In this document: positions 1 to 51,174 of the stretch, piece by piece | How positions within the stretch are numbered: position 1 is the first letter of the stretch | Layout: each line of letters starts with the position of its first letter | From: Heterotrichella gracilis | Lineage: Eukaryota > Sar > Xanthophyceae > Tribonematales > Xanthonemataceae | DNA length: 51,174 nt | Assembly (NCBI GenBank): GCA_032358255.1 | Contig: JAULBX010026208.1 | Coordinates: 1 to 51,174, forward strand | Direction: 5' to 3' | Notes under the pieces: generated by a model | The model's database searches: none | The model's input: only the letters and a program-made list of their open reading frames with translations | What the model was told of the DNA's origin: nothing | Made by a program: the position numbers and the translations under genes

Positions 1-82
1 CCCAACATCTGCACACACGTATCCACAAGGCCCCCCACCGCCCTTGCCCTGCCCCCCCCACATGTCCCCCCGCCCTCCTCAG

Positions 83-2176
83 GGCGACACCGCGGACCAC
101 ATGGCCCTGCGCACAAGGGTTGTGCAGCACATCGCCGCCAACCCCGACCTGTTCTCCCCTTTTGTGGAGGATGACGAGCCCTTCCCAAAGTACTGCAAGC
201 GCATGGCCAAGGACGGCACATGGGCGGGCCAGATTGAGATGCAGGCTGCTTCCCTGCTGTTCAACTGCAACATCAGGGTGTACCAGGCGGGGCAGCCCTG
301 CTGGACCATCAAGAACTCCCCAGATGTGAGTGGAATGCGGCAAGGGTACAGAGGGGAGGGACTGGCGTGCAGCGTTTTGCATTGTTAGAACGATTATGGC
401 GTCTCACGCGCCACGGGGGTTTCGTGATAAGGTGGCTGAGGCAAGGGTAATGTCATGCAAGGTGTGCATTGCTGCATGCTGATGGCATGCCAGGTGCCTC
501 CTGCTTGCCTCCCTTCCTGCCTGCCTAACCACCATGCGCAATGCCAATACCGCAATACCACACTCGGGGCGAAGTTCAGCAGTCACAACCCTGGCCCGAA
601 AATGGGTCTCCATGCAGCGTTGCTCGCCACACCACGCCAACGATCCTAGAACCTTAAACACCGTGCAAACCTTTGCACCAGTGACCATAACCAACGCACC
701 AAACACCATTGCCCCCTCTGTGCCCTTTTTTTTGGACGATAAGAAAAGCAACACCATGCCCACCGCCACACCAGTGCATCACAGCCTGGTCCCTCCAAAC
801 CCCACCCACCCCTCCTCTGTGGCCCTCGCAGGCCCCGCGCACCCTCCACCTCTCCTACCACGACGGCGAACACTACAACAGCGTACGCCTCGCGGATGAC
901 CGTGGCAGGGGTCCGGCAGAGCCAATCGAGCTAAGCAAAACAGGCGCCGGCAGCAGGGCGGGTGGTTCAGGCGGTGCTGTTGAGCGGTGCTGGTCCCAGC
1001 GGGATGAGCAGCGGGTGATGGAGGGGAGCGGGTGCTTTGAGCTGGTGGCTGTGCGGCAGGCGCTGGGGGGGGCTGGGGGCGATGTGGATCAGGTGGGGTG
1101 GGGAGGTGGTGCACGTGGTGCTTTGAGCAGGAGGATGGGTGCAACTGCTGTGTGGCATTGCATTGGCAAAGATTGGCCATATGCATGTAGGCGCTCGCTG
1201 ATTTTACTTAGGGTGCGCTGCGGTGAGTTGCATTGCATCCAGATAATGTGCATCGCAGCGCTGCGTGGCACCATGCACGCACCTTTGCCCAGCACTTATT
1301 GGTGCCAGGGGCATGTTTGCGCCACCCTGTGCAAATGCAAATATTCCACCCCTGGTGCCGTTTGCATATGACTGCATGCCATGCAATTGGCAGCGCGCAA
1401 TCGTGAGCACGAACTGCGCTTCACACATGTTTGCGTGGGTTTGGCAGGCAATGGAGACTGTCATCGTGCAGATGGCAGGAGCCAGCCATATCCATGAAAG
1501 CAGCTCTCGAGATGCAGCCAATGGCAACATCTTGCCAGGTGGCAACACCGCACATCAATCAGGTGCCAGCTCAGCATCTGATGCACAGGCGGGTCCAGAA
1601 AACAGTGGCGAGAAGCAGGCAGGGTGTGGCAAGGGGGCTATTGATGCACCTGGAGCAAGGGAGAGTAATTCCGGGCAGGACAGAGCCTGCCGCGATCTAA
1701 GCCCTAAGCAAGGGTCATCCAGCGATCTACCCCCTGCAACTTTGACGGCGTCTGAAGAAAGAGGTTCACCTTCTGATGTGCCAGGCAGCTTTAGCTGCTC
1801 ACAACCCCATCAGAATGGGACAGCGCCTCACCAGGAGCACTCCTCACTGCCACCACCACCATCCACTGCCGAATCCGATACGCACATGGCAGCAACTGAG
1901 GACCGCGCGGCATCAGGCAGCAAACCGGGGGCCGGCGGTGATAGAAGAAAGAAAGAGGTGAAGGGAACCCCCGGTGATGGTCCTGGTGGGACGCAGAGAC
2001 AGGGGCGGGCCCCGCCGCGTAACAAGCCATGCCCGTGCGGGTCTGGGCACAAGTACAAGGGGTGCTGCGGGGCGGTGGCGGCGGCCGCGCAGCGCCGGAA
2101 GAGGCAGGGGGCAGAGGGGCGGGGGGGTGCGGAGGTGGGGGAGGTTGCGCACCACCTGGGTGAGCTGTATATCTGA
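83..2176 (+). CDS. OTU deubiquitinase with UBA-like segment and SEC-C motif (5' partial)
   Basis: Model: join(<83..325, 832..1092, 1448..2176); all junctions are phase 0 with GT-AG ends, and the stop is TGA at 2174-2176. The first exon holds the middle of an OTU cysteine-protease domain (cut by FSPFVEDDEPFPKYCKRM, then GTWAGQIEMQAASLLFNCNI). The second supplies the catalytic-His region (SYHDGEHYNSVR) and then a UBA-like stretch (QRVMEGSGCFELVAVRQAL, GGDVDQ) that finishes across the next junction as AMETVIVQM. The last exon is a long Ser/Gln/Gly-rich linker ending in a SEC-C zinc motif, NKPCPCGSGHKYKGCC (about 2022-2070). Plant OTU proteins with a SEC-C motif have this order, and OTUD3 is the animal relative. 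The expected role is removing ubiquitin chains in the cytosol or nucleus. The catalytic DGNC motif lies left of the window, so activity cannot be judged. Family assignment is firm; orthology to one plant OTU is inference. Confidence 0.85.
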
Positions 2177-3255
2177 CCACTTTTCAGAATATCTGGTGGG
2201 CGTTGGGACAAAATTTGAGGATTGTCAGGCATGGGCTTCTTTTATGCTCAGAATGAACTACTATGGCAGTAGTCTGTTGTTCTTCTCGGCTTTTTTTCAG
2301 CATGGGCCTCTATTAACTGCATTTATCATGTCGGAACAGGGCTGCATAGTATTACATAGCAATTGCTACGGGCAAGCGTTGAGGTGATGCAGCATTTTTC
2401 TCACCACATGATGTCTGCTGTAAGATGTTCCAAGGCATTGGGTACGTGGCACGCGCAGTACCAAAGATCCATGTGCACTTGGCCTGCCCTCAGAAGGTCA
2501 CTTATAGCAAAAACCCATGTGCATTTGGCACAGCCCTGAGAAGGTCACTTGTACCGTGCTGAGTGGTGTGGCCCATCATGGGTTGCACAGGTGGTTGCAA
2601 CCAGGCACCTTGTCAAAATGTATCCCAGGCCACACATGTGCACCAGAACACAGGCAACAGTAGTGCACAGCACACAGAAAGCAAAATACCACGTTGGGCT
2701 GGTAGCACGTTGCCATGGTGGCCTGTGAAGAGCTTCCCATCACACTATCAAAATCCTTGGAGTCATTTCCGCACGGCCTGCTACATGGTAGCGTGCCTAT
2801 CAGTTTCAACGTATGCGTGTACCATGCTCTGGATCAGCCAGAGCAGAGTCGTCCCCGAGCAAAGGTATGGTCATGGGGCTTCCAGGTGTGCAGCGTAGGT
2901 GAACCGGTGCGTGCTGACTAATAGGTGGACAAGCCGGCTGGGACATGGAAGCAACGTGCCCCATACAGCTGCCCACATAGAAAAATATCAGATGCACGTG
3001 GCAAGCACCTCTCAGGCCCCTGGAGGCACGGAGCGGTGACACGCCTGGGTGCACATGCATGCAATGCATGCATGCATGTGCATTCTCGGTGTACACATAT
3101 CACCTTCTTGGGGAGTGAAACAATACATAGCAAACGTACCAAATTGAAAAGAATCATCAGTGTCTGTGATTTGGAGAAGCAATTTCCACCCGCGTGGCGC
3201 ATAATACCAGTTACAAACAGGTTGCGGTGTCTGCACGTTTGCCATCCCTGGCGCA
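2177..3255. other. Intergenic: 3' UTR of OTU gene and upstream region of acyltransferase
   Basis: I see no gene here. A chlorophyte-type polyadenylation motif TGTAA lies at 2419-2423, about 240 bp after the OTU stop. There is a short imperfect tandem repeat at about 2465-2550 (two copies of a CATGTGCA-TTGGC unit followed by GAAGGTCACTT). A run of TGCATGCA-type palindromes lies at about 3055-3080. The translations on both strands look random. Confidence 0.5.
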
Positions 3256-4950
3256 ATGGCAGTGCCGCAGGACCTTCTCAAGCCTCTCAATGGCTTACGT
3301 GCCCTGAGCATTTTTGGAGTTATCCAGTGTCACACTTTGTGGCTGTTCTTATTCGCGTTTGACACACTCACGGTGCTGCAGTACCTGGCAAAGCACCCCT
3401 GGCTGAGGACGAGCATCTTCTCTGCCCACCTGGCCATGGACGTCTTTCTGATCCTCACAGGTACCTACTTACGAAAAGTTTGACTTCTTACACCGCCATG
3501 TAGATCTGTTGGAGCTCCTGTTTGCAGTTTAGAAAACGGTTTGTGAGCCAAGCACGCATGTCAATCCCTGGGCTCGTGTATCATCGTGATAGGTTGCAGT
3601 GCTAATGGTCTCCTTACCTGCACTGCACATGCCGCGCAGTGTACCAATCAACAAACAAAGATAAATGCATCGTTTTGAAATAACCCACTTCCAACCACAG
3701 GTTTCCTTGCGGCCTGGCACCTCATCCCCGCCCTACAGCAGGCACCAGACGCAGCCTCCTCCTGGTCAGTGGTGGCCAAGTACTACAGGAACAGGCTGCT
3801 GCGCATAGTGCCACCATACTACCTCGTCTTGGCGGCACTAGCAGTACTCAGGACAGCCTTGGCTCCTTACTGGGCTACCCTCCACCCGCAGCCCTCTCCA
3901 GCAGGCGCGCTACTGGATGCATGCAAGATCTCGCCTGGCTCCTGCTCTCAGCAGTCTCTTGGTGCGACCTGGCTGTTTGCCACCAACCTGCGCCCAGACC
4001 TCAGCTGCTACGTGTGGTACTGGAGCATGGCGGTGCAGCTGCAGTTCAACGCAGTGCTGCCACTGGTGCTCCTGGCACTGCAGCCATGCAGGAGGGGGTT
4101 TGGGCAGCGACTGGCCCTCACTTGCTATGCAACCATGGCGGCATCCCTGGCGTGGCGTCTGGCGGTCGTCTATCGAGAAATGGTGCTCTTCCCACTCCTG
4201 CCATGGCCTGCCCCGCCAGTCTCAGATGCTGATGCTGTGGCGAACAACTTGGCGAGCTACTTTGCCTTCCTCCATGGCTCAATCCTCGCCAGGGCGGGCC
4301 AGCTGGCGTTTGCATGCCTCATGGCCACCCACCTCCGCTGCCAGCTAGCACAAGCCCAGCCTCCTGAAGGGACCAGCCACAAGCCAATCCTCTCATGGAC
4401 AGGGGTGTGCTCTTTCCTGGTGGCAACAACCTGCTTGGCCATTGGATCAGCTAACACAGCCAAGCCTGGCAAAACTGACGTCAACCCAGACCCCACCGTA
4501 CCAAAGGCGCTGCTGGTGTTCATCATTGTGGTCATGTCAGGGATTGCGCTGCCCGGGGCAGCATGCGGCATTGTGTGGTGCACCCTCACCCGCCCAGATC
4601 GATTGTCGGAGGCTGGTGCGAGGCTGATGCTCTCCTACCCCCTGGAAGCTGCCGCCAAATACAGCTATGGAGCGTATGTGGTGCATGCCGTTGCGATAGG
4701 GGCGGTCTGCATTCTGCTGCCAGTGCAGGTGTGGATGAAGCCTGAGAACCCCATCACAGTAGTGGGGTACATGGTGGCCGCGTATGGGGTGTCTCTGGTT
4801 GGAGGGATGGCACTGGAAAGGGCAGCGCAGCGCATGACGGCTGTGCTGGGTTGGTCAAAGTCGCCAGTGGAGATGAAGCCAGTGGCATGGGGTGGCGCGA
4901 ATATTGATGGCACCAAGCCCATTGGCGTGGATCACAGGAAGGAGGACTGA
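3256..4950 (+). CDS. Acyltransferase-3 family multi-pass membrane protein
   Basis: Model: join(3256..3460, 3701..4950), 484 aa, ATG start and TGA stop. The intron splits the codon for Gly in the family motif DVFLILTG-FLAAWHL, and joining restores it exactly. Family hallmarks are visible: an N-terminal LNGLRALSIFGVIQCH with the usual His at about residue 26; AMDVFLILTG; NRLLRIVPPYYLVL (the R-x4-P segment); VWYWSMAVQLQFNAVLPL (equivalent of the SLSVEMQFY motif); and a late YSYGAYVVHAVAI helix. About ten hydrophobic segments are visible. The family includes bacterial O-acyltransferases and the animal NRF-6 proteins; it transfers acyl groups to extracytoplasmic or lumenal acceptors. The substrate cannot be told from sequence. 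Eukaryotic NRF-6 proteins usually carry an N-terminal lumenal domain, which is absent here. Confidence 0.85.
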
Positions 4951-5869
4951 ACTGGGTGCTGCTGGATGGTGCAGGGGAATGACCTGAGAATGGCATTATC
5001 CAACTCCAGACCAGCTGTGCTTCAAAGCGCAGCTGACCGCTGTGATGGAGACCACCATCATTGAATCCCACCATAATTTTAGATGGCCAATATAGTTAGC
5101 CCAGGACTGCGTCGCGACTTCAGACGAATCAGAGGTGGTGCACCGCATGGCATGCGTGGCACGGTGACTGTAGATTATAGCGAATAACTTGAGTAGGAAA
5201 AAATGTTATGTTAAGTACCCTAGGGGAAGGACCAAGGACACTCTGTGCATGGCGCACAGTTGGGCTTCAAGTTGGTACATGGGCTTGGGGCGCAGGGCAA
5301 TGGGTTTGCAGTTGGCAACCTGAGCTGGTCATTAAGTTTCTACTGTAGGGTTTTGCGAGTGTTTCTCAAATTTTAGTGATTCACAGGGCAGGAAAGATCC
5401 TGGGATATGTAGCATTTATAATAGTGACACCTTATGGAATTACCTTATTGTTTTGTTCGTTCAGCAGTCAGATGTCCACATGCAGGAGTCGCAGCGGCTG
5501 CCCCGCGTAGTCTTCTTTGTGGAGGGGGGTCACCGTAGCACATTTCAATGAGGTTCAATGATAATATTACTGCAGTTGGTCAGGGGAGCGTTCAATGGCT
5601 GGCATCTATGGTAGTGCGCACTCAGTGCAGGCTGCGCAATTATTAATAGGACAACCACACTGTGTTTGATCACCTTTTGCAAACTTGAAGTTCTGTGTGC
5701 ACATTGTCAAGCAAATTACCTTGGTAATAATCATTACGTAGGACGTTGAGCCATCTCAAAGTCTGCAAAACTGCTACAGTGCCATAAGCAGGATGTTCCT
5801 GGCTCATAGGAACACGTGTACCGATCTGTCATTGTTGATACCTACAGCTTCTGACTCAGCCTCAGCTTT

Positions 5870-5894
5870 TGAATCATTCCGGCGGAATGATTCA
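5870..5894. repeat. Perfect 25-bp palindrome (12-bp arms, 1-base centre)
   Basis: The left arm TGAATCATTCCG and the right arm CGGAATGATTCA are exact reverse complements around a single G. It lies 49 bp left of a second, longer palindrome. Confidence 0.9.
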
Positions 5895-5943
5895 GCATCG
5901 GGCTTGCCCGGGGCCCTGGTACTAGCTGAGCTGGACCAACAGT

Positions 5944-5998
5944 TGTCTGACATGGCTCTGTAACAGCTTCAGAAGCTGTTACAGAGCCATGTCAGACA
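5944..5998. repeat. Perfect 55-bp palindrome (27-bp arms, 1-base centre)
   Basis: The arm beginning TGTCTGACATGGCTCTG (5944-5970) is exactly the reverse complement of 5972-5998, with a single A at 5971. It is almost loopless, so it would extrude as a cruciform or fold in RNA. No run of T follows, and no gene ends within several hundred bases, so a transcription terminator is unlikely. A foldback or MITE-like remnant, or a recent inverted duplication, fits better. Confidence 0.9.
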
Positions 5999-6649
5999 TC
6001 AGACCTGGTCTATGTGCTGGCCCAGGGGACGCAAGGCATCAGCCAATTACATTGAATGCCACGTGTAATTGTTACACACCCAATCTGCAGTCTGAGACCT
6101 TGGTCAGATGCCCCGGCCGGCGACAGCAAGTTGTCAGAGTATGCACATATACTAACCTACTGAGAGAAAGGTAGGTTTTACAGGTAAAGCCGCTCACGCG
6201 CTCTGGCAGATTGTGCGCCGCAGTGCGCCGCAGCTCAAATTTTGAAATGATTTGCTAGTTTGACTGTCTCTTGACCCCACCGTGGCGGAATATGCAAATA
6301 AACACCCATTGTGCCTATTTATTCGTCCAGTAACGGCATCGGGGTAACAAGCAAGCCCCACGCACGCCATCCCGTGCAGCGCTCTGGCGCACTTCATTGG
6401 CAGCGCAGCTCATCTGACGCGCATGTTGCCCCACACCTTCCCACACCGTTGCTGCACCCGCCCCCGCCAGGCTTGCCCACAAACTTTGCCCCGCTGCCGG
6501 CCCCCGCACGCTCTAGAGAAAATCATGAACCCTACACCTTAGATGCGCGCACAAAAATGCCTTGAATTCGATTGTGGACACATACAGCGCCACGCCTAAA
6601 ACCCCAACCCATCAGCGCGCAACAAACCCCTCAGTCCTGAGCTTGCACC

Positions 6650-9120
6650 CTAGAAGGCCTTGGGCTTGAGCCTGGGCGCGTACAGCGCCACCCCATGCCC
6701 CAGCCACATGGCGTACACAAACTGGAACGCTGCCAGCCCCAGGAGCAGGTAGTTGCGCTTGCTGTCGTTGTCTGCGGGTGGGGCAAGGGGGGGCATGTCA
6801 CGATGGCGTGCACAAGGAGTTGGGGTACGTGTCACCAGGGGCAGGACATATCGCATGAGCCGCACATAGCCATGCATGCTAGGGCGCCATGGGTTGCACC
6901 TTGCAGGTCACGGGGGGTGGTTCACAAATGACCAACGGGTGGGGAACATAGACATGTCACATGGAGTCCATGATGTCCAAGGGGGTACATGAGTGATGGT
7001 GCAGGCAGGGTGCAGCGGATGCACATGGATACGGGTTTAGGGTTGGCGCATGCACACTCACGGTACTGCCTGGCTTCGTGGAACATGATCCGCTTCATGG
7101 TCTGCGTGAGGAACCACGCCATGCACAGGCTCCCGTACACCCACGACACGTAGTACGCCCACTTGCCTGCGCACACCATGCGCACACTCAGCATGCGCAC
7201 CCACCCACCACCAGCATGGCATGGTCCACTCGTCAACCCTAAACCCTAATCCAGGAGGAGTACCCACATGTCGATGCAGCATGGAGTTGCATGCATTGGC
7301 CCTGACTGCCCCGGGGACTTAACAATGTGGGCGCTGGGCTTGCACTGCCACGATGCAACATTTCAACACAGCCAAGCATTGCACTGGCGTATGTACAGCA
7401 GTGCACATCAATGCACTGCCAGCCTGTCACTGCCCAATGTACTGGAATCAGGATGCCCAGGAGGGAGAAATGAGCAATTGGAACGAAGGGAACAACGAGC
7501 CAAGTATGGAAATTATACAGGAATGAGATAGAAACGATGCACTCGTTAAAGCTGCCCAGCATGCGTACCGAATGTGACTGCAATGGCCAGCGAGATGCAC
7601 ACAGGCACAAAGGAGTACCCCGTGTATGCCGCGCTCTCCAGGAAGGGAACCACCCCCGGGATGCCCATCATGTACAGCAGCATCTTGAAGAGCATCAGGT
7701 GCGCAAACCATGCGGCCATTGCCCCCGTCGCCTGCACATAGGAAATTTACTTGAAGAAGCGGTTCTATGTGCGAGGCTACAACCTCCATCCATGGGGTTA
7801 AAACATCCCCATGCATAAGGTTGCAACCCGACACATGAGGCAACATATGGTTTTACACCATGACGCAGCACCAGCGTTTGCTGCAATTTACAGGCTAGGT
7901 GCAAGCACCTCTGCACTCTGTCTACTCAGGTGAAATGACCCTCTTGTAAAGAGCCACAAATCAAACACAAAGGGGCTGAGTCAGGCTTGATGACAGGTGT
8001 GCACGTCAAACCCAAAACCCAAAACCCTAGACAGTGCCGCTGCCGTACCGTGGCATACACCATGTCGGGCTTGAACCGTTTCCCCACCAGGTAGGTGAGC
8101 CCGACCATGATGATGTACGTCCACATCCCAAGGAAAGGGATGTACAGGTCAGGGGCGTTCTTGTCGCGCCTGGGCGGCAGGTAGCGCTGCCCACCAGCAA
8201 TCTGGGGCAAAACACGGGGGGGTTGATTACCATTGCAGACATGAGAGGGGTGCAGCATGGTTGAGGTGACGTCGAAGGAGTTTGCGCAGAGATGTGCAGT
8301 GCTCCTCACCTGTTCTTCCGTTCTCAAGTAGTTCCACTTGAGGTAGGGCGTGAGCAGCATCAACAGCTTGGTGCGCACTGCAACACAACCCCAGGTTGTG
8401 AGTCAGTCACCTCCGCAGAAACCAGGTCACCAAGTGTCACAACCCAGTCTCTGGCAAGCACCGCTTAGGAGGCTACGCACCATACTCGCAAGCAGGGCAC
8501 ACGTGTCACAACCCAGTCTCTGAAAAGCACCGCTTTGGGAGGCTACGCACCGTACTCGCTTGTCACGCTGAAGTGGTATTTGAGTGCAGGGCCCGAGAGG
8601 AAGCCAAAGTTGGACTCTACAAACGCTTGGCCCCGCTGGAAGTACGTCTCGCCCTGCTGCCTCAGCATGTTGGTTGCCAACCCGGCGACGAAGTTGTCCT
8701 GCTGTGCTGGCTGCACCACAGGACGCACGCTGGGTGACTCACCGGTGGTCAATGCTGGTCAACACAATGTGGTGAATTACACCCGTGGGCAGGTGCTACA
8801 GAGGTTGTTCAAAACGCCTCTTGCATGGATCCCACCTGAAGGAAGGCCAGCCCCGGGCCTGCTTGCCCTTGCTGCCCAGGTTGTTGTGGGTACAGGCCGG
8901 GCTGCACAGGTTGCTGAGGGTACAGGCCTGGCTGTTGAGGGTACACCCCTGCAGCGCCTCCATAGCCCTGTTGGACAGGCTGGGGAGCGGCAGGTCCCGG
9001 CTGCTGTGCTGCATGTGGCTGAGGGACGAAGAAGTTTGGCTGAGGGACGAAGCTTGGTTGCCCGGTAGGTTGGGGCACTGGTTGGCCAACACCGGTGAAG
9101 AATGGAGGTGGTTGGTTCAT
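6650..9120 (-). CDS. YIF1: YIF1 family protein (ER/Golgi vesicle transport)
   Basis: Model: complement(join(6650..6771, 7062..7166, 7569..7731, 8049..8201, 8310..8377, 8551..8698, 8836..9120)), 347 aa; every junction keeps frame. The true start is ATG at 9118-9120 (MNQPPPFFTGVGQ); a longer in-frame reading begins only at TTG. The N-terminal ~95 residues are a cytosolic Pro/Gln region with repeated GLYPQQP units. Next comes the YIF1 core: LKYHFSVTSEYVRTKLLMLL, then DKNAPDLYIPFLGMWTYIIM (the family's NAPDLYIP signature), and further helices including MAAWFAHLMLFKMLLYMMG and LAIAVTFGKWAYYVSWVYGS. The last exon ends in a helix with YLLLGLAAFQFVYAMW. YIF1 pairs with YIP1 in COPII/ER-Golgi membranes and Rab recruitment. 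The last helix bears a short extra tail, ALYAPRLKPKAF. Exon 2 has a tandem CAGCAG acceptor (8698 or 8701), adding or dropping one Gln. Confidence 0.88.
8434..8560. repeat. Tandem copy of a YIF1 exon end and splice donor inside the next intron
   Basis: The segment around the donor of the 8551..8698 exon (about 8502-8560) is repeated at about 8434-8489. Both copies carry the AACCCAGTCTCTG element and the GGCTACGCACC-TACTCGC junction. Read on the minus strand, the intronic copy still has GAGTATG followed by an intact GTGCGT donor. Confidence 0.85.
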
Positions 9121-10208
9121 TGCGCTCACTTCTGCTCTCAAGCAGAGTCACGCACAGAGGTAGCCAGTTGTGCACTGGTTAAGCTGGTGGACAGTCCAAG
9201 GGCCTTGCTGTGCTTTGGATTGCAAAGGAGTCAAGAACGGAAGCTTTGCATGCATATAGCCATCACATCGCCTGGAACCAAAGTAGCAGTACCGTCCTGC
9301 GATGATGTTGCGATGTAATAACAAATCTCGACAAAACAAGGTGTTTCGCCTTCGGAAGTGGTCTTCAAAAAGTTTTCCTTCCAAACTGAAAGTGCATTTT
9401 GTTTTTCCGTTTGTTTTGGGGGCTCAGAATGGTTTACCAGGGACTTGGAACGAAGAGCTCCGTCCCCACTGGACCTGCCACCGTTCAAACCGCATCGATG
9501 CTTCCATAAAGGCCGTTGCCAGGCTCACCATTTACTTGTTCCCTTGTAAAACACCCAGTGGCACCTTTTGGCGTGGTGGACCGCGTCCCTTTGACACCAG
9601 CCTGATCTTTGCAACCGGCAACCCATCAGTGCAGCCAGTAGCCACCTGCTCCTTGCAATACAGGCAGTTGCTCGGCGACAGATATCACTCGCCTTGGTTG
9701 TGAGGCCGCCACAGGTAGGTTGAGGGGTTTGCGGGGCTTTGCATCTGCGTGACGTCCGGTTTCATTTCGGGCACGAGTGTCTCTGGGAGTGGATTCGGGG
9801 GTGACATGGGAAAAGCCTACGACGTCACCTACACGGCAAATCATGCTGATCATCCCTCGTTTGAGGTGCTCCTGTGGCAACGCATTGTAGCGTGGTGTCG
9901 TGGTTTACTTATGGGATGGTTATCGTGTCCTTTGTGCGTTGAAAGACGCTGTGGAAGCTTGTTCAATTTCAAACCCTGTCAGAAGATATTTTACTGGTGC
10001 TGAGCCTCTCTGCAGCGTCCACTGCCTTGTATAGGCAACCGCTTGCTTCTCAAGCTAAAACTTGTGCATCACGCGGTGCTGTTGCGTGGTCTTGCCCGTT
10101 TTGCACGCCAGTGGTCGATTGGAAGCTTTTTAGGCCACGTCAACGATGGGCACTGAAAGGTCAGGAACGGTTGCCTCACAAAGCCGTTGCTTCTCTGTCA
10201 CAGGCACC
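9121..10208. other. Divergent intergenic region between YIF1 and the Gly-rich protein gene
   Basis: The region holds the 5' UTR and promoter of YIF1 (leftward) and of the 10209 gene (rightward). I see no coding exon and no clear TATA element. The in-frame ATG at 10146 would extend the downstream protein by 21 residues (MGTERSGTVASQSRCFSVTG...). Confidence 0.45.
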
Positions 10209-11651
10209 ATGGCCCTGCCCATTAACGCTCCTGCAAACCTCCTGGGCACTGCGTCCCAGTTCCTAGGCCAACGAAAGGTCTTGGAGGCGGCATGTGCGTC
10301 CCTGAAGCAACAAAAAACAGGTGGCTTGGGGCTGGCAGTTGCAGCCTGTGCAGTAAGCGACTTCACTGTCCTGGACCTGCAGACGCTGCCCCTGTCTGGA
10401 AGCGCCTCCAGCCCTCCAAGGACCGCCTCAAACTCTTTCACACGGCGAGCAAGCGGCTTGGCACCCGCCTACTGCCTGGTAGGTTCTGCACTGCTACCCG
10501 TAAGCCCTCATGCCTCCTGCATATAGGGTCCTGCACTGCCACCATGTGCTTGGTTTGCTGGTTACACACTCTCAAGCCAACAGTAAGACTAGCAGTCAGC
10601 ACTACATGCCTTCCGCCAGCAAGCCCTGCCCTGGCGTTGCTGAGACCAAACTCACAGGCCTACAACCGTACATACAGGGTCCTGCACTGCATAGGCGGTT
10701 GCTGCCGCCTAACCACAAGGGCACATACACACGGCCTCCTGAGTGTGCTCATCTGCTGTGCAGGCTGCCGGCAAGACTCGCAAGAGGCGCAGGCGAGGAG
10801 GGTTTGGTGGGGGTGATGAAGGGGATGACTTTGGTGGTGGGGACGGGGGCAGCTTTGGCGGCGATGGGTTTGGAGGCGGGTGGAACGGTGGCAGCGGGGA
10901 TGACAGCGAGGGCTTTGACCACAGGGACCTTAGCGATGGGGCCTGGATGTGGAAGGTGCTGTGTGTGAGCTGCCTGCTGCAAACCATGCACTTCATGCTC
11001 TTCCCGGGGGAGCAGAAGCGCCGCCCCGCCAGCGCCTTTGCCAGCCTCACCTTTGCAGTGTACCAAAAGTGCGACGGAAGGTCGCTGCTGGCCTCCTCCG
11101 GCCAATAACGACGCCAATTTCAGGCTCTAGTCCGCCCTGTGTGGGTTCAAACCCTGCTTGCGTGTGGCGCTGTTTGCCGCAGCACTGTACTGTACCCTTT
11201 TGACCAGGTGGGGCACGCTGCCCTTGGGGGTTGCGTGTGTTGCTCTGTACCATACCATGTAGGTGAGCACCCAGGATAGGACGCCCAACTTTCTGTACAA
11301 TAAAGACCTGACCGCTGTTGTAGGGTACATGAAGCGATGACCCATATCTTTGTACGCCTGCACTTGCCTAAATGGATCCAGTATTGCAAGGTTTTATGAG
11401 CAGCTGGTGCCTTCTTGTTTGCCCTGAGCCACCTGCTCCTGTCCGCTTGCATCAACTTCCAATACACTGCTTCTCACTCCAGCTTGGTTCACCCCCTGTG
11501 GAGATTTTTCCTTGTAGAGAGCAGGTCAGCACTTGTACCACCACTAGAGCTGTTGATAGCCAATAGTGGGCACAGCTCCTTTTCCTGTGATAGCGTCTTT
11601 CCAAGTTGTCAGCAGTCCGCATTAATGGATTCGCCTCAAGGGAATGTTTGA
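10209..11651 (+). CDS. Unrecognised membrane protein with plastid-type leader and Gly-rich segment
   Basis: Model: join(10209..10478, 10764..11057, 11124..11262, 11404..11651), about 316 aa. The first two exons are better supported than the last two. The leader (MALPINAPANLLGTASQF ... SGSASSPPRTASNSFTRRAS) is rich in Ser/Ala/Arg, as chloroplast transit peptides are. Exon 2 opens with a basic run (GKTRKRRRRGG), then an acidic Gly-rich low-complexity stretch with FGGG/GDGG repeats, then a hydrophobic helix (WMWKVLCVSCLLQTMHFMLF). Exons 3 and 4 add helices (WVQTLLACGAVC and AGAFLFALSHLLLSACINF). Phases fit: the 11262 donor (GTGAGC) leaves one G, which the exon at 11404 completes. If exons 3-4 are wrong, the protein stops at 11108 (204 aa). 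The C-terminus after about 11524 looks unconserved, and a further intron (donor GTCAGC at 11525) is possible. I recognise no family. Plastid membrane location is inference. Confidence 0.45.
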
Positions 11652-12532
11652 GGCGATCTTTGCTCCCGTTTTGTATCATGTACCCACTGGTTTTACTGCC
11701 AAATTTTGTTGGGCAAGTCAGAGCGTAGTCGCAGAGCACTTTATGGGCACTCACTACTTTATATACAGTGGTAGTAACATTTTGGTCCCGGCCTGTAGAA
11801 AATCTTTGTGTCATTTCGACTTGCTGACTGTTGTATTCAAGAGCACACGGGAAATTGATCACGGTAAAAAGCTTTACAGTGACATCTGAAGGGTCACAGC
11901 AACGGCTGCACATTGTGGCATAGAGGCTCGAAGCCTTGTGGCAATACGGTAACCTCGTCCAGCCTGCCTAAATGCATGTGCATCATGAACAGAACAGCAT
12001 GCAATCCAGGATGAGGTTCCGCTGCAGCAACTGAAATTATTTTAGCCATGCTTCCTGTTAGTAACCTTCAATTTTGTATTTGCAGCAACTGAAATTATTT
12101 TAGCCATGCTTCCTTTTAAGTAACCTTCAGATTCTGTGATGACTGTTTGTGTCATGACCCATGCGCCCGGCCTTTGCCAGGCAACCGATGCGGCATTATG
12201 ATACACATTGGGTGCAATCAGGAAGCTCAGTGCACTCTGCGTAGAAACTCTTGCGCAACGACTTCGAAATTCGTCAAAAAATGGTTCACATCATATCTGA
12301 AAGCGCTAGCAGCTTTGTAGCCAGGGTATCACAGTGATAGCAGTACAATCATGGTACAGACGTCAACAGTTAGGAAGGAGAATTTGAAGCTGCAACAGAA
12401 AGCAGCTTGAAGCGCGCGCTTTTAAAATTGCCACACAAAACTCCCATTGTCTCGACCTACGCCCACACAATACTCAAGCTGCGGCGGTCACGTGCTATTT
12501 TACCAGCTGTTTTGTCCAAAAAGACCTACTCC
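11652..12532. other. Convergent intergenic region before the RCC1 gene
   Basis: AT-richer sequence with no convincing gene. It contains the 58-bp-period tandem repeat at 12023-12137. It should hold the 3' UTRs of the rightward gene ending near 11651 and of the leftward RCC1 gene ending at 12533. Confidence 0.4.
12023..12137. repeat. Two-copy tandem repeat, 58-bp period
   Basis: Copy 1 starts at 12023 and copy 2 at 12081, both with TGCAGCAACTGAAATTATTT and then TAGCCATGCTTCCT. They differ at only a few positions over about 50 bp, so the duplication is fairly recent. It is not coding. Confidence 0.85.
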
Positions 12533-15500
12533 CTAACTCCCTGGCCCCGCTAGTACCACCAGGCTGTGGTCCATCCCCAGCGCCATCCCCAGCACCTCCT
12601 CCCCGTCAATATCAGCCACCAGTTCAGGCTGCGGCGCCCCCCCTGGGTGGCCCAACCCCAGGCGCCCATCTGCGCCGCTGCCCCAGCTGTAGGTCTGGGT
12701 CAGCACTGGGTGGTGGTGGTGGTGGCGGTGGCCTGATGGTGGGTGTGGCGGTGGCGGCGCCCCAGTAGCGGCAGTTGTGGTGACGTGCTGGTGTTGGCAT
12801 GGGTGGTGCTGGATCCATGGTGGTGTTGGTTTGATGGTGGGCGCATGGGTGTCGTCTTCTTCCGAAGGCACATCATCGGTGACCACGGTGGAGTGCACGC
12901 GCCCCGCTGCGAGTAGGGCAGCTGTGTTGCTGGGCAGGCCATACACTGACCTGTGGGACAGCAGGTAGGAGCTATTGTTCAAGGTTTAGGGTTTGGCTCC
13001 CAATCCTAAATCCTAAGACCTAAACAGGGTTCTACCTAGGTAAAATGCTCACCATACACAGGGGCAGGTAGTGACCAGGTGAGGCTGACCCATACACAGG
13101 GTGCACCCTGTGGGTCGTACACAGACCTGTGAGGCAGCTGTGGAAATGTACACTGCTGCGGAAAAATGTGCACTGCTGTTGCCTGGGCTCAATGCAGAGA
13201 GCACAGCCAGTCGCCTACACATGCTGTGGGCATTGGCAAATGGTGCGAGCATCAGTAGCATCAAGCGGGAAGAAATCACCTCCCATTCCAGCACAAGACC
13301 ACCTCCAAACCCTCCTTCGGGGTGCAATGCTATACTCCAGGTCAGCACCACATCCTACCTTGGGGTTGCGATGCATTCCTCCCTGCACTCTGCCCCAAAC
13401 CCCAGCTGCCCCCCGCCATTCCACCCCCAGGCCATCACATCCCCCCTTGGCGTCAGACCCAGGGAGTGGCCCAAACCTGCTGCCACCTGCAAGGGGGGCA
13501 TAACTATACTTATTCTTCGATGGTGATGATACATGATGGCATGCCCATGCCCCCCACCTGTTTCGCCTACCTTGCAGATGCCATTGCTTCCCCGTCCATA
13601 ATCTTACTGCGTACCCTGATCAGCGATTTCTATATGCTTATGATGGCAAGCATTGGCACTGTATCATATGATGATGATCAAATGATGGCATGCCCATGGC
13701 CCCCATCTATTTCGCCTACCTGCATGGTACCCAGGTCATAACCCTGTCATAACCATAACATGTGAGTACCTGCAATGAGGGCCAACACACGCCACATGGC
13801 ATTGGTCACACACCTTGTCCCCCCTCACCCCACACAAACCCTACAATAGCGGCCGTGCATGTGGTACATACCCTAATGAACTGCAGCGCCTGCCCCTCCT
13901 CTCCCCTCACCACCCAATCGCCGAGCCCGCCTGGCGCCGCATAGGCAGTCCCACCACTCACATGCCTGCCCAGCTGGCCCAGCGCATTGTCTCCAAAGCT
14001 GTACAGCACTCCGGTGTCTGCTAGCACTAGGGTGTGGTCAAAGCCACAAGCCACCTGGCACAAGCGCCCAGCGGCTCGTTTAGTGACAGTATCATACCAT
14101 AGTCCCATGTCTCACAAATCATTTGTGGCACAATACGCACCACATCATTATTCTTGCAAATCCCCCCCCCCCCACCACACACACACACCTCCTCCTTGCC
14201 TGTGTACCTTGCACTCACTGCAACACCTCCACCCCCCCTCACACCCACACACGACCCCCCACCACCCTCACCTGCGTGACACGCACCCCTTGCAGCACCT
14301 CCACCCTCCGGGGCTGCCACACCAGCCTCCCCCCCATGGCCTCCTCCCCCTCCTCCCCCTCACTGCCAGCCCAGGAGTGGCCCAGCCTGCCTGCGTGCGG
14401 GTAGCCCCAGCTGTACACAGACCCATCATCTGGGGATGGAAGAAACAAGGGTTTAGGCCCTACCCATTCAGATTCATTCCCTAAACCCACCCGTCAGCAC
14501 CACCCACCCACAACCCACCCGTCAGCGCCACCGCGTGCCCCCACCCAAACGCCACCTGGCGTACCCCCTCCAGCCCCGCCACGTGGCTGAACTCCCCTGC
14601 CTGGCGCACCCCCTCGCCCTGACCCAGCTGGCCCCGCTTGGAGGTTCCGCATGTCCACAGGCTGCCATCAACGCACACAGCGCCACTCACCACTCCTGCA
14701 CAGGGGTGGAAGGTCGTTGGGGACAGAAAATCGCGTAATTTCGCTTGCAGGTTTTGGGTCTAGATGATTGTGTCTTGTTTTACCGTTCATTATCATGATT
14801 CATTACAGCAACCCTCTGCCCCTGACCCAGCTGGCCCCTCTTGGAGGTTCCGCATGTGCACAGCCTGCCCAGCACACAGCGCCACCCACCACTCCTGCAG
14901 TATTGGTAGTGGCGAAGTGGTGCAGGGGGGATGACCTCGGGGGGTCACCGGGGACAGAGTTCCATTGCGATGTGACCAGAAAATATTCCAATTACAGCTG
15001 CGTTTGCCCTACTACAGTAATAAACGACTCCAACTGCACGAAAGCCTTCTCCATCCACCGTGCCACACCTGACCCACATGCTGCCACCACCTGCCTCCCC
15101 TCCATGCTGGTGACGTGGCGGGGTGTGGGGTCGACCCCTAGCGGGGTGCCTGGGGAAGGGGGCCGCCCGAGCTGGCCCTCCTTGCACCGCCTGGGTGAAA
15201 AGCACATGCGTAAGGTTCTCACAACCATCATTTGGGCACGTATTGTGCTAACTTGGTGCAGGGATTCAGCTCACAAGAAATCCGTGCACGTGGCTGCTTT
15301 TGCAGATCAATTGCATGCTGTCAGCCAAGGTAAAATCATGTGATCTTTAATTGTGGTTTTTTTGTGCTTGTGGGTGGAAGTGTGGGTTAGGGTTGAGGAT
15401 TTAGGGTTGCCACTTCCTCACCCCCAGCTCCACAGCCTGCCCGTGGAGTCAATGGCATAGCTCTGGTAGTGGCCTGCCCCCACCCGCCAGCTGGCATCGT

Positions 15501-16581
15501 CTGGGAGCGCCACGTACTCGGACTGGTAGCAGTGGGAGGTGGTGCCCTGACCCAGTGCGCCCTGGTGGGGTGGGGGGAGGGGGTGCATGAGCGGTGTCGG
15601 GGGCCAAGGAGGGGTAGGGTATGGGGTTGTTTGCATGGGTGGGGCGGGGAGAGGGTTGGGTGTGGGGGCAGTGCGTGGATAGGTGTTGAGGGGCAGCGAG
15701 GCCGGGGAGCGTGCACGGGTGGTGGCTGACGGTGATAGGGATGTTTGGGCAGGGAGGTTGGGGTAGGGCACGCGTGGGGGTGGCACTGTAGGGTATGCGT
15801 GGGCCCCAACCGGGCATATGTGTGGGTTGGCCAGTGAGCATTGTACATGCAGTTGTTGCGTCAGTATCGGCCTGATATGCACGGTAGGCGGAGCACACGG
15901 TGGGTGTGGTGTCGGTGGGTGAGGTGCTGCAAGAGGTGGGTGTGGGAGTTTGGGGATCCATGACTCCAAGGTACCCACAGTGGGTTTGAAGGTAATTGGA
16001 ATATAGAGGCAAGTAGAGGGTGTGAGAAGGCCACTTGAGACATGGGCATGTGTGGCTGAGTCCTTAGCTAAGTGGGAGTTGTCTAAGGGTCTGCCTTCTG
16101 CTGGGTGCCAACAGCGTTAACAAGCTAGCCTATAACCTGCATGCCCAAAGCTACCCCTGGCAACCTGTTAGTGAGCCTGGTAGCCTCCTAGCCTCCCAAA
16201 GACATACAAGGCACTAGGGGTACCTAGGCGCAGTGCATGCATATGCAGGCGTAGCTCATGTGCTCCATAGGTACAGTGCATGCATATGCGGGAGGAGCGC
16301 GTGTCATCATATTCCAACGCGTGCATCACTGACGCGGTAGGCGGCTTCCAGTTGTGGCTAAAAGTCTATGCCTGGACCACATGTGATGGCATGCCGTAAG
16401 CACCAAACATGCACTCGCTCACCTGGGTGCCATTGCCATAGCTCATAACCAGGGTGGCCAGCAGCCGAGCACTGATGTGACCCTGGTGTGGACCTGATTG
16501 CATCACTGCAGCTCCGTGAGAGCTGCGCCCAAGGGCCGCAAGGGCACAAGCAATCCCCCCGGCATGCATGTGTTTCCACAT
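12533..16581 (-). CDS. RCC1-repeat protein, probably organelle-targeted
   Basis: Model: complement(join(12533..12950, 13359..13486, 13872..14054, 14272..14429, 14519..14695, 15069..15190, 15422..15561, 16423..16581)), 494 aa; all eight exons join in frame. The start ATG at 16579-16581 gives MWKHMHAGG followed by an Arg/Ser/Ala-rich leader that looks like a mitochondrial presequence. The propeller repeats follow: MSYGNGTQGALGQG, YAIDSTGRLWSWGRCKEGQL, VCVDGSLWTCGTSKRGQLGQ, DDGSVYSWGYPHAGRLGHS, LADTGVLYSFGDNALGQLG, RGDVMAWGWNGGGQLGFG and TYSWGSGADGRLGLG, each preceded by a (A/C)(A/C)G-x2-H segment such as VACGFDHTLVL and LAAGRVHSTVV. Together they should close a seven-bladed propeller. The last exon carries a His/Pro/Thr-rich insert (about 12690-12850) between two propeller strands. 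The family includes Ran exchange factors, UVR8 and plant mitochondrial RCC1 proteins (RUG3-like). Which role applies here is not determinable. Confidence 0.85.
13533..13722. repeat. Direct repeat inside an RCC1 intron
   Basis: About 41 bp starting ATGATGGCATGCCCATG at 13533 recurs at 13682 with a few changes, both followed by TTTCGCCTACCT. It lies in the intron between the 13359-13486 and 13872-14054 exons. It is not coding. Confidence 0.75.
14611..14900. repeat. Copy of an RCC1 exon start and its acceptor inside the upstream intron
   Basis: The 5' part of the 14519..14695 exon plus its acceptor (14611-14700) recurs at about 14813-14900. Both have CTGACCCAGCTGGCCCC, TTGGAGGTTCCGCATGT and CACTCCTGCA. 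On the minus strand the copy retains a CTGCAG acceptor, but an internal deletion destroys the reading frame. Confidence 0.85.
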
Positions 16582-17449
16582 CTCCACCCACTTCTACACT
16601 GATCTAGCCCCTCCAGGCTAGAGAATGGTTCCACCCAAGGGCATCGTGAGTGGTATGTACACTCAGCAGCAGCTAGTGGGGGCAGGGAAAGACCGTTGAC
16701 TCCGGTGTGTTGGTAGGTCTGTCATGGCGGAAGAGTCAAGGAAGGTGGGCCAAAAGGTTCCTTGCAAGTCATGGGCGGGTTGCGAAAGTCTGGGAAAGTC
16801 CGCCAGGTGCTCCGAGAAGTTGCTTGCTGGTCGAAACTGTTGTACGACACTCTGCGGCTAGGTAAAACGTTGCCTTGGGGTGCCAAAGTTGGCTGGTTGC
16901 TTTGTGGCAAGGTGGGGCACCATGTGGGCACGAAAGTGGCGCAAAACGAATCAATCGCGATCAGGGTGAGATTTGGTCCAGGAGAATATGGGGCGTGAAC
17001 GCAAACGAGGGCGGATTATTACGTACTTCTCGATTGGATCGGTGACGTACCTCCGGCTGCCACGTCATGTTTTCATCGGATTGCTTTGTCACCCTAAACC
17101 CTAGACCGTAAACCTTCTCGAAGGTATGACAAATCGTGCCGGATAGGTACCAAACATCCGGACCATTTGTACCCCACATCCGGGGATAACTAGGAGGTGT
17201 CCGGCAGTACTGTCCTTTGGGGTTGATATGAAGCCCTCGCCGTCACGGAAGCATTTCTTTCAGGTTGAAGAGACAATCAGGTGGAGAGCGGTGGTAGATT
17301 GACGTGGGTGACAGCCAAACTTGTGGCTATATGGTGAAGGTAGAAGGTTGCCACACGGGCAGCTGAGTAGCTTCAGGGTTGCAGTCGGTCACACGGTGCC
17401 GAGCAGAGTCGTAGCAGAGTCGTGGGTTTGGTGCTGAAAGAGAGCATAA
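16582..17449. promoter_or_regulatory. Divergent promoter region, RCC1 gene / APRR2-like gene
   Basis: About 870 bp lie between the two start codons, which face away from each other. No exon is visible. A telomere-like CCCTAAACCCTAG lies at 17093-17105. Promoter function is inferred from position only. Confidence 0.4.
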
Positions 17450-19530
17450 ATGGCTTCGCTAACCACTTGCCCGAGCACATTGAAGGTGTTGCTGGCAGGC
17501 AGCAACCTACCAGACCTCACAGCAGCGCAGGAGTTCTTGCAGGAGCAGGGATTCAAAGGTGGGCTGGTTCCGTGTGACTGAAGTGGCCAGTGGTTCGTGC
17601 GTTGCCGGAGTGCATCCAAAACCCAGAAAATGCTGCCCATCTGACCTTCTTTCATTGCTGGATTGCAGCTGTGGTATGCACCAGTGCGGCTCAGACCACA
17701 AGCTTGCTGTCTAACGAGGGATACGACCTGGTGGTGGCTGAGGTACGTAGTCGAGGTTGCCCTTGCACCGGGTTGTGCGAGTTGCCAGCTGACAATCAGG
17801 CATCTCGACACTGACCATTGCCGCATTACAGGCGAAATCACCCAGCAACACCTTCGAAGATGTGGTGGACGGCTTAGAGCTGTGCAAGAATGCCTTGATC
17901 CCTACAGTCGGTGAGCTACGCACGGTCATGTGCACACTGGCTGCTGTTGAAACGGTGGGGCATGATGGTGGATGTCGAAAATGGCCTGAAAAGTGCTGAC
18001 CAAACGTTCTTGCTTGTCGCAGCGGTGATCGACTTCAACGACCCTGAGCAGATGGTGCAAGCCGTATCGGTAAGCTGCGTTTGGTGTCCGCCATTTGGGC
18101 TTGGTTAGCTGCCAATGACCCATGCTCAGGTCACGACCTAACTGCTGGCAACATTTGCAGTTTGGAGCGGTGGACATCCTGCCAAAGCCTCTCGCTCAGA
18201 ACAGCGATAGGCTGGCCACGCTCTGGCAGCACGCCTTGCGACGGCAGCGAGGCGTTTCCCTGGACGAGTTTGACAGCAACAGCGTCAACAGTTTCAGCGA
18301 GGTCTCCACCCTCATGATGCACGACTGTGATGACAAGGGCTTTCTGTCCCTTCACATGGACCGCGCCAACAGCCTGAACGACACCGACACGGTTATTTTC
18401 GAGCAAAGCAGCTCCCAGGACCTCCCTCAGTCGCCGAGCGGACCAAGCAGCGAGAGCAAGGTGTGTGCTTTGCCCTGATGTGTGTGCTTCCACCCTGCGG
18501 CGCACGAAACCGAATTGACCCACCTACGTGCCCTGTTGCAGGACTGCACCTTTGACGACGACAGACCATCCAAGAAGCAAAAGGTAGGCATATTGCTGTT
18601 GTCTATAAGCTTAAGGCGTGATGTTGGGCCCGTTGGCTTGTTTTGTGACATGGGGTGATGGAAGACATTGTCATGGTATGCATCTAGGTCTCAAATAGGA
18701 CCTTGTTTGTTCAGGTGGAGTGGACTCAAGAACTCCACCAAGGATTCGTGGAAGGTGTGGAATCTCTCGGCTCAGACAAAGCTGTGCCTTCCAAGATTCT
18801 GGACAAGATGGGGCCTGATGCCTCCCACCTGACGCGCCAGAACATCGCCAGCCACCTGCAGAAGTACCGCAACAGGTGGGGGCACTTTTTGATACCCTCT
18901 GATTCAGGATGCATATCCCTTGAACCTGTCTTTTGGTGCAATATGTACACTTTCTACTCCCTACTCACGTGGGCGCTGACCAGGTGGCAATTGCTCCACA
19001 GGAAGCGCATGCGGCACGGCGTTGTGGACCAGGCCACGCCCAGGGTGGTGAGCCTGCCCAAGGTTGCCCCAACAGGTGGCCTGGTGACTGGCCTGCCCTT
19101 GTGGCCCAGCTTCATGTCGCCCTTCTGCCACTTACCAGGCTACGGCTATCCCGTGCAGTGGCCCATGGCGGCCAGGCCGTCCTCTGTCCCCGCGCCACCC
19201 ACCTTCTCCATGGCGCCCCCTCAGTCCCCACCGGAGAGTGAGATTGTCGCGGCTGTGGAAGAGATGCTGAAGGCCAAGGTAGGGCCCTTGGTTGGTGCCA
19301 ATAACTGTTGTGCTTTCCTTGGAACTAACCGTAGTGTCGCGATAGCAAAAATCCTTCTTTGGGTGTTGGGTTTGTGACCCTATGGGGCCTGATACGCTAC
19401 ACCAGTGCGACCAGTAATTCCTGAAGTGGGTCTTTGTTTCTTGCAGGCAGGGCCACCCATCGGCCTCAAGCTGGACACTGCAGGCCTGGTTGACATCCTC
19501 AATGGTGGTGCTGCTCGCCCCCGTCAGTAG
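17450..19530 (+). CDS. Pseudo-response-regulator/GARP transcription factor, APRR2/GLK-like
   Basis: Model: join(17450..17558, 17669..17742, 17832..17910, 18023..18069, 18161..18460, 18542..18583, 18715..18875, 19002..19278, 19447..19530), 390 aa, all phases consistent. Residues about 11-125 form a receiver-like domain: [20 protein letters not shown], then YDLVVAEAKSP, then [10 protein letters not shown]. The phospho-acceptor Asp is replaced by Glu61 (DLVVAE) and the acidic pair after strand 1 is missing (LAGSN), so this should be a phosphorylation-independent pseudo-receiver. The switch Lys112 is kept. Residues about 218-271 are a GARP DNA-binding domain: [19 protein letters not shown] and [12 protein letters not shown] with the SHLQKY signature. 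A Pro-rich region follows, then a C-terminal block [17 protein letters not shown] that resembles the end of plant APRR2. Plant APRR2 and GLK proteins promote chloroplast development and pigmentation genes; that role here is inference. Location should be nuclear. Confidence 0.86.
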
Positions 19531-22084
19531 CTGCTGTGCCTGAAAGGAGTGGCGAGCAGGGCAGAGGGCAAAACCAACTGTGCCTGGTGGGGTCGAACGT
19601 TGTCTAGTTCTGCCTTTTCTCCCCAGCTCCCTGCGCTGCACTCCCCTGGCAGGTTAGCAAGGCAGTCTGTTGGGCGCCATTTTAACCCAGGAATCTTTCT
19701 TCTGGGTCAAGGGAATTAGGGGGTTTCAGCCACTCGTGCTTCTGGGGAATAGGAGTGACGTAGAGTTGTGCCGCTACCTTCACGGTTTTTATGTGCACAT
19801 ATTGACCAGCTACATCATTCTGGGCTACTTTGAAGCGTTCACGTATTCCTTGTGCTGCTGTTGCAAGCTCTGTGCTAGGCAACTTTCAGAGAGCCCTGGC
19901 GTTGAGAAGCAATCGTTTGTGTTTTTGCTCACACTTGCATGTTGCGGTTTTCAAATCTCCCACTGTCCTTGGTCATGGTGGAGCATGACACCATTGTTTT
20001 GTTTGCAAGGTCTAACACACTTTTTGAGCACTATTCTATATCACACCCACCAACTTGGCAAACATTGTTAAGGCCGTATTATATTTTCGCATTGGCATGC
20101 ATTTTTTTGTGCTCAGCACACCACAGTTGCCATTCACGTTTGCAAGCTGAAATATGTTTAGTTTGCTCTATGGCCTGCCCCTCGTAGTGTCTGGTACAGC
20201 ATTTTTTTGCCTACGGTCAGCAAACCGCAACACCATGCCTTTGCTGCTTGGGCGCTGTGGAGCATTTTCGGAACAACTTTGAACAATGCACACCCAGTGC
20301 AAGTCTTGTTTGCTTTGCCCATACAGCAGGATGAGGAGAGTTTCAAGTGCTTAGCTACGGCCTAGGTAGGCTTTGTTGGGAAAGTCAGTTTAATGGGTGG
20401 GGCATGGTAAACTACTGACTTGCTTGATAAGGTTGTTATATGTTTACTTGCCAGTTTTGGTCTCGAGTTCTTGCTGGGCTGCGGTTTTTTGTATCACGTT
20501 TTGCTCAGCGGTTGTGAGTGGCAACGGCAGTGGCCACGGAAAGCTGCTGTGCAACATCTGATGATCTTGAAGCTGCACCCTTTTTTTTTGGTTCCATTAT
20601 CCATACTATCAGGCAGCGCCACTGGACGGTGCTGTATGCATGGGAGGTAGCCGCCCTTTCCATGCAAGACATGAGCTGAGGTTTGCTGTGTCGTTGATGG
20701 CTGATTACTTGGATTGAACACTCGTTGGAAAATAGCGCATGCTGCATAGATTACACTGGAAACAGGCAGTACAATAATTGTGGGAAGATCAACCTTATGT
20801 CACTTTTCTGCAGATGGTAGAAGTTTGCTTGGCAACACTGCTTGATTTGGCTTTCTGCCTTGGACAGCAACGTATGTCAATGCAATATGACATTGTCTGC
20901 AGGCAGGTGTTTGGTTACTGTGTTATTGCAAAGAATTAGCTCTGTAATTATCTCCACGCTGATTACTTTTTGACATATGCACGAGGAAAGGACACGTGCG
21001 AGCTACAGCTGGCGCCCATCGCATGCCCTGCAGGACCCTGTGGTTCAAAGCCTGAGGCATGTCACATCCACAGTGGGTCAACTACAATGTGCACAAGCAT
21101 TGCTAGCTTGCTTGTCAATGAACTGGCCACCTGGAGTGTTGCACATGCAGCTTGCTAGCATATCGCATAAGAGGTGCTGTTGCTCACTGTGACAGCACTT
21201 TTACTAGTTCCTGGGGCCAAATACTTTGCAACAGGCCACGGTATTCCAGTGAGAGGTGGTGATATGGTAGGCAATGGCTCTATCGTTCATGAGCTGCCAC
21301 TGGCCGCTCACTCATTGCAATACAAAAATGGCTGGATATTGGTCACAGTTTGCAGACTTTGCAAAATATGTGCTGCTCAACGGTCAGGTGCTGCTCAACC
21401 GGGCCTGTTGTGCACACCTCTGACACCCCCCACCAGGCTCTGCGGTGACGCAAGTGCACCTCACAACAGCTGACCCTCCACACGCATGCCAGGCCTGTCC
21501 CGCCTTGCACCTAACCTATGTACATCCACGGACCTGTAGGTACAGATGCACGTGCTGTGCCAGCAACTGGAAGGCGCTCCAGGCCCGCAGGCTGACCCTC
21601 GCCACCCGCAGCACGCACTCTGCCCCCTAGAAATAGCATATCCCAGGTTTGTGCTCCAACCGCTAACTGTATGGGTATGGGTACAGGTGCCATCACGAGC
21701 ACCCCTGGGATGCTATTTTGAATAGACCTCCCAGCTGCACGCCCATTGACCCAGGCAGCAGGTGGATGCAACCCTCCGTGGGCACGCTTGTAACTGTAAC
21801 TGCGCGCCAATTTCCCCAGGAAGGACGCTCCCTCCCCTGACTATCTCCCCTCCGCAGAGCCATCACATCCAGGTGTGCCACAGTCTGACCCATTGGGACT
21901 CCCTGTCTACAATCCTCGAGAATTGCAGCTGCCGCTGCGCTGGTCTGTGTGTCCGGCCCCTCGCCCTGCACCGCCCAGCACATCCCTGCTGGTACCCTAG
22001 CATAGGTATCCTTGGCTACCAGGGTACAGGCGAATGCCAGCGGCTCGGCTTGGAAGAATCTCTCCCATGTGGTTGCACCCTCGG
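19531..22084. other. Long gene-free convergent interval
   Basis: About 2.5 kb between the 3' ends of the APRR2-like gene (+) and the GNAT gene (-). Open frames here are short, hydrophobic or Cys-rich, and lack splice context or family motifs. The left half is AT-rich with T-runs and could be a long 3' UTR. I see no RNA gene or repeat of note. Confidence 0.4.
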
Positions 22085-23514
22085 TTAATAGCCTGTGAAC
22101 ATGTCCTCAAACACCTTGTAGTGGCTGGTCATGCCCAGGGCCTCGTACTGCGGGGGGGCACAGGGCAGGGGTCAGTGGCAGGCACACACGGGTGGCGTGT
22201 GTGAAGGGGCAAGGGGGGAGGGGGAGGGGGGAGGGGGAGGGGAGGGGAGGGGTGGTGCACCCTTTGGCGCCATCCAGCCCCGCTGGCGCCCACATCAGGG
22301 CTGGCGCCCGCCTGGTGTGCATGGGGCATGCAGCTGCGGGGAGTAGTGCTGTGTCGGTGCCAAATTTCCTAGGCCGTGTGAGTAGAATGGCTGCATCTGA
22401 CAGAAAAAACGCCAAAAGCCCTGACCCGACACCACCAATGCAGCATTGGCCGCCCACATGGCTGCCACGTGGCACGCGCATGGCAGGGCCACAGCACGCC
22501 TTGTGGCTGGACCGCAGCAGATCACCACACCCACCGTTTTGTGCGCCGAAGTGTTGTCGGCATCCGCGTACAGCCGCAGCCCCGCCACCCCCTGCTGCTT
22601 GGCGTCGGCGCGCACGTGGTCGTACAGCCGCCGGAAGTGGCCCCGCCGCCGCGCCTGGGGCAGGGTGTACACCGACTGGATCCACCACGCCCACCCGTTG
22701 CGCCTGTGGGGAGAGGGGAGGCGCGGGGTGAGTTGATCCCAGTTTGAGCCGTTGGCTTGGGATCCTAATGAAGATGGAGTGTGACGAGATTGGAATGGAA
22801 ATTGGAGGGGATGGGATTGAGGACTGGATGGGAACGCAACAATTTGGTGGCAGTGCCGCCCGAGCAAGCCATCGGGCCCAGTGCGCGTTTGCTTGCGCGC
22901 AGCTGTTGTGGTGACTGGTGTGCTGTGTGTGTGGATATGCTGGCTGTGTGTTTGCCTCCCCGCCCCGCACCAGTCACTCCACTCCAGCGTGATCATCAGC
23001 TGCGCCACCAGCTTGCCACCCTCCTGCGCACGCGTGGCCTCATATTGGGTTGGTGGGCAGGCTGCACCTTGGCATGCAGCTTGGCACGAGGCGAGCCCAA
23101 CAGCCACCATGGACCGTGCGTTGCATAGGGATGCCAGTCGGGGATGCCACACACATCACAGGTATCCTATCTCACACGGCAGGGTGGTTGCTGGGTAGCT
23201 TGAAATGTGTTTACCCTGACCAAGCGTGTAACTGAACCATGCAGCCTACCTGGACAACGTAATACAGCCCCTTGTTAGGGTCTTCCAGCACTGCTGTCAC
23301 GCCCTTTGTCAGCGTGTCTAGATCCAGCTCCAAGTCTTCTGTCTCCTGTCCAAGGACGAGACGTCAGAACTTCAGAGGCGTGCAACTTTGACGCAAGACT
23401 TCACGACCCGAATTTGTGAACTGGGCGTACTTTTGCCATGGCCAGGTTTCCAGCCACGAGGAAATCCCGGTCCGCCAGGCTTGCTTTCCGAACAAACACT
23501 TGATCGTCCTTCAT
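22085..23514 (-). CDS. GNAT-family N-acetyltransferase
   Basis: Model: complement(join(22085..22147, 22535..22703, 22971..23023, 23250..23345, 23431..23514)), 154 aa, ATG at 23512-23514 and TAA stop; all junctions fit. A single GNAT fold fills the protein. The N-terminal VFVRKASLADRDFLVAGNLA is the usual first strand and helix. NLAMAKETEDLELD and GLYYVVQEGGKLVAQLMITL give the next strands, and EWSDWRNGWAWWIQSVYTLP is strand 4. Motif A, QARRRGHFRRLYDHVR (about residues 94-109), holds the acetyl-CoA loop in the form RRRGHF. LRLYADADNTSAHKTYEALG ends with the conserved Asn, Ala and Tyr of motif B. The protein would transfer acetyl from acetyl-CoA to an amine; the substrate is unknown. It shares a short divergent upstream region with the methyltransferase at 23980. 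Confidence 0.85.
22206..22253. repeat. G-rich tract (possible G-quadruplex) in a GNAT intron
   Basis: The plus strand has at least five G4-G6 runs separated by single A residues. The transcribed RNA carries the C/U-rich complement just downstream of a donor region, so on the RNA it is a long pyrimidine tract. Confidence 0.7.
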
Positions 23515-23979
23515 TGGAGGGCACAGGTGTTACTGTCTGGTCACTGGGCACGACGGTTTTGAGCTTGTGTCATATGCATGCATGCATGCATGCAGCCGGA
23601 GATTCCCTGTGTGAATGGTATTCTTGTTGCCCACTTGGACAAATATGCAACTGTTACACTGGAGCTGAGAACCCAGTTTATCAACCAAATGAGAGCAGCA
23701 CCTGGTAAGCTCTAAAAGTAGTGTTCTTTTTTAAAATGGCGGGAACTGCTAGTTCAAAATAAATACATGGTTTTGAACAAAGCATGACGTATGATATGGA
23801 GCACTCTGACGTTCAAAGCGCACCTGTAAAGTGACGCCCAAGCTGGTAGCTTCATATATCACTGAACACGTGTCTCGACGCGATCACCCAGTTGCATGGC
23901 CAGCTGTCACGAGTTGCCCGTTGTGTACATAGGCTAGGATGCTGCTGCCTGAGCAAAAGGATAACAACCCAGCACTGTG
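23515..23979. promoter_or_regulatory. Bidirectional promoter, GNAT / eEF1A methyltransferase
   Basis: Only 465 bp separate the divergent start codons at 23514 and 23980. A TGCA microsatellite (five TGCATGCA-type units) lies at about 23573-23595 and a short AT-rich patch at about 23725-23765. Shared promoter function is inferred from spacing. Confidence 0.45.
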
Positions 23980-25261
23980 ATGGAGTTTCTGGACAGGTGA
24001 GTGGTGGGAAAGCTGTGAGAGGCTTTTCTAGCACGATGTGCAGCGTAATCAAGTTGGTAAACCGTTACAATTCTGCGGCCAGGTTTCGAGAGCAAGCAGA
24101 TTACAACCAGTACTGGTACTCCAAAAGCACTATTGACGTCATTGTCTTGGAGCTGGAAGCAGTAGCCAGCAAAGTTGCTTTCCTGTCCACGCCCAGCGTG
24201 TACTTCTCCTTGAAAGAGGTGGGTACCTGTATGTTCTGTGGACAACCAAACCACCAAGCTCTGCCCATGTTGCAACAGCCCTGTATGGCCCACCCTTCCC
24301 AAAGGTTGTATAAATAACAGTGTCATTGTCCTTGGCAGAAGGTTCACATGTTTCTGCTGCACGTCTGCCAAGTCTCTACACTCAAGCCTTTGAAACATGG
24401 TTCCCCAGGGTTGCGAGCTCAAACAAAACAGCTGCCTGCTGGAGTTCGATGATGGCTTTGAAGGGGCTGCAGGCCAGTTCATCAAATTTGACTTCAACCA
24501 GCCAGGCGTGCTGCCTGCTAGCTTGCAAGGCCAGTTTGACATGGTAGTGGTTGACCCACCCTTCATCACAGAGGAGGTGTGGAAGCTCTACACCCAGGCT
24601 ATCAAATACCTCCTCCAACCATCAGGTAAGCCAAGCTCCCTTTTGAAAAGGCCGCAATTGGTGTGGACACTGCCTGACTCTGCTTCCAGTAATCTGCAAT
24701 TTACAGCATGCCTGACGTGCCGGCAACAATGCGCAGGGAAAATCATCGCAAGCAGCATACTGGAGAATGGCAGCATGCTCAAGGGGCTGCTTGGTGTGGA
24801 GGTGCAAGCCTTCAAACCGGCTGTCCCAAACTTGGTGAGTCCTCGCCAGCCCTGCTGCACCACAAGCTTGAAAAAGAAAAGTTCATGTATAGGCAAATAT
24901 GATTAAATTAATATGACACGGTTCAAAATGCATCGCACGCTAAGGGGAACAACCAGGCCCTGCAGGCATATGACTCACTAGTCTAGTAACACCAACTGCA
25001 AATCAGAAATACAGAAAGAAAGGGGACGCACAAAGGCGGAGTTCAGGGGCCACTGGCGCGCACCTGGGCACCGCGACAAGAGCCACAGTGCCGCACACTG
25101 CTTTGGCACCCAGCTGGCCACCAGGTATAAATGTTGACGCCGTCAGTGGCGGTCACTGTGTGCTCATATATGTGCTTTGTGCGCAGGTGTACCAATACAA
25201 CTTCTTCACCAACTACCCATCTACCTACTTGGCACAGCCCAACCCAGACATCCCTGAGTAA
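23980..25261 (+). CDS. EEF1AKMT1: eEF1A lysine N-methyltransferase, EFM5/EEF1AKMT1 family
   Basis: Model: join(23980..23996, 24083..24218, 24409..24625, 24737..24834, 25187..25261), 180 aa. The start is a 17-nt first exon (MEFLD-R) after an upstream in-frame stop. Joining gives MEFLDRFREQADYNQYWYSK, matching the family's helix followed by the QFWYS motif. Then come VAFLSTPSVYFSLKEG, CLLEFDDGFEG, and the catalytic-site motif MVVVDPPF (DPPF at residues 100-103), then GKIIASSILENGSMLKGLLG and the C-terminal YNFFTNYPSTYL. The expected activity is SAM-dependent methylation of a lysine near the N-terminus of elongation factor 1A in the cytosol. The family is usually about 200-250 aa; this protein is short at the N-terminus, so a missed upstream exon is possible. 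Confidence 0.85.
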
Positions 25262-25942
25262 TGTGCAAGTCACTGAGTACAGCTGGTGCTACAGATTCCA
25301 AGGGCACATGTGTAGCTCATGAGCTGCATCTCACGTACGGTAACAGATGCCATTTTTAGAGTGATTTTACAGCCCTGTAGTGTAGAAACCCCCAGAATGA
25401 AGTCGCAAGAGTTGACTTTGTGTGTGAAAAATTGCAGCACAGTGCCAGATAACTTTTAGACGGTATCCAAAGCATACTGCAAGCTGTTCCGCATATGCCA
25501 TAGCAATGGCTGAATGGTTCAAAATTGCCCAATGGAAAGAACAAATGCCTAATGTAGGTTACAAATTCTCTTTACCCGCCAACCTGTCAGAATGCTCGTC
25601 ATGATGTATCAACAGGCCAGATAATGCACTGGAAATGTCATTTGCCAATGTTAACTCATGTGCTGACTGTAATAAATTGCGTGCCCATTTCGTGCATGAA
25701 AAACCTGGCTACTAAACTGAGCATCCTCCAGCTCAGTCACTGTCTCGCTCTCAAAATTGTGTATGCTGTTGTAAACAACCTGCTGCATCCATGACCACAC
25801 CGCTGCGCTGGGTCAATAGAGGTGCCAAGCGTACTACTAGCATGGTGATCAGGTGGCCACCAACTCCGGCTGACATGATCCCCCGTGGTATCACTAAGCA
25901 CTATAGAAGACGACTGCAACATTTCAGAAATTACCACCCACC
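25262..25942. other. Convergent intergenic region
   Basis: It holds the 3' UTRs of the methyltransferase (+) and the SEC14-like gene (-). A TGTAA motif at 25668-25672 could serve the rightward gene, and its complement TTACA at about 25559 the leftward gene. No coding region is seen. Confidence 0.45.
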
Positions 25943-27483
25943 CTACTTGAAGTCATCTGGGCAGGTCTCCGGTGTGAAGTACTCGTTGCGCAGTTGCTGC
26001 ACGGTGACAAACCTCATGAGCGCAGCATACTTCCTCAGCCATGGCTTCACCACCTCCCAGATGGGCATGAACACCCAGGGCGGCTCGATGAAGAGCACCT
26101 GGCTGACCCGCTTGGGGTAGTAGGTGAAGAACATGTCCACCTGCGCATGGAGCAGCTTTTCAGCTAAAAACATAGGACAAAATGAATATGAAAAAAATTC
26201 ATGTCTCCACACATGTGAGGCCTTGCACCAGGCATGCCGCCACAGTCCATGCAAAGGATCCATGCTGTGTAATGGAGGCACAAATTGAGCAGTCGATGAC
26301 GAGCTTTCTAGCAGCACAAGCCAGCATAGCAACGCCACGTGGCTGCATATGCACACGCCACAGCAAGGTGTCCTACCAGGAATTTGACAAACTTCAGGTC
26401 TGCATTCTTGGCGTTGAAGTCCCGCAGGTCAAAAATGCCCAGCGCGCTCTCGCAGCCTTCTGGCATGTGGTCAATTGCATTCCGTATCAAATATACGCAC
26501 AACCGCTTGCTGTCTTCCAAGGGGGTTTGTCCTGCAATGATTTGTCAAGATATTCAAGGCCATTCACACAGGCCAAACATGGTGTTTCTGGAAGTGTAAA
26601 GCAAGGCACCAACGTTGACAGATATTGAACAAATATTCTGCTGTCTTTGTGAGAGAAATGCACCGCTGTGATTGGAATCAATTGTGGCAAGCTCCTGCTC
26701 CTGGTTGACTCACCCGGTTTGTGGCGTGACACCCGCACTACAATCACGGGCCTGCCGTTGACATCCAGCTTGTCATGCAGGTAGGCCTTCCCTGTTGCAG
26801 CCTCATTGGCAATGTCCCGGTATGTGATGGCCTCCGCCCTGCAGCAGTGTGGCAGACATGGGTCACTCCAATGCTGCTGCTAAGCTACACTGGGTGGCGG
26901 TCATAACTGTCACACATCATGCTAGTAGCAAATTAATGTAGATCGGTATGCAATGCATTAATGCCGTGATTGAGGGCCGGACCTGAACTCCTTGTTCCAC
27001 CGGAGCATGCTGGTCAGCTTTTCCACAGACTCCTCCACATCCAGGCTGCGGTCCCGCAGGAACCACTGCATGGTTTCCTCATCGGGCTGCCCATAGGGGC
27101 AGTTCTGCATGCGCTGCTGCAGTTGCTGAAGCGCCTGCAAACCCGCCATCTCACCGTGGGCAAGTATTAGATACTGCTGCAACCCAAGGTCCCCATCCCA
27201 CACAGCTGTACCGTGACCTCAACAGTGCAACATTCAAGCAACTCCCACGACCCAGTGGATGTATGCGCAGAAAAGAACCCACCTTTTGCTGCTCTGGGGA
27301 GCCAGACCAAGGGATAGTCAGTAGCCCTGGCGGGGCACGGGTTGCTGCATAGTCTGCTGCAGCCTGGCACCTGGTTTTGGGCTTCCCATAAACCAGAGAC
27401 GGGTGCCGCCGGGCAGAGCTGAAAGCAGCATGTTGCAGCCTGGGAGAGTGCTTGACGGCAGCGAGCAGGCTGCTCTGCAACAT
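25943..27483 (-). CDS. CPSFL1: Chloroplast SEC14-like (CRAL-TRIO) protein, CPSFL1-like
   Basis: Model: complement(join(25943..26140, 26377..26531, 26714..26838, 26983..27134, 27283..27483)), 276 aa, ATG at 27481-27483, TAG stop; all junctions fit. The first 67 residues form a transit peptide (MLQSSLLAAVKHSPRLQHAA ... Arg/Ser/Ala-rich). The CRAL-TRIO N-terminal helical part follows: DEETMQWFLRDRSLDVEESV and LTSMLRWNKEFR. The lipid-binding domain is KAYLHDKLDVNGRPVIVVRV, then CESALGIFDLRDFNAKNADL, VDMFFTYYPKRVSQVLFIEP and PIWEVVKPWLRKYAALMRF. The C-terminal RNEYFTPETCPDDFK matches plant CPSFL1 as I remember it. In plants and Chlamydomonas CPSFL1 binds phosphoinositides/phosphatidic acid and is needed for thylakoid biogenesis and carotenoid handling. 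The C-terminal GOLD domain of some SEC14 proteins is absent, as expected. Confidence 0.86.
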
Positions 27484-28329
27484 GGCGATTTAAGGAGTGC
27501 CCTGAGTGCTGCTGCTATGGGCTATTTGAGCCAGCAAACCAGGAAGCCAGCGTATTTTTTGGCTTTCGCTCTTTTGCTTGGTGGGCAAACTTTTCAACTG
27601 CAAGGTGCCCAGATTGGCGCACTGCCCAGTTCAGCAAAGTCCAGTCCACCAGCTTTGGTGCCAGGTGAGTAGGGTTCTAGTGGAGTTATTTCAATAGTGA
27701 GAGCCTCTAAACAAAAAAGGTGAAATGACCCACTAAGCACCACTTAGGTTGTAAGCACGGCTGCACAGTCTAACCACAGCCGGGGTGTAAAATCCAATGA
27801 TTGGGGTTGGGTGGACAGTGGTGCAAAGTCACAAGCAGCGCAGGACCAGCACCGTGCGAGCTGCCCAGACAAAAGCTGCAAATAGGTACGGTGTCCACCA
27901 GCGCTTACCAGTTGCGCATTGCTGCCTTTGGCGAGCGTATACAGCGCTGGAACTTCCAGTGGAAGCGTTTTGTATGGCTAGGGCTTGGCTGCGGGTGCCA
28001 CGTCATCGCCCACAATGCCACTTGGCGCTCTGTCAGCAAACGTTATCAACCTCCTCCCCTGCCCAGGCTGCGCAACCTGCAAGTCCTTGTTTATACGTTA
28101 TCTCTAGCCTTGGTGCTGGAGGACAACTACATCTTCACCCATACACACGGTAATACTTGAGTAGGCTGCTGCTGTCAGCAGCGTTGGCGTGAACAGCAGT
28201 GGACTCGTACGGCCACTTGCACAACCTATCTGTCCAGATAAGGTGCTTTAGCATATGCTTTCCGAAGCATAAAGTAAAACGTCTGTACACCTGACAGGCG
28301 TTATCTTGACGTCCACCAGTACCTCTGCA
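27484..28329. other. Divergent region with unresolved coding-like segments
   Basis: This lies between the start codons of the SEC14-like gene (-) and HDS (+). Three plus-strand segments look coding. 27517-27664 starts ATG (MGYLSQQTRKPAYFLAFALL) and ends at a good GTGAGT donor. 27819-27885 reads HKQRRTSTVRAAQTKAANR, like a transit-peptide cleavage region. 27902 to about 28030 reads YQLRIAAFGERIQRWNFQWK, then RFVWLGLGCG. The first two join in frame. The third joins in frame only if the 16 bases at 27886-27901 (GT...AG) are removed, which is far too short for a normal intron. I recognise no family. It could be a small plastid gene with an assembly or sequence error, or chance. Confidence 0.25.
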
Positions 28330-31300
28330 ATGGTGCAACAATTGGCCAGCTCCTTCACTGGCAGCCGGGTGGGTGTGCTGGGTGGGGCAGCAGGCCCCCT
28401 CAAGCGCCCAACCAGCCGACCCTCTTGGACACCCACTCCTCGTGTGGTGAAGGTAATCAGCAGGGTAACTCAGATCCATACTGGTGGCATCGGTTCCTTG
28501 GCATACGGCACCGTTTCTTGGACCAGGTTGGTTACAATAATCTCCCATTGCAGGCTGCCATTGCTGATGGACCCATTATCATGCCTGAGAAGGAGCTTGT
28601 GCTGGTGACTCCCAAGTACTGTGAGGCGGTATACCAGACCAGGCGGAGGCCTACAAGGACTGTGCACGTAAGGCAACTGCCCACAGTTCCTGTTGGCTGC
28701 TATCTCTGTTTTCTGGTGACTGCACCACTGACATGTGGGCTTACGTTTTTCCAGATCGGGCCGGTGAAGGTTGGCAGTGAGCACCCCATCGCACTGCAGA
28801 CTATGACCACAACAGACACCAGGGACGTTGAGGCCACTGTAGAGCAGGTGTGATACCTTGGACCCTGTGCGGGTTGCCCCTAGTTGGCTGACAATGCATG
28901 GATCGCTGGACCAAGAAACGCGTGTGTGTCACGCTGCCTGCAGGTCAAGCGGTGTGCAGACGCCGGCGCAGACATCGTAAGGATCACAGTGCAGGGCAAG
29001 AGGGAGGCCGAGGCGTGCATGAAGATCAGGGAAAGGCTTTTCCAGGACAGGTACGCGTCTTGAAGCACCCAATGCACCTCCCATGGCACCTGGAAATGCC
29101 CCATGAACGTCACCCAACCCCACCTGGTGGCACGTGCAGGTATACCACACCCCTGGTGGCCGACATCCACTTCCAGCCCACCGTGGCCATGATGGTGGCG
29201 GAGGCCTTTGAGAAGATCCGCATTAACCCCGGCAACTTTGTGGACGGGCGCAAGACCTTTGAGGTGATTGACTACGATGACCCCGAGCAGTTCAGGGCGG
29301 AGAAGGACCACATCAGGGAGGTGAGTGACTACCAGCAATATGCACTTATAAGCCATATGGATGGAATACTTGGCATCATGCATTTGCATGCCCCCCGGTT
29401 GGCCATGGTCTTGTGCCGGTGGCTGGCGTGAAGAAAACGTGCACAGGCCCGCCAGGTATGCACTTTTGGTCCCGGGCTGAATATCGTCCCTGTCATTGCA
29501 GTCCTTCATTCCCCTGGTGGAGAAGTGCAAGTCGCTCGGCCGCGCCATGCGCATTGGCACCAACCACGGCAGCCTGTCTGCGCGCATCCTCAGCTACTAC
29601 GGTGACACACCCAGGTACCAACCCGCGCATTGCTCTTGCCACCATGCCGTGCCTATGCACATGCAGGCTCCCACACATCCTCACACACATCGGCATCCTC
29701 CTACGCATCCTCCACCCGCTCCACACCATCCCCACACCGCAATCGCCACACCTCCCTACACCCCACTCCACCCGCAGCCCCACAACCCACCACCACTGAT
29801 ACCCCACCACCCACCCACCGGCTCGCGCTTAAACCCCTCGCACCGCAGGGGCATGGTGGAGTCCGCCTTTGAGTTTGCCGAGGTGTGCCGGGAGCTGGAC
29901 TACCACAACTTTGTGTTCAGCATGAAGGCCAGCAACCCGCTGGTCATGGTGCAGGCCTACCGCCTGCTGGCGGAGGAGCAGTACGCAAAGGGCTGGGACT
30001 ACCCACTGCACCTGGGGGTCACAGAGGTGCGGACGGGGATGGATGGGTGAATTTGAGTCTATTTAAAAAACCAAACTGGGACTACCCCTTGCACCTTGGG
30101 GTCACTGAGGTGCGGACGGGGATGGATGGGTAAATTTGAGTCCATTTTAGAAATCAAACTGGGGGTTTTGACCTGCACTGCTGGGGATCACTGAGGTGCG
30201 GACGGGGATGGCGAATGCAGGGCAATGGCACCATCACATGCAGGCTGCAAGCGGGAGGGAGTGGCAATTGGGGAGCAATTATTAGGTGCCCGGGCTACTA
30301 GTGGCACCGATCGCATCACATGCTGCATGAAATTTAATACATTGGAACATCGCCACTCATGGGAGCAGCGCATGCTCTTCGCCAAAAAATCTCTATGCTC
30401 ATTCTGCCCATGCACACACGTTCATGCCACCACAAAGCTGCTTTCTCATTTCATGCCTATCCACGGCAAACAAGGCGCAGGCACAATGCACACACCCATA
30501 GGGCCTGCAACTCATGGTAAAGGTATCCTCCACCTCACCACCATGTAAGTACATTTGCAAAGAAGTGGACGCTAACAGTAGGAGGTAACACCTGAAGCGG
30601 GAACCCTAATAGTGGATGGTAACCCCTAACTGCAGGCTGGCGAGGGCGAGGACGGGCGCATGAAGTCTGCCATCGGGATCGGCGCGCTGCTCATGGACGG
30701 TCTGGGTGACACCATCCGCGTGTCCCTCACTGAGGACCCCGAGTTTGAGATGGACCCATGCAAGTGAGTGCCGCTGATCTGGCCTTTTTGTCAGAATGCA
30801 AGTAAAAATAATAAGTGAGTCCCTGCCTGGTTGCTGTGGAGGAGTATTGGCACTTTGTCATGGTGCTGCCTGCCGTGATCACCCACCCCCACTACCTGCA
30901 CACCTGCCCGCATGCACCGACCTTGAAGTACTGCCATGGTTATTGACAGTGAGCATCACCACCACTCACCCACCCACATGCACACACCGCGCTATCACCA
31001 CCCACCCGCATGCGCCGCCACACACACACACACACACACTGCCACCTACCCACCCACCACCACCACTTACACCACCCCCGCAGGCGCCTGGCCAGCAAGG
31101 GCGAGGCCGCGTGGGCGCAGGGGCTAGGAGTGGCGCCCTTCACCGAGCGCCGTGACACGCACGTGTTCTCGCGCCGGGTGGGGCGCCTGCCCGAGCAGCG
31201 CGAGGGGGATGCGCAGGACTACCGGGCGCTGCTGCACAGGGATGGGTCGGTGCTGTCAGCGGTGACGCTCAAGGTGCAGGGTGGGAAGGGTGGGGGTGGG

Positions 31301-34300
31301 GGAGGGAATGGCCGATGCCGGTATGCTGCTGCACAGGGATGGGTGGTTCTGTCGGCGGTGACGCTCAACGTGCGGGTGTGGGAGGGCAGGGTACAGGAGG
31401 GGATTGGGGTTGGGGATTGTGCCGTGCGGTAGATTCCCTTGGTAGGGCTGGGATTGTTGGCAATGGCAATCGCAGCGGCCGTGGGTGGGGTGAGGGCGAT
31501 GTTTCCAGACTGCACCCCGCGGTACTAGGACAGGGTGGTGCTGTCGGCAGTGACGCTTAAGGTGCAGGGTTGGGTGGTGGGAGGCAGGGGGAAGGGCAGG
31601 GGAAATGTGTGCCGGTGTGATGCTGCCCACAGCGCCCCAATTGCTTTGGAGGGGCTGCGTTATTGGCAGTGCCACTCAAGGGTGTTGGGTTTGCACCCTT
31701 ACTTTTTTGGAAAACGTTTGTAGAGTAAGGCGTTGCCTACAGCAGTTCCCACATCATCCACCCACGTGCGCCTCCCACTCACCCTTCCCCACATCCCCAC
31801 CCCCCCAGGAACTGTCCCAGCCTGAGCAGATGTACCGCAAGCTGGGTGCTAAGCTGGTGGTGGGCATGCCCTTCAAGGACATCGCCACATCGGACACGCT
31901 GCTCATGAGGCAGGTGCCGCCCACAGGCGACGCAGCGGGGCGCAAGGCGCTCAGGAGGCTGCAGGTGGGTGCTATGGAAACATCTGCGTGCGCCTTGCAT
32001 GTGTGTCTGTGATCAACATGCTCCGTGGCTCCCCAGGCGCGTTTGTCGCCTCAGCAAACCTTGGCATTGCACACAGTTCAGCTCGTGGGGCGTGCGCTCC
32101 ATGCCACCACATCTGTGCAAATACTTTTTTAAAATGCCGGTCCCAGCGCGGCTGTGCACCGACAGCACCCCCCAATGCACCCCCCCCACACATACCCCAC
32201 TCCCTGCCCTCCACCCCACACCCGTCGTCCTACCAACCCCCACCCCCCACCAACGCGCAGGAGGTGGGTGTGCACGTGGTTGCCCCTGCAGAGGCCCTGG
32301 CTGCTGACCCCCTGCCAGGCGCAGCCGCCCTGTTCAGCCTGAAGGGGGTGGTGGAGGCAAGGAGCAGCGGGGGGGTGCAGCTGCCCTCTGGCGCTGGCAG
32401 GCTGGTGGTGTCTGTGGATGGGACCGAGACGGATGAGGAGATTGCGAGTCTCAAGGTGGGTGGGGGGCCCGCCCAAGCGCGACCTTGCATGGTGCAGGGT
32501 CTGCATAGGGAGTGAATGAGACCCAACTGTGTGTTGTTCTCAATGTCACTGCTATTCAGGCCAGCCTGTGTGTCCTTGATGCCCTTTCTAGAGGACACTG
32601 GGTAATGGGCTGCTGGCAGTACCATAGTCCTTTGGTCGCCCTAAGATCATCCCTACAGAAAAGACCTGCAGCCGGACATACAAAAAAACCGTTACAAAAC
32701 CCTTGCCCTTGCAGGATGTGGATGCGGTGATGGTGCTGCTGGCGGTCGCCCCCGGGGCCTCCTACATCCACTCTGCCCGCCGCGTGTTCCAGGTCATCAA
32801 GGACAACGACATCGACCTCCCTGTGATCCACCACAAGGTGTTTCCCCCCAACTCCCACCGGGACGAGGTGGTGATTGGTGCAGGGACGGAGATCGGCGGG
32901 CTGATGGTGGATGGACTGGGCGACGGCGTGATGGTGGAGTGCGAGACGGAGGTGAGAGGGGAGGGTGTGTGGTGGGGTGGAGTGGGGTGGGGTGGGGAGG
33001 GGGAGGATGTGGGAGGTGATGAGGATGTGCTCATGTGGCGGGTGCATGTCGTTGTGTGTGCCTGGGTACTGGGCTGCATTGGGAAGCCAATGACAAATGT
33101 AGGCTGTATGGGAATTGTTCATGCACTGAGACATGGCCCGGGTACGGGGCCTGATTTCCTGTGCACCTCCTCAAGCAATCAGGGCCCATGCATCATTCAT
33201 GCAGACGTGGACTTACAATGCTTGTAATTTTACTGAGATTATTTCCCTCGGCCCTTTCCACCCAACCCACCCACTTCCCCTCCCAATCCCAATAACATCC
33301 CCCCCTTCCCCTCCCCCCTCTCCCAGGACCTCGACTTCCTGCGCACCACCTCCTTCAACCTGCTCCAGGGCTCGCGCATGCGCAACACCAAGACCGAGTA
33401 TGTGTCCTGCCCGTCATGCGGCCGCACGCTGTTTGACCTGCAGGAGGTCACGGACCAGATCAGGACGCGCACAGGGCACCTGCCAGGTGGGTGTAATACA
33501 GCGGGGTCAGTAGTTATATTGGCTTTACCAGTTATTCTTGTACAAGGTATGACAAGATCAGGACGTGCACAGGGCACCTGCGAGGTGGGTGTAACACAGA
33601 GGGGTCTGTTGAGTGCGGGCAGGTCACATGCGCAGTGTAGGTCGCAGGATGCCACATTTAGCAGTGGTTGGGTTGAGCATCACTGGCAGGACGCTGGGTG
33701 GGGCGCAGCCAGTGGTGCAGCTGGTGCCCTGTGGTTCATCCCATTATCATCAATCAGATCAGGACGGGTATTAGGGGTAGGAACCCAAGGGTTGCGTCAG
33801 GGGTGTAACCAGGAAATGGAGTTCATGGTTATATATCAACACCCGGGTTGCATTTGCTTTGTGGATGGCAGCGGCAACTTCAACATGGCATCAGGGGGAC
33901 TAGAATAGTCATATTCCAGTCTCCCTGATGGCAATATTAAAACCTCCCCTCACCTCTGATCAACCCCTCCTGTACACCACCTTGCAGGCGTATCCATCGC
34001 GGTCATGGGCTGCATCGTGAATGGCCCCGGCGAGATGGCAGACGCAGACTTTGGCTATGTGGGTGGCGCGCCAGGCAAAATTGACTTGTATGTGGGCAAG
34101 GAGGTGGTGCGCAGGGCCATCCCCATGGAGGACGCAACCAACCAGCTGATCGAGCTCATCAAGGTGGGTGTGAAGGGGGAGGAAAGGGGTGGTGAGGGTG
34201 GAAGGGGGGTAGGTGAGGTGGTGCGCAGGGCCATCCCTTTGGAGGGCGCAACCAATCAGGTTTAGGCCATAGAGCTCGTGAGGGTGGGTGGGAAGGGGAA

Positions 34301-34798
34301 TGAGCGGGGAAAAAGGGGCCAGGATGGAGGGGGTTGTCAGAATTTTTAGGAGGGAGGACGCTACTATGCAGCTGGTCAAGGTGGGCATGCAGAGGGAAAG
34401 GGGGTGGAGGTGGGTTTAGGGTGAGGTGGTGCGCAGGCCCATTCCCACGAAGAAGGCAACCTATCAGCTCGTCAAGATTGGGCAACATGCGTGGTTCTCC
34501 TGCACCTCCCTTCAGCATAACCACATCAAAACCCACATGGGTGCTCCTTTCGCACCACCATCCACCTCACCCACGCCTACCTTCGTGCTCCTCATGCGCC
34601 ATCCCCCACCACACCCACATCCACCCATGATACGACATCACATATACACGGTGGTAATCAGCCATTTGGCAGATCGTGATCATGGTCTTCTTGTGGTCGG
34701 TTACCATTCGTATCACCCCACCCCTTGTGCAGGAGCATGGCCGGTGGGCTGAGCCAGAGCCCAAGGAGGAGGAGGCGCAACAGCCGGTGGCGGCGTAA
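28330..34798 (+). CDS. HDS: 4-hydroxy-3-methylbut-2-enyl diphosphate synthase (HDS/IspG), plastid
   Basis: Model: join(28330..28452, 28554..28667, 28755..28847, 28944..29050, 29140..29320, 29502..29614, 29849..30026, 30636..30763, 31084..31273, 31809..31964, 32261..32455, 32715..32951, 33327..33486, 33988..34163, 34733..34798), 738 aa, about the plant length; all 14 junctions fit. It converts MEcPP to HMBPP in the plastid MEP isoprenoid pathway, with a [4Fe-4S] cluster and reductant. The transit peptide opens [15 protein letters not shown]. The TIM-barrel part begins at [17 protein letters not shown] and contains [47 protein letters not shown] and [18 protein letters not shown]. The large plant-type insert follows ([14 protein letters not shown] to EVRGEG region). 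The cluster domain has CPSC (Cys633, Cys636), then GCIVNGPGE (Cys667, Glu674), the expected iron ligands. Several introns hold decayed copies of neighbouring exon ends, listed separately. Confidence 0.95.
29993..30213. repeat. 83-bp tandem repeat of an HDS exon end and donor
   Basis: The end of the 29849..30026 exon with its donor and intron start (29993-30075) is followed by a close copy at 30076-30158 and a decayed third at 30159-30213. All keep CACTGAGGTGCGGACGGGGA or its exon form. The second copy could still code for [11 protein letters not shown] and keeps the GTGCGG donor. Confidence 0.92.
31231..31580. repeat. Intronic copies of an HDS exon end ([15 protein letters not shown])
   Basis: The exon end at 31231-31273 and its GTGCAGGG donor recur at about 31328-31385 and, more decayed, at about 31531-31590. 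The copies share GCACAGGGATGGGT, GGTGACGCTCAA and a G-rich intron start. Confidence 0.88.
33455..33785. repeat. Intronic copies of an HDS exon end ([12 protein letters not shown])
   Basis: The junction region at about 33455-33512 recurs at 33551-33607 with GATCAGGACG, ACAGGGCACCTG and GAGGTGGGTGTAA. A third, short copy (CAGATCAGGACGGGT) lies near 33757. Confidence 0.88.
34098..34485. repeat. Intronic copies of an HDS exon end ([16 protein letters not shown])
   Basis: The exon end and donor at about 34098-34180 recur at about 34213-34300 (GAGGTGGTGCGCAGGGCCAT kept), at about 34348-34400 and at about 34419-34485. They show increasing divergence. Confidence 0.88.
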
Positions 34799-36115
34799 AC
34801 GGGCTGGGGTGCGGTGCTATGCGGGGTCTTGATGCAGCGCTGGCGTGGTGCTTGTGGGGTGGCGATGGCCCGCTGATATGGATGGCATGTGGCGGCAATG
34901 GGACGCTGATGTGGGGTCATGTGGCGGCCTGGAGGGGTTGGACGTGGCGGGCAAGTGGGGTTGTTGTATTGGGAGCAAGATTGACGTGGGTAAAAGTATC
35001 CAATGGGCGTTTTCGCTCGTCGCCTGAAGGGCAGGGCAGCTAATTAGAAATTGCGAGGGTGAGGGCGAGGGATTGGGGATGGGGAGGTTTGACCAGAAAG
35101 GTTGAATTAGGGTTTGATCCGCCACGTGATTGTTCAGATAATAGCATTGGGTGGGAGTGGTACGAGTGTGGTGACTGGGCCGCAGGCATCTATTATTAGC
35201 CTACTGCGGTATTGTTTGGAGTTGGCTTGCAGGCACTCCCCAATGGTTCTGTACGTGGCCAACCATGGGGACACATTTATTGAGCAGCTGATTTTCTGGG
35301 GGCTTTAGTGCAAGGTGAAGTGGTCTTTGGTCCGGTTGTGCATCGATTTGCGGCGGCAAATGAGGTAAAGAAAGGCATTGTGCTCAGAGCGCTGCTGGAC
35401 TCGTCATCTTTACGCGACATGCTGCAAATGATGAATGGCAGTCACTTTGAAAGTGCTAGCCACCTAGAACTCACTGCCACAGTGTGGGATGGTACCATGG
35501 CAATATTTTAATACACCCCTAGGTATAGACCTGCCTGTAGACTTCAAGCTGAACCCAGATCCAGTTCCCGCTGCGCATGTACTGGCAAGTGCCACACGTT
35601 ACACCCCAGTGTGATAGTGAACCACGCTAAGCACACAAGGAAACTTGTCAGAGCATTGGGCACCGAACCCAACTGGTTGTGGCCCACAATGATGCACTTG
35701 CCTGGCAAGCCACGATTTGTTGGAACTTTGGACTGGCATTGCACAGCGAGCAGTGCAATACAGCAAGCGTGGTAGCACTACAGTATACTTTCCCAGCATT
35801 TTGGCAGAGTTTCACTGCGCTGGGTTCCTGCTTGGTTGCCCAAAAGTGCAGTGGCCTTTTGATATTGATACTGATAAGAGGGTACGTCAGCATATGCGTC
35901 AGCTTAAAGTTCCTATTCCTGGTTTCAGGTGGGCAGACGCGACTTCAAAACCAACCTGTCGAACTCATCTGCGCCCGTTGTTGCGTTCTCCTTTTGAAGG
36001 CTCCTCCAACCAGCCTGCGCCGATGCCATGATCGCTTTGATACGATGCATGCATGCATCCGGCGAAAGCTTCAAAGCGGTCACACGTACCAGGAGGAGGG
36101 AGAGAGCAACGTGAA
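34799..36115. other. Intergenic region between HDS and the first receptor kinase
   Basis: No secure gene. A short plus-strand open frame at 35308-35511 (includes GIVLRALLDSSSLRDMLQMM) has protein-like composition but no known family and no clear start; treat it as a possible gene fragment. From about 35735 rightward the sequence is homologous to 43960-44355, so this is the duplicated upstream region of the kinase unit. Confidence 0.4.
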
Positions 36116-39100
36116 ATGGAAAAAATTGTTCCCTTCGCGCTCGTTTGGAGCGTTCTAACGTCGCAACTGGTCCAGGTACGCTGCCCGGTCCCTACCACAG
36201 CACGCTGCCCGGTCCCTACCACAGCACGCTGCCCGGTCCCTACCACAGCACGCTGGTGTGTGGCAAAGTGAGAGAACCAGTGGCCCGGGTGAGGCTGTAA
36301 TTGCAGCTTGCTGCTTGGCAGGGCTTCACGTGCTGCAACATTAGAAAGAAAACCTTCTGCCGTTGAAGCCTTGGACAATGCATGCATATGTCCACAGTAT
36401 GCACAGTCACCGTGGCAGTGTCAGGCCGTTCTTGGCTCTTCTTACTGCGGTGAGACATACCCAGCTCACTATTATGCACACGCTCAATTAGCTAATACAT
36501 CCACCCACGTTGCTTCCTTCGTTCTGAGCCGTCTGCCCTTGGTACCTTTTCCCTACTACCCCCAACCACCCACACCCACACCCACACCGCTACCCCGCAG
36601 GCGCTGCCAGGCACTGCTCTCACACAGGAGCCACACGACACAGGTGTGCCACAATGTTCGGTTTTCCTCAGAAACTGTATGTGTGTGTTTAGGGTGTTGG
36701 GGTTGAGAGTGGTAGGTTTAGTATCTGCTTGCCCACCGTGGGAGCACCAGTATAGAGGCGCCTGGCGAGGCAGCAAAGCCCTATCTTGCACTCGCCACTC
36801 CATCATCTTTGCGATCCCCGCACACAGGAGCCACAAGTCACAGGTGCGCAATAACCATAAGCATCCTCCTGTGTAGGCTTTGCTTGCACACCACTGCATT
36901 GTGAGCCTGGCTAGGCAGCATAGCCCCATCTTGCACTCGCCACAATGTTATCTTTGCGGTCCCCGCATAGACACCTCTGGTCCAACCTTTATTTGCAGGG
37001 CTGGTGATCGAGTCCCCGGGGTCCTCGGTTGGGGGCTGCCAGTGCCTGGGCAGTCCCTACGCATCGGCAGCCTACCCCCACCAGTACATCCACTCTAGAT
37101 ACAGGTGGGTGGCCAGCACTTGGGAGCCATCTTGTGAATTGTTTGCGTGCCTGACCTGGCTTTACTGCTGAAATGCAAACAAATAATTGGTTGCGTGCTG
37201 TGGGACATACCATGATTGGGCGGCGGCGCCCACTGCTGCCGCCAACAGAAGACACCATAAACCCTCCAAAAGACACCATAAACCCTCCACTGCTGCACTT
37301 CGAACCAGGACGTACGCTGTGTGGGCACAAGCATATTCCCTACTCCCCTGTCGTCACCCGCTCTCCCCTCCCCTCCTGCAGGCAGTGCTTCTCCCCTTTT
37401 CCTGACCTGTTGGGAGGGAATGTGCCCTTGGCGGTGTGTGTTGTTGACCCCGCCACATGCGACTACTTCCCCTCCTTGCACCATAAGAGGGGGATGCACT
37501 TTGACCTGTGCCTGCCAGGTAAGCGCGGTGGGAGGGGTTGGCAAGGTTCGGTACGGTAGGCAGGGTTTTGGGTGGGTTTCTGCTAGGGTTGGATGGGGTT
37601 TGGTCGGGCTCCTGCATGCAGCGGCATACCCCATCAAGCCCCAAGGGTAAATGCAGGTAATGTGTGGCAACACGGCACAAGCAAATTCCATCTCAGGAGA
37701 TGAGTGCATATGTGGTGCCCTTAACCTCACAGATGCAGCTGCTTTCTGGATTACAAGCAATGATGAACCGAATGTTTGAGGAGATGTATTCAGCCTCTTT
37801 CCTTCTTGCGATTGCAGGGCTGCGCCGCGCCACCACCGTGTCTGGGTGCAGCTGTCAGCTAGGGTATGCCGTGGTAGACCCTAACGAAGGGGTTCCCTAC
37901 CACCGAGCGGGTGATGCCTGCATCCACACAAGCGACAAGGGGGAGCAACCATGGTGCCCAATTCAGGCGGGCAGCTGTCCTCAAGGCGCGGTCCCAGCGC
38001 ATGCGGACTGGGACTACTGCCCTCAACCCGCCCTGGACTGGCAAGTCGACTCCTATGATGTCAATGGCACCACCCTGTCTGAAATCCACTATTACTTCTC
38101 CCCTGGGGGGGGCGTCAGCCTGCAGCGTACCCTGTACAACGTGGCGCCAGCTCAGCGGGGCAAGATAGTGGGCAGCATTCAAAGCGTCACCTGCTTACGC
38201 CACCTGGCAGACTGCGAGGCGCTGTTGGACCGGACTGGGGCCTACATAGTGGTGGGTGGGCGGTGGTTCCGAGGTGGTCTTGTAAAGGCTACAACAAGTT
38301 GCATGGTCAGAAAGCCATGTCATGCTTGGGAGCACCCTTGGTTGGGATCACCATTTTTCGGGTTAATGAGGCAAGAGGTTATGGTGCGCCTCTCGTGTAT
38401 GGTATGGGGTACATGCTGCCAAGGTACTATACAGAAAGAGGATTTTTTGGTGGGTCATACATTAGACAGCAGTGCAATTTCACAGAGCATGTTCTTCAAT
38501 GTAGATTGCTAATTGTGCAATATAGTCCCCCTGATTAGCTGTGCTAGCCACCCCCGTTCCATTCTCCTATTGTGACCCCTGCAGCCTCCTTCCAAGAAGT
38601 AATTGTGTTGTCTTTCCCATCCCCACAGGCGCTGCCCATCCCCGACCGCACCTTCTACATGCCCATAGACCTGGTCAAGGAGTTCATAAATGGCACCATT
38701 ATTGCGGGGTCCCTGCCAGGCATGCATTACGACCCCAAAAACGCTACCCAGGTGGGTACGCAGGATCGGCAATCGGTATAACCAGCGCCAGGATTGAACT
38801 GCATTGTTCTGCATGTGCAGCTCGACTGCCAGTATGGCTACATTTCTGGGATCCATGCAGCCCACCAACTCTTACAGGTGCAATTACAGTTACGTATGGT
38901 GGCTACCGTAACTTCTCCTAAATGTTACCCAGGACCAGTAGAATGCATGTAACTCACTCACTCCATTATGCCAAAAGAGCATGCGCTCATGCGCGGCCTG
39001 TGGGAAGAGTAAATCTCACCTCGTACATAAATCACAATGTCGATTAACATTGTGACAATTGCCATTACAACTGCAAGTGGAACTAAAATATTGCAATTTT

Positions 39101-42100
39101 TTCCAGGCGGATGCGGTCCCAAGAGTCCCTGGCGAGGTCGGCGACGTCGTTTTTGGAGGGTTTATGGAGGGTTCTGTGGTGGAGTGCGCCTTCAGAGTGT
39201 GTGGTCACGACAGGCTGTGGGTGGACGGCGATTTCATGGGCAAGTCTGAGGGGGGCAGGGGTCCTAAGAGGTGCCTCCCAGAGTGGAAATCCCTGTGGAT
39301 GCAGGGGCTGGCCCCAGTGGATGTGCTGGTCGACCTGCGCAGCGTGCAGGTGGGTTACCCTAGGGTTTTGGGTGTAGAGTTTAGAGTTTAGGGTTTGCTG
39401 GTTGACCTGCGCAGTCTGCAGGGGAGTTGCTCAACACCCATGCTTTAGGGCTTAGGGTTTAGGTTTTAGAGTGTGTTAAACCCTTGGGTAGCGTGCAGGT
39501 GGGTGTGCAGAATGTACCTATTGCTGTGCTCGTTTTTGGTGTTCACCCACTTCCCCTGTTTCGGCCCCCACCCGCTTCCCCACCCAACCCCTACTTCCCC
39601 CCTCTTCAGGAGTCCAACAGCGCACTCCACCTTGTGCTGGCATCCGCATCTCTCACTTGCACATGCACCCACGTGGCCAGCTGCACAGCGGCAACCTCCG
39701 GCACCCGCCTGCAATTCACGGAGCAACCCTGGGATGCGCTGACGCACGCCTCGGGACTGGAAAAAGAAGGCTGGGACAAGGTCCTGGCTCCGATCCTGGA
39801 GCTTGGTTTTGGGTCCCAGGCTGTGTGTAGCGGCAACGTGTGTGAGGTTACCACGGGGGGTGACCAGGCGTGGCGGGGGGCACTCACCGCACTGTACTCC
39901 ATACAGGGAGACCTGAACCAAGGTGGGTGATGGCAAGACCCTTTGCTTCCCCGGCTTGTGCTTTGCGGGAAGTGCGCTTTGTATTGGATTCTCACCCCGC
40001 CATTGTTGACCACAGTTGATCCTGTATTCCCCTCTTATGCAGTGGCGGAGGTGCGCCATGTGGCCCTGCGGGGGCCCCAGCCCCCGCCACCTGGCAGGCG
40101 GCCGCTGGCTGTGGTGTGGTGGGTGGCGCTGGCGCTGGGCGGGGTGGGGCTGCTGGCGGTGGTGGCGGCGCTGGCGGTGGGGGTGACTTCGCCACAAATG
40201 TACAACTCTTCCTCCTCCTCTGGGTGAGTATCTACAGGGTTTAGGATTCAGGGTTTAAGCAATGTACTTGGTAAACTTCAAAAAGATGCTGTCCTGTGGA
40301 CGAGCATGCAGTTGTCGCACATTATGCGTAGCAATCCACTAGCCATTCGCATTGTCCATCGCATTGGCAAGAAAGAGTCCTTCTATATTTGTGCCTTACC
40401 AAACCATGTTTCTCTCCTAAAATGTGCTTGTGGGGACGATCTACTGTAATCATGATTTGGATGCGTTAGTGGGTATCATGAGTGCCACTTATCTGCCCTC
40501 AGCTTTGGCCATGCTGCACACTTAACAATGCTGATAAAACATTGATGTGCATCAATCGTTGGTGTATGCATGAGGAGAAGGCAAAGAGCCAGAGAGGGAC
40601 AGGTTTGGTGCATGCCGCCTATCTATGGACCAATGCGTTGTTCTGTTTTCATTGCAGGAGAAGGTCAAGGGATCCAAGGAGCCAAAGGAGTACAAATTCC
40701 ACCCTCCTGCGCAGCAACCCCGGGGACCAGCATGCGCTGTACGACTTCACGGAATTTGACTGGCATGTGGTGCCGGAGCAGGTGCAGATACTCAAAAACG
40801 AGAAAGGGGAGGAAAGCATGCTGGGGAAAGGCAACTTTGGGACGGTACGTGGAACAGGGGCTGACATCTCGTGCACATTGATACCCCTGATCTAGGGTGC
40901 AAGCGCGACAAAACGTGTGCATCTTTGATAATATTAAGGGTATGAAAGCGTCCATGCAGAGTCTAGTCGACCCCAACCTCAGATCCTACCCCAGGTGCAA
41001 ACTATGCTTTAGTTCCAAAGCAAATTTTCCAACCACACCAGTCTTCCAACGCACCCCTATACCTCTCCCTGCCCAGGTGTACGAGGCCCTGCTTGACGGC
41101 GCCCTCCCCTGCGCTGTGAAGGTGCTTGACTCCCTTGCCATGACCCACAGCGAGAGGGACATGGTCATTCGCGAGGTGGCGCTGCTGCAGAGGTGCAGGT
41201 CGCCGCACATTGTGCAGGTGCGCGGGTGTGGACCCTAGCTAGGGTTTGGGTGTAGGGTGCAAGGCTTGCCCCATTGCCATCGGCCTGCCCTGGTTTCTGT
41301 ATCCTCATATACTTCACCTCAACTCCACCGTCTGAGGTGTTCCTGCAGAATCACTCCCCCACTAGCATGCACTGAGGTCCCTCCCACCCCTACCCCCCCT
41401 TGCAGTTCCTTGGCGCCTGCTTCCATCCTGACCGCACCCTCATTGTGATGGAGCTAATGGAGGGGGGGGACCTGTTCAGTGCGATTGGGAACTTTGGGAG
41501 GGGGGAGCTGGGGTGGTACAACAGGTGGGTGGTGGTGGTTGTGGTGGTAGTGGTCGTGGTTGTGGGACGATGGGGTGGTACAATTAGGTTGGGTAATGGT
41601 GGTGGTGGTGCAGGGCAAGGGGTGTAGGGAAGGAGGTGATGGGTGGTGTAGCATGTGGGTGGGTGGGTGGGTGGGGGAATGGGCTTTGTGTGAATGTGAG
41701 GTACCAACAACTTAGAATTGTTTTCCAGGTAATCATTCAAGAACATGATCGATGGCCATTACATCATGAGAATGGGAATGACCACAAAGGAATTACATCG
41801 TGGGAATGGATCACAAAGGAAATGTACGGGGATGGCACCGCATCATAATCTGCAGGTCTTACACTTTGCATTTCCCCCCCATTGCCTCTGCAGGGGGAGC
41901 CAGATAGCGCTGGATGTTGCTCAGGGCCTGCACTACCTCCACCACCGTAACATAGTCCACCTGGACATAAAGAGCGGGAACATATTGCTGGGCAGGCAAG
42001 GGGTCGCAAAGGTATGGCTTTAGGGTGTAGGGTTTGGGGCTTTTCCTGCGCTATGCAAAGCCTTAGTTACACCACGACGACTTTCTCCTTGGGGTGCAGG

Positions 42101-43313
42101 CATGTTGCACAAATCATGCGCGCTGACTTAACTACATCTCTCGGGTAGTTAATGCTGGGCTATACCAGAAAGTGGGAACAAGAGTTCGATCATGCAAAAG
42201 AAATGCTGGTCCACTTCAATTTTCCTAGAAATTTCGTAGAAGGGGCGACAAGAACACTACCGCCTGCCCTGCATATTGAGACGTGGGCCTGACCCAAAAT
42301 GGGTGGCCGAGCAGATGTTGGCGCCAGAAACCCTAAAGTACCAAACAAAACCTCTCCAATTTGTCACCACAGCCCCTGGCCCCCTCCGCAGGTTTCCGAC
42401 GTGGGCCTTGCCCAGATCATGCACGCGCAGTACATCTCGCGGGTTTCCGAGCTGCCGGGCACCTGGGCATGGATGGCGCCTGAGATCATCCTGGGCACCC
42501 ACCTCACTGTGCGCGCAGACGTGTACAGCTACGGGGTGGTGCTGTGGGAGCTGGTCACGTGTGAGCGGCCAAGGAGGGCCATGCGGCGGGCAGTAAGGTG
42601 CGGACGGCGGTGGTGGCGGTGGTGGTTGTGGCGGTGGCTGTGATGGTTGTGGCGGTGGCTGTGGTGGTGTGAGTAGAATGGCAGGTGGGTGCGTATGTGT
42701 ATAGCTACGGTGTGGCGCTGTGGGAGTGGAGGAGGGGATGTGGCGGGCGCACAGGGTGCGGATTAGTAGGGAAAGTGGGGTGACGGGGATGTCAGGCAGG
42801 AATGTACTAGCATCACTACCTGTCAATTATTGAAGTTTACCCCTGGAAGGGGATATGCGTACATATGCCGGCACGTGGGGCGTGGGTACCGGTGGCGTAC
42901 AGGGTGTGTGTGCTTGTTTCTCAAGCATGTGTAGTTTTAGGTTTATGACATGCCCATGTGTAGGTTCATGTGTGGGTTGTGACGTGCGCATGGGTAGGCA
43001 TAGCCAGCGCTTCTACACACTCCACATTGCACCTGCCGCCGCCCATCATCTTTTCACTCCCTCATTCACTCCTTTGTACTGCCGCCCACTTCACAGGGTA
43101 CCCGAGGAGTGCCCCCCCTCGATCTCTGCCCTCATCACCGCATGCACTGATGCCGATGCCAGCAGCCGCCCACCCATGGACCAGGTGATTGCCAGGCTGA
43201 GGGACGGGATAGAGCAGGGGGAGGAAAATCACGAAGGGGAGGAGTGGGTTGCTGGCAGGGGAGAAAACAGACCAAAGCGTGGAGTAGGCTATTCCTGTGC
43301 ATGCTTACTGTAG
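36116..43313 (+). CDS. Receptor-like kinase, copy 1 (novel Cys-rich ectodomain, one TM helix, TKL-like kinase)
   Basis: Model: join(36116..36175, 36601..36643, 36999..37104, 37382..37518, 37818..38251, 38629..38751, 39107..39349, 39610..39922, 40043..40223, 40658..40844, 41077..41217, 41406..41524, 41894..42011, 42392..42597, 43097..43313), 875 aa; all 14 junctions fit. Signal peptide [20 protein letters not shown]. The ectodomain (about 25-505) has many Cys and N-glycosylation sequons (NGTT, NGTI, NATQ), with blocks such as [39 protein letters not shown] and [10 protein letters not shown] match it to no known domain. TM helix at about 509-533 ([20 protein letters not shown]). Kinase from about 595: [11 protein letters not shown], Lys624 in [18 protein letters not shown] (718-728), SDVGLA (737-742), MAPE (763-766), [12 protein letters not shown]. 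The HRD Arg is Leu and DFG is DVG; Asp720, Lys722, Asn725 and Asp738 are kept, so it may be active. A surface-signalling role is inferred. Confidence 0.85.
36179..36250 (+). repeat. 24-bp minisatellite, three perfect copies
   Basis: Three identical units beginning CGCTGCCCGGTCCCTACC lie in intron 1 of receptor kinase copy 1, right after the donor. Copy 2 of the gene lacks the array. Confidence 0.95.
36760..36970. repeat. Intronic duplication in receptor kinase copy 1, includes an exon-2 echo
   Basis: A segment at about 36760-36825 (CTTGCACTCGCCA ... TCTTTGCG) recurs at about 36903-36970. Between them is a copy of the end of exon 2 with its donor (GGAGCCACAAGTCACAGGTG at about 36827-36846), which resembles exon 2 of kinase copy 2 more than exon 2 of copy 1. 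Confidence 0.8.
39359..39475 (+). repeat. Telomere-like TTTAGGG-rich intron segment
   Basis: Degenerate and perfect TTTAGGG units (for example TTTAGAGTTTAGGGTTTG at about 39380-39397 and GGGCTTAGGGTTTAGG at about 39446) fill part of an intron of kinase copy 1. They are mixed with an echo of the exon end GTTGACCTGCGCAG at about 39401. Confidence 0.75.
42691..42762. repeat. Intronic echo of the kinase exon encoding [12 protein letters not shown]
   Basis: The 3' part of the 42392..42597 exon with its donor recurs, decayed, within the following intron: GTGTATAGCTACGGTGTGGC, then CTGTGGGAG and GGGTGCGG. Confidence 0.82.
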
Positions 43314-44355
43314 TGGCTGGCTTTTGTTGACAACTATGTGGCTTGCTTTATTTCTTGTTTTTTATAATGGCTGTGTGTCCCTCAGGGACAGGCTGTTGAT
43401 AGCCTTCATCCCAATGATTAGCGTTGAATGTAAGTAAGTATATATTATGCTTTTTTTTGGATGGTAAGACATACCGTGCTGACCCACAGCAAGCTGACAG
43501 TGTGTGGCTTTTGGCAGCGGCTCGTTTAGGGCAATCCCTGTTTCAAGGGTCACGAGTCCCAGCCATTGCCCACTGGTTGAAACGGAAATTGCCTTGAACA
43601 ATCCCTAAGATCCCCGTATCTCAGCCATTTCCCATTGTGGGCTAGGACAAATATAGATTTGCAGTTGGGCTAGAGCAGAAATAAAACTTTTAGTGCACTC
43701 ATCCAATCCCCATGGGCTAGGACATACTCGAATGTTAGTTTCTGTTTGCCACACTGGGCTGTTGCTGCTGTTGCCAAACTAATGCATCCTGGTGCGCACC
43801 GTGAGTGGTGTGCATAGCATTACCGTAAAAGGCAGGGTGCCTTGTTGTCGCTTACGCTGTGCTGTTGCCGCTGATCCTGTGCAACTGGGCTTCCTTGCCC
43901 TGGACTGAGCTCTCGCAATGGACCACCTTGCCATACACTTCCAGCGAGATGGAATCTTGTAATTTACTGGCAATGCACAACAGCCAGTGCAACACAGCAA
44001 AGCGTGGTAGCACTGCAGTATACTTCTTCAGCATTTGGCGGAGTTCTACTGCGTTGGGTTCATGCTTTGTCAGGAAGTGCAGTGGCCTTTGATACTGAAA
44101 TCAATGATATCAAACGAGAGGGTACGTCAGCATATACGTCACCTGAAAGCGGCTGTTTTCTGGTTTTGGGTGGGCAGACGCGACCTCAAAACGGATCGTC
44201 GAACCCACCTGCAGCCGTTGTTGTGTTGCCTTATCGAATGCTCCCCCAACCAGCCTGCGACGATGCCATGATCGCTGTGATACGATGCATGCATGCATCC
44301 GGCGAAAGCTTCAATGCGGTAACACGTCCCAGAAGGAGGGAGATAGCAACGTGAA
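43314..44355. other. Spacer between the tandem receptor kinases
   Basis: The left part is the 3' UTR of copy 1. From about 43960 it matches 35735-36115, so the promoter-proximal part was duplicated together with the gene. Shared landmarks are the CAGTGGCCTTT, GATGCATGCATGCATCCGGC and CGCTCGTTTGGAGCGTTCTA motifs (the last inside exon 1). No other gene is seen. Confidence 0.6.
43429..43433 (+). terminator. Putative polyadenylation signal TGTAA
   Basis: TGTAA is the usual green-algal poly(A) signal. This one lies 116 bp after the stop of receptor kinase copy 1 in AT-rich sequence. It is assigned on motif and position only. Confidence 0.4.
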
Positions 44356-47300
44356 ATGGAGAAGACAGCTTTCGTCGCGCTCGTTTGGAGCGTTCTAGGT
44401 TGTCAGTTGGTCCAGGTATACCCCTCCCTTGCTGCAGAACGCTAGTCTTATGGTGGCGTTGTGAAAGAGCCAGTGGCCTGGAAAGGCTGTGAGTGCAGCT
44501 TGCTGCTTGGCAGGGCTTCGCTTGATGCAATAGTAGAAAACGTACCACCTACCGTTGGAGCCTTGGGCAATGCATGCATACGGCACCAGTCACCATCGCG
44601 AGTGTTAGGCAGGCCTTGGCGCTTGTACTGCGTTGAGACATACCCAGCTCATTGTATTGCACACCACTCAGTTAGCTACTGCATGTAACCCATGCTTATC
44701 CCTTCGCTTTGAGCACACGGCCATTGTACCCTGTCTCATACCCTCCCATACCACCCCCACGCACCCACACCCACACCCCGCAGGCACTGCCAGGCACTGC
44801 GCGCACACAGGAGCCACAAGTCACAGGTGCGCAATAACCATAAGCATCCTCCTGTTTAGGGTTCAGGGTGTAGGGTTTGCTTGCACACCACTGCATTGCA
44901 AGCCTGGCTAGGCAGCATAGCCCCATCTTGCACTCGCCACAGTGTAATATTTGCGGTACTTGCAGAGACACCTCTGGCCCACATTTGCAGGGCTGGTGAT
45001 CGAGTCCCCGGGGTCCACTGTTGGGGGCTGCCAGTGCCTGGGCAGTCCCTACGCCTCAGCAGCCTACCCCCACCAGTACATCCACTCCCGATACAGGTGG
45101 GTGGCCAGCACATGGTCAGCAAATTAATGGGAAAGATATACTTTTAAAGCTTTAAAAAACTTAGTTTTAGTTCAATAAGTGCTGTGAGACATACCATCCA
45201 GCGCCCCTCACTGCTGCCGCTGTCAAAGGAACCCCTAAACCCTAAACTCTCCACAGCGGCGCTTCAAACGTTGAGGACGTACGCTGTGTGGGCAAAAAAC
45301 TTTTGCCCTACTCACCTGTCATCACCTGCTCTCCCCTCCCCTCCTGCAGGCAGTGCTTCTCCCCCTTCCCTGACCTGGTAGGGGGGGAGGTGCCCCAGGC
45401 GGTGTGTGTAGTGGACCCCGCCACGTGCGCCTACTTCCCCCCCTTGCACCACAAGAGGGGGTGGCACTTTGACCTGTGCCTGCCAGGTGAGCGGCAGGGT
45501 TTGGTAGGGTTCAATGTAGGGTTTGGTAGGGTTTCTGCATGCAGCGGCATACCACATTCAGGGGACAGTTTCCAGGTAATGTGTGGATACATGGCACAAC
45601 GCCTATCTCAAGGGTCGGGTGCATATGTGGTGCAAATTGATCTCACAAATGCCGCCTACCCAGCTGTCTTCCGCATTGCAACCAATGATGAGCCAAATGT
45701 TGCGGACTTGCATTGACCCATTTTCCTTCTTGCGATTAATGCAATTGCAGGGCTGCGCACCGCCACCACCGTGTCTGGGTGCAGCTGTCAGCTAGGGTAT
45801 GCCGTGGTAGACCTTAGCGAAGGGGTTCCCTACCACAGAGCGGGCGACGCGTGTGTCCGCACATTCGAGAAGGGGGAGCAACCATGGTGCCCAATCCAAC
45901 CTGGCAGCTGCCCCCAAGGCGCGGTCCCAGCGCACGCAGACTGGGACTACTGCCCTCAACCCGTTCTGGATTGGCAGGTTGACCACTACGATGTCAACGG
46001 CACCACCCTGGCTAGCACCCACTATTATCTCTCCCCTGGATCGGGTGTCAGCCTGCAGCGCACCCTGTACAACGTGGCGCCAGGGCAGCGAGGCAAGTTG
46101 GTGGGCAGCATCCACAGCACCACATGCTCGCTCGGCGACGTGGCGGATTGTCAGGCGCTGTTGGATCGGGTTGGGAATTACTTCACGGTGGGTTGGTGGG
46201 GGCTTGGAAAATGCCTTCCTAGGTGGTTGCACGAAGCCCTATTAGGGGGGCTAGGTGGTCAGAAACCCTCGGTGCAGATGGGTAGACAGTGGGCGGCAAT
46301 TAAAGTGCCACCTGCTTGCGCCACCTGGCGAACTGCGAGGCGCTGCTGGACCGGACCGGGGCCTACATAGTGGTGTGTGGGCGGTGGTTTAGAGGTGGCC
46401 TTGTAAAGGTTGATCATGGTCAAAAAGAACTTGATTCATGTTCAGCAAGAGCTTGATAACAATCAGCTTGGTCCATGTTTGTTGGATGGTTGGGAACACC
46501 CTTGTTGGCTTTAATGGGGCAAGGGTTATGGTACGCCTCTCGTCTGTGGTATGAGATACATGCTGCCGAGGTACGGAAAGAGGATGCCTGTGTTTTGGAG
46601 GGTCATGCTTTAGATAGAAGTGCAAATTACAGAGCATGTGCTTCTAATGTCAGATGTTGATCAGCCGTGCAAGTCACCCCCGTCCCATTCCCACCATATT
46701 GTGACCCCGGCCATTTCCTACGGAAGATAGGGATCACAATATGTTGGGAATGTAAGTTTTCTCTCCCAACCCCACAGACGCTGTCCATCCCCAAGCGCAC
46801 TTTCTGCGCGCCCAGACCTTCTAAAGACAGTCAACGTTTCTTTCCCATCCCCACAGGCGCTGTCCGTTGCCAACCGCATCTCCTGCGCGCCCAGGCCTGT
46901 CCTAAATTTGATCAGGGATTTCATCAATGGCAGCTTTATTACGGGGTCTCTGGCGGGCATGCATCACGACCCCAGGAATGCTACTCAGGTGGGTACTCCC
47001 GGGGACACGTGGCTGACATGGTTCAGCAGGACTCAGCATGCTATTGCAATTTCGATCCCATGATCGGTTGCAATAGGATGAGGGATCGAGAATCGGGATA
47101 ACCAGTGCCAGGACAGAAGTGCCTGGCAGGTGCACGGGTGACTGCCAATATGGCTGCAATTGCTTGCAGCCCACCCATATCAACAGTCCAATAAAGATCA
47201 CTGGTACAATCAGTAACCAAGCTCTGTTTATTGTTCTCTTGAATGTTAGCCAGTCGGAGGTGGTACCCAATCAGATTGGTACCCAGAATACAAGTACCTG

Positions 47301-50300
47301 CATCACAAACTAAGAATACAACAAGTGCCAATATAATAACTTCAATCTCGTAATAAGTTAAATTGGAACTAAGACAGACAATGAAATGTCATCAGTGTTT
47401 CCTGTGGGCGTTTTGTTTCTTTCTTTCTTTCTTTCAGGCGGATGCGGTCCCCAGGGTCCCTGGCGAGGTCGGTGACTTTGTTTTTGGGGGGTTTACGGAG
47501 GGTGCCGTGGTGGAGTGCGCCTTCCGGGTGTGTGGTCATGACAGGCTGTGGGTGGAGAGCGATTTCATGGGCAAGTCTGAAGGGGGCATGGGGACCAAGA
47601 GATGCCTCCCGGAGTGGAAATCCCTGTGGATGCAGGGGCTGGCCCCGGTGGATGTGCTGGTTGATCTGCGCAGCGTGCAGGTGAGTTGCTTAAATCCCAC
47701 GTCCCAGGGTATAGGGTTTAAGTATGCTGAAACCTTAGGGTAGTGTGCAGGTGATTGTGCATGGAGTACTTTTGTTGTGGTCCTGATTGGTGCTCACCCG
47801 CCACTTCCCCTGTCCTCCCCACCCCTGTTTCCTCCCCTCTTCAGGAGTCCAACAGCGCACTCCACCTTGTGCTGGACTCAGCATCCCTCACTTGCACATG
47901 CACCCACGTGGCCAGCTGCACAGCGGCAACCTCCGGCACCCGCCTGCAATTCACGGAGCAACCCTGGGATGCGCTGACGCACGCCTCGGGACTGGAAAAA
48001 GAAGGCTGGGACAAGGTCCTGGCTCCGATCCTGGAGCTTGGTTTTGGGTCCCAGGCTGTGTGTAGCGGCAACGTGTGTGAGGTTACCACGGGGGGTGACC
48101 AGGCGTGGCGGGGGGCACTCACCGCACTGTACTCCATACAGGGAGACCTGAACCAAGGTGGGTGATGGTACAATCCTAGCGGAAATGCAAGGGTCATGGT
48201 TGGCATGATGTGAAGATCCCACAGCAAGATGCAACCTGGGATGCGTCTTTGTTACCAATGCAAGCCGGGTGATACAAAACAACAGGATGAGCTGCTTGCC
48301 GCAGCCCTTTTCGGCCATAGACTCAAGTCACATTGCTGTTTTTTATCCTGATTCCGGCCCCCCTGTTGATCCTTCTCCCCATAATGGCTCTTGACGAAGT
48401 TTCCCTTCATTGTGTTCAATCCTCGTTTCCCGCCTTGCGCAGTGGGGTGGTGCCCCAAGTTGTTAAGGACCCCCTCCTTGTTGACCAGAGTTGATCCTGT
48501 CTTCCCCTTGTCTGCAGTGGGGGAGGTGCGCCATGTACCTGTACGCCAGCCCCCTCCACCTGGCAGGCGGCCGCTGTCTGTGGTGTGGTGGGTGGCGCTG
48601 GCGCTTGGGGGGGTGGGGCTGCTGGCGGTGGTGGCGGCCCTGGCGGTGGGGGTGACCTCCCCGCGGATGTGCAACTCTTCCTTCTCCTCTGGGTGAGTAT
48701 CTACAGGGTTTAGGGTTGAGGGTTTAGGCAATGTACTTGGTACTTGGTTTAGGCAATGTACTTGGTGGGTACCTACAAAGTTTAGGGTTTGGGTGAAGGG
48801 TTTAGTCAATGTAGGTGGCCCTGACAAGCATGCAGGTGGCACATTTATGTATGGCAAACCATTAGCCATTCGTATTGTCAGTGCATTGGTGGGTGTCAAA
48901 CGCAATGTCATAAAGAGTTTTGTGTGTTGTTTTATGCCATATCAAATCAGGTTTCTCTTTGAATATGCGCTTGTGGGCACGATCTACTGTACTTCATCAT
49001 TAGAATGTCATGACTGGATGCGTTAGTGGGTTTAGAGAGTACCATGCTTATCCGCCCTCGCTTTTTTTTGTCATGTGCACACCTAGCAACGCCGAGGGAT
49101 ATTGATGGCTATCAGTTGGCTGTGCTTTGCAGGGGCCTCCGGGCACCACGTGAGTGCACGCAGATTTGGTGCGCGCCACCTACGTATGAGGCAATAAGTT
49201 ACCTTCTTTCTGTGCAGGGTGAGGTCCAGGGGGTCTAGGGGTTCAAGGAGCCAAAGGAGTACAGATTCCCCACTCCTGCGCAGCAATCCCGGGGACCAGC
49301 ATGCGCTGTACGACTTTACGGAATTTGACTGGCATGTGGTGCCGGAGCAGGTGCACATACTGAAAAACGAGAAAGGGGAGGAAAGGATGCTGGGAAAAGG
49401 CAACTTTGGAATGGTACGTGGTGGCACAGGGGCTGGCACCTTCTGCAAATTTACCCTATTGTAGGGTACAAGAGATATAAATGTGTTCACATGTGATGTT
49501 TTTGGGATATGAAAGGGTCCATGCAGACTCCACCAGACCCTACCCCCACACCCCACTTCAGGTACAAGTTGTGCTGTAGTTCCAAAGCCAAATCCCCAAC
49601 CCCAACCCTTGTCATAACCCCTGCTGGAAGGTGCCCTCCCCTGCGCTGGGAAGGTCCCCGACTCTCCTGCCATGCCTTGCTGTATCGAATCCTTGACCAA
49701 AACCCTAGACCAAACCCCAAACCCCTCCCTGCCCCAGGTGTACGAGGCGCTGCTCAACGGCGCCCTCCCCTGCGCTGTGAAGGTGCTTGACTCCCTTGCC
49801 ATGACCCACAGCGAGAGGGACATGGTCATTCGCGAGGTGGCGCTGCTGCAGAGGTGCAGGTCGCCGCACATTGTGCAGGTGCGCGGGTGTGGATCTTGGC
49901 TAGCATTCTGCTCCCATTGGCATGCAGCAAACCCCATTGCCATGCACCGTATCCCTTTTACCATGCGGTGAATCTCCCATTGCCATGCACTGAGTACCTC
50001 AAATGCGCCACCCCCCCCCCCTCCTCGCTGCAGTTCCTTGGCGCCTGCTTCCATCCTGATCGCACACTGATTGTGATGGAGCTGATGGAGGGGGGGGACC
50101 TGTTCAGCGCAATAGGGAACTATGGGAAGGGGGAGATGGGATGGTACAACAGGTGGGTGGCGGTGGCGCTAGTGGTGGTGTCGGGGGATGGAAAGGGAAG
50201 GGAAGGAGGAGGTGGGTGGTATCGCATGTGGATGGTTGGGTGAAAAGTGGATTTTGGGAAAAGGGGAGGATGCATCAACAGATGAGAGGAAAATCAAGTG

Positions 50301-51174
50301 CTTCTAATGTAATTACTCAAGACCTGACCATTGGCAATTACATCATGGGAATGACAATGATCACAAAGGAATAACCACAAACCAGTTACATATCGGAATT
50401 GACCACAAAGGAATTGTAAGGTGATTGGGATGGAACCAAATATAACTGCAACGCGTTCACTTTACTTCCCCCTCTATGTTTGTGCAGGGGGAGTCACATA
50501 GCGCTGGATATTGCTCAGGGCCTGCACTACCTCCACCACCGTAACATAGTCCACCTGGACATCAAGAGCGGGAATATACTGCTGGGCAGGCAAGGGATTG
50601 CAAAGGTATGGCATGAGTGTGTAAGATTTAGGTTGTATTGTTAGGGTCATGCCTATATCCTGTAAAAGTCACGTGGTCCACCTGGGCAAGAATCAACAAT
50701 CCACAATGGCGGGAGAAAAAGAGGGACATGCGGGGATGGGCACCATGCAACTGGTTACGTACGCTGCCCTTAACCCTAAACCCTAATCCCACTTGGGCAA
50801 GAGAGATTATAAGTTCAAAATGGGGGGAGAAGGAGAGGGAACATGGGAACATGGGCCTGGCCCAAGTATTGTATGCGTAGTGCATCTCGGGGGGTGCTGA
50901 GCGGCACAGCACATGGGCATGGATGGCCCCAGGGATCAAACCACACGCCCATGGGGCACCTTATAACGCCTCCCAAGCCTTATAAAACCGTGCCAAAACT
51001 CTGCCAAACGCCACTAAAGCCCCTGACCTTGCCTCTGCAGGTTGCGGACGTGGGCCTTGCCCAGATCATGCATGCCCAGTACATCTCTCGGGTTTCTGAG
51101 CTGCCGGGCACCTGGGCATGGATGGCGCCTGAGATCATCCTGGGCACCCACCTCACTGTGCGCGCAGACGTGTA
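44356..51174 (+). CDS. Receptor-like kinase, copy 2 (3' end beyond the window)
   Basis: Model: join(44356..44415, 44784..44826, 44991..45096, 45350..45486, 45751..46187, 46857..46988, 47438..47680, 47845..48157, 48518..48692, 49218..49413, 49738..49878, 50034..50152, 50488..50605, 51041..>51174). It has the same exon order, phases and domain order as copy 1. Exons differ in length only by whole codons (exons 5, 6, 9 and 10). Signal peptide [20 protein letters not shown]. The kinase begins [11 protein letters not shown] and keeps [11 protein letters not shown] and ADVGLA in place of HRD and DFG, so these substitutions are shared and ancestral. The window ends inside the codons for RADVY; the final kinase exon is missing. 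Exon 8 is identical in sequence to copy 1 over almost its whole length, while exon 6 is strongly diverged (44 versus 41 codons). The frame is open throughout, so nothing marks it as a pseudogene. Confidence 0.83.
46285..46410. repeat. Intronic echo of kinase exon 5 end, resembling copy 1
   Basis: Within the intron after exon 5 of copy 2 is a segment homologous to the end of exon 5 and donor of copy 1 (38162-38288): CTGCTTGCGCCACCTGGC, GGGGCCTACATAGTGGTG and GAGGTGGCCTTGTAAAGG. The exon end actually joined in copy 2 (46094-46187) is a different version. Confidence 0.85.
46769..46910. repeat. Double acceptor and exon-6 start in kinase copy 2
   Basis: CCCCACAG followed by an exon-6-like start occurs at about 46771-46830 and again at the acceptor used in the model (46849-46910). 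Both continue with CGCTGTCC and TGCGCGCCCAG. Confidence 0.82.
49621..49805. repeat. Echo of kinase exon 11 upstream of the real exon
   Basis: 49621-49676 resembles the exon at 49750-49805: CTGCTGGAAGGTGCCCTCCC, CTGCGCTGGGAAGGT and CTCCTGCCATG. It lies in the intron ahead of the exon. Confidence 0.78.
50762..51145. repeat. Telomere-like motif and echo of kinase exon 14 in the preceding intron
   Basis: CCCTAAACCCTAATCCC lies near 50772. At about 50875-50937 a decayed copy of exon 14 (CATCTCGGGGGGTGCTGAGC, then CATGGGCATGGATGGCCCCA) precedes the real exon starting at 51041. Confidence 0.78.

Follow-up and report, generated by a model that had tools for sequence, protein, structure and literature searches.

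Decayed copies of exon ends, here called exon echoes, are present within introns of Heterotrichella gracilis, both in the window (the whole stretch of DNA analysed, 51,174 nucleotides) and beyond it, and they preferentially span splice junctions. In 259 kb of the 68.5 Mb genome, with genes predicted by a self-trained gene finder (HMM), 66 of 344 predicted introns were found to contain part of an adjoining exon copied in direct orientation; the intron counts are approximate because false exons split a few introns (e.g., HDS 34372-34409). Predicted exons shorter than 30 bp were merged back into introns, and "introns" longer than 1,500 bp were scored as non-genic. Local pairs with a score of at least 17 numbered 271 against 2 in shuffles (257 against 2 in order-3 shuffles for 239 kb), and in 181 kb there were 140 direct pairs and 16 non-hairpin inverted ones. 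Pairs from blastn were retained at z of at least 4.5 against shuffles of both copies, 27 of 167 being discarded (low-complexity filter); as the retained pairs outscore these shuffles, an origin from low-complexity sequence is rejected. An all-offset ungapped finder was used in place of blastn, which is blind at distances below 50 bp (presumably on account of the self-diagonal), and for class counts any pair overlapping a higher-scoring pair was removed first. An assembly artefact is unlikely for most copies, since the 66 exon-derived pairs are only 66-97% identical. One cluster (C13:4440-5300), in which copies at 98% surround an N gap of 100 bases, could be an assembly artefact.

The original suggestion that DNA is duplicated locally, with a bias to splice junctions, is supported by the larger sample. 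After overlap removal 43 of the 66 exon-derived pairs span the junction, exon and adjoining intron being copied together; these 43, among 122 non-overlapping pairs at distances (d) of at least 50 bp, compare with 15.3 ± 3.4 under random placement, and none of 400 placements reached 43, i.e., hits in the 259 kb are commoner at junctions than elsewhere. A 130 kb subset, from arbitrary positions on six contigs, gave 18 junction-spanning pairs where 7.4 were expected, and intergenic pairs in the full sample were scarce (6 against 22 ± 4.3 under random placement). As an internal control, repeats from this DNA with a separation below 50 bp had neither a junction excess nor an intergenic deficit.

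It is conceivable, if somewhat unlikely, that no targeting takes place: local duplication would be even, duplications within exons would be purged, and exon-derived pairs would remain recognisable for longer as the exon is conserved, so that the junction pattern would amount to survivorship. A duplication across a junction is harmless by geometry, and the echoes appear to decay neutrally, both in agreement with this. Three uniform-duplication models were run forward under purifying selection, with exons decaying more slowly, and compared with 101 pairs, 21 of the 122 being omitted (1 at an edge and 20 with both copies touching exon). Exon-derived pairs made up 27-38% of the simulated pairs, the highest share coming from a tandem model without targeting, against 65% observed (66/101; p about 1e-8 against 38%), a gap that hinges on the assumed decay and indel rates. 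With the same assumptions, 66/95 of the intronic pairs were exon-derived against 47.5% simulated (p about 1e-5), and intergenic pairs were 6/101 against 21-24%. The absence of a junction excess among repeats less than 50 bp apart also speaks against survivorship, but for young pairs (22/33 exon-derived) the case against the tandem model is weak (p 0.02).

Exon-end copies had been noted in YIF1, RCC1, HDS (four introns) and both kinases; they are present in all of them, and Pfam supports the gene identities (YIF1, RCC1, GcpE for HDS, and protein kinase domain). The copies in the first three genes and their sources are as follows.

8490..8559, minus strand: YIF1 source, 9 bp of exon end, donor and intron start; exon 8551-8729 (HMM)
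8420..8489, minus strand: YIF1 donor echo, abutting tandem copy of 8490-8559; gapped pair, 87% identity
14608..14700, minus strand: RCC1 source, exon start and acceptor edge
14811..14899, minus strand: RCC1 acceptor echo in the upstream intron, copy of 14608-14700; 88% identity, d 203
29993..30080, plus strand: HDS source, exon end (exon 29849-30026) and intron start
30076..30163, plus strand: HDS donor echo 1 of 29993..30080; 90% identity
30181..30211, plus strand: HDS donor echo 2 (partial), in the same intron as echo 30076..30163
31228..31302, plus strand: HDS source, exon end, by eye near 31273 (the HMM overran into the first echo)
31325..31407, plus strand: HDS donor echo 1 of 31228..31302; 78.6% identity
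31519..31590, plus strand: HDS donor echo 2 of 31228..31302; 73.6% identity
33453..33511, plus strand: HDS source, exon end 33486 and 25 bp of intron
33551..33609, plus strand: HDS donor echo of 33453..33511; 90% identity, and the genome-wide intron search recovers the adjoining exon at 90%
34101..34189, plus strand: HDS source, exon end 34163 and intron start
34215..34309, plus strand: HDS donor echo 1 of 34101..34189; 78% identity
34423..34476, plus strand: HDS donor echo 2 of 34101..34189; 80% identity

YIF1 is the weakest of the examples first put forward, because its gapped match covers just 9 exon bases and the ungapped finder calls an intron-intron pair only (8431-8469/8500-8538). The two kinase genes are paralogs and allow homologous introns to be compared.

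36821..36854, plus strand: kinase 1 donor echo of 36621-36654; absent from kinase 2 intron 1
39391..39428, plus strand: kinase 1 donor echo of 39319-39356; telomere-like spacer, kinase 2 non-significant (z 2.2)
42685..42726, plus strand: kinase 1 donor-side echo of 42509-42550 (exon interior)
46289..46402, plus strand: kinase 2 donor echo of 46101-46217; 46284-46409 has 88% identity with the exon end and intron start of kinase 1
46758..46819, plus strand: kinase 2 acceptor echo of 46837-46898
49621..49674, plus strand: kinase 2 acceptor-side echo of 49750-49803; kinase 1 has no detected counterpart
50844..50938, plus strand: kinase 2 acceptor-side echo of 51043-51137; older, with a weak kinase 1 trace (z 5.8)

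Echo content differs at 4 of the 12 homologous introns, i.e., echoes turn over between the paralogs. The coding version generally stays intact, as had been claimed, with an exception in kinase 2 intron 4, where the echo matches the kinase 1 exon better than the coding copy does. Intron growth had also been proposed, and in all four cases the echo-bearing paralog intron is the longer one (by 191 bp against d 200; 96 against 72; 292 against 188+79; 92 against 129). This argument is weak because six echo-less kinase introns vary in length too (by 24, 35, 94, 240, 100, and 33 bp). Intron growth by these duplications is only moderately supported.

Copies are mostly 20-110 bp long and start mostly 70-230 bp from the original. 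Their description as tandem holds for a minority, such as YIF1 and the first HDS echo, which abut their sources, but most young copies are parted from the source by an unrelated spacer; examples of young echoes are C277:109122/109303 (97%) and C640:103104/103325 (86%). Copies that abut, with unit length equal to distance as in tandem gene duplication, are infrequent: the ratio of copy length to distance is at least 0.8 in 2 of 22 exon-derived pairs of at least 88% identity (median 0.33) and in 4 of 40 pairs over all classes. Of 118 flanks of pairs of at least 85% identity, 23 are alike beyond the copy (z over 3), and some events are therefore plain tandem duplications, which counts against the staggered-break model below. 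In 63 pairs the exon part, with a median of 36 bp, usually exceeds the intron part, with a median of 10 bp, an asymmetry arising partly from the class definitions; the median distance of an echo from the splice site at the other end of its intron is 300 bp. The AGGT model of intron gain, in which a copy of the exon-1 end stands at the 3' end of a new intron, does not describe such positions, and, while it presumes no prior intron, the kinase paralogs share introns with and without an echo.

The spaced and direct copies, together with the longer exon part, are also in line with out-of-register templated repair, by which a broken intron end would anneal to a splice-site-like motif, copy into the exon of the sister chromatid and rejoin, pasting an exon edge into the intron. 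Recurrent intron 7-mers include the donor-like GTGGGTG and the acceptor-flanking AAACCCT, and G-rich donor and C-rich acceptor motifs recur in introns. This route is rather unlikely: echo-bearing paralog introns mostly exceed their counterparts by more than the length of the copy, although introns with no echo also differ in length, and the asymmetry is partly built into the classes.

Copy decay is roughly neutral, as for a neutral copy opposite a conserved exon, with 10 in-frame stops in 816 codons, and the echoes look neutral. The copied GT/AG is kept in 37 of 45 cases against about 31 expected, which could suggest retention as functional decoy or alternative splice sites; this is very improbable in view of the decay, the turnover between the kinase paralogs, and a p of 0.035 that is marginal and biased by ascertainment at alignment ends. 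Insertion of a mobile element or introner with exon-like ends, introner families being found in other genomes (PMC9860276), can hardly be credited at all: of three whole introns searched against the 68.5 Mb, in a search that skips simple repeats and very common words, two match solely themselves and their neighbouring exons, and the third also matches a hairpin repeat and, elsewhere in the genome, a single piece of 113 bp.

The explanation that we tentatively favour is intron growth by staggered-break repair, with fill-in and filler, concentrated at exon borders. A segment X of about 20-110 bp would be doubled in direct orientation around a usually unrelated spacer (X-spacer-X), X most often straddling the exon-intron junction. 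The gene would go on using the outer copy and the protein would be unchanged, the duplication being tolerated because the outer copy remains coding; the inner copy would be spliced out and decay, splicing probably disregarding it. Repair of a staggered break may fill in the two overhangs and so duplicate X, while filler, in some cases a telomere-type repeat, may be added ahead of end joining; either breaks or survivors would be concentrated at exon borders. The model gains support from the spacing of young copies, the large excess of direct over inverted pairs, the junction excess and intergenic deficit, the shortfall of the uniform simulations, the locality seen in the whole-intron searches, the neutral-like decay, the differences between the kinase paralogs and the enrichment of telomere-type motifs in spacers.

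In spacers, telomere-type motifs account for 3.9% of the sequence on the donor side (G-type) and 8.2% on the acceptor side (C-type), compared with 1.3-1.5% in introns and about 2.3% at the matching intron end, but the share of introns with a telomere-like stretch is only slightly higher among echo introns than among length-matched ones (24 against 17.9 expected; z 2.09). Many spacers hold just degenerate telomere-like stretches, or none. Motif polarity follows the gene, with TTTAGGG after donors and CCCTAAA before acceptors, rather than left and right, and telomerase healing as sole cause is therefore rejected. The polarity also counts against the staggered-break model, because gene-blind telomerase healing does not predict it; the base-composition demands of splicing may be its source. 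Spliced mRNA is rejected as template for the junction-spanning echoes because they carry intron bases.

Reportedly, internal gene duplication was treated by Gao and Lynch in 2009. As far as the available portions of the sources go, several known systems resemble the echoes in part. Tandem duplication within genes is described in several eukaryotes (PMC3443670), and the potato RdRp gene has an internal duplication crossing an intron-exon boundary (PMC4974935). The latter is likewise a local direct duplication over a splice junction in which splicing decides what stays coding, but there one tandem duplication gave a new intron, whereas here the copies lie in introns that already existed, are mostly set apart by a spacer when young, and occur in about one sampled intron in five. 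Direct repeats also arise when gaps at staggered breaks are filled, as reviewed in PMC3443670, but these are short and flank a new intron, whereas the echoes are copies of exon edges within introns already present. Small tandem duplications at 3' protruding breaks made with Cas9-nickase depend on CST-Pol alpha-primase, arising by fill-in of two overhangs and then end joining (PMC8355091); they are short, direct and local, as are the echoes by the strand counts given above, but the available portion of that text describes no junction bias and lacks the word intron. When telomeric repeats are inserted at breaks in horse and human, the flanks can be directly duplicated around the repeat, as around the spacers here; this is rare (3 of 66 horse loci and 2 complex ones), and human intronic telomeric insertions are consistent with random placement (PMC7215372). 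Unlike those insertions, many of the spacers here have degenerate telomere-like stretches or none. Introners similarly raise the intron content of many genes, but as dispersed families (PMC9860276), of which none was found for the three introns searched.

Intron lengthening is commonly ascribed to transposons and drift. The present data suggest that genes keep lengthening their introns through small local duplications clustered at exon borders. Boundary-crossing duplications were already known as single cases; a full-text literature search, with subscription literature mostly outside it, gave no description of junction-biased exon copies in introns, or of such a prevalence, among the matches listed, judged by title and start of abstract. 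It is possible, though doubtful, that exon-intron borders are duplication hotspots in this lineage, junction-tied breakage and repair (through co-transcriptional structure or splice-site-like microhomology) repeatedly adding copies of exon edges to introns, frequently some 100 bp at a time, so that introns would grow inward from their exons; an echo and the exon end in use could also swap roles, whereby coding sequence would be replaced. In roughly one in five of the introns sampled a readable record of exon-edge copying survives, with events of different ages. If this is true genome-wide, the rate, step size and breakpoint structure of the process, as well as competition between splice sites, would become measurable, and the copies could supply new donor and acceptor sites and, in one case, perhaps an altered exon end.

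Short sequences present twice in direct orientation are far more frequent in the Heterotrichella gracilis DNA than expected by chance: the 259 kb sampled contained 271 local direct pairs, and a single order-3 Markov shuffle of it contained two. The genome comprises 68.5 Mb in 903 contigs, of which contig C370 in its entirety is the window. The final sample of 259,099 bases, with 344 internal introns, all predicted, consisted of the window, 150 kb taken by place, and small loci surrounding kinase and HDS (GcpE) gene matches. Of the 150 kb, 130 kb came from arbitrary positions on six contigs that the kinase search had brought up, and 20 kb came from C525, the kinase contig. Genes were predicted by an HMM trained on the genome's own DNA and later extended. 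Nine of ten predicted proteins tested had a Pfam domain and one had none; the domains were Acyl_transf_3, YIF1, RCC1, GcpE, kinase, and Myb in the window and Response_reg, Vps54_N, and NAD_binding_4 outside it, the GcpE profile (343 positions) being spread across residues 29–669 of the enzyme. Predicted exon ends are partly wrong where an echo, i.e., a decayed copy of an exon edge inside the adjoining intron, competes with the exon, as for HDS 31084–31375, where the end was placed by eye at about 31273.

An exon-derived copy was found in 66 of the 344 introns. Among the first 323 introns, 62 had such a copy, including none of the 53 below 150 bp and 22 of the 50 above 500 bp, longer introns having more room. 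With overlaps removed there were 66 exon-derived pairs, 37 on the donor and 29 on the acceptor side, and 43 of them crossed the junction. Examples from other contigs are:

C277, 9122–9199 and 9303–9380: copy of an exon start with 16 intron bases, 97% identity
C79, 20606 and 20728: copy of an exon end with its donor, 92% identity
C640, 3104 and 3325: copy of about 110 bp, 86% identity

Each pair was assigned a class by the location of both copies, and the class counts were set against those from 400 random placements that kept the geometry of the pairs. In the main set (copies at least 50 bp apart, n = 122 once overlaps were removed) 43 pairs joined a junction to an intron where 15.3 ± 3.4 were expected, and only 6 were non-genic against 22.0 ± 4.3. 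The remaining classes were exon interior to intron (23 observed, 20.4 expected), intron to intron (29, 35.9), edge (1, 5.9), and both copies touching an exon (20, 22.6). The junction excess was also found in the 54 pairs of the 130 kb at arbitrary positions (18 against 7.4, with 2 non-genic pairs against 9.4), in all sample DNA outside the window (37 against 13.1), and in the window by itself (6 against 2.5, reached in 10 of 400 placements). The 58 pairs less than 50 bp apart had neither a junction excess (4 against 3.4) nor a clear intergenic deficit (9 against 11.5), and intron–intron pairs were somewhat over-represented (33 against 24.8).

A similar bias could be produced by selection together with slower decay of exons. 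Uniform models of tandem duplication, X-spacer-X insertion (a stretch present twice around an unrelated spacer), and copy-paste were therefore simulated with 2,500 events each, discarding exon-disrupting events; mutation, at assumed rates, was neutral in introns and confined to third positions in exons. The exon-derived share of the four main classes was 37.6, 27.2, and 32.4%, respectively, compared to 66/101 observed, and non-genic pairs made up 20.8–24.4% compared to 6/101. For intronic pairs alone, 66/95 were exon-derived against 47.5% under tandem duplication, the most favourable model (p ~1e-5), and for young intronic pairs 22/33 (p 0.02 against the same model). The case against selection and slower exon decay is strong but not final, because the simulated rates are assumptions. 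Mismatches in the 66 exon-derived pairs were 15.5, 12.5, and 22.3% by codon position, single-change codons were synonymous in 115 and nonsynonymous in 137 cases, and 10 of 816 echo codons were stops; by our estimate this matches a neutral copy facing a conserved exon. Of 45 copies, 37 still had GT/AG where about 31 would be expected to (p 0.035), a weak signal of retention.

Twelve introns common to the two receptor-kinase paralogs of the window were compared. A clear echo was found only in kinase 1 for introns 1 and 6 and only in kinase 2 for introns 4 and 9; the echo in intron 12 is old and present in both, intron 11 is doubtful, and none was found in either paralog in introns 2, 3, 5, 7, 8, and 10. 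The excess length of the echo-bearing intron was 191 bp (copies 200 bp apart), 96 bp (72), 292 bp (188 plus 79), and 92 bp (129). Intron length alone is nevertheless little proof, since the six echo-less introns also differ, by 24, 35, 94, 240, 100, and 33 bp. The copies at intron 4 of kinase 2 are:

46101–46217: exon end in use
46289–46402: echo

This echo is 88.1% identical to the exon end and intron start of kinase 1 (38163–38288), compared to 71.6% for kinase 2's own exon end, from which we infer that the copies may have swapped roles or the exon end been replaced. Near the start of kinase 1 a perfect 24-bp unit is repeated 3.2 times (36178–36255) and is by eye absent from the matching place in kinase 2. 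C525:1–519 matches the 3' end of kinase 1 at 92%, so C525 may carry the kinase cluster on beyond the end of the window contig.

Copies measured 20–110 bp in 64 of the 66 exon-derived pairs and lay 70–230 bp apart in 57. The distances formed two humps, at 50–130 bp (39/66) and 170–230 bp (17/66), with 4/66 between; steps were about 85–115 bp in several arrays (e.g., C13 5622 and C525 16455), and the second steps of the HDS arrays were about 190–210 bp. Within 181 kb, 140 direct pairs compared to 16 inverted non-hairpin pairs, hairpins giving 52 further inverted pairs. Only 2 of 22 young exon-derived pairs were abutting or nearly so, the median copy length being 0.33 of the distance. A staggered break repaired by fill-in and addition of filler would leave a duplicated stretch, and this is the origin of the copies that we favour. 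CST-Pol alpha-primase has been shown to act at 3' protruding ends and produce tandem duplications of small size there (PMC8355091), and a few horse loci have been shown to carry telomere repeats that lie, at staggered breaks, between direct duplications (PMC7215372).

Three introns were compared with the complete genome. Two of them matched nothing beyond themselves and their adjoining exons; the third, from HDS, additionally matched a hairpin repeat and a single 113-bp piece at another location. Hairpins are present at 5944–5998 (98% self-complementary) and 33886–33933 (79%), and the sequence at 33.88–33.93 kb, which recurs on contigs C258, C344, and C14, is probably a short hairpin repeat element. 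Telomere-type motifs are enriched in introns and spacers. Apart from N runs, AAACCCT, AACCCTA, and AGGGTTT were the top three 7-mers of the 323 introns, at least 10 times the exon level and about four times the non-genic level. They are oriented by the gene, with TTTAGGG following donors and CCCTAAA preceding acceptors, and the polarity is about 2:1 genome-wide (46 against 26 and 214 against 102 matches, overlaps unmerged). Contigs C70 and C140 start with TTTAGGG-type arrays (among the first 100 of 209 matches listed). Telomere-like stretches were linked weakly to echo introns (z 2.09). Together, motif enrichment, polarity, and this weak link make a telomere connection suggestive only. A genome pattern search for telomere-type sequence downstream of a donor-like motif gave 46 matches (44 sites with overlaps merged by hand), and a same-strand partner lay 58–123 bp away at 6 of the 44 unannotated sites (chance about 0.04% each). 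Acceptor-motif series of a similar kind were seen at unannotated C195, C263, C189, and C158 (among the first 100 of 214 matches listed). These sites are independent leads on echoes more widely in the genome.

A boundary-crossing duplication was already known in potato (PMC4974935) and tandem duplication within genes in several eukaryotes (PMC3443670), and the literature searches yielded, among the papers listed, no genome with about one fifth of introns carrying such copies together with a junction excess.
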